This document shows, piece by piece, positions 1 to 64,000 of a DNA stretch of 64,000 nt. The number at the start of each line of letters is the position of its first letter. Within the stretch, counting starts at the first letter, position 1. The notes below the pieces were generated by a model that worked only from the letters and a program-made list of their open reading frames with translations, was not told the DNA's origin and ran no database searches. The position numbers and the translations under genes are program-made. The stretch covers positions 62,001-126,000 of the forward strand of contig NZ_WIXM01000004.1 in the NCBI RefSeq assembly GCF_010993965.1, written 5' to 3'. Origin of the DNA: Gracilibacillus sp. YIM 98692. Its GTDB lineage: Bacteria; Bacillota; Bacilli; Bacillales; Amphibacillaceae.

Positions 1-368
1 ATCTGATCATCGTTTAACCTTCTTTTAGCCGATGTAAGATGGCCAAAATGATCATCGGTCAAGGCTAATTTATCTAACATCACTGTATACACTTCATGTA
101 ATTGACCTGCAGCAAGTTTCTTTTCACTTCTCGCTTTTACCTCTTGTGATTTTATTTTGCGACGCTTTTTATCTCCATTTAGAAAATGAAGATATGAAGG
201 TAAAGCAGAATTTTTACTAAAAGGGCGGTCACTACTCGTACGAATACAGGCAACCATTTCCCCATCTTTATGTTGCATACACCCTCCTACGTGCCCACAA
301 ATCGGGCAGGAAATGCGATAAAATTCAAACCAACCCTTGATTTTCGTTGCACGCATATCTTTACTCAT
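1..368 (-). CDS. Primase-like zinc-finger protein, cut by the window edge
   Basis: The frame runs from an ATG at 366-368 off the left edge, so only about 122 N-terminal residues are visible. The start follows a good ribosome binding site (AAGGAGAGG). Near residue 21 it has a zinc-finger-like Cys pattern (CPICGH, then GGC), followed by CIRTSSDRPF, then a stretch resembling the L-x-L-x-x-x-H region after the zinc finger in plasmid and phage primases. By that resemblance it is probably the zinc-binding head of a plasmid primase or primase-helicase. The catalytic TOPRIM part would lie outside the window, so this cannot be confirmed. It lies directly downstream of the DUF4258 gene on the same strand and probably shares its leader-controlled transcript. 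Confidence 0.6.
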   Translation of the reverse strand, partial: MSKDMRATKIKGWFEFYRISCPICGHVGGCMQHKDGEMVACIRTSSDRPFSKNSALPSYLHFLNGDKKRRKIKSQEVKARSEKKLAAGQLHEVYTVMLDKLALTDDHFGHLTSAKRRLNDDQ

Positions 369-380
369 CTTATCCTCTCC

Positions 381-758
381 TTAACTAATACAATTCTTGA
401 ATCGTCTTTTGTCTAATGGTGGCATAACGGTCTTAATAACGAACTGATAACGACCATCTTCTCCTACGACAATAACGATAGGATTGTGATGGGTATCCTT
501 TCCTTCGATCACATAAATTTCGTTCGGTCTTTTTAATTGCGGATGAAACCCTTGTTGTATTTCTACAATTTCACCGGTCATAATTGCACTGATGATATCG
601 CTTTTGGTATATCCTCGTTTCTTCAACCGCCCTTGCTTGTGAGCCTTCTTAGTTTTAATCACGATAGGCTTAACATGATCCGATAATCGAATATAGCCAA
701 TGCCCATCATTAAGGTTTTTTTCATCTCTTTTAATTTCATTTTATAGTGTTGATTCAT
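381..758 (-). CDS. DUF4258-family small protein
   Basis: A 125-residue basic protein whose second half (RGYTKSDIISAIMTGE, then RPNEIYVIEG, then FVIKTVMPP) fits the DUF4258 family, a small fold often carried on plasmids and sometimes compared with RelE-like toxins. No catalytic role can be read from the sequence. The start at 756-758 follows AAAGGAGGG. It is the first gene after leader A (terminator hairpin at 782-857, conserved motif at 869-891), so its transcription is likely set by whether RNA polymerase passes that terminator. The primase-like gene follows 12 bases downstream. Confidence 0.65.
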   Translation of the reverse strand: MNQHYKMKLKEMKKTLMMGIGYIRLSDHVKPIVIKTKKAHKQGRLKKRGYTKSDIISAIMTGEIVEIQQGFHPQLKRPNEIYVIEGKDTHHNPIVIVVGEDGRYQFVIKTVMPPLDKRRFKNCIS

Positions 759-781
759 TCCCTTTCCCTCCTTTAGTAAAT

Positions 782-857
782 AAAAAAAGTGGCCTTTAGG
801 AAGGATGTCGTGTCACTCCAAAAAGAGTGCAGATAACCTGATCCTAAAGACCACTTT
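782..857 (-). terminator. Leader terminator A
   Basis: On the minus strand a 16-base arm (reading AAAGTGGTCTTTAGGA) pairs with a second arm ending GGCCACTTT, followed by a T run. The hairpin sits between a promoter-proximal motif and the ribosome binding site of the DUF4258 gene, so it would stop transcription before the first gene unless overridden. A smaller hairpin (CACTC/GAGTG) sits in the loop. Confidence 0.85.
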
Positions 858-868
858 GTGTTTTAAAA

Positions 869-891
869 ACCCGCTAACCGTTAAAGGTTGC
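869..891 (-). promoter_or_regulatory. Conserved leader motif, copy A
   Basis: Read on the minus strand: GCAACC, six loop bases, GGTTAGCGGGT. The AACC/GGTT arms form a short hairpin and GC/GC can extend it past a bulged A. It is identical to copy B (2971-2993) and nearly identical to copy C (63760-63782). The sequence upstream (ATTCTTTTACTTTTA) is also shared with copy C. A putative -10 box TACATT lies just before it near 920; the -35 box is unclear. Confidence 0.8.
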
Positions 892-948
892 TACTTAAAA
901 GTAAAAGAATTCAATATAATGTAACTATATATGATCAATCTAGAATTT

Positions 949-2520
949 TCAAGTAAACGAACGGATAAGATCTTTCACTCTTGTTAGCATAGAGGAGTAT
1001 GCATGTTGCTCCATTTTATTGGATTTCACCTGTTCAAAAAGGTCTTGAAAAGGTTGCTCTAATTTTCGCTTGGCTTTCCTATCCTCGATTAGCGGTTTTG
1101 TTTGATAGTAATTATTGTCAATTTCTTCACTAAGATTAGGAATGCAGGTTAGTAAAGGAATATCCAATTTTGTAGCTAGTTCTTTCTCTCTTACTTTTTC
1201 CCCTTTTTTCATCACAATCAACTGCACATTGAGATCAAACGATTTCTTGAGTTGTTCAATATATCTTTTCCATGCCAACATACGAGCATAGTTTCCATTT
1301 ACCATCACCCACAATTCATCTACTTGATGTAAAGCAGATAACGAGTATGATTCCATTTCTCCAGAAGGAAAATCTAAGAAAACACAATCATATTTTTTGA
1401 TAGAATGAATTGCTTCTTCAATAAAAAATAGATCTGCCCCAAGTTCCCAATTCGTTTCATTAAAGACAGTTACATCATGTTTAGCTAACGGATACCAACT
1501 GACACCTCGGTAGTACCAATTAATTGGTTTATATTCCGGTTTTTCCACTGTCCTTTCTAAATAAGACTTCCATCCATCTGGTACTTCCGTTACTCGCTGT
1601 AAAATGGTTTGGATTTCTTGATGAGATTTCATACATTCCATTACGGCAGTTGGTATACGGTGATATCCAAAATAGATACCTAAATTCATGGCCAATGTCG
1701 TGACACCATTTTGCGCTACTGGAGACCACATTCCAATTGTTTTATTCCGATCATAAATATAATCAGAAAGCCCTCCCTTACGATATTCATTCGTAACTTG
1801 CAGCACAGTATCTCGATCAATTTTCCCTTCTTCTCTTAAAGAGTTCGCTTCATTAGAACTATTATCACTATCTTTAGAACCAGGTGAGGTTGATGCGGTT
1901 GCTTCTCTTTGGTTAATATCTTTTTTCGATTGATCAGTATTTGGTGCTACAGACTTCTCAGACTCTTCTTTTAGAATGTCTTTTTCTTCTTCTTTCTTCT
2001 CTTGTATATCCGTTATTGTTTCTTTCTCCTCAGCCTTCGTGTTGCAGTTCTTTGTATCAGTATTTGACTCTTTTGTTTGTTTTCCCTCCACTTTTTGTTT
2101 TGGATTGGGGGTATTCTTATGTTTTTGGGTATGGTTTTTCGGTGTGTTATCCATCACTGACGGATTTATCAAGTTTTTGGCCATAGACCACTTATGTAAG
2201 GATGTTAGAGATCGGAAAACTTTAATATGCTTTGATAAAGCGTAAGACTCCTGTTCATTTGGATTAATATAATAGATCTCTCCTTTATCATCCGGCAAGG
2301 TTTTTACGTCTTCCCAATAATACATATCCATGACTAATATAAAGTCGTTCTCTTTTTCCATCATTTGCGTGACAGCTTTCCTGTCTGTTAACCATTCCTG
2401 TTCCACTCTATCTTGATCGCTTTCTGTAAAAATACTGTTTATTAACTTTTTTAGTTTATCGCTCCCCCACTCTTGCTCTTGAAAGATCTTATCCGAGATA
2501 GCTAAAAATATCTTTTGCAT
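949..2520 (-). CDS. TadZ/ParA-like P-loop protein with degenerate Walker A
   Basis: A 523-residue protein. I chose the ATG at 2518-2520 because GGGAGAAGG precedes it; an upstream start would add ten residues. The N-terminal ~110 residues may be a receiver-like module. Then comes a long low-complexity Lys/Glu/Asn-rich linker (about residues 125-240), then a ParA/TadZ-like domain with WSPVAQNGVTTLAMN in place of Walker A and YDCVFLDFPSG as the Walker B-like strand. The usual P-loop lysine is missing. It overlaps the XRE gene by about 32 bases, so the two are probably translated together. TadZ-type proteins position pilus machines or act as landmarks. The window's main Tad operon lies 37 kb away and has two more proteins of this kind, so this may be a third member or a divergent partition protein. 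Confidence 0.6.
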   Translation of the reverse strand: MQKIFLAISDKIFQEQEWGSDKLKKLINSIFTESDQDRVEQEWLTDRKAVTQMMEKENDFILVMDMYYWEDVKTLPDDKGEIYYINPNEQESYALSKHIKVFRSLTSLHKWSMAKNLINPSVMDNTPKNHTQKHKNTPNPKQKVEGKQTKESNTDTKNCNTKAEEKETITDIQEKKEEEKDILKEESEKSVAPNTDQSKKDINQREATASTSPGSKDSDNSSNEANSLREEGKIDRDTVLQVTNEYRKGGLSDYIYDRNKTIGMWSPVAQNGVTTLAMNLGIYFGYHRIPTAVMECMKSHQEIQTILQRVTEVPDGWKSYLERTVEKPEYKPINWYYRGVSWYPLAKHDVTVFNETNWELGADLFFIEEAIHSIKKYDCVFLDFPSGEMESYSLSALHQVDELWVMVNGNYARMLAWKRYIEQLKKSFDLNVQLIVMKKGEKVREKELATKLDIPLLTCIPNLSEEIDNNYYQTKPLIEDRKAKRKLEQPFQDLFEQVKSNKMEQHAYSSMLTRVKDLIRSFT

Positions 2521-2731
2521 ATAATTCCTTCTCCCGTCGTAAAAAATCATTCACTCTTTTTCGTAGTGGTTGCGTGACCGGGGTTTTATAATTTTCAATT
2601 TGACCGAGATAACTAACCGATATCCCCAAATCTTTTGCAAATTGATACTGACTTTTGTTTAACCGTTTTCGTAATAAAATGATTCGTTCATGGTCATTTT
2701 CGATATAAACCATATCTTCTAAAGAGTTCAT
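2489..2731 (-). CDS. XRE-family helix-turn-helix regulator
   Basis: An 80-residue DNA-binding protein with a helix-turn-helix at about residues 13-60 (LRKRLNKSQYQFAKDLGIS, then VSYLGQIENYKTP). The start chosen is the ATG at 2729-2731, which follows GAAAGGAAGG. A longer frame starts inside the leader terminator and is unlikely. It heads a two-gene operon with the P-loop protein and is divergent from the Rad52/clamp operon. An inverted repeat at 2898-2918 between the two promoters is a candidate binding site, so it may regulate both directions. That link is inferred. Confidence 0.8.
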   Translation of the reverse strand: MNSLEDMVYIENDHERIILLRKRLNKSQYQFAKDLGISVSYLGQIENYKTPVTQPLRKRVNDFLRREKELYAKDIFSYLG

Positions 2732-2748
2732 CCTATCCTTCCTTTCAC

Positions 2749-2803
2749 AAAAAAAACCACCAACAAATGACTCTCCATGCATGGAAAGTCTTCTGTTAGC
2801 GGT
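2749..2803 (-). terminator. Leader terminator D, before the XRE gene
   Basis: Minus-strand arms ACCGCTAACA (2803-2794) and TGTTGGTGGT (2765-2756) pair over ten positions with two G-U pairs. An inner stem (GACTTTCC/GGAGAGTC) extends it, and eight T's follow. It sits immediately before the ribosome binding site. The first arm is also complementary to GTTAGCGG in leader copies A-C. Confidence 0.8.
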
Positions 2804-2853
2804 TGTCGCTTTACATATATATGGGTTGTTTAAAGTAATAGTATGTTGCGGAT

Positions 2854-2883
2854 ATTATATCATAGATTTTGTGATTTAATAAA
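2854..2883 (-). promoter_or_regulatory. Promoter of the XRE/P-loop operon
   Basis: Minus strand: TATAAT at 2859-2854 with a weak TTTATT 18 bases upstream. It lies about 50 bases before leader terminator D and diverges from the promoter of the Rad52 operon. Confidence 0.55.
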
Positions 2884-2897
2884 GGGTTGCTATTTTT

Positions 2898-2918
2898 TTC
2901 TCATTTTTATTGAGAAAC
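2898..2918. promoter_or_regulatory. Inverted repeat in the divergent promoter region, possible operator
   Basis: TTTCTCA, about seven bases, TGAGAAA. It overlaps the -35 box of the plus-strand promoter and lies just upstream of the minus-strand promoter. It is a natural place for the XRE regulator encoded next door to bind, though nothing proves that it does. Confidence 0.4.
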
Positions 2919-2938
2919 AAATGGAAATCCTCTATACT
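2910..2938 (+). promoter_or_regulatory. Promoter of the Rad52/clamp operon
   Basis: TTGAGA at 2910-2915, a 17-base spacer and TATACT at 2933-2938. The bases that follow (GTGTATTCTTTT) recur after the equivalent promoter at 63722-63727, so promoter and transcript start are conserved together. Confidence 0.75.
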
Positions 2939-2970
2939 GAAGGTGTATTCTTTTCATTTTGAACTTTTTG

Positions 2971-2993
2971 GCAACCTTTAACGGTTAGCGGGT
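2971..2993 (+). promoter_or_regulatory. Conserved leader motif, copy B
   Basis: GCAACC-N6-GGTTAGCGGGT about 25 bases after the expected transcript start. It is the same 23-base element as copy A and precedes a terminator hairpin in the same way. Confidence 0.8.
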
Positions 2994-3010
2994 ATTATAT
3001 AACAGATTAA

Positions 3011-3087
3011 AGAGCCTTTGAGGTTCATGGTTTATACGTACTTTATGGATATACGTATAACATGATACTTCAAGGGCTCTTTTTTTG
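3011..3087 (+). terminator. Leader terminator B
   Basis: AGAGCCTTTG (3011-3020) pairs with CAAGGGCTCT (3071-3080) and seven T's follow. An inner stem TTATACGTA/TACGTATAA stabilises it. It lies about 55 bases before the first gene of the operon, so it would block that operon by default. Confidence 0.85.
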
Positions 3088-3142
3088 TTACACAAAAAAT
3101 TCTTGATGAGAGGATACAACATCATACTAAGGAGGTTATATC

Positions 3143-4114
3143 ATGTCAAAATCATGGGGAGAGATCATGGAAGCATTACAAAAACCGTTTCGTGATGAAG
3201 AAATGGAGTGGCGACCACAACATGCAATCCAAAGAAATCAAGGGTATAAACTACTGGTGTTACCTTATGTGCAAGGTCATGCGATCCAAACACGTTTAGA
3301 TGAAGTTCTTGGTCCAAACTGGTCGGATGATTACGAATCCATTCAAGTAAACGGAAAAGAAGCTTTCCGAGGTAAACTGTCTATTAAAGTGGATGGCGAA
3401 TGGGTTACCCGAACGGATGCAGCAGAAGTTTCTAACATTGAGTCAGTTAAGGGTGGTCATACGAATGCCTTTAAACGAGTTGCTGTGAAATTTGGCATTG
3501 GAAGGTACTTATATAACGTTGACCCTGTTTGGGTTCCACTCTTAGATAAAGGAGATATCCGTGTAAATGGTTGTTTTAAAATCAACGGAAAAGAGTGTTA
3601 TCTCCAGGGAGGATTTCAACGTCCAAGCTTACAAGGAACAAAAGCTATGATACCTAGTCATTCTCATAAGCAGCAACAAACCAATCAGCCTAATGGCCAT
3701 CCGGATCCATCTCCTAACCAAACATCTTACACCGAACAAGATGTTACGACAGACCAATGGAAATGGATTCGAAAGACAGAAACGCTATTGGAGCTTAAAG
3801 ATGACTATATTATACGAATCTTTAACAAAGCTAACCAATCCGCTTTTCAGAGTGTCCAACAAATTCGTCAAGAAGCCAATGCAAAGCAGTTGCGTGCATA
3901 TTGTTTGGTATTACAACCCGTACGCACTTTAGCATTACTTCCTAAAAAATTTACGAATTGTTCATTAGAAGAAGTGCTGACGTTTGCTCAAACCTATAAA
4001 CCAGAGGTACACGTTACAGATATTTACTCTTTATTTTTCCAATTATCTAAAGAGGATTTAGAGCAAATTATTGATTTAACAAAAAGAGCACATATACAGA
4101 GACAAACTGCTTAA
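3143..4114 (+). CDS. Rad52-family single-strand annealing protein
   Basis: A 323-residue protein. Residues ~10-160 match the Rad52/22 family found in phages and plasmids: a PF-x4-EMEWRPQ start, YVQGHAIQTRLDEVLGPNW, WVTRTDAAEVSNIESVKGG, then the signature AFKRVAVKFGIGRYLYN. Family members coat single-stranded DNA and anneal complementary strands in recombination or repair. The C-terminal half after a Gln/Pro-rich linker (~170-200) has no clear match. The start follows CTAAGGAGG. It is first in an operon with the plasmid beta clamp, so a role in plasmid replication or repair is likely. The operon is preceded by leader B. Confidence 0.85.
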   Translation: MSKSWGEIMEALQKPFRDEEMEWRPQHAIQRNQGYKLLVLPYVQGHAIQTRLDEVLGPNWSDDYESIQVNGKEAFRGKLSIKVDGEWVTRTDAAEVSNIESVKGGHTNAFKRVAVKFGIGRYLYNVDPVWVPLLDKGDIRVNGCFKINGKECYLQGGFQRPSLQGTKAMIPSHSHKQQQTNQPNGHPDPSPNQTSYTEQDVTTDQWKWIRKTETLLELKDDYIIRIFNKANQSAFQSVQQIRQEANAKQLRAYCLVLQPVRTLALLPKKFTNCSLEEVLTFAQTYKPEVHVTDIYSLFFQLSKEDLEQIIDLTKRAHIQRQTA

Positions 4115-4139
4115 TTTTCCAAGCAGTTATCAGAGGTAG

Positions 4140-4188
4140 ACACAAGAAGGAGTTTAAAAAATTAATCTCCTGTTTGTGTCTTTTTTTA
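4140..4188 (+). terminator. Intrinsic terminator between the annealing protein and the clamp gene
   Basis: GACACAA and GGAG pair with CTCC and TTTGTGTC around an A/T loop, followed by seven T's. Promoter-like sequence between this hairpin and the next gene is not obvious, so downstream genes may depend on read-through. Confidence 0.8.
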
Positions 4189-4219
4189 TAACCAAAATAG
4201 AACTAGGAGGAATTATGAG

Positions 4220-5335
4220 ATGAAATTTACTGTAAATAACAACACATTGCTTGAGGCATTAAATAAGGTATCCAAGGTAGTAACAAACAAGGGGAATGTT
4301 CCCGTTTTATCAAACATTTATTGTGAGGTAAATGAGACAGAGTTAACGTTAATTGGGTCTAACTCGCAAGAATCGATTACTCACCGATTACCTGTTGATG
4401 ACGATGCTATATCGGTTTCTACCATTGGCTCTACCCTACTACCTAAGAAAACTGTGGACATTGTAAAAAAAGTAAAAAAGGATATCACTTTTTCACTAGA
4501 GGATAATTGTCTTGAAATTAAATCAGGAAAAAGCAAGTTTAACTTGAACACTATGGATCCAGAAGAGTTCCCTAAAATTCCTGAAGTGAGTATGGATAAG
4601 CCAACGATAACTTTTCAAGGGGGCGAATTTAAGACATTTATCATACGCACCGCATTTGCAGCTGCGAAAAGCGAATCACGTCCCGTTCTTCAAGGGGTAC
4701 AATATCGTGTAGAAGATAATTGTCTTTTCTTAAATTCGACAGATAGTCATCGATTGGCCCAAGTACAATATCAAACAAATGAAACAGAGGATATGAGTAT
4801 TATCGTTCCAGCTAATGCATTAGATGTAGCTTTAAAAATATTTGATGACAAAGAAACAGTCGAAATATTTATGAAAGATGACATATCCCTCCACATGAAA
4901 AACGGTGATACGATATTTACTACGCGTCTACTGGATGGTAACTATCCAGACGTCAACAGATTAATACCAGAGGATTTTAAGACGGTCATAAAAATGAATC
5001 GAAAAGAAATGTTAGAAGGATTAGAACTGGTGGGTGAAATAACAGAAGGTGACCAATCCATTACCAAGCTTCACATTAATGGAGTGGCCTCTTTCCAGGC
5101 ACATGGATCTCAGCGAGGAAATGGAAAAATTGATATTCCATACCTCGAATTAGAGGGAGAAGATGATTTTACACTTTCTTTCTCTATTCCATATGCTGTA
5201 GAGGCTTTAAAAGCAATGGAAGCGGATGTCGTGGAAGCGAAATTCGTTGATCCCATGAAACCTTTTTTATTAACACCAAAAGAAACGACTGATATAGAAG
5301 AATTACAATTAATTCTTCCTGTGAGAACGATATAA
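4220..5335 (+). CDS. dnaN: DNA polymerase III beta sliding clamp, plasmid copy
   Basis: A 371-residue protein close to the usual ~378 for bacterial beta clamps and collinear with the family: MKFTVNNNTLLEALNKVSKV at the start, the first domain ending near FPKIPEV, and a second domain with SRPVLQGVQY and NSTDSHRLAQ. The C-terminus (DPMKPFLLTP, then LILPVRTI) matches the end of the third domain. The clamp tethers DNA polymerase and repair enzymes to DNA. A plasmid copy could serve the plasmid's own replication or recruit partners such as the annealing protein upstream. The start follows AGGAGG. It is flanked on both sides by intrinsic terminators. Confidence 0.92.
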   Translation: MKFTVNNNTLLEALNKVSKVVTNKGNVPVLSNIYCEVNETELTLIGSNSQESITHRLPVDDDAISVSTIGSTLLPKKTVDIVKKVKKDITFSLEDNCLEIKSGKSKFNLNTMDPEEFPKIPEVSMDKPTITFQGGEFKTFIIRTAFAAAKSESRPVLQGVQYRVEDNCLFLNSTDSHRLAQVQYQTNETEDMSIIVPANALDVALKIFDDKETVEIFMKDDISLHMKNGDTIFTTRLLDGNYPDVNRLIPEDFKTVIKMNRKEMLEGLELVGEITEGDQSITKLHINGVASFQAHGSQRGNGKIDIPYLELEGEDDFTLSFSIPYAVEALKAMEADVVEAKFVDPMKPFLLTPKETTDIEELQLILPVRTI

Positions 5336-5342
5336 GCCCAAA

Positions 5343-5384
5343 AAGAGTGTATAATTCCAGGAATTATGCACTCTCCTTTTTTCT
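5343..5384 (+). terminator. Intrinsic terminator after the clamp gene
   Basis: GAGTGTATAATTCC pairs with GGAATTATGCACTC (one mismatch) and a T run follows. The next gene's ribosome binding site begins only a few bases later, the same arrangement as in the operon leaders. Confidence 0.8.
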
Positions 5385-5399
5385 TAGGAGGATAAAAAT

Positions 5400-5729
5400 A
5401 TGAAATTTAACTTTGATACATTTAGTCAATTGCTACATGAAAACAAATCAGAGGTTAAAAGAGATCAAACAGGCTTGTACAACGTCATTAGTGTCATTTG
5501 GAGCTTACGCGATATTGAAGATATCAATTTCGATGCTTTTTCCTCTGATGATGTGTTACAAGCTTTAGAAACATTCCAAGATGCCCCGATGCACTATTTA
5601 GTTATGAACGAAAGCTTATTGCTAGACCCTCAAAATCCTTTTGTCAAATATTATGAAATGGAAGGTACGGTGGCAAAAGTGCATCAAGCAAAGCGAATGT
5701 ACCCATTAGACGATGATGATTTCATTTAA
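5400..5729 (+). CDS. Hypothetical acidic protein in the JAMM/ThiF operon
   Basis: A 109-residue acidic protein with no family I recognise, no signal peptide and no membrane segment. The start follows TTAGGAGG and the next gene starts 12 bases after its stop. Its place between the clamp gene and the JAMM/ThiF genes suggests it belongs to that cassette. It could be a ubiquitin-like or partner protein, but it lacks an obvious C-terminal di-glycine (it ends DDDDFI). Confidence 0.6.
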   Translation: MKFNFDTFSQLLHENKSEVKRDQTGLYNVISVIWSLRDIEDINFDAFSSDDVLQALETFQDAPMHYLVMNESLLLDPQNPFVKYYEMEGTVAKVHQAKRMYPLDDDDFI

Positions 5730-5741
5730 GGAGGTAATAAC

Positions 5742-6132
5742 ATGCTAGAAATAGAGGAATTTGAATATGACTCGCTAATGCATTCTATATCCAATCTAGC
5801 AACTATAAAAGCACTTTATGATTTAGGCTGTGATATACCATCATTACCAGTAATCGATTTTTACGATGATGTTCAGAATGGACGAATGCAAGCTTTTGAA
5901 ATTTTAGAAGCAGGAAGGAACGAATACCTTTCCAGAGATAGATCGATTGGAGCAATTAGAACACCTACACTTACTGTTCTTTGCCGCTCCGTTTGGGTCG
6001 GATTATGGATTTCGCGTAGCAGATAAAGTCGACTCACAAGCTTCATTATTTAAAAAGCTAGAACATCAAGAGTTTGATGACGATCTGTTACTACCAACGA
6101 ACCAAACGTTTGAAGATCGATTTGCTATATAA
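5742..6132 (+). pseudogene. Hypothetical cassette gene, apparent frameshift
   Basis: Translation starts at 5742 after TTAAGGAGG and runs in frame to about residue 57 (FEILEAG). The sensible continuation (TNTFPEIDRLEQLEHLHL, then FFAAPFGSDYGF) is in another frame and ends at 6132. The shift must fall between about 5905 and 5920, in a GGAAGGAA stretch, and looks like a single-base change. Joined, the product would be about 129 residues. Function unknown; membership in the JAMM/ThiF cassette is inferred from order. A sequencing error is an alternative to true decay. Confidence 0.6.
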
Positions 6133-6147
6133 AAAGGAGTCTATCAA

Positions 6148-6374
6148 ATGAAAGAATTATGTGAGGTTTGTAAAAAGAGCCTTTTACAAAGCTGTGTGAC
6201 TTTGCAGAAGGTAGTGGGATTATAACAAGTCAACCATATATACATGAATTACCGAAGACTTGTGACAAGAAAATGTGTGATTCGTGTGCAGTCCAGTTAT
6301 GGCACAGTGGAGATGTATGCCCAGGACACGCCAAAGAGATCTATAAGAGGATTCAAAAAGCCTTTCAACTATAA
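6148..6374 (+). pseudogene. Small zinc-finger protein, apparent frameshift
   Basis: The ATG at 6148, after AAAAAGGAG, begins MKELCEVCKKS and hits a stop early. In another frame the sequence continues CDFAEGSGIITSQP, then KTCDKKMCDSCAVQLWH and CPGHAKEIYK, ending at 6374. Joined, it is a roughly 75-residue protein with several Cys pairs (CEVC, CDSC, C-P-G-H) typical of a zinc-binding module. The shift lies around 6170-6195, near A and T runs. Its function is unknown. It directly precedes the JAMM-type gene. Confidence 0.55.
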
Positions 6375-6398
6375 AACAAACTTTAGGAGGAATGAAAG

Positions 6399-9300
6399 AT
6401 GAAAGATGCAAAGCAAACAGATATTTTTGGACGTGCGACACGTTCTTAACTGAAAAGGTTAAGCATTAGTCTTATTTGACTAAGAGAACTATTATTCCAA
6501 GAAGTCAAATGATTGGGTAACGCCATGAAGGGCTTCCTCTGATACTCCGATATGCATAAGGTAAGTAAAATACCAAGTGTTTAATAGCTCGGTGAAGGCG
6601 GCTGAGCGATACCGTAACAGCAGTTTAGGCTGACGAAAGTTCTCTAGAGGTAGAGAATGTATCCTATAGGTCGGGAGTCTATATAAACCTATGAACAGAA
6701 TGTTCACAACGCTATTTTTCAAGCTAGAACTGACGAATTTCCGAATGTACGGGTCTATAAAATAACTGAATAGAAAGTGTTTAGTGTCCCAATTAGGGAA
6801 GTGATCGTGGATGAGTAAGAATGTCCGATATGAAAATCCATAATGTGTTATAGGCACATTCAAAATCACAGGCTCAAAGGAAAGTTCTAAGGGTTTATTT
6901 GCAGATAGGAATAATGGAACGTGGTAAACCTACTACATGGAGATTTTTACTGTCATTGAAATGGTATAAGGAAAATCATTAATGATATTAGTTAATGATA
7001 TAACTTATTTTAAGTAGGTGAAGGTGGTGGCACAGTACCGTAGAAACGTTGTAACTAACGTGGAGGGATAGCCACTAGTCTAGCAGAAGATTAACCCATC
7101 AATACTAGAATTTCTTAACAATGTTATAAGGTTCTGGTGAGACTAAAAGAAGTTCTTCTCCTAGAAAGGAGAGACTGACTTATAACAATCGCGAAGAAAA
7201 AGAGTAAATTAAGACACAATGAATATTATACTGTCCAAGATACTTTGGACACATTATATAAAAGAAGTCTTAATAACAACAATTTTTATAACCTTATAGA
7301 GATAATGAAAAGTGAAGAAAACATTAGACTAGCTTATAGAAACATCAAAAGTAATAAAGGTAGTAAAACAGCGGGAACCGACGGCCTTACCATTAAGGAC
7401 ATTCAAGAGATGAATATTGATAGTGTCATTAGCAGTATTCAAGAAATGTTCGTATGGTACAAACCTAAAACGGTTAGAAGAACTTATATTCCTAAACCTA
7501 ATGGTGATGAGAGACCGCTTGGTATACCGACAATTTGGGACCGACTATTTCAACAATGCATTCTACAAATCCTAGAACCTGTTTGTGAAGCAAAATTTCA
7601 TAATCACAGCTATGGTTTCAGACCCAATCGAAACACACACCATGCAATAGCACGTATGAACACTCTAAAATAGAAAGAAGTTATACTGCGTTGACATGGA
7701 TATAAAAGGTTTCTTTGACAATGTTAATCATAGCAAATTGCTGAAACAAATTTGGAACCTTGGAATAAAGGACAAAGCACTAATCTCTATTATTTTTCGT
7801 TTATTAAAAGCGGAAATCGAAGGCGAAGGAATTCCCAACAAAGGAACACCCCAAGGTGGTATCCTTAGTCCCCTACTCTCTAACATCGTATTAAACGAAT
7901 TAGATTGGTGGATAAGTGACCAATGGGAAACCTTTAAAACATCCTTCCCTTTCAAAACAGAGAAAAACAAATTTGTACCTTTAAAGAAAACCAACTTAAA
8001 AGAATGCTTTATTGTTAGATATGCAGATGACTTTAAAATTATCTGTTCAAGCTTTCCGGATGCTAAAAGAATGTATTACGCTACACAAAACTTCTTAGAA
8101 AAACGACTAGGACTTCAAATAAGTCCTGAAAAGTCTAAGGTTATCAACCTCAAGAAACAAAGTAGCGAATTTCTCGGCATTAAAATCAAAGCCTTACCGA
8201 AAGGTAAAAAGCATATAGCGAAGTCGGCTATGACCGAAAAAGCTAAGGATAATGCTAAGGCTAAGATTAAAAATGAGATCATCAAAATTCAAAAGTGTCC
8301 TAAAGCTGAAACAGTCTGGAACTTCAACTCTGTTGTAATACAAAACTATTACAAAATTGCTACCAATATTACACTAGATCTAAAGGAGATAAACTTCCCA
8401 TTAAGAGTCTCAACTTATAATAGACTTAAAGAAAATATTGCAGAAGCTAAATTTGAGAATATGAACAAAACACTACAAAAACGATATAAGAGTTACAAAC
8501 CAACACTTGCGAAGATACAAAACACAGTATTGGTTCCCATTTATGCCCAAAAGCACAAATCGGGCATGAACTTCTCTCAAGATATAAGTAACTATACTGT
8601 ACTTGGGAGAAAAAAGATTCATGACAAACTCAGAAACGTTGATAGAACAGTGTTAGCTCTCCTAACAAAAGAGTATATTAGAGGAACAAGTATTGAGTAT
8701 AACGACAACCGTATTTCGAAATTCATAGCTCAAAATGGAAAATGTGCAATTACAGGTATTCCACTAGCTATTAATGAAATACACTGTCATCATAAAAAGC
8801 CAAGAGAATTCGGCGGTAATGATAAATACCATAACCTAATAATTGTTCATAAAGATATACACAAGTTGATACACTCAACTAATAAAGAGAAGGTCAAAGC
8901 TCAAATCAAAAGCTATAGTCTAAATAAAAAGCAAACTCTGAAGTTCAACAACTTGAGAGTTAAGGCACACAGAAAAGCAATATAAGGTTGTGGGTTAATA
9001 AGAACTAGATGGGGCGCCGTATGCAGTGAAAGCTGCACGTACGGTGTTAGACGGGGGAAAAGCTGGAGATAACTTCAAAGGCTTACCTATCGTCACTTTT
9101 CGGTATCGAAGATGAATATGCAAAGAAAAAAGAGGAAGAACGTAAAAGAAAAGAAAAAGAGCAACAAGAGTTGATAAAAAAACAGAAGGAAGCGACCAAG
9201 TCTAACCCAAGTTCCAAAAAGGAGCCATTCAAGTTGGAAATGGATACTCGTATTTATTTCTATAACAATGAATACCAGGTGTCTGATTTCTTCACAGATG

Positions 9301-10013
9301 AAGAAGTGGAGCTTGGATTGCCTTCCAAAAAAGACGGAGAATTAGAGTATAAGCCTATTTCTGAAGCTGATATCAAAAGCAGACTATCAAAAGAAATACC
9401 GGTATTACAAGTTGGTGCAGACCTTATTCACAAAACTTATAAAAATACGCCAAATGTTTTGGTCGTTACCATCAAGGCTAAGAAAAAAGGAAATTGTTCA
9501 CAGGAGAAAGAGTCTAAAGAAGGCTCTTTTTCTACTTCTATTCAAAAAATCCCTTTTTCCATTGTTCAAGAGTTTCTCGGGATTGCAAAATATTTCTCGG
9601 ATTACTACTCCACCGAAGTTCATGGCGATATCTATTTTGATACACATGAGGAGACATTTTCTCTTCACATCCCTACCCAACACGCACATACATTTTGGGT
9701 AGAACCCAGGGAAAGTGATGAAGAAATTCTCACGAGAATGATGGAAAATCGAGATGAAATGAAAGTAATGGAGATTCATTCACATCATGTCATGCCAGCT
9801 GTACCATCTGATCAAGATGATGAAAGTGAAGTTTTTCCGATACTTTATACTATTGTAGGAAGAATCAATCAATTTTTTCCGGACATAAGCGTTCGTACTT
9901 ATGATATGAAGAATCAGCAGCATATCAAGATTAACCCATTTTCCGTTTTTGAAAACCCTCTATATACGTATCCTACTAACGATTCCTTGGATGCCGTGGA
10001 GGTGATTTCATGA
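6399..10013 (+). CDS. JAMM/MPN-type peptidase gene, split by a group II intron (exons 6399-6432 and 9097-10013)
   Basis: Exon 1 begins at the ATG after AGGAGGAATGAAAG and encodes MKDAKQTDIFG. Removing the intron at GTGCG (6433) to AC (9096) joins it in frame to exon 2 (LFGIEDEYAKKKEEE), giving a 316-residue protein. The N-terminal part is a charged helix. The C-terminal domain has the JAMM zinc motif H-x-H-x7-S-x2-D (H239, H241, S249, D252), with an upstream Glu in STEVHGDIYF as the likely catalytic acid. JAMM enzymes cut isopeptide bonds or ubiquitin-like tails. The last codons overlap the ThiF gene by four bases, so the two are translationally coupled. The pair resembles the JAB and ThiF members of PRTRC-type plasmid cassettes. 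Confidence 0.75.
6433..9096 (+). mobile_element. Group II intron inserted in the JAMM-peptidase gene
   Basis: The left end GTGCG matches the group II 5' consensus. The right end follows a domain V hairpin at about 9015-9047 (CCGTATGCAG and CTGCACGTACGG around a GAAA loop) and a domain VI stem ending CTTACCTATCGTCAC. It carries a reverse transcriptase/HNH reading frame (7188-8985). Excision at these ends restores the host frame exactly, which supports the boundaries. About 750 bases of ribozyme domains I-III precede the reading frame. Splicing would be needed to make the JAMM protein, and the maturase frame is broken, so splicing may be impaired unless another maturase helps. Confidence 0.85.
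7188..8985 (+). pseudogene. ltrA: Group II intron reverse transcriptase/maturase with HNH domain, frameshifted
   Basis: The frame opens near 7188, where an ATC follows AAAGGAGAG; the first standard start is a TTG at 7245. It encodes the reverse transcriptase N-terminus (GTDGLTIKDIQ, then RRTYIPKPNGDERPLGIPT) and stops at 7673. The rest resumes in another frame at about 7675 with LYCVDMDIKGFFDNVNH, then the catalytic YADD box (RYADDFKII), the maturase domain, and an HNH nuclease (CAITGIPL, then HCHHKKPREFGGND and NLIIVHKDIHKLIH). One extra A in the AAAA run near 7667 explains the break; dropping it gives a continuous frame. So the protein is either recently inactivated or hit by a sequencing error. 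Confidence 0.85.
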
Positions 10014-10879
10014 TTGATCTTCTACGATATAAAAAATATCTACCCTATCGATCCGTATACCCTTTTATCATTGTAATAGGTACAGGTGGTACAGGTGGTT
10101 ATCTTGTGCAACATATCGCACAAATGATGTCCACTTTTAACGTGCAAGGCCAGCTACTTGTCGCAGACCCTGATATTGTGGAAGAGAAAAACTTAAAAAA
10201 TCAATTATTCACGAAGAGAGATATTGGTAAAAAGAAAGCAAATGTCCTAGCTGACCGCTATCGTAGAGCGTATCAAATACCTATTCGCAGTTATAGTGAA
10301 GGCTATATCGAGGACGTGGAGTCATTAAAGAATCTCTTCAACTTAGATTATCTAGGTGTTGGAATCCATTCCTATCATACCTTGTACCTTCCTGTTATTA
10401 TCGGTGCAGTTGATAATAATTTTACTAGACAAGTTATACACCAATTTTTTGAAAGTACAAGCAGATGTTTATACATCGATGTAGGAAATGAATCCGCTAC
10501 TGTTCCTTCTGATTACCCAGAAAGGCGGAAAGAAGAATGGACACAGCAAGAGCGCCAAGCTTATGATGAATCAGGTTGGATTGGTCAAGTGATATGTGGC
10601 TTGAAATTCGATGGTGAAACGATCCTTCCACCAGTGGGAGAAGTGTTTCCTGATGTCTTAGCTGACAAAGACGATATAGCACCATCGCAAATTAGTTGCT
10701 CCGATTTAACGGCTAGCGACCCACAACGTGTTTTAACAAATAAGATGGCTTCTATGAGTGTTTTACCTTATCTCAATAGTTTTATGGAGGAAGGTGTATT
10801 ATATCACTCTATAACGTTTTTTAACGCCCAAAAAGGCTATATAAATAGTCAAGAGATACCTAATAAGCGAGAAGAATAA
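10010..10879 (+). CDS. ThiF/E1-like adenylyltransferase, PRTRC-type
   Basis: A 289-residue protein with the ThiF/MoeB/E1 nucleotide-binding fold: GTGGTGG at residues 24-30, then D-x-D-x-V-x4-NL-x2-Q at about 53-65 (DPDIVEEKNLKNQ). A late Cys in ISCSDLTASDPQR is a candidate for thioester chemistry. Family members activate the C-terminus of a ubiquitin-like or sulphur-carrier protein by adenylation. The ATG overlaps the stop of the JAMM gene (ATGA). E1-like plus JAMM-like enzymes side by side suggest conjugation and removal of a small modifier, but no clear modifier with a C-terminal glycine is visible here. Confidence 0.8.
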   Translation: MIDLLRYKKYLPYRSVYPFIIVIGTGGTGGYLVQHIAQMMSTFNVQGQLLVADPDIVEEKNLKNQLFTKRDIGKKKANVLADRYRRAYQIPIRSYSEGYIEDVESLKNLFNLDYLGVGIHSYHTLYLPVIIGAVDNNFTRQVIHQFFESTSRCLYIDVGNESATVPSDYPERRKEEWTQQERQAYDESGWIGQVICGLKFDGETILPPVGEVFPDVLADKDDIAPSQISCSDLTASDPQRVLTNKMASMSVLPYLNSFMEEGVLYHSITFFNAQKGYINSQEIPNKREE

Positions 10880-10895
10880 TTCTTCTCGCTTTACT
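10863..10895 (+). terminator. Terminator after the ThiF-like gene
   Basis: AGCGAGAAGAA pairs with TTCTTCTCGCT around a four-base loop and a T-rich tail follows. It overlaps the stop codon and would end the main operon transcript before the broken gene that follows. Confidence 0.75.
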
Positions 10896-10916
10896 AATAG
10901 TAGAAGAGGTATTCCT

Positions 10917-11213
10917 GTGCATCTAACAAATCAAGAAAAAATAAGACTACTAGATAGGTATATCGTAAGAATATTGAAGGACAACGGCATACAGGTGCTT
11001 GTTTATCGGAGTAGCACAACCAACTCGATTTAACTTAAATTCGATTATGGTGTATGCCATTCTATGCGAATAAGCGATCATAAAGGAAAAAAACAGTATG
11101 CTTATCGTTATCATATTAGATTAGATTTAGATCAATCTTCTATTTTCTACAGAAATGGATATCCTTGCTATAATGCTTGTGTAGCAGATACTAAGCTAAT
11201 TGATACTTGCTGA
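10917..11213 (+). pseudogene. Broken hypothetical gene with internal TAA
   Basis: A GTG after AAGAGG opens a frame VHLTNQEKIRLLDRYIVRIL that meets TAA at 11031-11033. The same frame continues sensibly (LKFDYGVCHSMRISDHKGK, then QSSIFYRNGYPCYNAC) to TGA at 11211-11213. Without the stop it would be about 98 residues. No family recognised. It is probably the decayed last gene of the JAMM/ThiF cassette; programmed readthrough is possible but nothing supports it. Confidence 0.5.
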
Positions 11214-11489
11214 GGGGGGTACTTTTACTCCTGTAACCCTTGGTCTTTGTAAAGCTCGAGTTCGACAGTAAATAGGTACAAATCTAAAATCCTGTGATAG
11301 AGAGGCTTTATTTATTCAAGGATTCTAAGATGTAGTGCCTGTTTTCTCACTTCTTTTTCATAGGCTATCAATTTATTATTTAAAATGCATAATTTTAATA
11401 ATTATTTTGCGTGAACAAAAGATAGAGGATCACACATATTAGACTTACTAAATGTGTGATCCTTTTATCTATTTAACAAATGTTAGCAA

Positions 11490-11676
11490 TAGGTAAGCCT
11501 TTTGAAGTCATCTCCAGATTTTCACCTGTTTCGTGCCGAACGTGCTAGTATCCCAGCATCCAGCGGTCCATCTTCCGATGTATAATAGATTATAAGTTCT
11601 TCGTTACTTTTAGACGTGAGATGTTTCTACCTTTACGATGTACAAGTCGATGAATGTCTTTATGAAGAATGCTGCA
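11490..11676 (-). pseudogene. Remnant 3' end of a second group II intron
   Basis: Read on the minus strand, 11676-11590 encodes SILHKDIHRLVHRKGRNIS and ends at a stop, closely matching the tail of the HNH domain in the intact intron (VHKDIHKLIH). Next, 11580-11490 resembles group II domains V and VI and ends GGCTTACCTAT, as the intact intron does. Everything upstream is missing, so this is a fossil in the opposite orientation, from a related but not identical intron. Confidence 0.65.
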
Positions 11677-12229
11677 AGTTTGTGAAAAATAGTAATGTTT
11701 ATTTGGAGGTATTTTAAGGGGGAAAATTCAATAATTAGATGAATCAGACGCTACTAGTTTTTTCTAATTATTTATACAAGACTTTTACACGACAATAATA
11801 GTTTTCCATTAAGGACGCAAAAATGGAGTAAGGGTCATAAAAAATATAGATATTCACCGAGTTCCATTGTTCCACTGTATTTAAGAAGGGAACCTATCAA
11901 TTTACGTCTTTTGATATGTCCCTTATATGAGCTCTCTTAGTTTACTGTAAATACTATAAAACTGAATACAGTTATCTAGGATTTAAAGAAACAAAAAAAC
12001 GGATAACTTTACATTGAATACTATAAAGTCATCCGATATGACTAGTTAAGATAACTGCTTTTTTCTGCTGAGACCCCATTTAGGAGGAATTTGGCATGGG
12101 AAAAATAAAAATCGAAGTAACGCTTAATGTAAGGGATTCTTACACATTGGTACAGCAAAATTAACAAAAGGAGATTTAAGAATCACTTTCCCGCAATAAT
12201 ACGATAATTAAAAAGGCGGTAGATCAATA

Positions 12230-12285
12230 AAAAATAAACTGTGAAGTGAGAGTCTATGCACTCTCACTTACACAGTTTATAGTCT
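12230..12285 (-). terminator. Terminator of the protease/partner operon
   Basis: ATAAACTGTG and AGTGAGAGT pair with ACTCTCACT and ACAGTTTAT. On the minus strand a T-rich tail follows, 16 bases beyond the stop of the gene at 12301. Confidence 0.8.
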
Positions 12286-12300
12286 TACCTAGTGATTTCT

Positions 12301-12888
12301 TTATTCTCCTAAAGCTTGATTTAGTTTTGTGAGAAACTCATTTCGAGGTAAATTATTATCTTCAAAGATATTTTTGTATTTTTTTACATTAGTAACAGCT
12401 CGCATCTTATTTTCTTTTTCTTCAAAAATATTTGGTTGTATTCCATCATAGTAATGAGGCTTTCCTTGGGCTGCGTTAAAAAGAAAGAATACGTAAGAAT
12501 CTTCAGCGTTAACATTTGATTTAAGAGGTTTGGACTTACCTTTGTAATTTCCTCCCTGTACCGATACAAAAATCTGTTCTCCTTGTTGAACATCTCCTTT
12601 TAGTACTTGGGTTACATTCACTTTATATTCGGTACCTGGAATAACCTCTGCACTTTCTTCTTTTGGATTTTGCGGATCCCTTCTTAGATTAACACCTCTT
12701 CCGTCATCCTCAACAGTACCCTTAACTATTACAGGGGAAGTAGCAAGTTTTTCAATATTAGAAGCAACTGCTTCAGATTCGGTTACATGTACTGAATTTG
12801 TATATAATGAGAATAATCCATAAGCTAACATTACAAACAACAAGACAAACAAGGCGGGATACATAAAACGTTGAACTTTCATTATCAT
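12301..12888 (-). CDS. Membrane-anchored hypothetical protein paired with a secreted zinc protease
   Basis: A 195-residue protein with one N-terminal membrane segment (about residues 9-30, MYPALFVLLFVMLAYGLF) and an extracellular domain of about 160 residues. The middle (GTVEDDGRGVNL, then VTQVLKGDVQQGEQIFV) has the look of small beta-rich secreted domains found beside matrixin-like proteases, but I cannot name the family. The start follows GAAGGAGG. It begins 15 bases after the protease gene ends, so the two are one operon. It may be a chaperone, inhibitor or partner of the protease; that is inferred from order. Confidence 0.6.
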   Translation of the reverse strand: MIMKVQRFMYPALFVLLFVMLAYGLFSLYTNSVHVTESEAVASNIEKLATSPVIVKGTVEDDGRGVNLRRDPQNPKEESAEVIPGTEYKVNVTQVLKGDVQQGEQIFVSVQGGNYKGKSKPLKSNVNAEDSYVFFLFNAAQGKPHYYDGIQPNIFEEKENKMRAVTNVKKYKNIFEDNNLPRNEFLTKLNQALGE

Positions 12889-12903
12889 TTTAAAGTCCTC
12901 CTT

Positions 12904-13491
12904 CTATGGATACAATGAATTTATACCAGCTAAATCATCACTTGTTGGAGCAGAAATGGCATCAACATAAGGATCACGCATAACCGCATAATAATCACTA
13001 TGCCCTAATCCCAAAAAATGACCATGTTCATGCATAGCAACAGTAATGCGATCGCTATCATCATAGGTACCAGAAGTGCCAGGTTGTCCAAGTGATGTTT
13101 CATTTAATCCTGCATCGGCGCTACTTATGTAGTCTGATGTACCGAAATTTTTACAGTAAACAAAAGCCCTTCCAAGCGTATTCGAATTTTCTTGAAAAAC
13201 TCCAAATGTATTAGGGGTTGATAAATTATAATCATAAGACATGTTAATCTTACTTGTAGCGTTATTCCATTTAACAACTGATTCAGCATGTATATTTCTC
13301 CAATCAGAAGACGTATCTGAAGTATACTTATATTCAACACTTGTTGGATTTTCCCAAACGCACCCCATATCTCCATCATCATTGTATGCATATGCCGTAT
13401 AAACGCCAATATTCATGATGATAAGAAAGGATAGAACAGACAAATAAAATATACGTTTCACTTTTAGACTCATGTAAAATATTGTTTGCAT
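12904..13491 (-). CDS. Secreted matrixin-like (metzincin) zinc metalloprotease
   Basis: A 195-residue protein with a signal peptide (hydrophobic core about residues 14-30, ending YTAYA). The zinc-binding motif HEHGHFLGLGH at residues 154-164 fits HExxHxxGxxH, and AVMRD at about 169-173 fits the Met-turn. These two define metzincins such as the M10 matrixins. It should be exported and cut proteins outside the cell. It is small, with no propeptide or extra domains visible. The start follows GGAGG at good spacing. Confidence 0.8.
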   Translation of the reverse strand: MQTIFYMSLKVKRIFYLSVLSFLIIMNIGVYTAYAYNDDGDMGCVWENPTSVEYKYTSDTSSDWRNIHAESVVKWNNATSKINMSYDYNLSTPNTFGVFQENSNTLGRAFVYCKNFGTSDYISSADAGLNETSLGQPGTSGTYDDSDRITVAMHEHGHFLGLGHSDYYAVMRDPYVDAISAPTSDDLAGINSLYP

Positions 13492-13803
13492 AGGTCATAC
13501 CTCCACATATTTTTGATAGCGGTTCCAAAAATAATATAAACTTAGGTATCAATGACAAAATTAGTGCTTATGTAATAAAAACACCTCCTCAAAATATAAG
13601 TTTTTGGAAATTAATCGAACTTTATATCTATCATTCTACCATTTAATCCATATTTTACAATAGATTAGAGAAAGGAAACTAATTACTTCTTAATGTATAT
13701 ACCTGAGCACATTTAACTAAGGCTTGATCAAGAACAGGATGAACCTCTTATTTTACCAACGAAATATTTCCATTGAATAATCGATCAGCAATACGAATTG
13801 TGA

Positions 13804-13943
13804 TACAATAAACACTATATAGATTTAATTTTATTTTATAGCCAACCTATGAAGGAAGGCGAACTAAATATAAAGCACATTTCTTTGAAGTGATTATCAC
13901 CTTGCGGTGAAAGCTTCATTTGAAAGAAGTGTGCTTTTTTTGC
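13804..13943 (+). ncRNA. Possible orphan leader or small RNA ending in a strong terminator
   Basis: An extended -10 (TGATACAAT, 13801-13809) is followed by AGCCAACC, AAGGAAGGC and then a hairpin (AAAGCACATTTCTTT with AAAGAAGTGTGCTTT, 13872-13937) and seven T's. The order mimics the plasmid's operon leaders, but no plus-strand gene follows; the next gene is on the other strand. It may be a leader stranded by loss of its gene, or a short RNA of about 130 bases. Confidence 0.35.
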
Positions 13944-13995
13944 GCTTTAAAAATATTTTATAAGGAGAGATTAAGCTTTAGATGCTAATGACAGA

Positions 13996-14229
13996 CTATG
14001 AATCACCTAAATAATCTCTTTTGAAATCAGTAAAAACCTTAATTATAGGCTTTAATTCTTCTAAATTCATACTAGGGTACTTTTCAGATAGAATAGAAAT
14101 AATATTCCCTAAATCACTAGATAATTCGTGGTAAATGTCATTATCGGTACACTCTAATTCTTTTAAATTTCCCAATCTATTATTTAATTCTTTAGCGTAT
14201 GCTTGTATTATTTTCTCCTCCTTTTCCAA
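13996..14229 (-). CDS. Small hypothetical protein
   Basis: A 77-residue, probably helical protein starting with TTG after AAAGGAGAC. No membrane segment, signal or known motif is visible. Its neighbours on the same strand are a lipoprotein and secreted proteins. Function unknown. Confidence 0.55.
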   Translation of the reverse strand: MEKEEKIIQAYAKELNNRLGNLKELECTDNDIYHELSSDLGNIISILSEKYPSMNLEELKPIIKVFTDFKRDYLGDS

Positions 14230-14508
14230 ACTAATGTCTCCTTTACATAAGTTATATATACCTTTCTTTTATTCACGTTAATACTATTGTTTGTATTTTG
14301 ATCGGAAATACCAGGAAATTTCACAACTAACTTTATTTGATTTATGTAGGAAAGTCCATCAAAGATGCTCTTTTCACCCAATACGGCTAACCATCTATAA
14401 AAATTATAGTTTTTTCACCTTCTCTAAAATTTTTCATCTCTGTTATTACGTTTGATTCGGTTGTTCCTGTATTTAATTTAACTCTTGCTACCCGTTACTG
14501 AAACAAGA
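14230..14508. other. Intergenic remnant
   Basis: No intact gene. On the minus strand, scattered pieces such as VITEMKNFREGEKTIIFIDG and VKFPGISDQN occur in different frames with stops, suggesting a decayed gene, but the match is too weak to name. Confidence 0.3.
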
Positions 14509-14898
14509 TTATCTTGATTTAAGTTCTTTTCCAGTTATAATTTCAAATAAAACTTCTGAATTTTCCTTTGATAAACGAACATAATAGTCATTACTTTGGT
14601 TGATGATTTCTAACATATCTCCACTTGGTGTAACCCAAATATCATAATTATTTAATCGGTAATGTGGAAGAGGCATATCCCTGTGTGTATCTGTATCCCA
14701 ATTAACATTGTTAAAGATATCAATTATCATACGCACTTTATCTTCGTCTTCAACCTCATTTATTAATTGGAAATCATCGTTATTTTCTACACGTTCCTTA
14801 ACAGTAAGGGTTGAGTCGCTATTAAAATCAACTACATCCTGTTGATTACATCCCACAACACCCAATATTAAGAATACAATGAACATACACTTCTTCAT
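14509..14898 (-). CDS. Small lipoprotein
   Basis: A 129-residue protein with a lipoprotein signal (hydrophobic core, then lipobox GVVGC with Cys at about 17), so it should be lipid-anchored on the outer face of the membrane. The rest is an acidic domain with no family I recognise. The start follows AAGGGGG. Confidence 0.7.
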   Translation of the reverse strand: MKKCMFIVFLILGVVGCNQQDVVDFNSDSTLTVKERVENNDDFQLINEVEDEDKVRMIIDIFNNVNWDTDTHRDMPLPHYRLNNYDIWVTPSGDMLEIINQSNDYYVRLSKENSEVLFEIITGKELKSR

Positions 14899-15129
14899 AT
14901 AAAATTACCCCCTTTTTATATTAGACGGATTCAATAACAAAACGGTTTCATCTGTTCTTGTACTAAACTGCTTCTTATATATAGTATCCGTTTCAAAATA
15001 TTGATATGATGCACCCTTTATCATTGTTTACATGTAACCATAGATAAGCGTCTAAGGACTTACTTGGAGTCTCTATGGGCATCATTGGTCTTGAAATGAA
15101 TAAAGACAACGAATACCACGCTTGCCATC
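14899..15129. other. Gene-free stretch upstream of the structured region
   Basis: AT-rich with several -10-like hexamers (for example TAGTAT near 14985) but no gene. It may hold the promoter of the structured RNA candidate and that of the lipoprotein gene on the other strand. Confidence 0.4.
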
Positions 15130-15735
15130 TTTTTGATTTACTTGTGCGCCACCTAAAATGTAAGGTGAAAACCTCGCCACCCTTGACTTTGTTTGCGGTC
15201 GTGGTTATGAGTCCTTTGGACGGATGGCAAAAATTTCAGCCTTTTTGGCTCCATCCGCACAGACAGCGTACCACGACCGATCACTTCTTAGCTTTCAATG
15301 GTCGGGACCCTGCACCCAACCACCGAAAGCTAAGAAGTGGCACGTCAGTCAAGAGCAAAGCAGCTATGCTGTGGCTTTATTAAGCAATACCTAACAAGTG
15401 GATCTAGCCATGTCATATGTGGCTCTATTTTATGGAATTGCTGACTCAAAAAGGGCAAAGGTGGATCAAATATTCATGAAAGGCTGCAGCCGTTGTTTCA
15501 TCAGGCATGCAAGCCTATCATACCTATCCCTCCAAGCAAAGTCCTATCTTTGTTTACGTAGAAAACTATAATTACTTACTAAATATAATAAGTAAACAAA
15601 GTTAGAAAATAGGCTGTTTTTGTTTCGTTATTTACTATGAATACGGTCAAAAATCATACTACATATAAATGCGGTTTCCTGACTCGACCCCTATAGGGAG
15701 AGACACTAAAGTGATCTCTCCTCTTTTATTTATGC
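15130..15735 (+). ncRNA. Candidate large structured RNA
   Basis: This gene-free stretch is visibly richer in GC than its surroundings and packed with nested inverted repeats. GGTCGTGGT (15197-15205) pairs with ACCACGACC (15270-15278). Inside it are GTCC-ttt-GGAC (15211-15221) and CGGATGG/CCATCCG (15221-15257), the latter enclosing GCC/GGC, which makes a three-way junction. Next comes a perfect 15-base stem (15282-15296 with 15325-15339). Further small hairpins follow, and a terminator (GGAGAGA/TCTCTCC, 15697-15721, then TCTTTT) closes it on the plus strand. A 102-codon frame at 15075-15383 crosses it with a passable GGAG site, but its content looks non-coding. I cannot assign a known RNA family; a transposon-end fragment is an alternative. 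Confidence 0.45.
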
Positions 15736-15775
15736 AACTTACCAAAAGAACTACTCTTAATGAAAATTTGTGGTT

Positions 15776-16639
15776 TCACTCTTGTACCATCACATAAAAG
15801 TTTTCAACAGACGCAAAACTCGCATGAATATGATCTCGATTCACATTATTACGTTCCATTACCATTGCAATCATAATCTGAGCAATCATTTGACGTTCAT
15901 GTTCCAATATATCGTTACTTACATACATGCGAATAATATACTCTGTTGTATCTTCCCTCGGTACACGTATAATGGTTACTTCCCCTGCTTGTGGTTCTCT
16001 GTCCTCGATAGAAGACCAATACCCTAGTAACCATGTTTCTGCATTCTGTGATAAGTGGTCTGCAGCTAAATAATGTTGTGGAGTAATAAATTCATAGGTT
16101 CCTATATTGGCCAATAATCCCGTGTCCAATACTGGCTCCTCATCTAAATGGCGTTTTTCCCTTTCATCTAAAAAAGCTTGTTTTGCCCCTAGATAAGCAA
16201 CATCTAATCCTATTTGTTTCAAGAGCGGTCTAATATTTTCATATTTTGTAACCATATCCATAATGAATATATGCATTTCCTCTGTGGTAATAATTTCTTC
16301 TAACTCTTCTCCTGTTAAATTATAAATAATATCTGGAATTTGCTCCGTTATAAATCCATGATGCTGCTTTAACCATTCATCCTTCATTACTCCTATTTCT
16401 TCATTATTTAAAAACTCCTGGACTATAAAATATCCATTGAAATACTGAGACTTGGTAATGCTGAACAAGGATTCTTCTAATTGTTCTAATTCCTTTTCTA
16501 AGATGATTTCTCCTAGCTTATTGAAGTAAAACTGGAACATGATAATAAACTCTCTATTAAAATCATCATTATTTTGAAAATGGGATTCTAACTTATTGTG
16601 TGTGTATTCCATTAGTTCACTTTTGGTTATAATGCTCAT
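15776..16639 (-). CDS. Hypothetical protein, last gene of an unknown three-gene operon
   Basis: A 287-residue acidic protein with no signal, membrane segment or motif I recognise. It starts with an ATG that overlaps the stop of the lipoprotein gene (ATGA), after AAAAGGAG, so the two are translationally coupled. Function unknown; the coupling suggests it works with the lipoprotein or helps express it. Confidence 0.65.
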   Translation of the reverse strand: MSIITKSELMEYTHNKLESHFQNNDDFNREFIIMFQFYFNKLGEIILEKELEQLEESLFSITKSQYFNGYFIVQEFLNNEEIGVMKDEWLKQHHGFITEQIPDIIYNLTGEELEEIITTEEMHIFIMDMVTKYENIRPLLKQIGLDVAYLGAKQAFLDEREKRHLDEEPVLDTGLLANIGTYEFITPQHYLAADHLSQNAETWLLGYWSSIEDREPQAGEVTIIRVPREDTTEYIIRMYVSNDILEHERQMIAQIMIAMVMERNNVNRDHIHASFASVENFYVMVQE

Positions 16640-17355
16640 TGATTTTGCAACTCCTTTTCATCTAGTATCCCTTTTTGTTCTTCTTCAAAAGAAGGCGACG
16701 GACCATCATCATGAAATTTCCACGAACCGTCTTCATACTTAATGGTGCTAATATAATATAATTCATCATCTCCATCTCTAACCAACCGATAATAATACCC
16801 CTCTTGTCGATTTTCCGTGAACCCTATATCCGTAATTAAATATTCACCTCCTTTTCTCCCCTTTTCTTCAAACATGCTTTGCAATGTATTAAACACAACC
16901 GTTGCTTGCTCTAGGTTATCTGGGAACTGTTCTTTCATTTGAGTTGATCCATGGTTTTGTACAAAACGGAAATACGTTTGAGCATCAATCTCTCCATTTT
17001 GAAATAGGAATATAACTTTACTAGCATATTTGGCAAATTCTTCAGGATCTGTGAAGGCGTCTGTCTCCTCTACCTCTAAATCTGTTATCACTTTTTTGGT
17101 TTCTACTTGGTTTGCTGCAGCTGCTTCTTCTAATATCTCTTTTGCAGGTTCATTTGTCTCTTGAATAGATGTTCCTTTCTTATATCCTTCCCTAACTTTA
17201 TTACTTCTTCCTGATTCTTGGACTTGTTCAGACTTCTCATTACTCATCATTTTTTCAGTGTTTTCTACTACAGCATCAGAACAACCTATCAAAAAAATAG
17301 GGATGACTATACCAGCACCACATATCCTTTGCCACCTTTTCATCTCAGACTTCAC
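16636..17355 (-). CDS. Lipoprotein, middle gene of an unknown operon
   Basis: A 239-residue protein with a short basic N-terminus, a hydrophobic core and lipobox FLIGC, so it is probably lipid-anchored outside the cell. An Asn/Glu/Lys-rich linker (about 28-80) precedes a globular domain of some 140 residues with tandem aromatic stretches (EGYYYRLVRDGDDELYYIST). The start could be the GTG at 17353-17355, overlapping the previous gene, or the ATG at 17341-17343; the second gives a cleaner signal peptide. Function unknown. Confidence 0.65.
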   Translation of the reverse strand: MKSEMKRWQRICGAGIVIPIFLIGCSDAVVENTEKMMSNEKSEQVQESGRSNKVREGYKKGTSIQETNEPAKEILEEAAAANQVETKKVITDLEVEETDAFTDPEEFAKYASKVIFLFQNGEIDAQTYFRFVQNHGSTQMKEQFPDNLEQATVVFNTLQSMFEEKGRKGGEYLITDIGFTENRQEGYYYRLVRDGDDELYYISTIKYEDGSWKFHDDGPSPSFEEEQKGILDEKELQNQ

Positions 17356-17947
17356 TCCCTACCTTGTTATAACTAAACATTCCTTTTTCTTCTAAAGACA
17401 TATAATTAACTAATTCTGCACTGTCTAAAGCAGTTAATAGCGGAACATTTCTTTGACACAGCGTTACAATGTCAGGAATATTAATATCCTTGTTCGCAAT
17501 GTATACATACTGATTTATGGTTTGACTAAAGGAATGAGCTAATGTTTGTAAATGTTCGCGATTCGTAGATGTAGATATACCGATAGACTCTATTTTTCGC
17601 TTTCCGAATAGGTTAATCGTTAATATAACGGCATGGTAATTGAGATATTGATTACCAAAGTATTTTTGAAAGATTTTATTCGCATTATGATCATGCCACT
17701 CATTTACCATCTGCGCATGATCTGGATTCAATAATGGAATTTTAATTTGGTTTTTTTTCGGCTCTACGATAACTTCTTTGTTCAGACGGTGTTGATGTAG
17801 ATAGTTAAATAGATAGTAGCTTTTATGCATGTCAAATGGACAGGTTAATACAGGATTCTCTGATCTAATTAATCCCATTTCTCCTTCACTTATTAAACAA
17901 GCAATGAGCAAGTTCTGTAACGCTGTTTTTTTTCTTTTTATTTTCAA
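17345..17947 (-). CDS. Hypothetical protein, first gene of the operon
   Basis: A 200-residue basic protein. The N-terminus (LLIACLISEGEMGLIRS) faintly resembles LAGLIDADG-type or related DNA-binding folds, too weakly to name. No signal peptide. It overlaps the next gene by about ten bases and follows a strong terminator hairpin (17974-18034) that either ends the recombinase gene or serves as a leader. Confidence 0.55.
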   Translation of the reverse strand: MKIKRKKTALQNLLIACLISEGEMGLIRSENPVLTCPFDMHKSYYLFNYLHQHRLNKEVIVEPKKNQIKIPLLNPDHAQMVNEWHDHNANKIFQKYFGNQYLNYHAVILTINLFGKRKIESIGISTSTNREHLQTLAHSFSQTINQYVYIANKDINIPDIVTLCQRNVPLLTALDSAELVNYMSLEEKGMFSYNKVGSEV

Positions 17948-17973
17948 CCCTTTCTACACTCCTTTACATAACA

Positions 17974-18034
17974 AAAAATCCCCCAAACCAAAAAGAACGG
18001 ACTTCTGCCGTTTCTTCGATTTGGGGGATTCCCA
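17974..18034 (-). terminator. Terminator E, between the recombinase-like gene and the next operon
   Basis: Minus-strand arms AATCCCCCAAA and TTTGGGGGATT with inner AAACGG/CCGTT pairs, then TTTTTTG. The first arm is preceded by GGGAATCCCCC, a pattern shared with leader terminators F, G and H. It is placed both as the end of the upstream gene and as the leader of the downstream operon. Confidence 0.8.
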
Positions 18035-18058
18035 CTGACATATTTAATCATTCTTGAT

Positions 18059-18949
18059 TTATTCTACTACTTTTCCAATGTCTGTTTCAAGTTCTTTTTT
18101 TACTTTAACCAAATTACTCTCAATAAGGTTACTAATATTTGTCTTATTAGTACCAAATAAGTATGCCAACTGTTCCACTGTATATTGTCTTGTTTTGTAT
18201 AGATATAAAATGTAAGAGGTACGAGCAGCGGTTAATGTTAATCCATCTAAAGAAGGGTATTTTTGTCTTATTTTTTTCATCGCATTATTTACATTATTAT
18301 GATGGATTTGGCCGTATTCCGTATCACCAACCAAACGTCTGCGATAGAAAACATATGGAGTGGAATGAAATAATGATTGCTCATAATATAAATAAAATAT
18401 TTGCGCATCTTTCCCTTTTAATTCAACCGTTCTCCTTTGTGTTTTCAACTTCCCAACTACATTAATTAGAATATATTCTTCATTTATCACGAAAACATCT
18501 TTTTTATGAAATAACATTTCAGATACTGTAATCCCTTTTAACATTAAAACGTAAATGGCTTTAATCGATAATTTCAGTTCATGATCAGACAAAATTAGAG
18601 GCTTGGCTTCTAATAAATTCATATATTCTAAAGCATTAGGATTAATCTCATTTTTTTCCCTTCTTACTTTAGCCATAGGATCAATCGGAATGTATTTATA
18701 TCTCCATAAATAATCAAAAAAGTGTTTCAGAATGGAAATTATTTTATTTACTGTTGCATTGGAACATCTTTCTTTCTTTTGGTTTAAGAAACCGTAAATG
18801 TATTTTGTTCCAATCTCATATATTTCTAGTTCAGCTTTGGAGTGTTTATCAACATAGGAGAAAAATTGATGGATAATTTGATTATAGTAATCAATTGTTT
18901 CTTCACTTCTGTCATTGCGTCGAAGATATGTAGAAAAACCATATGGCAT
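18059..18949 (-). CDS. Tyrosine-recombinase-like protein with degenerate active site
   Basis: A 296-residue protein with an N-terminal SAM-like DNA-binding domain (SEETIDYYNQIIHQFFSYVD, then NKIISILKHFFDYLW) and a C-terminal domain collinear with tyrosine recombinases. The usual Arg (in R-x-E-L) is replaced in KGITVSEMLF, the H-x-x-R box is replaced by LTAARTSYIL, and no Tyr sits at the expected end position. It is probably a DNA-binding protein that no longer cuts DNA. It lies beside the TubZ partition genes, so a role in plasmid maintenance is possible. The start follows GGAG. Confidence 0.65.
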   Translation of the reverse strand: MPYGFSTYLRRNDRSEETIDYYNQIIHQFFSYVDKHSKAELEIYEIGTKYIYGFLNQKKERCSNATVNKIISILKHFFDYLWRYKYIPIDPMAKVRREKNEINPNALEYMNLLEAKPLILSDHELKLSIKAIYVLMLKGITVSEMLFHKKDVFVINEEYILINVVGKLKTQRRTVELKGKDAQIFYLYYEQSLFHSTPYVFYRRRLVGDTEYGQIHHNNVNNAMKKIRQKYPSLDGLTLTAARTSYILYLYKTRQYTVEQLAYLFGTNKTNISNLIESNLVKVKKELETDIGKVVE

Positions 18950-19202
18950 AGGTATTCACTCCATTCTTAATATCCATGTCATCCATACTATTATTTTACC
19001 ATATCCCCTATTTTTTCTCCTATCCCATCAAAAAAAAATGTTTACAAAAGCCCCTATTCGATTTAAACTGTTTGTTGTTAACCAACTGATAACCTTTGTA
19101 AATATTTAGGTATACATGTACCTAAATTAATATCTGAAATACCAATTGATCACCAAGAAAGGTTAACTGATTCCAAGATATTGTCAACAAAAATTTTAAA
19201 AT

Positions 19203-19246
19203 AATACTAAAAAAACTCCTAGCTATTTTCTTCATAGCTGGGAGTT
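19203..19246 (-). terminator. Terminator of the small membrane protein gene
   Basis: AACTCCCAGCTAT pairs with ATAGCTAGGAGTT around a seven-base loop, followed by a T run on the minus strand. Confidence 0.8.
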
Positions 19247-19250
19247 TTCA

Positions 19251-19373
19251 TTATCCATTCATAACCATATTGATAAAAGCAGTAAAGCCAATTAAAATAC
19301 TCAAACCCATAATACCAATCGCAATATTATTAATAATTTTGGTTGCTCGATCACCTAATAAATACAAGACCAT
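19251..19373 (-). CDS. Forty-residue single-pass membrane protein
   Basis: The product (MVLYLLGDRATKI, then a hydrophobic helix to the end) is 40 residues with one membrane segment. The ATG follows AGAGGTGATTGGT and the gene ends five bases before a perfect terminator stem, so it looks like a real stand-alone small gene. It lies downstream of TubY on the same strand. Role unknown. Confidence 0.55.
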   Translation of the reverse strand: MVLYLLGDRATKIINNIAIGIMGLSILIGFTAFINMVMNG

Positions 19374-19464
19374 ACCAATCACCTCTATAAACCATGATTT
19401 ATATTCTATTATACTTATTAATCTATGAAAGTCAATATTTTCCTTTCATTACCGCTACACCTTA

Positions 19465-20418
19465 TTATTCTCCCCTATTACTGTTGTCGTTCATCATTAA
19501 TCGAGCTTGCTCTTGGTCAGGTAGTTGATTAACCTGTTGTATTTGCTCTTGTATTTGTTGTATAGCTTCTTTTTTTTGCGTTATCCTGTCATCAACCAAC
19601 GCTTTTTTTTCTTTTAGTTCTTCTAATGCTTTAGAAAGATTTTGGCGTTCGTCTTTATACTTCTCTTCCTCTATAGAATTTTCTTTTGCTCGAGTTAATA
19701 CTTCGTCTACCTTGATATCTTCTTCTTTACTTTTAAATAGTTGCGAAAAAAAACCTTGTGGTTCTTTCTTCTTCCCAACTGTATTTTTCAAGGAATAATC
19801 TAACATTCTATAATATTTTTCTTCCGTTACTTTTTGTTGGTTTTCCACTTTTTCTAATTGAATCCCTTGCATTTCTTTCTCTATAGTTAGACGTTCAACG
19901 TAAAGATTATTTAAAATATTTTCTTCATAAAACAATTTAGATTCCATTTTTTGCTGTACCATCATTGCCTTTAACATATCCATATCTTGTTTCTGATATA
20001 AAGTCATACCACTCTCAGCATTTTGGTCTTGGTTAGAAGCTTTTGATTGTCTTCCAACCGAAACGCGTGAGGTATTACCTAGTATATAACTAATATCTAC
20101 CGTTGCTTTTTGAGTATGATCCATCAAAAGTAAAATCATATGTAGCTTAAAAACACTTTTAAAATCTAAACGATAAAATTTTCCATGTCTTTCCGGGTTT
20201 ATATAATCGACCAGTTCCGTTCTAAAATAATTACGAATGGTGCTATCACTTCTCTTTATAATTTTACTAGCCTCTGTTGTACTATAAGATGTTTCAGGAT
20301 GCATAGATAAAATTTGGTCCGTATATAACAAGTCATCTATGTGATGAATCGTAATTTCTTTTCTAACTGGATCGTCTTTGAATTCTTCTTCTAAAAGTTC
20401 TTTCATATTCACATCCAT
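19465..20418 (-). CDS. tubY: TubY-like MerR-type regulator of the TubZ partition locus
   Basis: A 317-residue protein. After about 40 residues comes a winged-helix stretch like MerR (SYSTTEASKIIKRSDSTIRN, then YRLDFKSVFKLHMI), followed by a long coiled coil with high Gln/Glu/Lys content (about residues 150-310). TubY proteins of TubZRC systems have this layout and modulate TubZ filaments or tubR/tubZ expression. It is on the same strand as tubZ and 664 bases downstream of it. The start follows GAGGTGATG. Confidence 0.7.
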   Translation of the reverse strand: MDVNMKELLEEEFKDDPVRKEITIHHIDDLLYTDQILSMHPETSYSTTEASKIIKRSDSTIRNYFRTELVDYINPERHGKFYRLDFKSVFKLHMILLLMDHTQKATVDISYILGNTSRVSVGRQSKASNQDQNAESGMTLYQKQDMDMLKAMMVQQKMESKLFYEENILNNLYVERLTIEKEMQGIQLEKVENQQKVTEEKYYRMLDYSLKNTVGKKKEPQGFFSQLFKSKEEDIKVDEVLTRAKENSIEEEKYKDERQNLSKALEELKEKKALVDDRITQKKEAIQQIQEQIQQVNQLPDQEQARLMMNDNSNRGE

Positions 20419-21081
20419 CTATCATCACCTCACTCTATTGTAGAAATCCACAATTTTATCATAATCGTAAAATCGCCAAGAATCAAGTTGTAGTCTAGCG
20501 TTACACCAACAAAAACGATACACAGCGGTAGCGTTTTGGCCAAAATGCGTAACTTAGCGCAAACGTAAGGTAACGCTTGACCCCAGACTAATTCAATCAA
20601 CTTCTGTATAATCCAATAAACAGTTATTAACCGTTGATTATCGCTACTTACCGTATTCGCTTTACATCGGCTAACGCCTTTTAAAACAACACTTTTGCTG
20701 GCATTGTTTCGCAACGGAATGTAGCGCAATGTAATTCTGGTATGTCTAAAAATAAATTGGAATCGTGATACGCTATTTTACCATTTACAGAAAACTATAC
20801 TAACGCAGCAAATGGGAAAGTTCGTTTTAATGAAAGCTTCTATCATATAACTAGATGTATGACTACGATTGCTTTTGAAGTCACCTTCGAACAGCTACTT
20901 TCCTTATTAATTGATAACCATATTAATTCTATTTTTCACTTTCACATTGCTCTTCTAACCAAGATTTTATATGTATTCGATATGATTGTAATCTAAAGAG
21001 GGGAAGAGAGGTGAGTGTTAATATTGGCAGTATTATCAATTACAAAAAGAGAGCCTAAAAGACTCCCTTTTTCTTTTCTGA
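20419..21081. other. Gene-free stretch between tubY and tubZ
   Basis: No convincing gene; a 99-codon minus-strand frame at 20430-20729 has no ribosome binding site. 20500-20680 is unusually rich in TAGCG/GCGTTA-type words in both orientations, which could be binding sites for a plasmid regulator. A small palindrome near 21040-21070 (AAAGAGAG/TTTTT) precedes the end of tubZ. Confidence 0.5.
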
Positions 21082-22398
21082 TTATTGATTGAATGGATTG
21101 AAACTCTTGCTTTTTTGGCTTTCGTTATCTTCCTCCGTACCTTCTAAATCAAACAACGCTGTCTTTTGTTCTTTTTTAGGTTTATCATCTTCAAAAGTGA
21201 GAGAAGCGAATTTTTCTTCAAACGGATTATGTGTATTTTTTATAGATTCACGTTCTTTTTCTATTTTATCTTTTTGATCAATTAGATCTAAAGCTCTTTT
21301 TGGCATGTCCAATCCAGCGAATAGAATAAAAGTATCAATTTTATTAGTTGGTTCATCTTTAATAAATTCAGAAAGAGGCTTTTCATCCGCGGTAGGAACA
21401 TATTCTTCTAGTATATCCTTAATAGAAGATACAAATTCCATTGTATAAATTCGATTAGCAGATTTTTGATTTACAATAAAATTCACTGACGCTAGTTTTG
21501 CTGTTTTTAAGTTATAGTCTGACGATAAAATACCATTCTCTACACCTTCTTTAAAGCGGGGGATATAACTGGCCTTATTCGATACATCAAATGCATTTTC
21601 ATCATAACTTACTTTTGAAATAGATAACACTCCACTTGTTTTTAACATCTTTAATAACTCGGATTGATCAAAATATTCGGAGCCTCGGTGTTTAAAAGAA
21701 GAGGTTACAATATTCATAGAATGTAAAGTATGCGCAACAAACATATTACTAAACTTCAAATAATCATCATCACTTTTATTTGGTTCTTCCTTAATAAATT
21801 CTTGATACAATTTTTGATTATCTACAAATATAATAGCACCTAAATGATCCTTAGTTTGATAGATTTTTTGTAGTCTTTTTAAGGCGTTACTAATAACATT
21901 ATAACCTTCAGAATCACTAGGTAAGGTTAGAATTAGACCAACACGATCACCATATCCACTTTCAAATAGTAGGTTAAGACATGCAAGAATGGACCCTGTT
22001 CCAGTACCGCCACCAAGTCCTGCAACAATCCAAATAAAATCTCTATCTTCCATATATTGTTCAAGTGCTTTTTTTACCTTATCTTTATTTTTCACGAAAG
22101 CATCTTGTCCCATTTCAATATCTCGACCAGCACCCATTTCATAGCCATCTAAACCGACTAAATGGATATTTTGATTGCGTGTTTGTAGTTTACTATAATC
22201 ATTTATATTCGTATTAATGAGTAACGCAGTGTATGGGTATTTGTTATTTTGAATACTAGTGCTTATATCTGCGCATGCTGCTGCAATAGATCCACCACCC
22301 ATTCCTAAACCTATAAATCCGTATTTGATACCTAACTTTATATTTTGCATTTCATTCATTTGCTTCATTTCTTGATTTAACATTTGTACACTGTTCAT
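21082..22398 (-). CDS. tubZ: TubZ, tubulin/FtsZ-like partition GTPase
   Basis: A 438-residue protein with the tubulin/FtsZ GTP-binding layout: GLGMGGGSIAAACADI near residue 33, NTNINDYSKL, DGYEMGAGRDIEMG, and the tubulin signature GLGGGTGTGS at about residue 130. The C-terminal tail (~360-438) is charged and flexible, as in plasmid TubZ. TubZ forms GTP-driven filaments that pull plasmid copies apart through TubR bound to the centromere. The ATG follows GGGGTGATGAA and lies 20 bases after tubR. Length is typical for the family. Confidence 0.92.
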   Translation of the reverse strand: MNSVQMLNQEMKQMNEMQNIKLGIKYGFIGLGMGGGSIAAACADISTSIQNNKYPYTALLINTNINDYSKLQTRNQNIHLVGLDGYEMGAGRDIEMGQDAFVKNKDKVKKALEQYMEDRDFIWIVAGLGGGTGTGSILACLNLLFESGYGDRVGLILTLPSDSEGYNVISNALKRLQKIYQTKDHLGAIIFVDNQKLYQEFIKEEPNKSDDDYLKFSNMFVAHTLHSMNIVTSSFKHRGSEYFDQSELLKMLKTSGVLSISKVSYDENAFDVSNKASYIPRFKEGVENGILSSDYNLKTAKLASVNFIVNQKSANRIYTMEFVSSIKDILEEYVPTADEKPLSEFIKDEPTNKIDTFILFAGLDMPKRALDLIDQKDKIEKERESIKNTHNPFEEKFASLTFEDDKPKKEQKTALFDLEGTEEDNESQKSKSFNPFNQ

Positions 22399-22418
22399 TT
22401 CATCACCCCGATTAATAT

Positions 22419-22736
22419 TTATAGATTGCTTTCATAGTATTGGATTAATTCTTGGCCAATATCTGATAAGTAGTACTGTTTTGATCGTCCCGTTTCTCTG
22501 ATTTCTATCAAGGAAGCTCCTTCTAGCTTAGCTACATAATTATCAAGAGAAAAACGAGAATTAATTAATTTTGTGCTAGGGTATTGCTTCTGGAATATGG
22601 CATTTGCTTCTTCTTCTAATTGGTGTTTTACTAATCCTTCTTTACGTTTTATAGCAGCCAAAACAAATAGAGCATCTTTTTGAATATTTTGAATAATACG
22701 ACCATAAACATCATGCTTTGTTAATTCGTTTTCCAA
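22419..22736 (-). CDS. tubR: TubR-like winged-helix centromere-binding protein
   Basis: A 105-residue helix-turn-helix protein starting with TTG after AAGGTGGTG. The middle (SRFSLDNYVAKLEGASLIEI) fits a winged-helix recognition region. TubR dimers bind repeats upstream of their own gene (tubC), link the plasmid to TubZ filaments and repress the operon. The repeat field just upstream at 22761-23350 fits that role. Confidence 0.85.
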   Translation of the reverse strand: MENELTKHDVYGRIIQNIQKDALFVLAAIKRKEGLVKHQLEEEANAIFQKQYPSTKLINSRFSLDNYVAKLEGASLIEIRETGRSKQYYLSDIGQELIQYYESNL

Positions 22737-22760
22737 ATGATTACACCACCTTCTTAATTA

Positions 22761-23350
22761 TGCATCACATTTCTGCACTGTTACGACAGGTTATGTATTG
22801 AATTGAATATTGTGCGGCACTTATTGTGCATCTAATAGCATCACAATCATATATCCATAAATGAGTGTCCGCCGTATTTCAATCCATAATAAGATGCTTT
22901 TTTATAGCAGAAAATAAATTGTGCATCACATTTAATCCCTGTCATATCAGTTGTTATCTTTTCTGAATTCTACTGGGGAATTGAGAGGCGAATCGAATCG
23001 CATCACAGTTAACTATGAGTTCATTATACATAACGTTTATTGTTATATCAATGATTAATTGTGATGCACATTTATTAATCTAATATTAATAAGTGGAATC
23101 GTGAAACAATCAACCGTATATTTACTAGATAAAGGGGTGATAGAAAGAATTTTAATGCCGCACAATTTTGATATATTTACATCACTAAATAATTAGTTAT
23201 AACAATATTTATCCCTTATAAGAAAAATGTGCATCACATTTAACGCCTTTTTTTATCTAGGTTTACTTCCAGCATAAAATCGTTTCATTTTGAGATGCGA
23301 ATCGAATTGCATCTCAATATAAATGACTTCACAGAAATTGATGCACAATT
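22761..23350. repeat. tubC-like centromere: field of GCATCAC repeats
   Basis: Copies of TGTGCATCACATTTA or variants occur at 22761, 22825-22847 (two half-sites), 22920-22934, 23002-23010, 23061-23074 (reverse orientation), 23228-23242 and 23336-23350. A dyad GAGATGC/GCATCTC at 23291-23317 shares the core GAATCGAAT with 22990-23002. They lie upstream of tubR in an AT-rich region with no gene, where tubC is expected. Each is a likely TubR binding site; spacing is irregular, so there may be two or three clusters. Confidence 0.75.
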
Positions 23351-23904
23351 ATATGACCTATGCTGTTTGATGTTTTGATTTTGTGTGTTTACTTGGATAA
23401 GGGATTTAAGAAATGAATAAGAGGATAATACATGCTAAGAAACCGGTGAAAATAGATAGGTTACTTGTTGTATGCAGGAAATATATCCATGCAAACCTAG
23501 TTTTATCGACCTTATTTATGCATTTTTTTATTCAGAATTACAATAACACAAAACGTTGGCTATTCTACATATAGTTATACTTCCTGGTACCTTTAACACC
23601 CATATACCTAGATGTATAGGTGCTAGCCTATTGGAAAACCTATATATCTAATTACTTTTGCTATACGTAATTAAGGTATACAATGACTAGCTACTTCATA
23701 CTATATCCACATACCCTTGATCTCTTGTTTAATGTTTTATGTTTTTCTATTATAAGAGGGATTTATTTTATACCTAAATCTTCTCTTATTTTCTACTCTT
23801 TCCCGTTGATTGTACCTGTATACTTTTATATTTTATTGCATGTTTATACATCCTTTTCTTTTTCATTTTTTATGTTATAATTATATTCAAAATTTTATAA
23901 ACCA
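23351..23904. other. Gene-free promoter region before the transfer operon
   Basis: AT-rich with palindromic words (TATACCTAGATGTATA near 23605 and TATACGTAATTAAGGTATA near 23660) that could be operators. An extended -10 (TGTTATAAT, 23873-23881) points toward the transfer operon. A 65-codon frame at 23683-23880 is low complexity and unlikely to be a gene. Confidence 0.5.
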
Positions 23905-23907
23905 AAG

Positions 23908-23970
23908 GGAAACCCCCTAACAGAATCAGGTATTACGTCTACCTGTTTTTTGTTATGGGGGTTTTTTTGG
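23908..23970 (+). terminator. Leader terminator F, before the relaxosome-type gene
   Basis: AACCCCCTAACA pairs with TGTTATGGGGGTT (one bulge), an inner CAGGTA/TACCTG stem extends it, and seven T's follow. The first arm follows GGGAAA. The next gene's ribosome binding site comes about ten bases after the T run. Confidence 0.85.
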
Positions 23971-23991
23971 TTTGGAAAGGAATGTGTTTAT

Positions 23992-25308
23992 ATGATTGAT
24001 TCACCTTACTATTCCAAAACCACTTTTTATTCTTTTCAGAAAGTGAATAAGCAAAAAGGTTTAAATTTTAAAAACTATGAATTAATGGCTCTTCGCTTTC
24101 TTGCAAAACAAAAGTTGTTAACATCCAAACAATTCAGAAATATCTTGTTAAGCTTCGACTCAAGTTTAACCACTCAAGGGATGAGAAACAGGATAAATCG
24201 TTTGAAGGATGCTAATGTTCTTGGTATCAGAAAAGCACACACTTATGTAAAAAACGATTATCACAAAATATTTATAAAGCCTTTTGGTGTCAGAATCCTA
24301 GTTGAGCTAGATTTCCTTTCGGTAGATTGGCTAAAGAAAAATACCTATCAATATCGCGATATACGTTATCTTGATCATTTCCTATCGATCAAAGAATTAA
24401 CGGTATCATCCTTTATCGCTAGCTACCGCTATGGACATAAAGCGGAATGTAATTCACCATATTATTACAAAGATAATGACATGAGCACACTGATGCCCGA
24501 TCAAGTGATTCAAACCAATGATGCATTCATTAATTTAGAGATCGATAGCGGTTCAGAAACGCTGTCTACCGTTATGAATAAGTGTCATATGTATCTACAG
24601 CTGGCAAAATCGTATCGTGACAAACAATTCATTGTTTTATTTTCGACCATCGATCGTTCCATACCGCTATACAATAATTCAAGCATCGTGGGAAAACGAA
24701 GAATTAACAATATTAAAAAAGAGTTATCCAAAATTAGTGACTTTCATGAGCGAAACAATATGGATATTTATGTGTTTCCAGTTACCGAAAGCAAAACGTG
24801 GATAAACACCTATTTCTCACAATCAAAGGAACAATTGGATGTATGGATGAAGAAGGTTGCTGATACAGCTGCTCAAATGTTGGATGTAGATAATGACTTA
24901 TTTTCTTATACGTTAGAACGTAAAAGGGCGGATCAATTATATCCTTCTTATTTGCCATCGTTTATCCAAAGCAATGATTTTTATCAATTGTATTCTCATA
25001 GCTTACATAGTCACAAAAATATGTTGATTGTACCAATGTTAGCTGGAAGAGTGAAAGACTATTATCGTGTAACCTATTTATCGGATCTACTATCATCTCA
25101 AAGTTTATTGGAAGCCGTTGATCGTATGTTAGTAGTTTATCCAAATGAAGAAGATCTTTTATCCGATGAAATAGGATATGCACTAACAGACCGCATTTAC
25201 TTAACAGGATTAGATTTAATCATGAATATATCCGATGAGGTAACCAAAGATACATTGACGTATCAATATATATCTCCGTTCAATAAGAAGAGGGTGTCAT
25301 TTAATTAA
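23992..25308 (+). CDS. Replication-relaxation (relaxosome-type) family protein
   Basis: A 438-residue protein. Its first 120 residues look like a winged-helix (ALRFLAKQKLLTSKQF, then RNRINRLKDANVLGIRK), and a central domain has LMPDQVIQTNDAFINLEID followed by ETLSTVMNKC, typical of the Replic_Relax family of plasmid and ICE proteins. Members are thought to help melt or remodel DNA at transfer or replication origins. I chose the ATG at 23992 because a longer frame starts inside the leader terminator. It ends where the coupling protein begins (TAATG overlap), which ties it to conjugation. Confidence 0.7.
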   Translation: MIDSPYYSKTTFYSFQKVNKQKGLNFKNYELMALRFLAKQKLLTSKQFRNILLSFDSSLTTQGMRNRINRLKDANVLGIRKAHTYVKNDYHKIFIKPFGVRILVELDFLSVDWLKKNTYQYRDIRYLDHFLSIKELTVSSFIASYRYGHKAECNSPYYYKDNDMSTLMPDQVIQTNDAFINLEIDSGSETLSTVMNKCHMYLQLAKSYRDKQFIVLFSTIDRSIPLYNNSSIVGKRRINNIKKELSKISDFHERNNMDIYVFPVTESKTWINTYFSQSKEQLDVWMKKVADTAAQMLDVDNDLFSYTLERKRADQLYPSYLPSFIQSNDFYQLYSHSLHSHKNMLIVPMLAGRVKDYYRVTYLSDLLSSQSLLEAVDRMLVVYPNEEDLLSDEIGYALTDRIYLTGLDLIMNISDEVTKDTLTYQYISPFNKKRVSFN

Positions 25309-28172
25309 TGAGTAAAAAAACGATACGACATTATGCGCCGATGGTCATTGCTAGTGGATTGCTTCTATTATCCTTGTGGTTAGCTATACGTGCGATTGCT
25401 AATTATTTATTTCTTATGATTGGTCAATTTCTAGATTATATCCCTACTTTTTTATTATTTGGCAACCCATTAAGACCTACTATATGGGGAATGATATTAA
25501 CCACTATGGTGTTAATAAGCGCTTGGTTATTTTCTACCAAGCTTAAAACCTTTCAATTTATTGGATGGAGAATCTATATATTTTTCCAAACCTTTTTAGG
25601 TATTCTATTTTATTATGCATGGTTTTCTACTGCTCCAATCTATAACATTGTCATCCCATACATTATGGAGCGTATAGCACAGGTCAACGCAGAAAATGTA
25701 TGGCAGCAAGTGTTAATTGGTAAACCTGAAAACTTACTTACCTTTTTTATGTTTTTTCCAAGTATTATATTAGCGCTAGTATGTATTTGGCTAAGTGGTC
25801 AATATTCTAAATATAGCGAGGACATTATTGAAAGGTTTAAAGAGTTTGAGTTTGTATCTCATCGATTGCAATCGTTCATCGATCAGAGTAACGAGAAGCA
25901 CTGGCCAGATGTAGCATTGGGACCCAATTCTAAGTCTAAGGAATTGGTTACTCAGCCAGGTAAAGACCGTACGTTGAATAATATCATCGTCGGTTCTATT
26001 GGGACCGGGAAAACGGCAGCCCTCGTCTTACCAATTTTAAATCAGGATTTACATTGGATGACTAAATTTATTAATGACTTTCCTCATTTATATAATCGGG
26101 AGGATTACCATACAGAGGACGTAAAAGGAATGTATTTAAATGGAATATCGGTTATTGAGCCTTCCAACGATTTATGCCAGAAAACGTATAAGCTAGTCCA
26201 AGCTCATAATATACCTACTAAATCAGTTTTTTACATTGATCCTACAAACCCGAATACACCCAATATCAATCCGATGCAAGGTCCAGTTGACCAGGTAGCA
26301 GAAGCATTTGCTATGGTAATAGATGGTCTAGCCGAAGGGGGAGACGGTGGTAATTTCTTTTTCCAGCAAAGTGAACGAAACCACTTGAAGCATTATATTT
26401 ATCTATTAAAATTACATGATCCAAACAAAGAAGTAACCTTTGATATGTTGTTAGATATGTATAATAACGCACAACTTGTACGAGATATGCATGTCCAATT
26501 AAAAGCTACATTTCCAGATCATATAGATGATATAGAAGATCGAGATGAACGTAATCATTGGAAAATTGTTCAACAAATTAATGAATGGTTTGATCTTAAT
26601 TTACGACCGAAATTGAATCGACAAGGTCAACCGGAAATAGTAACGGAAGGTAATTATAGAGGTCAACCAGCGTATTTTGATGCAAAAGCAGAGTATGTAC
26701 AAGGTCTTCGAAACATTCTTAATGATATTGGAGCAAATAAACTACTACGTCGAGTCCTGTTTGGGAAATCAGACTTTAATTTTGACAAGCACTTAGAATA
26801 TGGAGGATGCCTCTTGGTGAATACTGCAAAAGGAGAGATGGGTAATTTATCTAATGTTTTAGGAAAGATTGTATTGCTTAGTTTGCAAAATGCGGTGTTT
26901 CGCAGAGAGCCAGCTGTATCTAATTTTCACCATATTCTTGTCGATGAGTTTCCTGACTATATATATCGGCCATTTAAAGAATTCCCTGCACAATCTCGTA
27001 AATATAAAGCAATAGTCACAGTCGTTAGTCAAACCGTGACACAGTTGGCTGACAAATATGGAGAAACTTATATGCATACGTTGCTAGGTACTTTACGACA
27101 TAAAATGGTGTACGGGGATATACCCGAGTTTGACGCTCGATTATTTAGCGGTATTTTCGGGGATGAAAAACGTTATATAGAATCGCAAAATGAGCAATCT
27201 GTGTCTCCTTTACAGGAACAACCTATGTTACGCTCTGGTAGCATGTATACACCGGAAAAAGAAGTAGTGTTATCACCGAATGATATTATTTATCAAAAAG
27301 AATTTCAGGCAGCAGTAAAAATCGTGCAAAACAATCGTCCTATTGCAGCGGTACAAATCGATGCAAATTTTGTGCCAAGGGAAGAATTTGAAAAGGCTGT
27401 TGTACAAATTGAAGAGAATGCTGCCGAGGTATGGTGGAAGCAGCGAGAAGAGTATGTGGATTCCGCTACGATATTACCAGAAGGCGCTGAAATTGAAAAA
27501 GAAGAAGAAAATACCGAAAAACCTTCTTCTGAATCATCCAAAGAGGAAGGAGACATTGACTCGATGTCTGCTACCGATCAACCAACAGCACCGAATAATA
27601 TTCAAAAGCAAGGGCAGGATCGTATCAGAAAGAGGGATTCTAATATTGTATTTCCATCTCCTTCTGCTGGATCACATTCCGCTCACACTAAACCTAGCTT
27701 GCAATCGCCTAAAGAAGAGGTATCCAGCAGTAGATATAGAACAGAGAAAGGGAAGGTAGCAACCGCTACGCATGATGATCATCAAGAGAGAGTGACTACG
27801 ACAGCTACACCACATGTCAAAGATTCAAAGCCATTGATGCCATCATCTAATGATGAAAAAGAAAGTACTTCCAATAAAAGCGATATTTCACAAGCGGCAA
27901 TCGATGAGGAAAAAAATGCAAAAGATGTTGGAAATGAGGCCTTATCCGCTGTATTAGGAACTAATGTTACGGACACTGCAAAGGAAGTTCCAGATCATGA
28001 AGATTCTAATCAACCCGAAATAAGTCAATTAGGACCATCCCAGCAACAATTAGTAAATGAATTGGAATCTAATTTTCAACAGCCAAAATCACGTCATCAT
28101 TCACAACATCACAAGCATAAAAACTTACAAAACCGTTTGGAAAACCAACGAAAACATTTTAATCAATTTTAG
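25308..28172 (+). CDS. VirD4/TraG-type conjugation coupling protein
   Basis: A 954-residue membrane ATPase. Residues ~1-170 hold about four membrane segments, then comes Walker A GSIGTGKT at about 229-236 and Walker B ILVDEFPD at about 543-550. That is the plan of type IV coupling proteins, hexameric pumps that pass plasmid DNA and relaxase to the transfer channel. After the motor domain there is an unusual ~230-residue tail rich in Ser, Glu, Gln and His (730-954), probably disordered. It overlaps the relaxosome-type gene by one base. No relaxase is evident in the window. Confidence 0.85.
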   Translation: MSKKTIRHYAPMVIASGLLLLSLWLAIRAIANYLFLMIGQFLDYIPTFLLFGNPLRPTIWGMILTTMVLISAWLFSTKLKTFQFIGWRIYIFFQTFLGILFYYAWFSTAPIYNIVIPYIMERIAQVNAENVWQQVLIGKPENLLTFFMFFPSIILALVCIWLSGQYSKYSEDIIERFKEFEFVSHRLQSFIDQSNEKHWPDVALGPNSKSKELVTQPGKDRTLNNIIVGSIGTGKTAALVLPILNQDLHWMTKFINDFPHLYNREDYHTEDVKGMYLNGISVIEPSNDLCQKTYKLVQAHNIPTKSVFYIDPTNPNTPNINPMQGPVDQVAEAFAMVIDGLAEGGDGGNFFFQQSERNHLKHYIYLLKLHDPNKEVTFDMLLDMYNNAQLVRDMHVQLKATFPDHIDDIEDRDERNHWKIVQQINEWFDLNLRPKLNRQGQPEIVTEGNYRGQPAYFDAKAEYVQGLRNILNDIGANKLLRRVLFGKSDFNFDKHLEYGGCLLVNTAKGEMGNLSNVLGKIVLLSLQNAVFRREPAVSNFHHILVDEFPDYIYRPFKEFPAQSRKYKAIVTVVSQTVTQLADKYGETYMHTLLGTLRHKMVYGDIPEFDARLFSGIFGDEKRYIESQNEQSVSPLQEQPMLRSGSMYTPEKEVVLSPNDIIYQKEFQAAVKIVQNNRPIAAVQIDANFVPREEFEKAVVQIEENAAEVWWKQREEYVDSATILPEGAEIEKEEENTEKPSSESSKEEGDIDSMSATDQPTAPNNIQKQGQDRIRKRDSNIVFPSPSAGSHSAHTKPSLQSPKEEVSSSRYRTEKGKVATATHDDHQERVTTTATPHVKDSKPLMPSSNDEKESTSNKSDISQAAIDEEKNAKDVGNEALSAVLGTNVTDTAKEVPDHEDSNQPEISQLGPSQQQLVNELESNFQQPKSRHHSQHHKHKNLQNRLENQRKHFNQF

Positions 28173-28190
28173 ATTATTCTTTTTTATTCC

Positions 28191-28219
28191 TTGTCACATT
28201 TTCACAAATCATGTATGAT
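28191..28219 (+). promoter_or_regulatory. Promoter of the S1-domain operon
   Basis: TTGTCA (28191-28196), 17 bases, TATGAT (28214-28219). It lies 19 bases after the coupling protein gene and 30 bases before leader terminator G. Confidence 0.65.
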
Positions 28220-28247
28220 ATGTATTAATAAAGGCATATATGAAATG

Positions 28248-28309
28248 GGAAATACCCAAACCGTAAAACGGCAAACGTCCGTTTTATTTCGGTTTGGGTA
28301 TTTTTTTAT
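28248..28309 (+). terminator. Leader terminator G, before the S1-domain gene
   Basis: AATACCCAAACCG pairs perfectly with CGGTTTGGGTATT, with an inner AAAACGG/CCGTTTT stem and seven T's after it. GGGAA precedes the first arm, as in leaders E, F and H. It could also end the coupling-protein transcript. Confidence 0.85.
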
Positions 28310-28353
28310 GCCATTTTTTTACAACAAACACAAGAGGTTAAGGAGGAATTTTT

Positions 28354-29247
28354 ATGGCGATAGAGTCATGGAAATCACAAGAGGAACTAGAGGAATTAGC
28401 AAGAAAGCATCGTACACAGGAAATTACGGAAGGGGTCATCCAATCGGTTGGTACTCGTAAATTACCAGTAACCGATGAAAATGGTAGAACAGAAACCAAA
28501 GAGGTAGAGGTTGCTTTCTTCATGCTTGAAGGAGGCATTATGGGATATTGCCCTGCGCATGAGTTTTCTGATCGCTCCTTCCGCTCGTTAGTCGGTTTCG
28601 TCGGTCAAATTAAAGAATTTGTCATAGATCGTATTGAGTTAGAAGAACGAATTGCCATTGTCAGTGTACGAAAAGCAGATGAAAGAAAAAGAGAGGCATT
28701 TTGGACGGAGTTAAAATCCCTAGAAGAACGTAATGAATTGCAAGATCATACCTTTGAAGGCATTATTAATGGGGTAAATCCTGATACAAATCGCATCTTT
28801 GTTCGTATTAATGGTGCTGATTGCTTTATGTCGCCTAGAGATTGGGCACATGGGCGTACTCGTGATCTACAGGAAGAAGCGGAACGTGGTAAAAAGATTG
28901 CAGTAAAAGTATTACGTATGGATGAAGAGCGCAACTTAATACAAGTTAGTCGTCGTCATGCGATGGACGATCCATTTGATAAATTGGAAGCTTTACGCAA
29001 TATGGATGCTGTTGCAGGTAAAGTATCCGAAGTACACGCTATACATGGGATCTTTATACAATTAGATTTGGGACTAGAGGTAAAAGGAATAAAACCTCGT
29101 TATTTAGAAGAGCCTATCGCCGGTGATATTGTTACATGTAAAGTACGCACCATTGATCGAGAACGTCGTCATGCTAAAGTGGTCATTGTAGGGTATCCTC
29201 GTGGGAAGAAAAAAAGAAAAGACGCAGGATCGTTCCTTTTTAGCTAA
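28354..29247 (+). CDS. S1-domain RNA-binding protein
   Basis: A 297-residue protein related to ribosomal protein S1. About three S1-type stretches are visible: a first around 25-110, a second with TFEGIINGVNPDTNRIFVRI, and a third with VAGKVSEVHAIHGIFIQLDL. S1 modules bind RNA; in NusA, Rho and S1 they act in transcription or translation. A plasmid S1 protein sitting behind its own leader terminator is a reasonable candidate for controlling those leaders, but that is only inference. It ends in a basic KKKRKD-like tail. The start follows TAAGGAGG. Confidence 0.8.
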   Translation: MAIESWKSQEELEELARKHRTQEITEGVIQSVGTRKLPVTDENGRTETKEVEVAFFMLEGGIMGYCPAHEFSDRSFRSLVGFVGQIKEFVIDRIELEERIAIVSVRKADERKREAFWTELKSLEERNELQDHTFEGIINGVNPDTNRIFVRINGADCFMSPRDWAHGRTRDLQEEAERGKKIAVKVLRMDEERNLIQVSRRHAMDDPFDKLEALRNMDAVAGKVSEVHAIHGIFIQLDLGLEVKGIKPRYLEEPIAGDIVTCKVRTIDRERRHAKVVIVGYPRGKKKRKDAGSFLFS

Positions 29248-30221
29248 TGAGTATGGACCAACCGCTTCAACACCCTAACTCCCAAAAGGAGGATTATCAA
29301 GGTTTTTATACAAAGGATGGGGTGATTCCGGTATGGGATCATCCGCTCCTTACTGGTCATCACATCTTACCCACGAACTATCGACCAAAGGTAAAGCTCG
29401 ATCAAGCTCTCTCATTAGTTTCCAATCGTCAAGTAAAAGAAGACGATATGACAGTCTTAAAAGTATTAGGAGATGCGATATGTGCAAACGAGGACCAATT
29501 ACGTCGTTATTTAGAACCCATTATGACGCGCTCGCAAGTATCTAAACGGTTAGATACGTTTCGTAAACATGGTTTAGTTCAACGATGGAAAGTTCGTATT
29601 GCTAATGATGTTGAAGAAGAAATAAGGCCCCCCGCTCCATTTACGTTAGGTATAGCGGGTTACAAGCTTTTAAAGCATTATTACAATGACCAAGTCTTCA
29701 TGGAACCAGATCGTTGGGATGTTTTAGGTATTCCCGGTATCCAACGCTATGTAGCGTTCAACGAGATTCGCTGTCGTTTCGTGGAAGCGAGGACGTTACA
29801 AAACTGGCAATGGAACGTACCTATTACCAATCAAGGACGTATTCGTTCCGCTGCAGCGGTAGCTACCGTTCAAACACCTCAAGGACCGCTACGTTTTATC
29901 ATAGAACGAGCACAAATGAGTCAAAATTATATTGGCTATTTAAAAGACACTTTATTTCAATGGAAAGAAGTAGTCGAGCAGTATGCTACATTACCAAGCC
30001 GTTCATTTGAGGGACCGCTAAATTTTGTTGTCATTGTATATGCATCGACGGTAACCATGGCAGAGTATATTCAATCAGAACTATTGCTTGATACATTTCC
30101 ATTCAATATATGGTTATGTGTGGAAGAAAAAATAGAGGATGAGGGTTTAGACCATGCTTTTTATCGACCTAGTTCCAATTCAATACAACATATGCATTTA
30201 GAATTTTTAAATCGACAATAG
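29247..30221 (+). CDS. Second replication-relaxation-like winged-helix protein
   Basis: A 324-residue protein overlapping the S1 gene by one base (TAATG), so translation is coupled; there is no strong ribosome binding site. A helix-turn-helix-like segment (EDQLRRYLEPIMTRSQVSKR, then LDTFRKHGLVQRW) is followed by a domain (FNEIRCRFVEAR, then PLRFIIERAQ) whose order resembles the Replic_Relax protein at 23992. Likely DNA-binding and plasmid-specific, perhaps acting at the transfer or replication origin. Confidence 0.5.
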   Translation: MSMDQPLQHPNSQKEDYQGFYTKDGVIPVWDHPLLTGHHILPTNYRPKVKLDQALSLVSNRQVKEDDMTVLKVLGDAICANEDQLRRYLEPIMTRSQVSKRLDTFRKHGLVQRWKVRIANDVEEEIRPPAPFTLGIAGYKLLKHYYNDQVFMEPDRWDVLGIPGIQRYVAFNEIRCRFVEARTLQNWQWNVPITNQGRIRSAAAVATVQTPQGPLRFIIERAQMSQNYIGYLKDTLFQWKEVVEQYATLPSRSFEGPLNFVVIVYASTVTMAEYIQSELLLDTFPFNIWLCVEEKIEDEGLDHAFYRPSSNSIQHMHLEFLNRQ

Positions 30222-30244
30222 ATTCAAAAAAGGATGAACGACAC

Positions 30245-30394
30245 ATGGAAGAATACTCCGTTTCTTTATTTACCCTTATCAACAAACTAGATACGGGTAC
30301 CTTTCAACACTCCATTCGTGTAGCAGATTTACTATGCGAATGGGGGCTATCGTCCTTATCAATCAGGCATCTCTTCCTATCGTGCATTGGATGA
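30245..30394 (+). pseudogene. Stub of an HD-domain-like gene
   Basis: A 49-codon frame (MEEYSVSLFTLINKLDTG, then FQHSIRVADLL) resembles the start of an HD-type phosphohydrolase or signalling domain, but it stops at once. A different frame continues for another 20 residues (SLPIVHWMKDYK), suggesting a frameshift and later loss of the rest. Confidence 0.35.
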
Positions 30395-30586
30395 AGGATT
30401 ATAAGACAAATGGTATGATCCCATGTTATTAGATCATTTTATCGAATATATGACTGGTAATCAGGGCAGGAAACGCATTTTACATTCTATTTTTTCCTAG
30501 AAAGGTAGAATGTTTTTTTGTGGTTTGTTTTCTATGACATTTCATAATAGAATAGAAAGTAAGCTATAGGATGGAGGTTATCTTGT

Positions 30587-32020
30587 ATGAGTAAACCGTA
30601 CTATGATATTCCAACATACATGTATGAAGAAATAGATAAGCAAGTGACAGGTAATCTCCGTCAACTTGCACACCGTTATGTATTTGATGAAGAAGAGGAC
30701 TTTACATCACAACTCTATCATTATATAGATACCATGTTTGAAAAGCACTTTCTAAACGACAATCAACTGCTTATTGATTCGACTAGCAGTTTTCATAAAT
30801 TTCACCGACGTGTCCAAACCAATAAAAAAAATTGGGTAAAACAATTAAAAAAGGATATAGAGGAAGGGGATTCCTATATTCACCAAGATTGGTTGGCGTT
30901 AAAACGCTATTTTTCTTTACAAAAAGAGCAAATGAATACCCTGGAAGATAAAGATACTTTTATACAGCAGCAATTATCTAATATTGAGGAATGGGCAAAA
31001 GATAAATCGCAACGTCTTGCTGATTTTCCATATATTGAGTCTAAAAAACCTTTTCAGATCAAAAAAGCTTTAGATAATGATCTCATCTTATTAATCGCAA
31101 AAGTATTAAAAGATATTCCAAGCAATATGATTTCGCAACGAGCCAATATTTTGGTGGATAACCCTATTTTCACCGATGAAAAGACTCGTTTTCCTGTTCA
31201 TCAAACGAGTTCATATCCCAATCAATCTAATACGATCACTAGATACCAGGATGATTACAATTATGAACAGGAAAAAATTGTTCGCTCCATTATGGAATTA
31301 GATGATAATGATACTTTATTTTTTAAAACAAACTTCCAGCTGGATGCCACCGATTCCCAAATCTTAGATTATGTGATTAATCATCGTGATGACAAACTAT
31401 TCTATAAAGAAAGTATTGTGAATATTGATATGAGCGCTTTAGCAAAGCATATCTATCAACATAGAGGGAAAAAGCAGTATCGCTTATTAGAGAAAAGACT
31501 TCATAAATTCGCATTCTCTAGAATGGAAGGTTATACCGTAGGTGAAAACAACCGCACAACCTTTACGTTGAATTTCTTTGAGTATGTAAAGGTCGTACAA
31601 GAAGGAGAACGGGTTACTGCGCAAATACGTCTTTCTCAAACATTAAAAGATCAAATGATCAATAATCAGACGATCCGCATTTATAGTCACTATTTAGAAA
31701 ACTTAGAAAATAACATCTCCAAACTATTAATCTATAATTTACAGAAAGAACGAATAGATGCTTACATCGACAAGCGGCAGCCACAGCATTATTATGATTT
31801 ACAATTCTTTATTAGCCGTATACGATTTCGAGCACGTACCATGCAAAGCATTCTTAAAAAAGTTAGTCTGGCCTTAGATGAGTTCTTGGATCACGATATT
31901 CTCATCGAGTCCTATGAGCGAGATGGAGCAGGTTTCTATATTGACCTCAAGCCATTAACAAAAGCTGAAAAAGTCGATTATTTCTCAAAAAAGGACCGTT
32001 CCATCCACATCCTACCTTAA
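30587..32020 (+). CDS. Uncharacterised plasmid protein
   Basis: A 477-residue soluble, charged protein with no signal peptide or membrane segment. The region around residues 240-420 (ATDSQILDYVINHRDDKLFY, then SALAKHIYQHRG) looks like tandem winged-helix DNA-binding domains of the kind seen in theta-plasmid initiators, so it may bind origin or transfer DNA. It has no iterons beside it, so the initiator role fits the gene at 36888 better. The start follows GATGGAGG and it is the last gene of this plus-strand block. Confidence 0.45.
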   Translation: MSKPYYDIPTYMYEEIDKQVTGNLRQLAHRYVFDEEEDFTSQLYHYIDTMFEKHFLNDNQLLIDSTSSFHKFHRRVQTNKKNWVKQLKKDIEEGDSYIHQDWLALKRYFSLQKEQMNTLEDKDTFIQQQLSNIEEWAKDKSQRLADFPYIESKKPFQIKKALDNDLILLIAKVLKDIPSNMISQRANILVDNPIFTDEKTRFPVHQTSSYPNQSNTITRYQDDYNYEQEKIVRSIMELDDNDTLFFKTNFQLDATDSQILDYVINHRDDKLFYKESIVNIDMSALAKHIYQHRGKKQYRLLEKRLHKFAFSRMEGYTVGENNRTTFTLNFFEYVKVVQEGERVTAQIRLSQTLKDQMINNQTIRIYSHYLENLENNISKLLIYNLQKERIDAYIDKRQPQHYYDLQFFISRIRFRARTMQSILKKVSLALDEFLDHDILIESYERDGAGFYIDLKPLTKAEKVDYFSKKDRSIHILP

Positions 32021-32457
32021 TAACTTCTAAAATATGATTTGAAATAAAGTCATACATTTTTAAATACAGTTTTATCATTCTACCCCTTTGGATATTTGTC
32101 TAAAGGGGCTTTTCCTACCTTCATTAATGAAAATAAATCAATTGATAGAAGAAATAGATGCTATAGATTGTAAACCAGCTAATAGAAGTTCGTACTTAGT
32201 GTGTGAATAAGCATTTTGTTTTTTTTACATTTTCTCCATAATATCTGAACTACTTAGACATAAATGGATAGTTTTATTATTAAATATAGATAAGATAAAA
32301 TTGAAGCAATATGATGATATTGGTGTTGGAATACATTTGGGTATTTGAGGTGAAGTTAAAAAGCAAGCGGGATTGTTATCCCGCCTTTTAAACTCCTTTT
32401 TGATATATGTTGTAGGGACTTAATTTAATTATTTCTTTATTCTTTTTTTAGTGGGAA
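32021..32457. other. Gene-free gap with two terminators
   Basis: CCCCTTT/AAAGGGG at 32090-32116 with a T run ends the plus-strand gene. GCGGGAT/ATCCCGC at 32366-32386, followed on the minus strand by TTGCTTTTT, ends the amidase gene arriving from the other side. Nothing else is seen. Confidence 0.7.
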
Positions 32458-33462
32458 TTAATTATAAGTACCAACAAATTTAATTACTCTAAAATCATTT
32501 TCGGTTGAACTTATTGTATCAAAGTCATGATCGACCCTATTAGAGGTATGGCCACTATAGTAGAGTTTTCCATCTACTTTTTTAGTGACAATAATGGAAT
32601 GATACCAATCTCCACTACTAGTATCTTTTAATTGGATGATATCCCCTACCTCAGCGTAACTAGACACTTGGTATCGATAGGAATAATTGTTTGCATTTAA
32701 TCCTTTAGTATAAACCCAGTATTTATAAAAGTCATTAACACCTATGAATGACGAAGATTCCTTCCAGGCATCGACATAGTAATTTGTTCTCCACTCCTGG
32801 TATTTAATACTGTACCAATAATTGGTAGTACTTGTAATACCTGTTGAAGGACTAGAGTAATGTTGAGGTTTACCACCCGCTTCAGCAGCTTGCGAAACAA
32901 AATTTGTACAATCCTTAAAATGAGAATTATACTCAGGATTTCTCCCATCTCCCCATTCTCTTGCATATGCAGCAGCAGCAATACCATCATATACGTGACT
33001 TGCTGCAGAAAAATCGGATTCTCCATCTTGTTTTTTCTTTTGTTCTTTATTTAAAGCATTATTTTTATCTATATTCTCTTTCTTAATTTCTTGTAATGTT
33101 TTTTCCTTAGTTTCTGTATCTAATACAAATGAATCTATTTCACTATTTTCAAATTGTTCTTTTTCTAATTTATCGAGATAGGTTGCTGCATAGATTCTTA
33201 TTTCATCACTATATAGATGTTGAGCCAATTCCTCATCATTCTCATATAATAGCTGTTCTGTTAAGTAATTTACATATTCATATGAACCAACATTAAAGGT
33301 TATGTCGTTCTCTTTCATGTAATCAATTAAAATTTCCTCAACTTCTCCTATCGTAGAGGGTCCTTTATTTTTCCCTTTACCCATTTCGTTACTCGCAGCA
33401 GAAATAGATGAAGTGAACATTAAAACTAATATTATTGAAAATGCTAAAACTTTCCTTATCAT
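32458..33462 (-). CDS. Secreted amidase-domain protein
   Basis: A 334-residue exported protein. The start used is the ATG at 33460-33462 after AGGAGAGGTGA, which gives a good signal peptide (MIRKVLAFSIILVLMF, then SISAAS); a longer frame starting at 33564 is unlikely. The C-terminal ~160 residues fit the putative amidase domain (amidase_6): AAAYAREWGDGRNPEYN, then FKDCTNFVSQAAEAGG with the candidate nucleophile Cys, and YHSIIVT with the partner His. Such domains are cysteine-based cell-wall amidases or related hydrolases. A charged Glu/Lys-rich segment links the two parts. Confidence 0.8.
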   Translation of the reverse strand: MIRKVLAFSIILVLMFTSSISAASNEMGKGKNKGPSTIGEVEEILIDYMKENDITFNVGSYEYVNYLTEQLLYENDEELAQHLYSDEIRIYAATYLDKLEKEQFENSEIDSFVLDTETKEKTLQEIKKENIDKNNALNKEQKKKQDGESDFSAASHVYDGIAAAAYAREWGDGRNPEYNSHFKDCTNFVSQAAEAGGKPQHYSSPSTGITSTTNYWYSIKYQEWRTNYYVDAWKESSSFIGVNDFYKYWVYTKGLNANNYSYRYQVSSYAEVGDIIQLKDTSSGDWYHSIIVTKKVDGKLYYSGHTSNRVDHDFDTISSTENDFRVIKFVGTYN

Positions 33463-33820
33463 AGTATCACCTCTCCTAATTTTTTTTTGAATTTTATTAC
33501 GCAATGTAATAGATTTATTCATTTTCATAGATGTGATTATTGTTAAATAAACGCTTCGGAGCATTCCACCTCCTTTCTAATTTTATCAATAGTCAATTAT
33601 TACCCTGTTAATAGGTAAGAAATTAGTGGCCAATTATCACACCTTATTTATAAAACACTTAAAAAATAAAATAGTTACGGTAAAAATTGGATTATATGTT
33701 AAAAATTATAATCAAATGTCTGTTTGTATGATGTTGATTTTGCTATAATATAATTATTAATTTTTGGAATACGATCGAATAAAATGTAAATTTTTAAATC
33801 TTTAGTCTGAGGGGGATTAT
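33463..33820. other. Divergent promoter region
   Basis: AT-rich with no gene. An extended -10 (TGCTATAAT near 33745) points to the small exported protein gene at 33821. Upstream of the amidase gene no clear boxes stand out. Confidence 0.45.
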
Positions 33821-34222
33821 ATGAAAAAAATTAGTATACTAATAATTATATTAGTTTTCGGATTAGGTCTGTTTATTTATTTAAGTCTTCAACCAAATGA
33901 TTGGGTGGGTAAAAGTAAAGATGGAAAATGGACAGCTATTTATGAACAAGAAGGTATAAAGGACAGGTGGTTTGGAACGCTTCAATGGAGTGGTGAAGGA
34001 GAACCAATAATTACTTATAGGGAATTCAAAATAAATGGTGTCCATAGCGCTGGTGATGGTCAGCCTGGTTCCGAAAAACAAACTAGGTCTGAAAAAGTAG
34101 AATCAGAGATTGAGTTTGCAGCATTTGGAGAACAACCAGACAATAGTGATACTTTAGAACTTATCTTGCATTGGACTGAAGGCGATACAAAATTTGAGGA
34201 AGTTATCGTTTTACAACCTTAA
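33821..34222 (+). CDS. Small exported or membrane-anchored hypothetical protein
   Basis: A 133-residue protein with an N-terminal hydrophobic segment (residues 4-22) that could be a signal anchor, and a beta-rich outer domain (WVGKSKDGKWTAIYEQEG, then WSGEGEPIIT). There is no lipobox, so it is probably anchored by the segment. The start follows GAGGGGG. Family unknown. Confidence 0.6.
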   Translation: MKKISILIIILVFGLGLFIYLSLQPNDWVGKSKDGKWTAIYEQEGIKDRWFGTLQWSGEGEPIITYREFKINGVHSAGDGQPGSEKQTRSEKVESEIEFAAFGEQPDNSDTLELILHWTEGDTKFEEVIVLQP

Positions 34223-34401
34223 GAAGGGATTTATTTTATTCATTTACGAGACTTAGAATTAAACGAAGGCGATCATAATTTATGTAGTTCCGTTTAGGTG
34301 GAAAAACATGTGAAATAGCATACTAATTAAAAGACCAAATCGCACTATATAACTAGAGATATATGTAGTTATGCATATTCATAGAGAGGAGAATATATAT
34401 T

Positions 34402-35634
34402 ATGAAGAAATTGCTTTTATCGATCTGTACCTTTTTATTAGCTATCTCGCTTTTACCTCAGGATGGAGAAGCAGCACAGAAATTTCCTGATGTGAATCAA
34501 TATTCCGACCATATTTCAAGTTTGGTTGACGAGGGAATTATTAACGGTTATCCAGATGGGACGTTCAAACCAGAGGATGGCATATTAAGAATTCAAGCAG
34601 TCAATATGATTTTGCGTGAGATGGGTGTGGATGTTGAGAATAGTAATGCACCAGATCCAGAATTTAAAGATATATCTCCAGGGGATGGGGAATTTAAGGC
34701 TGTTGCTAAAGCAGTTGAATTAGGCTTTATCAAAGGAAAACCAGATGGTACGTTCGACCCTCGAGGTAATTTAACAAGAGGTCAAATGGCATCTATTCTA
34801 GTAAAAGCTTATGATCTTGAGGGCAATTATGAAGGAGATTTTACAGATATTAGTGATAGCCACTGGGCTCATGATATTGTATCTACTTTAGCAGCAAACG
34901 GGATCACAACTGGATATCAAGATGGCACTTTTCGTTCTAATCAAGAACTTTCAAGACAACATTTCGCTGTATTTTTGTCTAGAACGATTAATACACTTGA
35001 TGGAAAGGTATTGGCAACGGTAACTGATGTAGTTGATGGGGATACGATTAGAATTAATTTGAACGGAAAAGAAGAAACAGTAAGATTGCTATTGGTTGAT
35101 ACACCGGAGACGGTTCACCCGACATTACCTGAACAGCCGTATGGAGCTGAAGCGTCTGTTTTTGCTAAAGAAACGCTAAGTGTTGGTAAGCAAATCCAGT
35201 TAGAATATGATGGTCCTGAACGTGATCATTATGATAGGTTGTTAGGTTATATTTGGGTAGATGGACAAATGTTTAATGAAATGCTGTTAGAAAAAGGTTT
35301 AGCTAGGTATGCTTATGTATATGATCCACCTTATACTTATGCTGATCAACTAAAGGCTGCAGAAACAGAAGCAAAAAATGCAAACTTAGGTATTTGGAGT
35401 ATTGACGGATATGTAACCGATGATGGATTCAATGGTTCAGTAGATGATTCAAGTGATTCTGATAATGGAACTTATGACGGACCATACGACCCTAACGGTC
35501 CTGATGTTGATTGTGGCGATTTCGACACGCACGAAGAAGCACAAGCATTTTTTGAAGCAGCAGGAGGACCTGAATCAGATCCTCATAGATTAGATAGAGA
35601 CGGAAACGGAATAGCTTGCGAAAGTTTACCATAG
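34402..35634 (+). CDS. S-layer-homology-anchored thermonuclease with Excalibur domain
   Basis: A 410-residue exported protein in four parts: a signal peptide (1-24); three S-layer homology repeats (about 28-190, each with GYPDGTF-like cores such as GYPDGTFKPE, GKPDGTFDPR and GYQDGTFRSN); a staphylococcal-nuclease domain (about 196-340, with VVDGDTIRI, RLLLVDTPET and ERDHYDRLLGY); and an Excalibur calcium-binding end (DRDGNGIACE). It should sit on the cell wall and cut extracellular nucleic acids. The start follows GAGAGGAG and a terminator lies at 35640-35668. Confidence 0.9.
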   Translation: MKKLLLSICTFLLAISLLPQDGEAAQKFPDVNQYSDHISSLVDEGIINGYPDGTFKPEDGILRIQAVNMILREMGVDVENSNAPDPEFKDISPGDGEFKAVAKAVELGFIKGKPDGTFDPRGNLTRGQMASILVKAYDLEGNYEGDFTDISDSHWAHDIVSTLAANGITTGYQDGTFRSNQELSRQHFAVFLSRTINTLDGKVLATVTDVVDGDTIRINLNGKEETVRLLLVDTPETVHPTLPEQPYGAEASVFAKETLSVGKQIQLEYDGPERDHYDRLLGYIWVDGQMFNEMLLEKGLARYAYVYDPPYTYADQLKAAETEAKNANLGIWSIDGYVTDDGFNGSVDDSSDSDNGTYDGPYDPNGPDVDCGDFDTHEEAQAFFEAAGGPESDPHRLDRDGNGIACESLP

Positions 35635-35639
35635 AGATA

Positions 35640-35668
35640 CACCTTCACTATATGTGAGGGTTTTTTAT
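35640..35668 (+). terminator. Terminator of the surface nuclease gene
   Basis: CACCTTCAC pairs with GTGAGGG(T) and six T's follow, just after the stop codon. Confidence 0.7.
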
Positions 35669-35836
35669 ATGCATTTCTTAATCTAATTCATCTCCTTTCC
35701 TTTTTTTAATTCATCCTCAACAAGTAGAATGATAACTCAAAATGATTGAATTAATGTAAAAACATTGTAAATAGAGAAGGAATATAAAAATGGTATCGAA
35801 TGTATAAGTATATCAATTAAAAAGGGTGTGATCTTA

Positions 35837-36082
35837 ATGAATGAGTTTGAAATTGTGGGTACATTATTACTTGATGACGAAGATTTCAATTTTCGTTTAA
35901 TTAAAATCAGAGATAAGGTGATCGGAAAGGAAGTGGTTTATGACCAAGATGAAATTGAAAGAAAGTCGGAGGGAGAGATGAATGAAGCCGAAAAGTTTAT
36001 TATGAAAAGGTTGCACTTTATTAGGTCTGGGGTGTATGACAAAAGAAGAGATAAACAATTAGGAGCTTTGGATAAAAAGTAG
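35837..36082 (+). CDS. Small hypothetical protein upstream of the origin
   Basis: An 81-residue charged protein. The ATG at 35837 follows AAAGGGTGTG; a GTG nine bases earlier would add three residues. No motif recognised. A terminator (TCTCTG/CAGAGG plus T run, about 36167-36197) separates it from the iterons. Confidence 0.5.
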   Translation: MNEFEIVGTLLLDDEDFNFRLIKIRDKVIGKEVVYDQDEIERKSEGEMNEAEKFIMKRLHFIRSGVYDKRRDKQLGALDKK

Positions 36083-36191
36083 TTACTATTTTCGTTTTTT
36101 CGTCATTGTAATAAGTAAATTATTTTATAAAACAGCTATACCCAAACTTCAGCATACCTAACATCATTCCTTCTCTGTTCACAGAGGGGGT

Positions 36192-36462
36192 TTTTTTACA
36201 AAAAGCGTGTACTCTATTTTAGTTTTTTACAAAAAGCGTGTACTTTGCAATACCACCCGCTTATTTCACTATATTTTTCTATTATTTACCATTTTTTTGT
36301 CCTATTTTGCCAAATTAAAAAAAATTTTATATTTTTTTCGTTTTTTATTTTCCACTATTTAGGTAAACTTGACTGCACTTTTTTACAAAAAGCGTGTACC
36401 TTATTTTAGTTTTTTACAAAAAGCGTGTACTTTGATTTCGATTTTTACAAAAAGCGTGTACT
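36192..36462 (+). repeat. Iteron array and AT-rich origin core
   Basis: Five near-identical 22-base direct repeats (TTTTTTACAAAAAGCG then TGTACT) at 36192, 36223, 36379, 36410 and 36441. Neighbours are spaced 31 bases apart, about three helix turns, so initiator molecules would line up on one face. Between the second and third lies about 130 bases of very A/T-rich sequence suited to strand opening. This is the signature of a Rep-controlled theta origin. Confidence 0.9.
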
Positions 36463-36510
36463 TCTTATTTCCACCTGCGTTTGGCGGTCTCTTTTCATTT
36501 TATGTATTTA

Positions 36511-36519
36511 TGGTATAAT
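36511..36519 (+). promoter_or_regulatory. Promoter of the initiator mRNA
   Basis: An extended -10 (TGGTATAAT) with a weak TTTTCA 16 bases upstream, about 50 bases after the last iteron, so Rep bound to the iterons could repress its own gene. Confidence 0.55.
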
Positions 36520-36530
36520 TCTAGAAAAAG

Positions 36531-36811
36531 AAAAAACTTCCACTTTTGGCGGAGTGGAAGTCGGCGTTTTTTCACATTGGCAAATAACAAAGTCTCTTTG
36601 ATAGATTGGCGGTCTATCAGAGAAGAACCCTCTCTCTTAAACACTTAAACTAAAAAATGAAAGAATTTAAAAACTAAAACTCAAAACTAAATATTGACCC
36701 GTGTTACATATTCAAATGTAACCATGGTGCGGATGATTTGTTCATTCTCTAGCTCTTTTAAAAAGACATTTGAAAGGGCTCAGCTTTGTATTGCCTAAAT
36801 ATATACTTCTT
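36531..36811 (-). ncRNA. Probable antisense RNA controlling the initiator
   Basis: A near-consensus minus-strand promoter, TTGATA (36845-36840), 17-base spacer, TATAAT (36822-36817), starts a transcript opposite the initiator leader. It would end at the hairpin 36536-36561 (ACTTCCAC/GTGGAAGT), which on this strand is followed by TTTTTTC, giving about 280 bases. Both hairpins in the target leader carry TTGGCGG in their loops (36544-36553 and 36606-36612), the U-turn type seen in antisense-controlled plasmids. No frame of note is present in it. Confidence 0.65.
36596..36622 (+). promoter_or_regulatory. Initiator leader hairpin with a TTGGCGG loop
   Basis: CTTTGATAGA pairs with TCTATCAGAG (one G-U) around the seven-base loop TTGGCGG. 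Together with the hairpin at 36536-36561, whose loop holds the same TTGGCGG, it is the likely contact site for the antisense RNA. Confidence 0.65.
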
Positions 36812-36887
36812 TTTGTATTATAGCGGATTTTTTGCCTAATATCAAGTTTACGAGCGGTTATTTTACCTACAGAAAGGGGGGAGAAAC

Positions 36888-38423
36888 GTGATCTTAAAAA
36901 ATAATAGAGGGAACAACGGTCTTCATACAGAGGGCGTTATTATTCCCTATCGTGTATTTGAACAATTTTGCCAAATTGAAAAAGAATACCATTCCAAAAA
37001 AACCTATACGATCGTACAAAATGGTGAGCCACGAACACGGCAATTGCATCGCATTACAAGCAGCGACCTACAATGTTTAACCATTTTACATAAAGTCTGT
37101 ACACCGAAAACTGGTGTCATAGCAAATGTAAAAAAACATAGTATCTTTAAAAAATTAGAAGAATACTTTGAAAAATCGATTGTCGCTTCTGAGTTTTATG
37201 CTAGTCTAGAAAAATTACTCTATCATGGCATCATACAAGCAACTTATGACAAAGATACAGACTTATACACATTTAAAATTACAGATTACATAGATGAAGA
37301 AGGAAAAACAGGCTTCTTAGGTGTTTTATCACCTGTTGTTTTTACAAAACCTTTTTATAATCTTAGTATTGGCCAAAAAAAATTATTTTATTCTTTGTCC
37401 ATTCAAAGTGGTGGTCATTACCGTCCGTTACACCGTTCTTTTGTTGCAAAAGGGAAGCAGGATATTCAATATCGTTTAAAAGACTTTGTTCACAGACGTG
37501 ACACTTATCATGTGAAACAGATGTTAGATGGCTTAACCAAAACCTCCTATAATGGAATACCTTTTTTGGAAAAAGTAACCTATAAGAAAAAAGGAAAGCA
37601 ATATGTACAAGCTACATTTACATTACATAAAGAATGGGTTTATAAAGTGGAAAATAGAGACTATCACGATTTCATTGATCCAGTCGTTGTTTATCCTAAA
37701 AAGGCATCTTTTATTGAACGGATATTGCAGCAATTTGGATTAGGAGAGATTACGACCCTTGATTACCGCACAGAGTTTTTAAGAATGATCCGCTTTTTTC
37801 GGAACAAAGGTTACCGGATGGTACGGCACGCATTAGGAGAATTAAAATCATTTGTGCTTACAAATTATACATACCCAAAAAACATTATTGGTTTTATTAA
37901 ATCTGTGTGCCGTTCTAATATAGAAGCAACTATCATGGACCTTGCGAAACAGAACAAAATAGTAAATTGGATTGCAGCTGGTACGAACGATCCGCTTGAA
38001 AAAGAAGAACGGGAGGCTTCCTTCCTTTCTGTTACAAGCAATTTTTCCATAAAGAAATTAAGACAAGCCTTTCGCAGTGCTCGCACAGCTTTACTTTCTA
38101 GATTTGCGATGCCTGTACGAAATCGTTCTTTAGATGACTATAAATCGATTCCAGCTCTCGATCATGTTCCTGGTATTGAAGTGGTACGACAAGCTGCACA
38201 CCGTCGACATTGCGATATAGAAGGATATCGTCAGTTGGAAAAACAGTATCAACGTACACTCATTGATTGTTTGGTACAAGGACATGACACTAAACCGCAT
38301 ATAGAAACCTTATTGGAAGAGATAGAAAAGCTAGACGAATCACCATATGAGGCTACGACTCCTCACACTTTTCGACTCGAGTATTTTTTAATCGAGCATG
38401 GATATCTCCCTCCAGTAAGATGA
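36888..38423 (+). CDS. Plasmid replication initiator protein
   Basis: A 511-residue basic protein beginning after AAAGGGGGG. I do not recognise a named Rep family by eye. The layout fits a theta initiator: a helix-rich N-terminal part (FEQFCQIEKEYHSKKTY), central segments that look like winged helices (KNIIGFIKSVCRSNIEA), a basic C-terminal region, an iteron array within 700 bases upstream, and antisense control. It should bind the iterons, melt the A/T-rich stretch and load the host replication machinery. The main alternative initiator in the window, at 30587, has no iterons beside it. Confidence 0.7.
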   Translation: MILKNNRGNNGLHTEGVIIPYRVFEQFCQIEKEYHSKKTYTIVQNGEPRTRQLHRITSSDLQCLTILHKVCTPKTGVIANVKKHSIFKKLEEYFEKSIVASEFYASLEKLLYHGIIQATYDKDTDLYTFKITDYIDEEGKTGFLGVLSPVVFTKPFYNLSIGQKKLFYSLSIQSGGHYRPLHRSFVAKGKQDIQYRLKDFVHRRDTYHVKQMLDGLTKTSYNGIPFLEKVTYKKKGKQYVQATFTLHKEWVYKVENRDYHDFIDPVVVYPKKASFIERILQQFGLGEITTLDYRTEFLRMIRFFRNKGYRMVRHALGELKSFVLTNYTYPKNIIGFIKSVCRSNIEATIMDLAKQNKIVNWIAAGTNDPLEKEEREASFLSVTSNFSIKKLRQAFRSARTALLSRFAMPVRNRSLDDYKSIPALDHVPGIEVVRQAAHRRHCDIEGYRQLEKQYQRTLIDCLVQGHDTKPHIETLLEEIEKLDESPYEATTPHTFRLEYFLIEHGYLPPVR

Positions 38424-38466
38424 TAGCAACCCTCTTTTTTTTAAATGACCAAAAAGAGGGCTATTA
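38424..38466 (+). terminator. Terminator of the initiator gene
   Basis: AGCAACCCTCTTTTT pairs with AAAAAGAGGGCTATT around a short A/T loop just after the stop. Confidence 0.7.
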
Positions 38467-39077
38467 GTCGTGGGTTCAAACAGTATACCTATTTCTCATA
38501 CAACTGCTATGATCTTTTCTTTCTACATCCTTTGGCAAAAAGGGTGTTCTTTTAAAAGTATTATTCATATAAAAACAAAAATCATTTAGTGGATAATGTT
38601 TATATTGGGGAACATGTGAATATATACGCTCTGTTTTTGGTAAATTTTGTGTGTTTATTTCCCCTCTATATGTTGTGGATAAATTGTTTTGTTTTTCTCG
38701 TTTTTTCTGCTTCTATCTATTTGTTTTTATAATGGCATTTCATCCGCTTGGTTTTTGTTTTTGATCGTTGATATATATCCAAATCCTTTTATTATCAATG
38801 GGTTTGCTGATTTGTAATAGTTCTTAGTTTTTAATAGCATTTGTATATACTAGACTTTAAATGGGGAATGATTATCATATCCATTATTTTCATTTTTTTC
38901 AGTTGACGAACCATCCTACTTATGATAATGTTTTATCCATAGGTTGATTTTGTATTCTTTCCAAATTATTTGTGTAGCAAATCCCGCTAACCACAAAAAA
39001 GGAAATATATACAGATCCCATCCTGATCGGTAAGGATGGGATAACCTTCACTAAACAAATCCATAATTCAAACGGGA
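38467..39077. other. AT-rich gene-free stretch before the Tad operon
   Basis: No gene. A perfect DnaA box (TGTGGATAA, 38674-38682) and several near-matches suggest host DnaA may act near here. At 38951-38995 the plus strand reads TGTATTCTTT, then TAGCAA and ATCCCGCTAACC. The first part echoes the start of leaders B and C, and CCCGCTAACC is the exact complement of their GGTTAGCGGG. A promoter with TTGACG near 38903 is possible. Confidence 0.5.
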
Positions 39078-39147
39078 AACCCCCGAAAAGATCATGAACA
39101 CGTTTTAGGAAACGTGTGCTTTGTGATTTTTTCGGGTTTTTTTTTGT
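39074..39147 (+). terminator. Leader terminator H, before the Tad operon
   Basis: AACCCCCGAAAA pairs with TTTTTTCGGGTT, an inner AACACGTT/AACGTGT stem extends it, and nine T's follow. GGGAAACCCCC forms its beginning, as in leaders F and G. The first Tad gene starts 20 bases later. Confidence 0.85.
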
Positions 39148-39166
39148 TTTTTAGGAGTGTGAAACC

Positions 39167-40714
39167 ATGAATCGCAAAATTTTATTAGCAGTGGGTGATC
39201 CAACCTATAGTCAGATCCTAACGGATTATATTCAAGTCGAAAGCGATGCCTTTCAACTATCAGCGCAAGAAGTGATGCATTATCAGTATATGGAGGAATT
39301 AATTGAAACAGAACAACCAGATATCTTAATCGTTCATGACTATTATCTTCCGAATACTATTCCTTTTGGAAAGGAAAGAGAAAAAGAGTGGTTAAATTAT
39401 TTCGAATCACTTCGAACGCGTTATGATGATCAATTACGTATTGTGTTTCTATGTGAAAGAGAACGCCAAGACCCTTTTTTACGCCAATTAGTCAACGCCA
39501 ATATATTAGATATTTTTGAAACCAACAAAATTAATATGGAGGAATTCATTGAACAATTAAAAGACCGTCCTCGTTATGCTAGAGTAGCCAAATTTAAAGC
39601 CAACACTTTATCACATCCCGCCAAGAGTGATGAAGATGCAGAAGATACATCTATGGATGAACAAGCTGCAGATGAAGAAATAGCAGACGACAAGGATGTT
39701 CAAGATTTAGAAAACGAACCGAAAGATACATCCAATCAACAAAAGAAAGAAAAACCAGTTGTTGAAAAAGTAGTTCAAAAAAAAGTAGTTAACAAACAAG
39801 TGGTGAAGCGTAGGTACAATGTACAGATAACAAATGAAGTGGAAAAAGTGGTCGGTGTACCGGTGGAGAAGAAGTTAATTTTAATAGGGAGTCCTTTTCC
39901 GAGAAGTGGTAGCACCTTTATTGCCCACCTATTAGCCGAAAGCTTACGTGATTTAGATGTACCTGTTACCTATATAGAAAGTCCATATAGTGTGCCTTAC
40001 ACCTTTGACCGTTTTTATGGACAAAAATACACATCGAATTATTACAGCAAATTTTATCAATTTACGAATGACTTAGATCCGGAACAAGATATTCAATTGA
40101 ATTGGTCCGTTGAAGGGGTAGATATGATTAGCAAACATCCAAATAAGGAGTCCATTTATACGGAAAATGATATTCCCTTTGAGACATTTATGAAATTACT
40201 GTTATCCAACCAATCTACCGTCACGATTGTAGATGTTGGAACGGATTGGTTAATCGATGTGTATCGGGACCTAGTGGATATTGCAACGGATATTCATATG
40301 GTAATGGAGCCAGATATTAGCAATATGCAATACATAGACGATCCAGATAATCATCATATGGAATATTTTCGTGAGTTATTCCAGTTGCATAAAACCAAAT
40401 TGATTGGCAATCGATTTAACCAAGACATTTTGAAGAATCCAGTCATGAAAGACTTATATAAAGATCAGTTTATAACAACCTTTCCAGCTTATCCATCTAG
40501 CTTGTTATTTCAAGCGCAATATGAAGGGGTGTTTGCTAAAAAGACTTTACAGCAATATGATAAGCGAACACAGAAGAAAAGAGGGAAGGCATTAATAGAC
40601 AAACAATTAGAGCCCATATTAGATGGATTAGTGCCCAAAGAACTCACCAATCAAAAGCAAAGTTTCTTTAAAGGGTTATGGAACAAGAAAATCAGAGTAA
40701 GTAAGCAAACTTAG
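39167..40714 (+). CDS. TadZ-like protein with receiver-like and degenerate P-loop domains
   Basis: A 515-residue protein heading the Tad-like operon. Residues 1-140 look like a receiver-type domain (MNRKILLAVGDPTYSQIL, then PDILIVHDYYLP). A Glu/Lys-rich linker (about 145-215) leads to a P-loop-like domain with GSPFPRSGSTFIAHLLAES where Walker A should be and STVTIVDVGTDW as the Walker B-like strand. The lysine needed for normal ATP hydrolysis is absent. TadZ/CpaE proteins place the pilus machine in the cell. The start follows TTAGGAGTG, right after leader H. Confidence 0.7.
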   Translation: MNRKILLAVGDPTYSQILTDYIQVESDAFQLSAQEVMHYQYMEELIETEQPDILIVHDYYLPNTIPFGKEREKEWLNYFESLRTRYDDQLRIVFLCERERQDPFLRQLVNANILDIFETNKINMEEFIEQLKDRPRYARVAKFKANTLSHPAKSDEDAEDTSMDEQAADEEIADDKDVQDLENEPKDTSNQQKKEKPVVEKVVQKKVVNKQVVKRRYNVQITNEVEKVVGVPVEKKLILIGSPFPRSGSTFIAHLLAESLRDLDVPVTYIESPYSVPYTFDRFYGQKYTSNYYSKFYQFTNDLDPEQDIQLNWSVEGVDMISKHPNKESIYTENDIPFETFMKLLLSNQSTVTIVDVGTDWLIDVYRDLVDIATDIHMVMEPDISNMQYIDDPDNHHMEYFRELFQLHKTKLIGNRFNQDILKNPVMKDLYKDQFITTFPAYPSSLLFQAQYEGVFAKKTLQQYDKRTQKKRGKALIDKQLEPILDGLVPKELTNQKQSFFKGLWNKKIRVSKQT

Positions 40715-40725
40715 GAGGACGGTAT

Positions 40726-41496
40726 ATGTCACCAAAAGTAAAAATTATGGTAAGTGTGATATTAGCATTAATATTAATAGCTTTTATACCTATCTATGAC
40801 CTATATATAAAAGGGAAAATCGATAGTGTAGAAGTAGCTGTAGTGAAGCCAGGAGTGGAAATTGCACCTACAGAAAAGATAACGAAAGATAAAATCACCG
40901 TTGAACGTAGGAGAAAGCAGGACTTAATTGATGAAGTCATATACCCAGACGATATCCCCTCCATTATTGGATACGATGCAGCAGATTTAATGGTGGGCAA
41001 TGCGATGATTTCCTCGAAAATGATAGATTATGATGGGTTAATCCCAGATGAATCCAAAGGGGAATCTATTCGTCCTATTGTAGATGAAATGATATATGCC
41101 AAGCCAGGGAGTTTACGTAGAAAAGATACCGTTGATATGTATATCGTCAAAGGCAAAAAGGTTGATGGGGAATCCAATTCTTCCTCTCATCAAGTCGTTT
41201 CAAACCATGACTCAGGAAATAGTGATCCTATAAATACGGAAGAGATGGCTGAAGAAGAGAAAGCAGATTTGGGTTTATCGGATCCAATTTTAACTAATGT
41301 GAAAGTTGTGTATGCCAAAGATTCCTCTAACCAAGAGGTAACCAATACAGAAGGAAAAAGCACTTCTGAGTCAGATAGACTACATGCAACAGGTACCATT
41401 TCCAACCTAGAAGTTATTCTGAATGAAGAAGATTTTCAGCTTTTAATGGAACATGTTGTAACCAATAACGATCGATTATATATCACTTACAATTAA
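40726..41496 (+). CDS. CpaB/RcpC-like SAF-domain protein
   Basis: A 256-residue protein with an N-terminal membrane segment (residues 7-27) and then a SAF-type domain (VAVVKPGVEIAPTEKIT, then IGYDAADLMVGNAMISSKMI), as in CpaB/RcpC pilus-assembly proteins. Those lie on the outer face of the membrane and help assemble or stabilise the pilus. The C-terminal half is divergent. The start follows TTAGGAGG; it lies 11 bases after the first gene. Confidence 0.7.
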   Translation: MSPKVKIMVSVILALILIAFIPIYDLYIKGKIDSVEVAVVKPGVEIAPTEKITKDKITVERRRKQDLIDEVIYPDDIPSIIGYDAADLMVGNAMISSKMIDYDGLIPDESKGESIRPIVDEMIYAKPGSLRRKDTVDMYIVKGKKVDGESNSSSHQVVSNHDSGNSDPINTEEMAEEEKADLGLSDPILTNVKVVYAKDSSNQEVTNTEGKSTSESDRLHATGTISNLEVILNEEDFQLLMEHVVTNNDRLYITYN

Positions 41497-41524
41497 GTTT
41501 TTGTAGAAAGGGGGAGCAGGCTAA

Positions 41525-42715
41525 ATGACAAAAATCGGCATTATCAGTAACAAAAGTAGTTATAAGGAATATTTTTCACAACAAGATCCTTCCTTTGAAG
41601 TAGAAATGCTTACTTCTTATAAAACCACACACACTATTGATCTATTATTTGTGGATGGAAGAGTGATACATCCAAGTGAATTAGAAGATATAAGGGAATA
41701 TCATACAGACATCCCCATTTTCTATCAATTTTATGATATGAAAAGCGATCTATTAACACAGAATATTAAGCGAATTTGTATTGCGCAACAAATAGAAGCG
41801 ATACACGAACGACTTACGGTGTCACAGGTGGTCGAGAAAATTCATCGTTACATCATGCAAGAATCATTCGGGGAAGAAAAACGAATTATTAGCTTTTTTG
41901 GAACCCATAGCGGTTCAGGAGTTAGTACTACTATTTTTAGTATTGCACAAGCGATTGGAAGACAAATAGAAGGAAAGGTATTAGTGTTAAGTCTCAATGC
42001 GTGGGACCCAGCAGACTATTTTCATATTTACGAAGGGGAGTATTTGAATGACTTAAAAGTCGAGCTAAAAATGGGACAGCTGACGTCAGACCGTTTAATA
42101 GAGTCTGTTACGGAAGTCGATAACTTCTTTCATCTAGCTGGAAATCGGGATATTAAATTACAGAGGTACTACACAGATGAAGAGATACAGCATCTATTAC
42201 AGGTTGCAAAAGAGACATTTGATGTTGTTCTGGTCGACGGCGGAACGCATTTTGACACTGCTAATGCTATTCAATCCTATGTAAATAGCAATATACGATT
42301 TATCATAACGAATCAGGATGATAAGGGATATCGAGGTTATTTCCCTCACATCTTTCAACAACTCATCGAACCTTCGGGAGGAAAGAAATCAGATTTTCTT
42401 TTAATTATCAATCAGTATCGACCTGAAATGCAATTGATTAATGAAAAGGATTTAGAGGATGAATTAGAAATTCAACGTATTTCTACCATTCCTGATTTAG
42501 AGCCATTAGGTGCTATTGCGATTCGTCAAAAAAAATCTCTCTATCATTTAGCGGATATAGGTTATCGCAAAGAAATAGAAAGAATTGCTAAGGTCATCAT
42601 CGCGGAAGCACAGTTAAGAGTAAAAGAAACAGTAGATACCATAGGGCAAGAGAAAAAACAAGGGATCTTAGGAAAATTATTTAATAGAAAGAGCCAGGAG
42701 GAAACAATATGGTGA
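41525..42715 (+). CDS. tadZ: TadZ/CpaE-like P-loop protein
   Basis: A 396-residue protein with a receiver-like N-terminus (1-110) and a MinD/ParA-like domain. The P-loop reads FFGTHSGSGVSTTIFSIA, which lacks the canonical lysine pair but keeps the deviant form usual in TadZ. FDVVLVDGGTHFDT provides the Walker B-like strand. It is the second TadZ-like protein in the operon and overlaps the secretion ATPase gene by seven bases. The start follows AAAGGGGG. Confidence 0.75.
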   Translation: MTKIGIISNKSSYKEYFSQQDPSFEVEMLTSYKTTHTIDLLFVDGRVIHPSELEDIREYHTDIPIFYQFYDMKSDLLTQNIKRICIAQQIEAIHERLTVSQVVEKIHRYIMQESFGEEKRIISFFGTHSGSGVSTTIFSIAQAIGRQIEGKVLVLSLNAWDPADYFHIYEGEYLNDLKVELKMGQLTSDRLIESVTEVDNFFHLAGNRDIKLQRYYTDEEIQHLLQVAKETFDVVLVDGGTHFDTANAIQSYVNSNIRFIITNQDDKGYRGYFPHIFQQLIEPSGGKKSDFLLIINQYRPEMQLINEKDLEDELEIQRISTIPDLEPLGAIAIRQKKSLYHLADIGYRKEIERIAKVIIAEAQLRVKETVDTIGQEKKQGILGKLFNRKSQEETIW

Positions 42716-44220
42716 ATTCTACAAAACTTGCATTTCATGAAGCTATTGAGGACATTGAATCGAAACTACAACTGAAGAATAAAAAGCCTTATGACCCTTC
42801 GAAATGGTTAAGTAAGCAAGTAGAAACAGAAGGTCCCATTACGACAACTTTTGCTCGGAAGAAATCATTCGATAACATCTGTCAGACCGTTTATAAAAGC
42901 CTTAAAAGTGTCTTTAATGATGAGGATACTACCGATCAAAAGAAGGATGAATTCCAATTACAGTTACATCAAGCAGTTATCGGTAATGAACAGGCACGTC
43001 AATATTTCATTAATCAGATCACCAACATCTTAAGGAAGAACAATATAACCTCTGATGATTATCCACATTTCTATGATTCTTTATCAGAGGCTATCTTTCA
43101 AGAAGTATATGGGGTAAGTATTCTCCATAAATGGGAGAAGTACCCAGAAAGTGAAGCGGCTGTTATACGGGGAACCGAGCTTTGGATCGATATAAATGGG
43201 CAATTTGTTAAACAGACCGAGTCTTTTTCCAGTTTAGATGAAGTCAACCGTGTCACTCGTACTTTTATGAATCGAACCAAAGAAGCGGTTATCAACGAAC
43301 AGTCACCAGAACTGGAAATCGAAAGGGAAGATGGCAGTCGTATTACCATGATTGTAAAACCACGTTCCAGGACCAATTATGTGATGTTTCGACGGTTTAT
43401 TGTAAAGGATATATCGTTAGCCGAACAAGCAAGGCTAGGAACAATTCGGGACATAGATATTCCGCTTTTTCAAGCTTTATCCCGTACCATGCCAAATACG
43501 ATTTTTGCAGGTCGTGTCCGTTCCGCTAAATCTACTTTTATGAAAAGTATGATTCGTGAGAGACCATCTGAGTTTGTAGTAGCAGCAATGGAGAAACACT
43601 TCGAATTACGCTTGTCAGATCAATTAAAGGACCGACTCGTATTTGAAATTCAAGCAAAAGAAGGCGATCTTCACCAAGCTTTACCCCGCCTTTTACGGAT
43701 GGAGCATGATTATATCGTGATAGGGGAGATTCGTTCCCTTGAAACAGAAGCGTATTTACAAGCTTGTGAACGTGGAGAGCGTGGAGCCGCTACAACGTAT
43801 CACTTAACGGATGTAGAACATGTAGTTCCACAAATTACTCGACACATACTAGATGAGTTTCCTAATCGTCAGTTTGATAACGAACAAGAGAGGGTGGCCC
43901 GTAATGTCGATTTGATCATTACCATGAGCACAGATAGAGATCGTCGAAGAAAACGAGTGATTGGTGTGACAGAGGTCGTATGGGACGAAGAACAAAGGGC
44001 TTATCGGACAGTGGATCTGATTCGTTATAGTTCCGTCACGAATCAATACTATTATTCTTCTTCTATTTCCAAGCGTTTATTACTTCTAATGGCTGAAGAA
44101 AATGAAGAAGAAACGAAAGCATTGGTGGAGCTTTTACGAGCAAGAGAAAATGAGTCCCCTATGAGTACGTATAAGCAAATACAAGACAACATTTTAGAAT
44201 TGATATTAGGAGAAGAGTAA
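42709..44220 (+). CDS. tadA: TadA/CpaF-like pilus secretion ATPase
   Basis: A 503-residue member of the type II/IV secretion ATPase family. The Walker A is AGRVRSAKSTFMKS (about residues 267-280), with Ala replacing the usual Gly before Lys-Ser. The Walker B region is DYIVIGEIRSLETEAYLQA (about 334-352), followed by GAATTYHLTD in place of the His box. An N-terminal helical domain (1-230) matches family layout. It should power assembly of the Tad-type pilus at the inner face of the membrane. It overlaps the TadZ-like gene, so the genes are translated together. Confidence 0.85.
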   Translation: MVNSTKLAFHEAIEDIESKLQLKNKKPYDPSKWLSKQVETEGPITTTFARKKSFDNICQTVYKSLKSVFNDEDTTDQKKDEFQLQLHQAVIGNEQARQYFINQITNILRKNNITSDDYPHFYDSLSEAIFQEVYGVSILHKWEKYPESEAAVIRGTELWIDINGQFVKQTESFSSLDEVNRVTRTFMNRTKEAVINEQSPELEIEREDGSRITMIVKPRSRTNYVMFRRFIVKDISLAEQARLGTIRDIDIPLFQALSRTMPNTIFAGRVRSAKSTFMKSMIRERPSEFVVAAMEKHFELRLSDQLKDRLVFEIQAKEGDLHQALPRLLRMEHDYIVIGEIRSLETEAYLQACERGERGAATTYHLTDVEHVVPQITRHILDEFPNRQFDNEQERVARNVDLIITMSTDRDRRRKRVIGVTEVVWDEEQRAYRTVDLIRYSSVTNQYYYSSSISKRLLLLMAEENEEETKALVELLRARENESPMSTYKQIQDNILELILGEE

Positions 44221-44222
44221 AC

Positions 44223-45203
44223 ATGAACGTATTTTATCAATGGTTTTTAGGGAATGGTATTTACTATTTACTGTATACCTGTTACGCCATCATTGTGTTA
44301 CTTCTCTTGAAATGGATGATAGAGTTACCCGTTTCGGAAAAAGCAAGGCAATGGCGCTATCGTTTGCAAAAACGAAAAGGCAATCAATATGGGAAGGAAC
44401 AAAAGAAAATTAATTCTCATCCAATAGCTCAACATATTGTTTTATTAATTAAGACAACAAGTACAGGGCGAGATAAGATGGATGTTACTTCATTCTTGGT
44501 TTTAAGTGGCTTTTTATTTATCGTTCCGTTTAGTTCTATCCTTCTCATGTATCATGATCTGTTCTTTGCATTATTTGCCGGATCCTTACTTGGGTTGATC
44601 CCTTATATGATTCTGCATATTCGATTACGAAAATTACGTTTTGTCGTAGGGGAGTCCTTCTTGAATCTTATACAAGACTTACATCAACAGTATAGTGCCA
44701 ATCAACACAATATTCTTTATGCACTTCAAGAGACTCAGAAATACATTCGGGAAAAAGCATTAAAGCAAGTGATCATGAATTTATTATATGACTTACAAAC
44801 TGCTCGAAATGAAAAAGAATTGCGTGAGGCCATTCAAATATTTGTTTATGCTGCGGGTACAAACTGGGCTAATCGATTAGGAAATATTATTTTGAAGGCT
44901 TATTTGAACAATGAAGATGTCTTGAGAGGGTTATTAAATTTGTCCAAGCAAATGGAAGATACCGAAGAAATGTTGGAAGAAGAAAAGTCACATGCATTAG
45001 ACGCTGTATTAAATGGTTATTTAACACTCCCCGTTTGGGTAGGGGGCCTTCTGCTAGGTTATTACATGAGTGGTCCTCAAAGTTGGTGGGAACTGCAATT
45101 TGGACATGAATGGAGCTTAACAGCATTTATTTTAAGTAGCATTGGGGTCATTTTCTCTATCATGATATCCATGATTTTGAAACGTCCTAAAAATGACCTG
45201 TAA
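44223..45203 (+). CDS. tadB: TadB-like membrane platform protein
   Basis: A 326-residue protein with a membrane segment at about 10-27, a pair at about 88-130 and two near the C-terminus (about 265-320) flanking a cytoplasmic helical region. That is the type II secretion F-like fold of TadB/TadC platform proteins. It starts two bases after the ATPase stop. Length is typical. Confidence 0.8.
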   Translation: MNVFYQWFLGNGIYYLLYTCYAIIVLLLLKWMIELPVSEKARQWRYRLQKRKGNQYGKEQKKINSHPIAQHIVLLIKTTSTGRDKMDVTSFLVLSGFLFIVPFSSILLMYHDLFFALFAGSLLGLIPYMILHIRLRKLRFVVGESFLNLIQDLHQQYSANQHNILYALQETQKYIREKALKQVIMNLLYDLQTARNEKELREAIQIFVYAAGTNWANRLGNIILKAYLNNEDVLRGLLNLSKQMEDTEEMLEEEKSHALDAVLNGYLTLPVWVGGLLLGYYMSGPQSWWELQFGHEWSLTAFILSSIGVIFSIMISMILKRPKNDL

Positions 45204-45215
45204 GGTGGTGGTAGT

Positions 45216-46121
45216 GTGTACGATGTATGGTTCTTCAAGTTTATTCATGTTCTGTTCTACGTGATAGGTATAACATTAGCTCTTACATCGAGTGGTCTTT
45301 TATATGCTGGTTTGTCTTCTCGTACCGAGCGGTTACAGCATCGCTTACGTATTAAGCAAAGTTGGCAAGCAAGTTCCAAAGAATTACAAGAAAATGCGAA
45401 GGCGTCCAAAACGGAACATCGGTTAAAATTAGCAGGTTATCCATTAGGCTTAAATGCTATCCGCTACTTATCTATTTATTATGGCTTATTTTTGTTTTTA
45501 GTACTGCAGTATGTAGCTCTTCCTATCGTTCAAACTGGAAGTTTTAATAGATGGATTGCGTTATTCATAATCATTTCAGCTATTGTCTTACATCCAAAGG
45601 TACCAAAATTACTATTTCATCAAATGACGAAGAGATTAATTGATTATCAAAAAGCCAAGAAAAACGCAGAAATCTTTCTATTATATGATCTTGTCACGAT
45701 TGAACTAGAAACGATGAAGAACCACCGCGTTAATACTTATAACATGCTACAGGATTTAAAAAGTAGCTTTCGGATCATCGATCATGATTTAAATGAGTTA
45801 TTGAGTGATTGGAATATTAAAAAAGGGCCCACAGCAGCATTAACCCAATTTGCCGATAACATTGGAACCAAAGAAGTTCGTTCATTGGTTGGGGTCTTAA
45901 AAACATTAGATCAATCGGATGTACAAACGGCTTTAGAATCTTTGCTTAGTATGCGAGATATGTTTGTTCGATCTCAAATTGAAAACTATCGAAGGCGACG
46001 AAAAGTAGTCACCGACTTAACTTCAATTCCTATAAAAATCACACACTTTATCATTCTTTTAAATGTGATTATCATCGCTGTGGTTATGACGTTAGGTTAC
46101 TTAGATATGAATCAACTATAA
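45216..46121 (+). CDS. tadC: TadC-like membrane platform protein
   Basis: A 301-residue protein starting with GTG after AAGGTGGTGG. It has membrane segments near the N-terminus (9-30), a central pair (about 85-125) and a final one (about 277-297) around a helical cytoplasmic domain, as in TadC. TadB and TadC together form the inner-membrane platform of the pilus machine. Confidence 0.75.
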   Translation: MYDVWFFKFIHVLFYVIGITLALTSSGLLYAGLSSRTERLQHRLRIKQSWQASSKELQENAKASKTEHRLKLAGYPLGLNAIRYLSIYYGLFLFLVLQYVALPIVQTGSFNRWIALFIIISAIVLHPKVPKLLFHQMTKRLIDYQKAKKNAEIFLLYDLVTIELETMKNHRVNTYNMLQDLKSSFRIIDHDLNELLSDWNIKKGPTAALTQFADNIGTKEVRSLVGVLKTLDQSDVQTALESLLSMRDMFVRSQIENYRRRRKVVTDLTSIPIKITHFIILLNVIIIAVVMTLGYLDMNQL

Positions 46122-46137
46122 AGAGAAGGAGATAAGG

Positions 46138-46284
46138 ATGAATACCTCCATATCAAAATTTATGAAAATAGCGATAACAGTGATTGTGATTGGAGCCTTT
46201 GTTTTGGGGGCTATGTATGATGATATGAAAGATGTTTCGGATGTCATCGCCAATATTTTGCAACGATCTAATGGGGGTGGCTAG
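46138..46284 (+). CDS. Mini-pilin-like membrane protein 1
   Basis: A 48-residue protein: a short N-terminus MNTSISKFMKI, one membrane helix and an acidic tail (GAMYDDMKDVSDVIA). The start follows AGAAGGAG. It begins the run of small paralogues after TadC that share the pattern MNTT-x-x-KF-x-x-I-x-ITxLTIG. They lack the G/xxxxE prepilin cut site in front of the helix that marks Flp pilins. Confidence 0.65.
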   Translation: MNTSISKFMKIAITVIVIGAFVLGAMYDDMKDVSDVIANILQRSNGGG

Positions 46285-46285
46285 G

Positions 46286-46423
46286 ATGAATAAATCAATC
46301 AGCACTTTTTTATTACTAGCTTTTACAGCTATTGTGATGTTTGGTTTAGTTGGTTACCTCTTTACTGAATTACAAGATACCAATCAAAACCATCAAAAGG
46401 TAATTCATGTAGAGATTGATTGA
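46286..46423 (+). CDS. Mini-pilin-like membrane protein 2
   Basis: A 45-residue protein (MNKSISTFLLLAFTAIVMFG, then a polar tail) starting one base after the previous stop, with its ribosome binding site GGGGGTGG inside the previous gene. Same plan as its neighbours but more divergent. Confidence 0.6.
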   Translation: MNKSISTFLLLAFTAIVMFGLVGYLFTELQDTNQNHQKVIHVEID

Positions 46424-46440
46424 AACAAAGGAGAATGGTA

Positions 46441-46593
46441 TTGAATACTACTTTATCGAAATTCATGAAGATCAGTATTACCGTTTTGACAATTGGATTA
46501 TTATTATTTGGCTTTTTATATGACGTCATGGAAAGAGAAACAACAGAAATTCAAAACTATAATGACGATCATATGTTAGATGAGTTTAAATAA
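46441..46593 (+). CDS. Mini-pilin-like membrane protein 3
   Basis: A 50-residue protein starting with TTG after AAAGGAG: MNTTLSKFMKISITVLTIGL, a membrane helix and an acidic tail (DVMERETTEIQN). It lies close to genes 1, 4 and 5 in the shared N-terminus. Confidence 0.6.
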   Translation: MNTTLSKFMKISITVLTIGLLLFGFLYDVMERETTEIQNYNDDHMLDEFK

Positions 46594-46689
46594 TGAAGGA
46601 TCTCCTTAAAAACACATCTATATGTTCCAAATAGGAGTTTTCCTTCTTTATTATAAATTAAATAAAAACTATTAGGAGGAGATTATTAC

Positions 46690-46860
46690 ATGAATACTAC
46701 TCTAGCAAAGTTTTTAGGAATAGGGATTACAGCACTAACAATTGGTTTACTACTATTTGGATTTGGTTTTGGAATGGCTGAGAAAGAGACAGCTGAATAC
46801 GAAACGGATATTGACGCTGTAAGTGATGATCTACCGGCTAGTACCACAAACACACCATAA
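46690..46860 (+). CDS. Mini-pilin-like membrane protein 4
   Basis: A 56-residue protein: MNTTLAKFLGIGITALTIGL, then LLFGFGFGMAEKE and an acidic tail ending STTNTP. Its ribosome binding site is TTAGGAGGAG, stronger than those before it. It is almost identical to gene 5, showing a recent tandem duplication. Hairpins with T runs (near 46602-46655 and 46861-46885) lie on both sides, which could set a higher transcript level for these two genes. Confidence 0.7.
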   Translation: MNTTLAKFLGIGITALTIGLLLFGFGFGMAEKETAEYETDIDAVSDDLPASTTNTP

Positions 46861-46916
46861 AAAGCACTAAAATTGCTTTTTACTATAATTTATTTATCTT
46901 GAAGGAGGTGACTTGT

Positions 46917-47087
46917 ATGAATACTACTTTAGCAAAGTTTTTAGGAATAGGAATTACAGCACTAACGATTGGTTTATTACTATTCGGATTTGGTTTTGGA
47001 ATGGCTGAGAAGGAAGCAGGAGAATATGAAGATGATATAGATGCAGTGACTAATGATTTACCTGCTAGTACCACGAACACCCCATAA
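46917..47087 (+). CDS. Mini-pilin-like membrane protein 5, duplicate of 4
   Basis: A 56-residue protein with the same first 35 residues as gene 4 except silent changes, and a tail differing at a few places (EAGEYEDDIDAVTND). The best ribosome binding site in the operon (GAAGGAGGTG) suggests it is made in quantity, as expected for a pilus subunit. A terminator-like hairpin (AGAGTAGCAGTTGG/CCAACTGCTCTC) follows at 47093-47125. Confidence 0.7.
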   Translation: MNTTLAKFLGIGITALTIGLLLFGFGFGMAEKEAGEYEDDIDAVTNDLPASTTNTP

Positions 47088-47160
47088 AGGAAAGAGTAGC
47101 AGTTGGATTTCCAACTGCTCTCTTCTAATTAAAAGGTAAAGCAGTAAAGGAGATGTTGTC

Positions 47161-47538
47161 ATGTCGACTACTTTAGGCAAATGGCTCACGTTGTTTATCA
47201 CATTAACGATCATGTTTACTCCCATTTTAGCTTATATTGATAGCATGCATCGGGAAGCGGTGGAGGTTGTGCTGCAAGAAGGAGCCAAAAAGGCAGCGAT
47301 AGAAGGATATTTTACACCAGGCATTATAGATGATATGAAACAAGAGTTGGTGGATCGATATAACTTTGATGAGAGTACCATTAATATTACTGCAACAGAT
47401 ACATTACAACAAAGAGAAAATCACCTGGCAGCAACGATAGAAGTACCCAGAGGTCCAATTTTTCTATTTAATGTATTTAACAATGGGCCTGATACAATTA
47501 AAAAATCGACAACGATTATGAGTGAATATATTAACTAA
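47161..47538 (+). CDS. TadE/TadF-like minor pseudopilin
   Basis: A 125-residue protein with MSTTLGKWLTLFITLTIMF at the start, matching the N-terminal pattern of the mini-pilins, then an extracellular domain of about 90 residues (EVVLQEGAKKAAIEGYFTPG). It is probably a minor pilus or assembly protein of this machine. The start follows AAAGGAG. Confidence 0.6.
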   Translation: MSTTLGKWLTLFITLTIMFTPILAYIDSMHREAVEVVLQEGAKKAAIEGYFTPGIIDDMKQELVDRYNFDESTINITATDTLQQRENHLAATIEVPRGPIFLFNVFNNGPDTIKKSTTIMSEYIN

Positions 47539-47559
47539 TAAGTAAGAGGGGATTCCAGT

Positions 47560-48066
47560 ATGTCGGAAGCTTTACGCACGATTTTTTTAGTGATGCTATT
47601 CGTTGGTATCATGACTATTCAAATGAATATGGATGCAGATAAAACAACCGCTAGACAACTGAAAAACATTCTGGAGTTAGCGACACATGACGCTGCGCTT
47701 GCCCTTGATGAGTCACAGTTATCCGAAGGAAGAATCGTGTTTGATCAAGTGCAAGCGAAAGAATATTTGAAAGAAAGTATCACTCATAATATGAAGGTAG
47801 ATAACGTATTAGGTGATCAGGAAATTTATCAACCAGCTGACGATAGTTATTATCATGATTCCTTATACATAACGGATATGATCTTTTTAGATGATCTAAA
47901 TATTTCCTCTTTTCCTTACCATTACACCAATGCTTCATATGGTATAGATACTATCATCAACGGCCCGACCATTTTTGTGGTTGGATCGATTCAAAGTCCT
48001 CGTTATTTTGCCGGTAATGGGGTCTTGATCGAAAAAACGGTCATGTATGAATACTTCCAATATTAA
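47560..48066 (+). CDS. TadE/TadF-like second minor pseudopilin
   Basis: A 168-residue protein with one N-terminal membrane helix (LRTIFLVMLFVGIMTIQMN) and an extracellular domain (RQLKNILELATHDAALALDE). It is the last recognisable gene of the Tad-like operon and starts 21 bases after the previous gene. The start follows GAGGGGA. Confidence 0.6.
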   Translation: MSEALRTIFLVMLFVGIMTIQMNMDADKTTARQLKNILELATHDAALALDESQLSEGRIVFDQVQAKEYLKESITHNMKVDNVLGDQEIYQPADDSYYHDSLYITDMIFLDDLNISSFPYHYTNASYGIDTIINGPTIFVVGSIQSPRYFAGNGVLIEKTVMYEYFQY

Positions 48067-48375
48067 ATCCCTCTATATTCTTAAGAAAACTATTATGAGA
48101 AAACGGAAATGTGACGGAAGCGGACATGTATTAACAAGGCAAAATACTTCCCTCTTGTTAAGAAACAATAAAGTCGTTATATGTTATAAAGTTTTTAAAA
48201 AACTCCAGTCATGCTTTCAACAAACGGGCCAGATTGCTGAAGACCAAATAGCTTCCAGACACCTGTAATTTCTAAAGTTATCAGGTATCCTTATAGACAA
48301 ACCAATCCCTATGAATGGGGAAATAGGAACAATTTCAAGTGGTTATATAATGAGTTTAAAATAGGGGGTATATAA
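48067..48375. other. Gene-free gap
   Basis: About 300 bases without a convincing gene; a 73-codon frame at 48047-48268 is not supported by a ribosome binding site. The end of the Tad operon and the promoter of the following gene should lie here, but no clear boxes stand out. Confidence 0.45.
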
Positions 48376-49119
48376 TTGAAAACTGAAGAGCTAAATGATA
48401 TAAACTTGTTAAGGAAAAAGGTTTATTGTAGTAAATGTAATCGAAATACTAATCATGGGATTATATATAAACATAAAGAAGAGGAGTATATACCAGAAGG
48501 GAATTTTTACATTCTTGAGGAATACTACATAATAAAATGTATGGGATGTGAAAATGTTGCCTTTGCAAGTGACTATGAAGATAGTAATACAGCGCGCGGC
48601 TGGTACGATGAAGATTTAAATGATTGGATTGAGGTGGATTTACTAACCGTTTATCCAGAAAAACCAAAAAAGTCTAAAAGACTACCTTCTAGGCTTATAA
48701 TGAAAAACTATGAATTTATACCGGGAGAAGTTAGAGGACTATATAAACAAATTTTAAATGCATATAAAGATGAATCTTATCTTCTTTGTGCAATTGGTTT
48801 AAGAATGGTCATTGAAGCAATCTGTAAAGACTTAAAAATTAAAACCGGTCTTGTTTATTCAGAAAAAGAAAAAAAGAAAATAAGAAGGGATAATATAGAG
48901 GGGAAAATCAATGGTTTAGCAGAGAAAGAGGTGATTTTGGATAAACAAGCTGATATCCTACACCAAATACGAAAATTAGGTAATAAATCTACACATGATT
49001 TTAAAGTCCCAAAGAAAAATATCCTTGATCAAGCCTTTTACATAATAGAAACTATATTTCACTTGGTATATGAAATTAGGAAATTCAATATATTACCAAA
49101 TGAAAGTAAACACAAATGA
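48376..49119 (+). CDS. DUF4145 (HEPN-like) protein with an N-terminal zinc ribbon
   Basis: A 247-residue protein starting with TTG after AGGGGG. The N-terminus has a zinc ribbon (CSKCNRNTNHG, then IIKCMGCENVAF). The C-terminal part fits DUF4145: LCAIGLRMVIEAICKDLKI, then HQIRKLGNKSTHDFK, a position where HEPN-type proteins carry a conserved Arg and His. HEPN domains often act on RNA or nucleotides in defence and toxin systems. It may be linked to the next gene, which also combines HEPN-like and zinc-ribbon parts. Confidence 0.7.
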   Translation: MKTEELNDINLLRKKVYCSKCNRNTNHGIIYKHKEEEYIPEGNFYILEEYYIIKCMGCENVAFASDYEDSNTARGWYDEDLNDWIEVDLLTVYPEKPKKSKRLPSRLIMKNYEFIPGEVRGLYKQILNAYKDESYLLCAIGLRMVIEAICKDLKIKTGLVYSEKEKKKIRRDNIEGKINGLAEKEVILDKQADILHQIRKLGNKSTHDFKVPKKNILDQAFYIIETIFHLVYEIRKFNILPNESKHK

Positions 49120-49278
49120 ATGAGGTCTAACAAACCTTAATTATTAAATGATAAGGTCTTATAATTCTGATGTTGAGTAAAATAGCGCATTAGGTATACG
49201 CCTAAAGCTCAAAAGGCGCTTTATCGGATGTTTGGTTGTTGATTGTATTATCACTTAAGAATGTAAGGGGATTATAAA

Positions 49279-50229
49279 ATGGCAGAGAATTCTTTTCGCG
49301 TCGGATTACTTAAAAATGGACTGGATTTCATCCTTTCTTCTATAAGTTACCTTACAGAAGGGTTTGGTGATTCTGATTTAAAATATGGAGTTCTTCATTT
49401 ATCAGCCGGGGTGGATTTGATTTTTAAACACAGATTATCAAAAGAACACTGGTCATTAATTTTTCAAGATATCCAGCAAGCAAACGGGGATAAATTGAAA
49501 ACTGGTAGATTTAATAGTGTAGACTCAGCAACTTGTATAAAAAGGCTAGAAAATATTTGTAATGTTTCGTTTGCAGAAAAGGAGACCCAACAATTAAGAA
49601 AATTAAGAGAAACAAGAAATCAGTTGGAACATTTTTATACAACAGAAGATTCAAGACCTATCCAATCACGAGCAATTAAAGTAATGAATCTTATTTTGGA
49701 TTTTGTAAATAAACAAATCGAAAGCGAGGACATTGACGGAGATATAAAAGACCTGCTAGAAACACTTCGTTATAGTTTACGTGAATTTGAAGACCTTGTT
49801 GATGAGCGAATGAAAAAGATTAAAAACCAGTTAGATACTTACAAGGATATTACAGCTGTTACTTTCTGTCCGGCATGTTACCAACAATCATTAGTTATTG
49901 ATGATGGTCCTTTTTGTTTGTACTGTGGCAACAGAGGAAAAGGATCCGAAATAGCAACACATTATATTGAGGAAATTTTAGGAATCAATCAATATAGGGT
50001 TGTTAAAGATGGTGGGGAGTTTCCGCAGTATCTGTGCGAAGACTGCGGTGATGAGACCCTCGTATACACTTTGTCAGAATTCGAAGATACTGCTTGGATC
50101 TGTTTTTTATGTGGTATTAGCCATGATGAAGGACAGATTGGTCAGTGTATTTCATGTGGACAAGTATATGCAAAAAATGAAGAGGATATTGGCATGTGTG
50201 GAAATTGTATAGATAATAGGATTAGTTAG
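49279..50229 (+). CDS. HEPN-like protein with C-terminal zinc ribbons
   Basis: A 316-residue protein. The N-terminal ~180 residues are helical with RETRNQLEHF, fitting the R-x4-6-H motif of HEPN nucleases. The C-terminal 120 residues carry repeated Cys pairs (CPACYQQSL, CLYCGNRG, CEDCGDET, CFLCGISH, CISCGQVY and CGNCIDNR), so at least three zinc ribbons. The layout mirrors the previous gene in reverse order. Role in RNA cleavage is inferred from the motif. The start follows AAGGGG. Confidence 0.65.
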   Translation: MAENSFRVGLLKNGLDFILSSISYLTEGFGDSDLKYGVLHLSAGVDLIFKHRLSKEHWSLIFQDIQQANGDKLKTGRFNSVDSATCIKRLENICNVSFAEKETQQLRKLRETRNQLEHFYTTEDSRPIQSRAIKVMNLILDFVNKQIESEDIDGDIKDLLETLRYSLREFEDLVDERMKKIKNQLDTYKDITAVTFCPACYQQSLVIDDGPFCLYCGNRGKGSEIATHYIEEILGINQYRVVKDGGEFPQYLCEDCGDETLVYTLSEFEDTAWICFLCGISHDEGQIGQCISCGQVYAKNEEDIGMCGNCIDNRIS

Positions 50230-50911
50230 CCTACTGTAACGCCAATACTTTCTTATATTAACAGCACTAGATGGATTTTCAGCGATCTTGAGTATGGCTA
50301 TTTTCTATAGATCTTACGCTTAATTATTGTTTCTTTAATAATAGCCCTAATACCGCAAAATAGGGCAAATTGATCTTCTCCAAACAGGCGTGACCATGTA
50401 ATAATGATTTTGTATCCTTTTTGATGGTTCTGGCAAGGCTGAAGGATTAATATAAAAGGATATATGATTTGTAGTTTTATATTTATTTCTAGGAAAGTTC
50501 TTTTGTAATTCACGCGGGTATTACCAATTTTGTCACTTGTATCTATTCCCTTCTACAAAAAACTGTAATTCAATAGTTTAATATCTTTAGAATAAGAAAG
50601 AGTTTATGGAAGAAACCAATTTATAAAAAATATTAAAAAACGTACAAAGTCCCTAAAATATTGGTTTAATAGTGGTGTTGATAGTGTTGTTAACAAATAA
50701 CTGGTAAAATTAAATACATCACTAATAAAGGGGTATTCGGATTATCGTGTAGAAAACAAATTTTATTTAACTGTAGCTTAGAATATCATAAGTCGGATTA
50801 TAGTGTGGAAGATTCGGTTTAAGTTGAATCTTCCACTTTTTACTCCAAAACAAAGAAAGTTTGCTTTTAGGTACTACTTTAGATATTCTTTGCCCTAGAA
50901 GTTTTACGCTT
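50230..50911. other. Gene-free stretch
   Basis: No supported gene; a 71-codon minus-strand frame at 50298-50513 has no ribosome binding site and may be a remnant. A perfect 11-base stem (GTGGAAGATTC/GAATCTTCCAC, 50805-50836) with a T run ends plus-strand transcription. TCGGATTAT occurs twice just before it. Confidence 0.55.
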
Positions 50912-52171
50912 TTACAATACTAGGGGAAGTTCAATATAAAATGTAGTATTTTCTTTTATAATGCTCTTGGCGTATATTTTACCTTTATGTTGATCAATGA
51001 TTTCTTTGGCTATAGCTAAACCAAGACCGTAGCCTCCATATTTACGTGCACGGGATTCATCAGTACGGTAAAACCTGTCAAAGATCTTTTCTAGATGGTT
51101 TGCTGAAATGCCTTCACCGGTATTAGAAACCAATAAAACAATGTTATTATGATGCTTTTTAAGAGTAATGTTTATTAACCCATTTCCATTTGCATATTTT
51201 AAGGCATTATCCAGAAGTATCATCACAACCTGTTTGATTTGGTCGCTATTACCGCGAGTCACCAAGTTAGGCTCTATTTCATAATGAAGTGAAATGTTTT
51301 TCTCAAAGATTACACCTTCCATTGTTAGTATGACACTTTCAACCGCTTCACTTAGATTGAATTCCGAAAAAGTCGTAATTATTTCAGAATGGTCCACTTG
51401 AGTTAGATATAAAAGGTCATTTGTCAGCTTAGTCATTCTTTCAGATTCAGATTTGATATAGTGAAGCCATTTTATCTGATTCTTTATGGTATCTTGTTCA
51501 TTGGATAAGAGGACATCCACATTGGTGTCTATAATGGAAAGAGGTGTTTTAATCTCATGGGAGGCATCGGCGATGAACTGCTTCTGTTTGTTAAAAGCTT
51601 CCTTGATTGGGTGAATGGCTCTATTTGCAAAAAATTTACTTGTAAAGAAAATAATAATAAGCATGAGCAATCCAACAACTAAAAATGTATATACTAAATT
51701 CATTATAATGGCTTGTTGAGATGTGATATCAAGAAATGTTATCATGTACCCTTCAGAAACAGGCTCCACGGTAAAAGCCCAATCGTTTTCATCCAACTTG
51801 AATTTGCCTGTGTCTTTGTTTTGAGTTAATGCTTCTTTTTTTGCACTTTCATAAAAATCAAGATCTACATCGAATATAGATGCAACATTTGTAATATTCC
51901 ATTGTTTATCTGTCATTACAATAAATGAAACAGAATGCTCGGGGGAACGCGTAGAATGATCTATCTGTGAATCACCAAATTCGGGCCGTGTATGACCGGG
52001 GCTTCCATCGAGCTGGTGAAAGTGCTCTGAAATTCTATTTAGCTGCATGTCTATATCGGAATGCACGTTTTCATATGTGATGAAGTAAATAGACGCAAAG
52101 GAAATGAGCATCATAACTGAAATGATTACCAAATTCAGAATAAGAAATCGATTTCTTAGTTTCTTAAACAC
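50912..52171 (-). CDS. Sensor histidine kinase
   Basis: A 419-residue membrane kinase. Two membrane segments (about 10-30 and 155-180) enclose an outer sensing domain of ~120 residues that is rich in His and acidic residues (DGSPGHTRPEFGDSQIDHS), suggesting metal or redox sensing. The HisKA box is QKQFIADASHEIKTPLSIID with the phospho-acceptor His, and the ATPase domain has NALKYANGN and the G-box YGGYGLGLAI. It starts with GTG overlapping the regulator stop (TAGTG), so the two are coupled. Confidence 0.88.
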   Translation of the reverse strand: MFKKLRNRFLILNLVIISVMMLISFASIYFITYENVHSDIDMQLNRISEHFHQLDGSPGHTRPEFGDSQIDHSTRSPEHSVSFIVMTDKQWNITNVASIFDVDLDFYESAKKEALTQNKDTGKFKLDENDWAFTVEPVSEGYMITFLDITSQQAIIMNLVYTFLVVGLLMLIIIFFTSKFFANRAIHPIKEAFNKQKQFIADASHEIKTPLSIIDTNVDVLLSNEQDTIKNQIKWLHYIKSESERMTKLTNDLLYLTQVDHSEIITTFSEFNLSEAVESVILTMEGVIFEKNISLHYEIEPNLVTRGNSDQIKQVVMILLDNALKYANGNGLINITLKKHHNNIVLLVSNTGEGISANHLEKIFDRFYRTDESRARKYGGYGLGLAIAKEIIDQHKGKIYAKSIIKENTTFYIELPLVL

Positions 52172-52851
52172 TATGACTTCACCTCCAAAACATACCCAAC
52201 CCCTCTAATTGTCGTGATGGACACAGATGAATTTAGAAAAACCAATTTTTTTCTCAAAAAGGAAATATACACCTCAACGTTATTATACTCAACGTCAGAA
52301 TCGTACCCCCAGAGCTTTTCAATAATCATTTCTTTAGATGTAATGGTGTTTTTCCTTAATATAAGTAGTTCTAATAATTCGCTTTCCTTTAATATAAGCT
52401 TTAGTTCCTTGCCGTTTTTTGATGATAACTTAAGATTTGTTGTATTTAATTGAATATCACCGAATATTAAAATATGATCCGGAGAAAGCTCACCTCTACG
52501 TCTTGTTGCCGATCTTATTCTTGCCAGCAACTCTTCTGTTGAGAAAGGTTTAGCCAAATAGTCATCGGCGCCGCTGTCCAAGCCTGTAACCTTGTCGGAT
52601 ATTCCTCCCTTAGCTGTCAGCAGAATAACAGGTGTTGAGATTCCTTCTTTTCTTATATGTTTCAATGCCGTGATACCGTCTATTTCTGGCAGCATAATAT
52701 CCAATATGATAAGGTCGTATATACCGCTTAAAGCGTGATCCAGTCCCAAGCTGCCGTCATGAACAGCATCAACGGAATAGTTATTGTTCCTTAATATTTG
52801 TGTTAAAGCTTCTGAAAGATGATGTTCATCTTCTACGATTAATATTCTCAT
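52171..52851 (-). CDS. OmpR-family response regulator
   Basis: A 226-residue protein with a receiver domain (phospho-acceptor D51 in LIILDIMLPEIDG, K at LLTAKGGISD) and a C-terminal winged helix (ILKESELLELLIL, then WGYDSDVEYNNVEVYISFLR). The start used is the ATG at 52849-52851; an upstream ATG would add eight residues. The inverted repeat AACCTTAAATGAA/TTCATTTAAGGTT in the divergent promoter is its likely binding site, so it probably regulates both itself and the membrane cluster. Confidence 0.88.
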   Translation of the reverse strand: MRILIVEDEHHLSEALTQILRNNNYSVDAVHDGSLGLDHALSGIYDLIILDIMLPEIDGITALKHIRKEGISTPVILLTAKGGISDKVTGLDSGADDYLAKPFSTEELLARIRSATRRRGELSPDHILIFGDIQLNTTNLKLSSKNGKELKLILKESELLELLILRKNTITSKEMIIEKLWGYDSDVEYNNVEVYISFLRKKLVFLNSSVSITTIRGVGYVLEVKS

Positions 52852-52933
52852 TTGACTACAATCCTTTCTATGCATTCAACTTTGCTGAGGAAGGCTTTTT
52901 TTTATGCCAATTATAGCACGCAAATCTTTAATG

Positions 52934-52980
52934 AACCTTAAATGAAGCTTGTTAATTTTATTTCAGATTCATTTAAGGTT
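52934..52980. promoter_or_regulatory. Operator between the two-component system and the membrane cluster
   Basis: AACCTTAAATGAA (52934-52946) and its exact reverse complement TTCATTTAAGGTT (52968-52980) are 21 bases apart. They lie between the divergent genes, and a TATAAA -10-like box follows the second half-site at about 52986. Confidence 0.75.
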
Positions 52981-53040
52981 TCACGTATAAAATGAAAAGC
53001 GTGAAAGAGAAACAAACAAAGAAAGGAGCTTAATATTAGG

Positions 53041-53310
53041 ATGAATAAATTACAACACTCGAACAGTAATACTAGCAACTCTCTCGGAAAATCACGATGG
53101 GAGAAAGTCTTTAAGTTCTTCGGAATATGTGTTGTTTTGCTATTTGTTGGCTCTCTCCTCTTTATGCTACTCTTCGGCGGTGATGGTCAAAACGACGGCA
53201 ATCACGGAGGTGGTGGGCATGGAATCGTCAGTGAAGAAGAGCAGGGTCATGGTAATGGTGAGCATGGCACTCGCAGTGGTGAGAGGGACCACGGTGGTGA
53301 GGGGCACTAA
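53041..53310 (+). CDS. Small membrane protein with His/Gly-rich tail
   Basis: An 89-residue protein with one membrane segment (about 28-47) and a tail of repeated Gly, His and Glu (GGGGHGIVSEEEQGHGNG), a metal-binding type of composition. It is the first gene of a cluster with visibly higher GC than the rest of the window. It probably sits on the outer side of the membrane with its tail exposed, near the sensor kinase's His-rich domain. Family unknown. Confidence 0.6.
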   Translation: MNKLQHSNSNTSNSLGKSRWEKVFKFFGICVVLLFVGSLLFMLLFGGDGQNDGNHGGGGHGIVSEEEQGHGNGEHGTRSGERDHGGEGH

Positions 53311-53342
53311 GAGACCATGAAAACAAAGAGGAGGATATCTCT

Positions 53343-54272
53343 ATGAGAAAATTGATAAGTAAATTATTTTTACGACGAGCGACAGAGGACATATCCCCCA
53401 ATACCAGAGGTTTCTCCGGAACACCCCGATTGGAGAAGGTCTTTAGGATCAGGAACATCGGAATCGCCATGGTCCTTCTGTTTGTTGGATCGTTGCTTTT
53501 TAAGTTGTTTTTTGAAGGTAGTGAGCAGGGCCACGGTGGTGAGCAGTCCTTTTTCCTCACAGGAGCCTCCTTACTCGTCTTGACTAGTGGCTACCTTATG
53601 CTACTTGCTATTTGGGCAGGTCTGCGCCGCAATCGGCTCTTCCTGCTCCGGCATGTGGTATCCGCCACGGCCATGTGGTTCCTCGTAGTTCTGTATCTTA
53701 ATGCCTTCGGCGGCTTCGGATTCAACATCCACAGCTGGAATCGGTCATTTGCCAACGCTTCTGTTGTCCTGTACGCGGTGACGCTCGCAATCGGCCCCCT
53801 CGCCCGACTTTGGCAGTCAGCCACCCAAGCATTGGTATGGCGTAGGGAGATGGGCATTTGGGCGACCATCGCGGCTGCCATACACATAGGTATATTCTGG
53901 GAAGGAGCCTACGGCTGGTCAGGTTGGCGAAGCTTCTTCTATCCTGGGCGAGGCGAAGCGGACACGCTAATCGGAGGGGGAGCTATCAACATTGCAAACG
54001 TCGTCGGGCTGGTCGCTCTCGTCTATGCCATTGTCTTGGCGATCACTTCTAACGATGCTAGTCAGCGCTTGCTCAAAAGCGGTTGGTCATGGATCCAGAA
54101 AAGATCAACCACGATGTGGTTCTTGGTACTACTACACACATGGCTCTTCGCGTACTACATCGAGGGATTTGTGTTCACAATCAACACACTCTGGATCAGC
54201 TTCTGGACAGTGCTTCTTCTACAGACGGCGGCATTTATAAAGACCGTTTGGTTCCGTCGACGAAAACGATAA
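53343..54272 (+). CDS. Ferric-reductase-like integral membrane protein
   Basis: A 309-residue protein with about eight membrane segments. The order (SATAMWFLVVLYLNAFGG, then REMGIWATIAAAIHIGIFW and MWFLVLLHTWLFAYYIEG) and the histidines within the helices fit the ferric-reductase-like or YedZ/MsrQ-type haem-binding membrane fold. It should bind haem and move electrons across the membrane. Its N-terminal segment (PRLEKVFRIRNIG, then FVGSLLFKLFFEG) resembles that of the previous gene, as if part of it was duplicated. The start follows AAGAGGAGG. Confidence 0.7.
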   Translation: MRKLISKLFLRRATEDISPNTRGFSGTPRLEKVFRIRNIGIAMVLLFVGSLLFKLFFEGSEQGHGGEQSFFLTGASLLVLTSGYLMLLAIWAGLRRNRLFLLRHVVSATAMWFLVVLYLNAFGGFGFNIHSWNRSFANASVVLYAVTLAIGPLARLWQSATQALVWRREMGIWATIAAAIHIGIFWEGAYGWSGWRSFFYPGRGEADTLIGGGAINIANVVGLVALVYAIVLAITSNDASQRLLKSGWSWIQKRSTTMWFLVLLHTWLFAYYIEGFVFTINTLWISFWTVLLLQTAAFIKTVWFRRRKR

Positions 54273-54420
54273 AAGGTAATGTGAGTAGTGAACGCACGGA
54301 GACTGTTTCTCTCCGGCTCCCGAATAGGAATTGAAAATAGGATTTAGAATTATCGAAATGCTAATATACACTGCTATACTTGATTTGTACACTTTGATTG
54401 TAAAAAAGGGAGGAAACACA

Positions 54421-54669
54421 ATGAATAAGTTCCGAAACTCCAGTAACGATAATGGCGAAAAGTCGACCGAGAATCAGCCACCAGGCATGCCACGCTGGTT
54501 GAAGGTTTCTGGGATCATCGCAATTGTCTTTGTCCTACTGTTCGTTATTATGCATCTCTTCAGTGGTGGAAAAATGGGTCCTGGGAGCCATATGCCTGGG
54601 GGTGCTTCTGCCGGACAGATTAAGCAAGAGGTGGTTGGAGAACAGAAACCGCCCAGAGGTGGCTACTGA
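54421..54669 (+). CDS. Small membrane protein with Gly/Met-rich tail
   Basis: An 82-residue protein with the same plan as the gene at 53041: polar N-terminus, one membrane helix (about 29-48) and a short tail (KMGPGSHMPGGASAGQIKQ). The start follows GGGAGG. The stop overlaps the next start (TGATG), so they are coupled. Confidence 0.6.
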   Translation: MNKFRNSSNDNGEKSTENQPPGMPRWLKVSGIIAIVFVLLFVIMHLFSGGKMGPGSHMPGGASAGQIKQEVVGEQKPPRGGY

Positions 54670-55187
54670 TGATTATGAGACCCGCACTACGCAAGTTCGC
54701 ACTGACCGCGCATATTGCTTTCTCAGTGGGGTGGATTGGTTCGGTCATTGCATACGTGGCTCTTGCCATTGCTGTTCAAGCTAGTCAAGACGCTCAGACG
54801 GTACGTTCCGCTTGGATCGCGATGGAGTTAATCGGCTGGTATGTTATCGTCCCGTTGGCTCTCACCTCTTTACTTACCGGGATTGTAATGTCTTTGGGCA
54901 CACCGTGGGGTTTATTCCGACATTATTGGGTTCTTATCAAATTGTTACTAACGGTCTTTTCCACCATCGTCTTGCTGCTGCACATGCCATTAGTGAGCTC
55001 ATTAGCTGACATAGCAGCAGAGACGGATTCCGCCGGTCTCAGTAGGTTGCCGAGTGAACTTTTCCACCCTGGGGTAGGCTTGCTAGTGTTGCTGATTATC
55101 GTGACACTGTCGGTGTACAAGCCGCGGGGCGTGACCCGGTACGGGTGGCGTAAGCAGCAGGATCAGCGTAAGGGATCGCAGCCATAG
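54669..55187 (+). CDS. Small integral membrane protein, possibly DUF2269/CopD-like
   Basis: A 172-residue protein with four membrane segments and conserved His near the start of two of them (KFALTAHIAFSVGWIGSV, then LLLHMPLVSSL). That pattern is seen in small redox or copper-related membrane proteins, but I cannot fix the family. It closes the GC-rich cluster. Overlap with the previous gene suggests one complex. Confidence 0.55.
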   Translation: MIMRPALRKFALTAHIAFSVGWIGSVIAYVALAIAVQASQDAQTVRSAWIAMELIGWYVIVPLALTSLLTGIVMSLGTPWGLFRHYWVLIKLLLTVFSTIVLLLHMPLVSSLADIAAETDSAGLSRLPSELFHPGVGLLVLLIIVTLSVYKPRGVTRYGWRKQQDQRKGSQP

Positions 55188-55415
55188 ATGCAACAACACC
55201 ATACTCGGTATTACTAGTACAGCAGACAAAAATTTATGCTTAACAGGTCAAAAGTTTTCTTCATTCACAAAGTTTTTTGGATTAAACAACCTACTTACTA
55301 GAAACAGCCGCATTTAACATAGAAATGCGGCTACAAATTATTGACTTTATTTAGGATCATACCATTCAGATAAGTTGGTATCCAATACCAATCCAATAAT
55401 TGAAAGGACAGGATA
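55188..55415. other. Gap between the redox cluster and a transposase fragment
   Basis: A hairpin (AGCCGCATT/AATGCGGCT, 55305-55333) may end the cluster transcript or mark the edge of the inserted segment. No gene is seen. Confidence 0.45.
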
Positions 55416-55730
55416 ATGACAATCAATATACTAAATCTTCCTAGCTTAAATATTATAGATATGACTGAGAGTGAGGATGATTACAGATTCCTAGTGGAGA
55501 CGACATCTCCATCTCCCTCATACTGCCCAAAATGCGGTACGGTTCCGAACTTATATAAGCATGGTAAGAAGAAGCAGCTATTCTTTGATTTGCCCATGCA
55601 TGCTAAACGGGTAGGCATATATGTGAAACGGCAGCGTTATAAGTGTCGTGAATGTAATGTAACATTCTTTGAACACTTACCTGATATGGATGAAAGTCGT
55701 TCAATCACTAGACGATTGATTAAAAAGTAG
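55416..55730 (+). pseudogene. Truncated ISL3-family transposase
   Basis: A 104-residue piece with the ISL3 zinc-finger start (SYCPKCGTVPNLYKHGKKK, then RYKCRECNVTFFEHLPD). Full transposases of this family are about 400 residues, so only the N-terminal quarter remains. A hairpin at 55719-55757 (AAAAGTAGGGT/ACCCTACTTTT) follows at once. Confidence 0.75.
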
Positions 55731-56106
55731 GGTACCAAAGGCACCCTACTTTTCTATTAACAGCTACTGTCATATTGTCATATTTTTAGAAAAAAGACAG
55801 AGAATTACTATTAGATTCGAAGGTACTATAAGAATAGCCTTAATCTTAAACCATTCAAGGTATTATTTTAAACTATGATTCGAATAATAAATTAAGTGAA
55901 ATCATAGATCCTAGTGGAAAAACTATTTCATATGGTTATTCTTTTAGTGGATTAACGATTACCTAACCAGATAACAAGGAATCCACGTTTACATTTGACT
56001 CCAAGAACAACCTAAAATAGGTATTCACTCTATTGATGGTTATGTTGAGGAAGGCAATGGTTTTTCAGAAAATATGAATCTATCTCAAAGAGCAAACTTA
56101 TCCCTA
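55731..56106. pseudogene. Fragment of an RHS/YD-repeat gene
   Basis: Plus strand about 55870-56015 encodes YDSNNKLSEIIDPSGKTISY, then YSFSGLTIT, a stop, and PDNKESTFTFDSKNNLK. This is a YD/RHS-type repeat unit with in-frame stops and no ends, so it is a scar of a much larger surface or toxin gene. Confidence 0.6.
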
Positions 56107-56544
56107 TTAATTAAAAGATCGTGTGAAAATGACTCCAGCTATGATTTGTAAAATAATATGGGTATGAAGAAAGTGCAATGGTGCAAAAAAGATAGAGATA
56201 TCCAAACCTAATAAAATGGAAAGAAGATTAACTGGAAAAATGCTAAATAGAATTAGGATAATGGAAAAAGAGAAAGATAATAAATTTATTTTCAATTTTT
56301 TCCACACATAAAAATCTTTATTGACCAGTAATATTCCAAGAAAAATTCCCATTATACTAACTTTTAGATTAGAGAAAAATGCTTCTTCCAATCTAAAACT
56401 TTTCATTTCTCGTGTGTATTGTTCATATGCATTATCAATAAATAAAACTATGAACAAAATAACCATGATTCTGATTATTAAATAAATATAAGTCCGACTA
56501 ATGATTTCCACTCCTTTACATAATAAATAAAAACCAAAAGCCAT
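56107..56544 (-). CDS. Hypothetical multi-pass membrane protein
   Basis: A 145-residue protein with four to five hydrophobic segments. No ribosome binding site precedes the ATG at 56544; a GTG near 56513 directly beside AAAGGA, or an inner ATG, may be the true start. It lies downstream of two secreted-protein genes on the same strand. Family unknown. Confidence 0.5.
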   Translation of the reverse strand: MAFGFYLLCKGVEIISRTYIYLIIRIMVILFIVLFIDNAYEQYTREMKSFRLEEAFFSNLKVSIMGIFLGILLVNKDFYVWKKLKINLLSFSFSIILILFSIFPVNLLSILLGLDISIFFAPLHFLHTHIILQIIAGVIFTRSFN

Positions 56545-56580
56545 GAATATAATCCATAGCTTTTGATTCGTCTAAAGTTT

Positions 56581-56964
56581 TTAATCTATAGAATCACTAT
56601 CCAAAAAGCTTTTGTCCGGCTTACCCCAGGAACCATCCGGTTTATCTGCAAATTTTCCTTCTTGGTATGCCTTTCTATTTTCGTTACTCCCTAAATAGAT
56701 ACCAATTCTCCTTTCTATCTCTGCTTTTCTTTCATTTAATTCTCCCTGTGTAGTTTCAATAAGCACATTTCCTTCTGGGCCAATTATCCTAACCTTAGCT
56801 TTTTTAGATAATTTAGGATCAGTTTTTATTTTATCTTGATTATTTAATATCCATTCTTTATCTTTACTATGATCACTAAAATTCGCAGCACCTACCGCAC
56901 TGCCAACAATAACGATACCACTTATAAAAACTAATATAATTGAAAAAGCTTTTAATTTTGTCAT
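56581..56964 (-). CDS. Small exported protein
   Basis: A 127-residue protein with an N-terminal hydrophobic segment (about 7-28) and a charged outer part (IDTTQGELNERKAEIERR-like region, helical). The start follows AAGGAGG. It lies 13 bases downstream of the next exported protein gene, so the two are one unit. Function unknown. Confidence 0.6.
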   Translation of the reverse strand: MTKLKAFSIILVFISGIVIVGSAVGAANFSDHSKDKEWILNNQDKIKTDPKLSKKAKVRIIGPEGNVLIETTQGELNERKAEIERRIGIYLGSNENRKAYQEGKFADKPDGSWGKPDKSFLDSDSID

Positions 56965-56977
56965 AACTATAACCTCC

Positions 56978-57541
56978 TTAATAGCCGATTGTTAAAGGAC
57001 CATCTAAATACTCAATAGGGTCAGTCGGAAAATCACCGTCTACAATTTGACTAAACATCCCGTGGTAATTGGAATAACTACCAAAGTGTTGCCAATCAAA
57101 TGTGTCTCCCCACCATGGCCAATCAAGCACCCCATACCCAACATCTCCTCCACCTAATGAATACTTTAGAATATAAGTGACTTTTGTAGAATCGGATGAA
57201 TGCTTAACAATATCTGTTGATGGTACCTCGTAATCCTGTGAAACCCTTAGATTAGGATAACCTACGTAGTCTGTATCAAAGGTAGTGCGCCAAGCATAGT
57301 TATAAGTACTATCCATATAATTTCCCATCCATACTTGAGAGTGTAATTCATCATTATAATCTGCATACCTAGTAGTTTCTTCTTGCGCCCAAAACATGTT
57401 ATTACTAATATTTACAAAATACCATTCTCCTTGAGAACTGTTATAAGTTGCAGTTGTAGTTGTAGTTCCAGCATTTAAAACGGGTACAGCAATTAAAGTA
57501 ATCATAATTGTTAATAAAAGTGTTTTATATATACTACTCAT
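56978..57541 (-). CDS. Secreted protein of unknown family
   Basis: A 187-residue exported protein with a clean signal peptide (about 1-25, ending PVLNAG) and an aromatic- and Tyr-rich mature part (WRTTFDTDYVGYPNLRVS, then VLDWPWWGDTFDW). The start follows GGGAGG. It may be a bacteriocin-like or surface protein, but nothing fixes the role. Confidence 0.55.
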   Translation of the reverse strand: MSSIYKTLLLTIMITLIAVPVLNAGTTTTTATYNSSQGEWYFVNISNNMFWAQEETTRYADYNDELHSQVWMGNYMDSTYNYAWRTTFDTDYVGYPNLRVSQDYEVPSTDIVKHSSDSTKVTYILKYSLGGGDVGYGVLDWPWWGDTFDWQHFGSYSNYHGMFSQIVDGDFPTDPIEYLDGPLTIGY

Positions 57542-58031
57542 CTTCGATCAATCCTCCCAACTTTTTTAGATTAGTTATCATCTTATGAATGTTTTTCCAA
57601 AATAATACCATTTTATGGATTAACTTTTATTTAAAAGGAGTTATTAAAAGTTATAAGTTTATCTGATAAGTTAGTACAATAACTTTAATCATAATATATT
57701 TTTACATTAATTTCCAATTGTAATTTTGAACTTTATAGAAAAAGATCGCCATTGACGATCCTCTTCTACAGAAGAGGGTATACTTGAGAGGGCAAATTTT
57801 TTACTATTATAGTGTGATTTATAAGCATTTACCTGATGATAATCCTCTATCACCATTGGGGATTACTCCTATGTCCCAAAGAAGCGATTAAGAGAGTTAC
57901 GTACTTAATATGAAATAATAAGCCGGATATTTCATAACCTTAGAGTAATGAAAATCGGCTTTTAACTTCCAAATATTGTATTATCGTACATTTTCCGCTT
58001 TTTTCAGCCAAGACCCCAAATAGAAATAGAA
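57542..58031. other. Gene-free stretch with hairpins
   Basis: Two small hairpins at 57744-57778 (GATCG/CGATC and CTCTTCT/AGAAGAG) and one with a T-rich tail at 57921-57965 (AGCCGGAT/ATCGGCT) are present. No gene. The junction text CAGCCAAGACCCCAAAT just before 58032 may mark a truncation or insertion boundary. Confidence 0.4.
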
Positions 58032-58538
58032 GTGGATGAGGCATACCATCAAGACAATCACGAGACAGATAAACTTCGTATGGATGATATTATTTCTGCT
58101 GTTAATGAGGAATCTATTGAAGACTTTTTATGTCTTAGAGTTGGTGCTACTAAAACAATAGAAGAGATTACTGTTAGAATCAATGAAGTTGTATCAATTA
58201 TCAAAAATAAGGCTTCAAAAACCCCTTTAAAATGGCTATCATATGAAGAAGAATTAGACAAAGTGAGACAACAAAAATATCTATCAATTTATGATGATGT
58301 CTCGTTTAAGTACATAAAAGATATTGCCAATATTATATTTGGTAGGAACGTTAAAGGTTTTCAACATGCTGTTTTTAAGGCAAAAGATAATGGGTGGGCA
58401 TGGTGCCCTAAACTATCCATTAATGCAGACGGGGATCTCAAATCTATGGCTGGTGGTTGGATTAATTTCTTGGCAGAAGACTGGACATACATCGATGAAT
58501 CACACCAAGATGGAAAAATAGTTAAAGAAAAAAAGTAA
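58032..58538 (+). CDS. Hypothetical protein, possibly the end of a larger gene
   Basis: A 168-residue acidic frame starting with GTG but with no good ribosome binding site, just after a possible truncation point. No domain recognised. It may be a 3' fragment of a larger gene that lost its start, together with the short gene that follows. Confidence 0.4.
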   Translation: MDEAYHQDNHETDKLRMDDIISAVNEESIEDFLCLRVGATKTIEEITVRINEVVSIIKNKASKTPLKWLSYEEELDKVRQQKYLSIYDDVSFKYIKDIANIIFGRNVKGFQHAVFKAKDNGWAWCPKLSINADGDLKSMAGGWINFLAEDWTYIDESHQDGKIVKEKK

Positions 58539-58542
58539 ATAT

Positions 58543-58716
58543 ATGGAGGAAATGAACTCTGATCGTGAAAGAGCGGTATTTGCAAAATATAAAGACAATC
58601 TCGGTTATAATAGATATAGGTTTGTGGGAGTTTTCAAAAGTTCTGGTTTATCCCCTGAAAACGAAAACTGTATCAGATATACACGTATAGCTGATAAGAT
58701 AAAAATAGTGAAGTAA
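58543..58716 (+). pseudogene. C-terminal fragment of a DNA-modification or defence-type gene
   Basis: A 57-codon frame (SDRERAVFAKYKDNLG, then YRFVGVFKSSGLSPENENC, IRYTRIADKIKI) resembles the tail of larger nucleic-acid-associated proteins of the DUF3883 or restriction type. It is too short to be a gene on its own and starts right after the previous frame, so both may be pieces of one damaged gene. Confidence 0.45.
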
Positions 58717-58992
58717 TATATGCAGGGACTTTATTTGCGATGAAACCATATAGTTGTAATAATCTGACTTGTAAAGACAACCTTTATTTATGCTTATGTT
58801 TATTGTTTCTCATTTCCTTTAGACGTATCAAATGGGTTTCAACAATATGGCGCTAACCATGAAAAGGTTAGTGTCTTTTTATTATGTATGTAAGGTTGTA
58901 TAATCTGTAAAATTCCCGATTGTTGAATAAAATTAATAAACAGTGAACATACTGATCCTAGTTTTAAATCCGATTTATAGGAGTTGAAGAGA
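58717..58992. other. Gap before the integrase gene
   Basis: About 275 bases with no supported gene. A weak hairpin (GCGCTAACC/GGTTAGTG near 58850-58875) uses the same GGTTAG word seen in the leader motifs, but it has no following terminator. Confidence 0.35.
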
Positions 58993-59835
58993 TTGCTAGT
59001 ATCACAGGTTTGGGATAGATATGTGTCTGATAAGAAAATTGAAGGGTATTCAGCCCTCACTATGAGAAACTATCATTATCAGTTTTGTGTATTGATTCGG
59101 TATTTTGGGGACATAGACTTAAATGAATTTTCTACAGAGTTATTGAAGGGATTTTTTGTTAAGGAGGGGGCAAATCTAAAACCATCCAGTTTGGGCCATA
59201 AGATAAGATTTCTAAAATCTTTATTTAACTGGGCTTATGAAGAAGGGTACTTATTAAAAAATCCAGCAGCAAAAATTAAAGAACCCAAATTGGGAAAAAG
59301 AATCCCTAAGTATCTTTCTGAACAAGAGATTGAACTATTACGGGAAGCTTGTCAAAATTCAATGGAAAAAGCTCTATTCGAGTTTATGTATTCAACGGGC
59401 TATAGAATTGGTGAAATTACAAAGCTTAATCGAAAAGACATTAATCTTCAATCTCAGTCTGTTATTGTTAGTGGTAAAGGAGATAAAGAGAGGGACGTTT
59501 ATTATAATGTCAGATGTGATATTTGGCTGAAGAGGTATTTGGATGAGAGGCATGATGACGATCCTTCCTTGTTCGTAACGGAGAGAAGACCTCAACATCG
59601 GATGAGTGTTGATTTAATGAGATACATCATAAAGAGAATTTCAAAACGTGCTGGCATAAACAAAAATATTCATCCTCACCAACTTAGGCACAGTTATGCA
59701 ACACATTTAATGAATAATGGTGCTCCTATAGAAGTAATTCAAAGTTTGTTAGGACATGAAAAAAGCGAAACGACTAAAGTTTATGCTCAATTGAGTGGGA
59801 AACTAAGACATACGTTTTATAGTCAATATTTTTAA
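58993..59835 (+). CDS. Tyrosine recombinase (XerC/D-type integrase)
   Basis: A 280-residue protein starting with TTG at 58993 (AGGAG nine bases before; an upstream TTG at 58984 is too close to it). All catalytic residues are present: R138 (YRIGEI), K162 (GKGDKER), H229-x2-R232 (HQLRHSYATHL), H255 (LLGHE) and Y264 (VYAQL). It should catalyse site-specific recombination. It is a good contrast to the degenerate relative at 18059. No attachment site could be defined. Confidence 0.85.
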   Translation: MLVSQVWDRYVSDKKIEGYSALTMRNYHYQFCVLIRYFGDIDLNEFSTELLKGFFVKEGANLKPSSLGHKIRFLKSLFNWAYEEGYLLKNPAAKIKEPKLGKRIPKYLSEQEIELLREACQNSMEKALFEFMYSTGYRIGEITKLNRKDINLQSQSVIVSGKGDKERDVYYNVRCDIWLKRYLDERHDDDPSLFVTERRPQHRMSVDLMRYIIKRISKRAGINKNIHPHQLRHSYATHLMNNGAPIEVIQSLLGHEKSETTKVYAQLSGKLRHTFYSQYF

Positions 59836-60451
59836 GAGGAAAACAATACAGTTGTGCTCTTTTTTTGTGTTTGGACCAGACTGTAAAGTAATTATTGTGT
59901 TACGTAGTAGACTCTTACTGCGCAATAAGCAACTTCTGTTTTAGAAAATTCACTCCGTCACAAATATGGCTCGGTCTGTTTGTTCTTGAATGTAACGATT
60001 TAACCAAATATCACATCTGATATTAAAATACACTTTCCTTATCTCCTTTCCCTTTTATAATCGCTAACCAATATCCCAATTAAGAAACTTCTTATTTACT
60101 GAAACAATCTCTCCAATTCGACAACCCTATAAATACATTTTGAGTGTGTGAGAGGAATTGTTTTCATATTTATGGAAAATAAGAACGAAATTTATCTATT
60201 TTCTGGTAAAATTATGTTATGTAGAATTTTGATTTTGTGAAGTAATGTGGAATTAGAAAATAGTGATTTTTAACTGCTGAGTAGACGTTATAGTTTACAA
60301 TAAGTAATTTTGCTTAAAAAGAATGTGCTTTAGAATAAAGAAGTTTTATTTATAAGTGCTAGGTATATAAACAATCAGGTCAATAAGTGGATGACTTAAT
60401 GGTCGTTACGTTTATTTGTTTCTAACCATTTATTTTATAGGAGTTGAATTT
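59836..60451. other. Gene-free stretch
   Basis: A weak terminator (AGAG...CTCT with a T run, 59835-59868) follows the integrase. After about 60000 it becomes very A/T-rich, with no gene. The promoter for the following gene must lie near 60300-60440 but no clear boxes stand out. Confidence 0.45.
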
Positions 60452-62335
60452 ATGTCTAAAGAAAACTTACCATTAAGACATATTAGTCATGAACAAGAAT
60501 TTGAGAGCCGTATAAAGTTCGAAAATCTAATTCCAATGAATAAATTTATATATCGAGAAGAATCAGGAGGTGATTATGGAACAGACTCGATTTTAGAAAT
60601 AATAAAAGAGAGTGGTATGGTGACTAATTATAGATCTCATGTTCAAATAAAAAGCAAAAGAGTAACCAAACGTTTAAAAAATGGGAGTGTTAGTTTTCCG
60701 GTAGAAGTAAAAACAATAAATTACCTAATAAACACACCAAGTTCGCTTTATTTTTTATATTTAAAAGATGAAGGAAAGTTTCTTTGGGAATGGGTAGCAA
60801 ATATTTATGAACGATTTCATAGAGATGGTTATGATTTAGCAACAACACCTAAAAAAAAGATTAATTTTCACTTTAATAAAGAGTTAGATTCAGCTTCATT
60901 CGATACAATTTATAATACTATGCGAGAAGCAGACGAAAAATTAAGAGAATCACTAAAATCTAACATTGCCTTTCAACCGATATCACAATTAAAACTAATA
61001 TATGCTAGACATTCTTCCATTTTTAGTGATTTTGAGGAAGATGAGTCTAGTATTCTAAAGAGTTTTGAGGATAAATACCAAACAGCAGAGAAGTTATTTG
61101 AACAAGAACAATACAATGAAGCACTACAAGAGTATAAAAATATATTAACTTTTTTGAAATCAAATAAACAAATAAATTTGAAATGTGCCGCTCTGACAGA
61201 AATTTTAGGAAAATATGATGAATGTATTGAATACTGTGATACTTTATTAGAACATGAAGAAATTGAAGAAGCTTATATTATGAAGGGGACCTGTAAAGGA
61301 TTTAAAAAAGAGTATGATGAAGCAATTAAACTTATCTTAAAGGCTATCGAGATACGACCTTCAATAATATCGTACCATAACTTAGGTTACATTTATTTAT
61401 TAAATGAAAAGGTGAAGCTTGCTATTGAGAGTTATGAAAAATGTATTGAGATTGATCCGTCATATTCACCAGCTTATTTAAATTTAAGTATTTGTTATTT
61501 AGATCAATATAAAGTTGATAAATCAATAAAGTACATAAATAAAGCAATTGAACTGGATCCTAATTCACATTTCGCATATGCTGCTAAAGGAGATATTAAT
61601 AAGTTTTTAGGATTGTATAATGAAGCAATAAAAGAATATGAAAAGTGTTTGAGTATTGACTCTAGTCATTATCCAGCTTTATTAAATATTTCTCTAAGTT
61701 TATTTGCGCTAGGAAAAAATAATGAAGGTTATATTCATTTACGAGATTTATTGAAAAATCATGAAAATAAGTTATTTTCTAAAGGGAAAAATGCATTAAT
61801 ATTTGATTTAGGATGGGATAATACTGTAAGTTTTGCTATGGAAAAAATTGCTGATGGTAAGGTGAAAATTTCTAATTTAAATGGTTATGAACGATATCTT
61901 GAATATAAGACTAATGATTTCATTCAAATTGGTGTAATATCACATGGTAAGATTGAAGGCTGTCTTCCTATTGTAGGGAAAAAATTTGAAAAAGATAGAA
62001 GTTATAAGGAAGTAATTACCCAAATAAAAAAAAGTATCAAATTAAAAGAAAATCACCATCTGCTAATTAGTGAAGAAAATGATATTAAAGTGAAAATAAA
62101 GGAAAAGGAGAAAAATGTTTATCAAGAAATAGACTTTGGAGGTAAATATTGTATAAGCGGTATGACCTCTCTTGAAGAAAAAGAGGATGGTAAGTATAAG
62201 TCTGGATTTAATTTTTTTGCTTTCTTTTATAAAATTGGAGGAGAAGCTGCAATTTTATTAGAGAATTTAGAAAAAGGAGAGGAAGTACTAATAGGTCCGA
62301 TTAAAGAAGTTGAAATTGACTCCTTTGAAAAATAA
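60452..62335 (+). CDS. DUF4365 plus TPR-repeat protein
   Basis: A 627-residue protein. The ATG at 60452 follows TATAGGAG and fits better than an earlier ATG. Residues 5-150 match DUF4365 (YREESGGDYGTDSILEI, then VQIKSKRVTKR, YLINTPSSLYFLYLKDEGKF), a nuclease-like fold often near defence genes. A run of about eight TPR-like repeats follows (roughly 210-460, for example YLLNEKVKLAIESYEKCIEI). The C-terminal 150 residues have no clear match. The fold suggests a nucleic-acid nuclease paired with a protein-interaction scaffold, so anti-phage or plasmid-protection roles are possible. Confidence 0.65.
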   Translation: MSKENLPLRHISHEQEFESRIKFENLIPMNKFIYREESGGDYGTDSILEIIKESGMVTNYRSHVQIKSKRVTKRLKNGSVSFPVEVKTINYLINTPSSLYFLYLKDEGKFLWEWVANIYERFHRDGYDLATTPKKKINFHFNKELDSASFDTIYNTMREADEKLRESLKSNIAFQPISQLKLIYARHSSIFSDFEEDESSILKSFEDKYQTAEKLFEQEQYNEALQEYKNILTFLKSNKQINLKCAALTEILGKYDECIEYCDTLLEHEEIEEAYIMKGTCKGFKKEYDEAIKLILKAIEIRPSIISYHNLGYIYLLNEKVKLAIESYEKCIEIDPSYSPAYLNLSICYLDQYKVDKSIKYINKAIELDPNSHFAYAAKGDINKFLGLYNEAIKEYEKCLSIDSSHYPALLNISLSLFALGKNNEGYIHLRDLLKNHENKLFSKGKNALIFDLGWDNTVSFAMEKIADGKVKISNLNGYERYLEYKTNDFIQIGVISHGKIEGCLPIVGKKFEKDRSYKEVITQIKKSIKLKENHHLLISEENDIKVKIKEKEKNVYQEIDFGGKYCISGMTSLEEKEDGKYKSGFNFFAFFYKIGGEAAILLENLEKGEEVLIGPIKEVEIDSFEK

Positions 62336-62895
62336 AGTTAGAATTTAAAAATTACTAGACAGGACTATTGTTTTTTTATTTTTAAATTTCTAGGAGGATA
62401 TGACAGTTCGAAGGTCTATGATGGCTGGAATTGCTATATGAACAATTAAATGTTTATGATACTTGAGAATATGTTAACAGGAGTATAAAAAGCATTCGAT
62501 TCGAATTATTGCGCAGTACAAAGATACTGTTCAGCAATCGAGGCGCGATTGTGGAAGAAAACTTAGATTTTTAAACGAATTTATTGTTATATTTTAAAGT
62601 ACAGTGAAGTATCTACATCTCTTTGATGGAGAATATATGGATCCTTCTCGTCAAAAAGTGGAACAGATCTGAAAGAAGTGTCTACTGTAACCTTAGAGTT
62701 TGTGGTGGAGTATTCAACTGGAGTTATAAAAAATCACCTTGTTGATGTAAAAATCATTGTTAATGTATATGATGCTGCTGATTTACACCGTATAAACTAA
62801 GAAGGGAAGCGGGATACTGTGGGTATCCCCTGCCTTTTTGTTATGTCACTTATAGACTGTAGACAATAATAAGGTGTAATAATACGCTTACTTTT
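62336..62895. other. Gap with a gene remnant
   Basis: Near 62680-62800 a plus-strand frame reads VSTVTLEFVVEYSTGVIKNH, then DVKIIVNVYDAADLHRIN to a stop, with no start or ribosome binding site, so it is a tail fragment. A hairpin (GCGGGATAC/GTATCCCCTGC plus a T run, 62808-62845) closes it. Confidence 0.45.
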
Positions 62896-63126
62896 ATGGA
62901 GAATAAAGAAGCAATGCCATCAATTAAACAAATCTTTGGAAATAATATGAGGAAAAATCGGTTGGAACGAAATTTGTCCCAGGAACAATTAGCTTTTGAA
63001 ACCAATTTACATCGGACATACATAAGCGAAGTGGAAAGAGGAAAACGGAACATTTCAATAGAAAATATAGAGCTGATCGCAAAAGCTTTAGATATTCCTA
63101 TAGCTGAACTTTTTAAATCGCAGTAA
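62896..63126 (+). CDS. XRE-family helix-turn-helix regulator
   Basis: A 76-residue DNA-binding protein with a classic helix-turn-helix (NNMRKNRLERNLSQEQLAFE, then RTYISEVERGKRNISIENI). An ATG at 62914, with GGAG eleven bases before it, is an alternative start. Probably regulates nearby accessory genes. Confidence 0.65.
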   Translation: MENKEAMPSIKQIFGNNMRKNRLERNLSQEQLAFETNLHRTYISEVERGKRNISIENIELIAKALDIPIAELFKSQ

Positions 63127-63328
63127 ATTATGGAAATGGAAGGTTGCATCATTTAGATTCGTTGTTCTATGATATAATATAAACGGATTTTTTATTTTTT
63201 TATTTTTTTGTTTTTTATTGCGGAATTCTACAATTTGAAAATAAATAAATACATATACTATTAATATAATAAATACCGTTTTATTCGATATAATATAAGA
63301 AATGATTTAGTATAAGGGGTTTTTTAGT

Positions 63329-63697
63329 ATGCCGGTGTTAGAGGATGTAATGCACATGAATCCATCAACAAATGATGAAATGAAAAATAGCAGTTATATT
63401 TATCGGAAATCTTTCTTCCTAAAAAATGAACATACTATTGTTGAGACGGCCTCTCTATCGGTCGAGACGATAGAAGTTTTAGATGATGTGGTTGATCGAA
63501 CTTTAGATATGGGCGCTTCTGATATCCGGGAACATCCAATAGGTACGTTAACGGTAGAAGTACAAGAAAGAGTAAAAAGATTAGAAGAATATGAGGAAAT
63601 ATATGTAATGCCGAAAGCAATTTATAAAAAATTAGTAGAAGAGTATTCTCATAACTTATTTGATATTCCAACCGAATATATGATTTTACTAAATTGA
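63329..63697 (+). CDS. Hypothetical protein before leader C
   Basis: A 122-residue acidic protein. The start follows AAGGGG. The central part (RLEEYEEIYVMPKAIYKKLV) is helix-forming. No family recognised. It ends just before the promoter of leader C. Confidence 0.6.
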   Translation: MPVLEDVMHMNPSTNDEMKNSSYIYRKSFFLKNEHTIVETASLSVETIEVLDDVVDRTLDMGASDIREHPIGTLTVEVQERVKRLEEYEEIYVMPKAIYKKLVEEYSHNLFDIPTEYMILLN

Positions 63698-63727
63698 TTG
63701 AAGTTTGACTGTAGGGTTTGCTATACT
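63698..63727 (+). promoter_or_regulatory. Promoter of leader C
   Basis: TTGAAG, 18 bases, TATACT (63722-63727). The sequence after it (GTGTATTCTTTTACTTTTA) is shared with leaders A and B. Confidence 0.7.
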
Positions 63728-63759
63728 AAACGTGTATTCTTTTACTTTTATTTTAGTTA

Positions 63760-63782
63760 GCAACCTTTTATGGTTAGCGGGT
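63760..63782 (+). promoter_or_regulatory. Conserved leader motif, copy C
   Basis: GCAACC-N6-GGTTAGCGGGT with two loop bases changed relative to copies A and B while the arms are identical. This is the pattern expected of a hairpin kept for its stem. Confidence 0.8.
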
Positions 63783-63797
63783 GAATAACAAATAATA

Positions 63798-63862
63798 AAG
63801 CCTTTGGGCTTGGTTTTATGCACCATTTGTGTATGAAAAACCTTGTCCAAAGGCTTTTTTTG
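63798..63862 (+). terminator. Leader terminator C
   Basis: AAAGCCTTTGG (63798-63808) pairs with CCAAAGGCTTT (63847-63857) and seven T's follow. It lies about 70 bases before the partial gene at the right edge. Confidence 0.85.
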
Positions 63863-63931
63863 TTTTTGGAAAAAGGTGCTGCACAAAGAGAGGTAAAAGA
63901 GTGCAAAATCAACAAACGAAAGGGTGGTAAG

Positions 63932-64000
63932 ATGTACAAACACGAATTTCAATTTACTGTGTTTGTCAATCACAAGGAGAGTCTCATCGAAAGGGGATTA
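63932..64000 (+). CDS. Partial gene at the right edge
   Basis: An ATG after AAAGGGTGGTAAG opens a frame (MYKHEFQFTVFVNHKESLIE) that runs out of the window. Too short to name. It is the first gene behind leader C, so it belongs to the same leader-controlled set. Confidence 0.5.
   Translation, partial: MYKHEFQFTVFVNHKESLIERGL

Follow-up and report, generated by a model that had tools for sequence, protein, structure and literature searches.

A repeated, promoter-bearing RNA leader on large Bacillales plasmids: a candidate attenuation/antitermination regulon

Results

A common leader precedes several operons

One family of large Bacillales plasmids bears a common short leader ahead of several of its DNA-handling operons. 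The common layout is a sigma-A-like promoter, a U-rich tract, a hairpin (P0), an intrinsic terminator and the first gene, with a leader of ~130 nt. We consider it reasonably probable that these leaders form a plasmid-wide attenuation/antitermination regulon, and this regulon probably controls establishment genes. Directly supported are the common anatomy, covariation, the mutual exclusion of a second hairpin (P1) and the terminator in computed folds, and a P0 tail that goes with the plasmid.

The window is the whole 64,000-nucleotide stretch of Gracilibacillus sp. YIM 98692 DNA that was analysed. All three copies described in an earlier note, at 869-891 (minus strand), 2971-2993 (plus) and 63760-63782 (plus), were recovered with 0 mismatches to GCAACC-N6-GGTTAGCGGGT. 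Shuffled sequence gave 0.03 expected matches with up to 3 mismatches, and 3 matches were reached in 0 of 100 shuffles. As the note had also claimed, the text ATTCTTTT and a T-rich run stand ahead of each copy, a strong terminator lies 3′ of each and ahead of the ribosome-binding site, and copy C differs in the loop alone (TTTTAT for TTTAAC). Its count of three operons holds for the window but not for the contig, which carries eight leaders; three were counted because the window ends there. A genome-wide covariance-model search (E≤1) gives 8 leaders, each on the window's contig, and the remaining 68 contigs have none. Five of these eight also come up as pattern matches when up to 3 mismatches are allowed. 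The parts of the three leaders are as follows.

947-952, minus: leader A -35-like TTGAAA (sequence reading; 17-base spacer to the -10)
924-929, minus: leader A -10-like TATAGT (sequence reading; 38 nt to P0)
873-891, minus: leader A hairpin P0, GC-AACC-loop-GGTT-A-GC (pattern match, fold, covariation)
869-872, minus: leader A P0 3′ tail GGGT (first three bases go with the plasmid)
839-853, minus: leader A P1, TGGTC-TTTAG-GATCA, within the terminator 5′ arm (pairing probability 0.62, truncated transcript)
782-857, minus: leader A predicted intrinsic terminator with U tract
2910-2915, plus: leader B -35-like TTGAGA (sequence reading; 17-base spacer)
2933-2938, plus: leader B -10-like TATACT (sequence reading)
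2971-2989, plus: leader B hairpin P0 (pattern match, fold, covariation)
2990-2993, plus: leader B P0 3′ tail GGGT
3012-3026, plus: leader B P1, GAGCC-TTTGA-GGTTC (pairing probability 0.29, truncated transcript)
3009-3087, plus: leader B predicted intrinsic terminator with U tract
63698-63703, plus: leader C -35-like TTGAAG (18-base spacer; extended -10 TGC-TATACT)
63722-63727, plus: leader C -10-like TATACT (sequence reading)
63760-63778, plus: leader C hairpin P0 (pattern match, fold, covariation)
63779-63782, plus: leader C P0 3′ tail GGGT
63798-63811, plus: leader C P1, AAGCC-TTTG-GGCTT (pairing probability 0.89, truncated transcript)
63797-63861, plus: leader C predicted intrinsic terminator with U tract

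Seven named Bacillaceae plasmids carry 7-10 leader matches each, 56 in total (covariance model, E≤0.1); the model included P0, so the proportion of P0-bearing leaders is biased upward. The hairpin finder gave 129 matches, two of which (W08_183779 and W02_311395) were set aside as spurious. The note knew of no named family with this exact element, and the leader has no Rfam match above the gathering score: the Rfam scan of the window returned two group II intron matches and nothing else, and at permissive settings 9 leader-bearing loci yielded 6 weak hits, all to unrelated families and none of them above the gathering score. Viral contigs had 0 matches to one exact leader pattern, and phage records a single 33-base leader match (E 0.04). 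In the openly available literature, no title or abstract opening describes the element.

The leaders carry promoter-like boxes and are followed by DNA-handling genes

Promoter-like boxes and an alternative hairpin in the terminator arm are additions to the earlier note. The -35 and -10 boxes of leader A are read as promoter-like from their similarity to the consensus. The sense promoter score was 9.13 of 12 when compared to 7.95 in shuffled sequence, and the distance from the -10 to P0 had a median of 39 nt (37-41 nt in 90 of 127 leaders). A terminator was found in 154 of 160 leaders under a lenient rule, a figure given without a shuffled baseline.

Paired arms and terminators within a 5′ leader are also what attenuation by an antisense RNA would use, with a counter-transcript choosing between P1 and the terminator, as is known from plasmids of the pIP501/pAM-beta-1 type. 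We hold this very improbable here: antisense promoter-like sites were not in excess (8.31 vs. 8.37 shuffled, 127 leaders), and an antisense RNA would not give a plasmid-specific P0 tail.

The genes behind the three leaders are as follows.

381-758, minus: DUF4258 protein, first gene behind leader A (Pfam DUF4258)
extending beyond the window start, minus: DUF3854-type protein, next after the DUF4258 gene (orthology to annotated genes)
3143-4114, plus: Rad52/Rad22-family protein, first gene behind leader B (Pfam PF04098)
4220-5335, plus: DnaN, a plasmid-encoded beta clamp of DNA polymerase III, next after the Rad52/Rad22-family gene as second behind leader B (Pfam)
63932-64000, plus: 5′ part of the gene that follows leader C (group '125818'), extending beyond the window end

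In each of six named plasmids and the window's contig (7 of 7), a leader match preceded DUF4258 and/or DUF3854 orthologues, Rad52 orthologues (the Rad52-DnaN operon) and DUF6018 operons. In the Virgibacillus plasmid DUF6018 had no tblastn match, and a frame behind a leader there was judged by eye to be a diverged copy. Leader-type sequence was upstream of group '125818' in 10 of the 10 plasmids examined (the model found it in 6 at E≤0.1 and in one at E 0.83; in 3 it was recognised by eye). By annotation and orthology, the leader-borne operons encode Rad52, DnaN, SSB, ArdC, a DUF6094 methyltransferase-like protein, helicases and DUF3854. Several operons with ardC, ssb and other DNA-entry functions thus stand behind one common leader, which is the gene content of an establishment regulon.

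Structure prediction was poor for DUF6018 (pLDDT 66), with no structural match at E≤0.001. The leader-C protein, which matched no Pfam family above its cut-off, was well predicted (pLDDT 85); its single match at E≤0.001 (E 2.9e-5, TM 0.43, rmsd 7) is to a seryl-tRNA synthetase from a methanogen and carries no evidential weight.

P0 covaries and its tail goes with the plasmid

The leader had been proposed to be an RNA element, and a lack of compensatory changes in the AACC/GGTT arms would have spoken against it. Such changes are present, and the P0 arms covary. When a sequence-only model was used for the alignment, every one of the 590 scorable cells was paired, and two-sided changes numbered 45, spread over 4 of the 6 pairs; the shuffled baseline had 93.7 ± 0.4% paired and 9.8 ± 2.4 two-sided cells (0 of 500 as high). 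P0 has 10 G-U cells and a one-sided bulge. Its loops span 3-8 bases in the finder, or more when judged by eye; they vary, and most of those in the listed leaders are rich in U and A. HTH genes near leaders B (2489-2782) and C (62896-63126) would suit a P0 that is a DNA operator, an inverted repeat bound by a repressor downstream of the promoter, with the terminator as insulator. However, arms that vary yet stay complementary, G-U cells, a one-sided bulge, variable loops and a second hairpin of the same kind (P1) make an operator highly unlikely.

The identity of the three bases after P0 tracks the plasmid (a value as high in 0 of 2000 permutations) and does not track the operon (230 of 2000). 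The rows left out of this test, where P0 was missed by the finder or the model had no match, were Rad52 of W04, DUF4258/DUF3854 of W06 and W07, and group '125818' of W05 and W07. The plasmid-wise tail suggests a plasmid-encoded reader; plasmid kinship could partly yield it. On a Virgibacillus plasmid none of the 7 leader matches has P0, and visual inspection shows it missing from one copy each on the Niallia plasmids W07 and W11. P0 is thus not the entire switch, because these leaders retain the U-rich tract and the P1/terminator part.

P1 and the terminator exclude each other in computed folds

P1 is the terminator 5′ arm folded on itself (stem-UUUG-stem), and in computed folds it excludes the terminator. 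Its cells were paired in 667 of 770 cases, when compared to 538.7 ± 7.9 after permutation of the partners (1000 permutations, highest value 561). For transcripts truncated ahead of the terminator 3′ arm, the mean P1 probability was 0.676 (>0.5 in 85 of 116), falling to 0.282 with swapped 3′ halves and to 0.011 at full length. Within the window, P1 is weak in leader B (0.29 in the truncated fold), and leader A is without the usual loop word UUUG. With alignment columns kept rigid, the paired share of P1 cells was 82.7%, or 76.2% in the first set, well under that of P0. The P1 5′ arm goes by operon (equalled in 0 of 2000 permutations) and not by plasmid (1425 of 2000); in this test the loop word taken for leader A was not that of its P1, and the arm was miscounted, against our reading. 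A second conserved hairpin predicted to compete with the terminator is supported in outline.

In BglG/LicT systems, too, the terminator is excluded by a short hairpin, the RAT, which overlaps with the terminator 5′ arm, and P1 shares this overlap. In contrast to RAT systems, the genes here are not sugar-related, there is the extra hairpin P0, and the CAT_RBD antiterminator domain was found on 0 of 12 plasmids.

Three further explanations were weighed against attenuation/antitermination by a factor that opens the leaders; the alternatives overlap with it and with one another, and their odds need not sum to one. Strong terminators might simply damp strong promoters while the hairpins stabilise the RNA, with no regulation. 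This is simple and fits the single leaders in genomes without the S1-like protein considered below, but it leaves the P1/terminator exclusion and the plasmid-wise tail without a reason, and we regard it as quite improbable. Control could also be negative: a plasmid factor would favour termination in settled cells, and factor-free entry would give a burst (zygotic induction), similar to Reg576 at the RNA level. The gene content suits transient expression, and EGeRS2 acts through the absence of a repressor (PMC8708921). In the full-length computed fold, however, the terminator wins, so that absence of the factor should mean off; negative control appears rather unlikely.

A processive mechanism of the LoaP, put or lambda-nut sort would make P0 a mere loading site for a polymerase-modifying factor and P1 a pause hairpin instead of an antiterminator. 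The succession of hairpin, spacer and terminator is similar to that of the dfn leader, which has a pause between hairpin and terminator (PMC12691694), and the spacing from the -10 means that P0 is made very early. A pause hairpin, however, needs neither to occupy the exact strand that the terminator needs nor to have conserved pairing, and P1 does both and is kept where P0 is missing. With the NusG results below, processive antitermination seems unlikely.

Candidate trans-acting factors

The NusG family (PF02357) was represented on 0 of 12 plasmids, and the single match in the own genome lies on another contig; LoaP/NusG is not supported as the factor. Nor is a plasmid-borne BglG-type protein, on the CAT_RBD count; the own genome has two CAT_RBD proteins, on other contigs, and a host protein of this type may be the factor.

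28354-29247, plus: plasmid S1-like RNA-binding protein, candidate factor (Pfam S1)

By NCBIfam and PDB sequences this protein is bS1-like. It is present on 12 of 12 plasmids (W01-W12), with distant relatives on Paenibacillus and other plasmids and none in phage records at E≤1e-10. Its candidacy is weakened by NZ_CP062791.1, a plasmid with a full leader on which no S1-like protein is found at E≤0.001; the family scan also showed six genomes with one leader and without the protein. Comparison of P0-free and P0-bearing plasmids brought out no single factor.

Discussion

Comparison with known systems

The best reading is a regulon unlike EGeRS1, EGeRS2, conAn or LoaP. EGeRS1 of the pLS20 family also occurs in several copies ahead of scattered operons that include ardC, is structured in RNA or single-stranded DNA, and prevents read-through (PMC8708921). 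On pLS20, however, it is described there as 420-751 bp, GC-rich and without a constitutive promoter (PMC8708921), whereas the leaders here have ~130 nt, promoter-like boxes of their own, one covarying hairpin and one terminator, and do not fit the EGeRS1 definition. EGeRS2/Reg576 of p576 has a strong promoter in each copy and an establishment regulon with ardC (PMC8708921). It differs in its DNA repressor at dual TTATCCC motifs (PMC8708921), in place of a terminator and RNA hairpins, and with as many as 2 mismatches allowed the dual motif TTATCCCnnTTATCCC is absent from the window (0 matches; chance expectation 0.76).

LoaP control of dfn shares a leader hairpin followed by a leader terminator, with a trans factor specific for the hairpin (PMC12691694). 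The dfn hairpin is UNCG-type, read by a NusG paralogue in two biosynthetic clusters (PMC12691694); the P0 loops are variable and not UNCG-type, the plasmids lack a NusG paralogue (0 of 12), and the regulon is one of plasmids. The conAn system of pLS20 is likewise antitermination on Gram-positive conjugative plasmids (PMC8955417), but concerns one conjugation operon with >20 internal terminators, the protein ConAn1 and the RNA conAn2 (PMC8955417), in contrast to many short leaders on several operons.

Proposed mechanism

In the attenuation/antitermination reading, RNA polymerase would start at an ordinary promoter and make the U-rich 5′ end and P0 first, and then P1, whose 5′ strand is that of the terminator. 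By default the terminator would displace P1 and transcription would halt ahead of the first gene. A plasmid-encoded factor would recognise P0 with its 3′ tail, and probably also the UUUG loop of P1; by holding P1 in place or modifying the polymerase, it would allow the operon to be read. The switch would most likely activate establishment functions after transfer, given that the operons behind the leaders code for DNA-processing and anti-defence-like functions.

More tentatively, and with considerable doubt, these leaders may represent a third establishment control, in which each plasmid lineage has its own RNA-reading antitermination factor and a matching P0/tail code. One factor would then open all entry operons together, and only those of its own plasmid. 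Candidates for this factor are the S1-like protein, a product of the conjugation cluster that might travel into the recipient, and the leader-C protein, which would then feed back on itself. The presence of the leader in NZ_CP062791.1 without the S1-like protein weakens this view.

Significance

For conjugative plasmids of Gram-positive bacteria, PMC8708921 describes the timing of entry genes by two types of sequence from pLS20-like plasmids, of which one lacks a known mechanism. The leader adds a compact, promoter-bearing RNA element, present in many copies across a Bacillales plasmid family and with a clear two-state predicted fold that is within reach of a single reporter. Its plasmid-specific tail is a handle for tracing the factor. 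The leader may also serve as a finder of uncharacterised entry genes, the genes behind it being candidate establishment or anti-defence genes. It looks like a common on/off switch for genes needed when a plasmid settles in a new cell.

The leader is repeated along the window's contig

An earlier note had described one element, GCAACC-N6-GGTTAGCGGGT, in three operons of the window. All three copies were recovered with 0 mismatches, and 0.03 matches with ≤3 mismatches were expected in shuffled sequence:
869-891 (-), leader A
2971-2993 (+), leader B
63760-63782 (+), leader C

The total proved larger than three. Twenty-one leaders, 14 on named plasmids and 7 on the window's contig, served to build a covariance model (R1). 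It detected 8 leaders at E≤1 in the whole genome (4.37 Mb, 69 contigs), each with E≤1.3e-7 and all on the 211-kb contig of which the window is bases 62001-126000.

P0 covaries, and P1 competes with the terminator in folds

In the 21-leader alignment, the P0 hairpin was paired in 126/126 cells. A larger P0 alignment (106 matches from 100 chosen loci, drawn from earlier matches and so biased toward P0-bearing leaders) was free of structure fitting, because it was made with a sequence-only model. Here, 590/590 scorable cells were paired, with 45 changed on both sides and 10 G-U, and 2 of the 6 pairs were invariant. Shuffles gave 93.7 ± 0.4% pairing and 9.8 ± 2.4 two-sided cells (0/500 reached the observed values), and slid partners paired in ≤35.9%. 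The compensatory changes in the arms, for which the earlier note had asked, are thus present and argue that P0 is an RNA hairpin.

The anatomy was analyzed in 160 collected matches. A simple finder saw canonical P0 in 129 (two of them regarded as spurious); the remaining 31 include larger-loop, GUC/GAC-closed (5 Planococcus copies) and P0-free copies, and some are chance-like. All 7 matches of the Virgibacillus plasmid W10 (NZ_CP033050.1) lack P0 and keep the U-rich tract and P1/terminator. In Planococcus lenghuensis, GUC-closed P0 also precedes the Rad52 and DUF4258 genes, the R1 score of the Rad52 leader being no better than chance. In 127 leaders, the best -10 box lies a median of 39 nt upstream of P0, and the promoter score was 9.13 of 12 (shuffled sequence, 8.0 and 7.95 in two computations). 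The 22 nt 5′ of P0 are 68% T, and a terminator was called in 154/160 matches by a lenient rule without shuffled control.

P1 is an alternative hairpin inside the terminator 5′ arm. The five bases on either side of its UUUG-like loop paired with each other in 100/105 cells of the 21 leaders with loops of 3–5 bases allowed (permuted, 82.5 ± 2.8; maximum 92 in 2000) and in 667/770 cells of 154 distinct matches (permuted, 538.7 ± 7.9; maximum 561 in 1000); the loop word is absent in 3/160 matches. Pairing was lower in rigid alignment columns (76.2% and 82.7% in two alignments). In full folds of 21/21 leaders, the P1 5′ stretch has ≥4 of its 5 bases paired with downstream sequence near the U tract, which places it in the terminator stem. 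With 9 leaders lacking the loop word excluded, the mean probability of P1 fell from 0.676 in transcripts ending before the terminator 3′ arm (>0.5 in 85/116) to 0.282 when other leaders supplied the 3′ half and to 0.011 at full length. P1 and the terminator are thus predicted to be mutually exclusive. In the cut transcript P1 is clear in leader C (0.89) and weak in leader B (0.29); the value for leader A at its true P1 (0.62) comes from a separate run, because its loop is UUUAG.

Leaders precede shared operons of a plasmid family

Leaders in other plasmids were initially met by blastn. At R1 E≤0.1, where the weakest matches are near chance, we found 8 each in Halobacillus pLDW-31 (W01) and Cytobacillus pBO1 (W02), 7 each in Priestia koreensis (W03), Terribacillus pDMT04 (W06) and a Niallia circulans plasmid (W07), 10 in Rossellomorea p25 (W04) and 9 in Sutcliffiella pBH-BAT-167 (W05). 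At E≤1, there were 10 in the Niallia Man26 plasmid (W11), 6, mostly weak, in Planococcus MB-3u-03 (W09), 7, all weak, in W10, one weak match each in P. lenghuensis (W08) and strain C02 (W12), and none in Metabacillus pB218.

Genome scans, whose stricter filters lose weak matches, detected the leader in 9/159 genomes of the family and 27/397 of the order (≥3 copies in 16 of the 27). Both counts include the window's own genome, and several scanned genomes resemble the named plasmids (equal coordinates). Across the class, 5/398 genomes had leaders at E≤1e-4, every one of the window's order. Stray leaders lie on large, probably chromosomal contigs (L070, G107:C2 15146; L083, G128:C1 1270762; G270:C1 2670950); one precedes a gene for a secreted repeat-rich protein, and one a DUF6018-like gene (by eye).

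In 7/7 replicons compared (W01, W03-W07 and the window's contig), leader matches precede three kinds of locus: DUF4258 and/or DUF3854 genes, the Rad52-DnaN operon and the DUF6018 operon, in which ssb and DUF6094 genes are usually present as well. ArdC or helicase operons follow a match in 6/7 (two weak, E 0.001 and 0.03). The leader-C gene has leader-type sequence in front in 10/10 plasmids examined. R1 detected seven of these, six at E≤0.1 and the Planococcus one at E 0.83; those of Sutcliffiella, N. circulans and strain C02 were recognized by eye. Strain C02 (CP045534.1) carries a near-identical leader pair upstream of 66342 (+) and 127397 (-), before orthologous genes, with sequence unrelated to other leaders, several hairpins and a terminator; the terminator arm could self-fold, yet the truncated fold favours another pairing. 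Perhaps these are a replaced version of the putative switch.

Reciprocal best matches gave 36 proteins common to the 7 replicons. Since this core includes PrgI-family, T4SS pilin-family, coupling and Replic_Relax proteins, the leader-bearing plasmids form a family that is probably conjugative; MOB-suite called 14/16 records with the S1-like protein (see below) non-mobilizable.

Other features of the window and its relatives were:
6484-9096 (+), group II intron (Rfam D1-D4-5 match 6484-6685, group II match 9012-9096)
9234-10879 (+), JAB-domain protein adjoining ThiF-domain protein (domain matches)
L014 12400-12672 (-), putative clamp-motif protein
W03 50017, putative clamp-motif protein
W04 10523, putative clamp-motif protein
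W05 7193 and 66939, putative clamp-motif proteins

The intron, downstream of Rad52-DnaN, holds an open frame (7696-8985). The JAB/ThiF pair, present in 7/7 replicons compared, is reminiscent of a ubiquitin-like pathway pair. Over 7 plasmids, four proteins terminate in QLSLF and a fifth has QLDLF near its C-terminus (∼0.4 expected from shuffled tails), which we take to be a sliding-clamp binding motif; at least two are encoded in leader operons, and the plasmids concerned also encode a DnaN.

Comparison with known systems

The leader resembles, and would work like, an attenuator with a putative antiterminator hairpin. The closest published counterparts found are EGeRS1 and EGeRS2, establishment-gene regulatory sequences of pLS20-like plasmids (PMC8708921); their setting is alike but their sequence plan is different. 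The EGeRS2 DNA repressor motif was not found in the window. The leader also differs from conAn (PMC8955417) and the LoaP system (PMC12691694), and is outside every known family tested here.

A candidate factor and two proposed codes

A Pfam scan of 40 contig proteins, which covered part of the 36-protein core, gave a single protein bearing an RNA-binding domain: a 297-aa S1-like protein, encoded between the coupling protein and Replic_Relax genes and found on 12/12 plasmids (W01-W12). In the family scan it occurred in 3/159 genomes, exactly those with 6–8 leaders, and was absent from six single-leader genomes. This co-occurrence is no proof of a factor role, because core genes generally would match so. 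Two results speak against the role: NZ_CP062791.1 has a full leader, yet no S1 match at E≤0.001, and in strain C02 the S1 profile score is under the limit. We regard the S1-like protein as a candidate trans-acting factor. A Sutcliffiella plasmid has an Hfq-annotated gene (L025 1614-1826) in a 10-kb stretch also bearing leaders.

Likeness was compared both ways in 29 leaders of five orthologous operons from 6 named plasmids and the window's contig. The tail, the three bases 3′ of P0, was alike within plasmids (0.857 vs. 0.653 ± 0.029; 0/2000 permutations as high) and not within operons (230/2000). The P1 5′ arm was alike within operons (0.772 vs. 0.563 ± 0.028; 0/2000) and not within plasmids (1425/2000). 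Among 127 leaders, the tail was identical in 48.5% of 344 same-plasmid pairs (permuted, 22.9 ± 2.3%; maximum 32.3% in 2000), and the plasmid effect was little for the first P0 pair (65.7 vs. 60.6 ± 2.5%) and the P0 bulge (83.7 vs. 79.5 ± 2.1%). These comparisons suggest that the leader carries two codes: (i) the tail, by plasmid; and (ii) the P1 5′ arm, by operon. The plasmid-wise tail could possibly have arisen through kinship of the plasmids or through gene conversion confined to these few bases; the simplest reading seems to be that a plasmid factor recognizes the tail.
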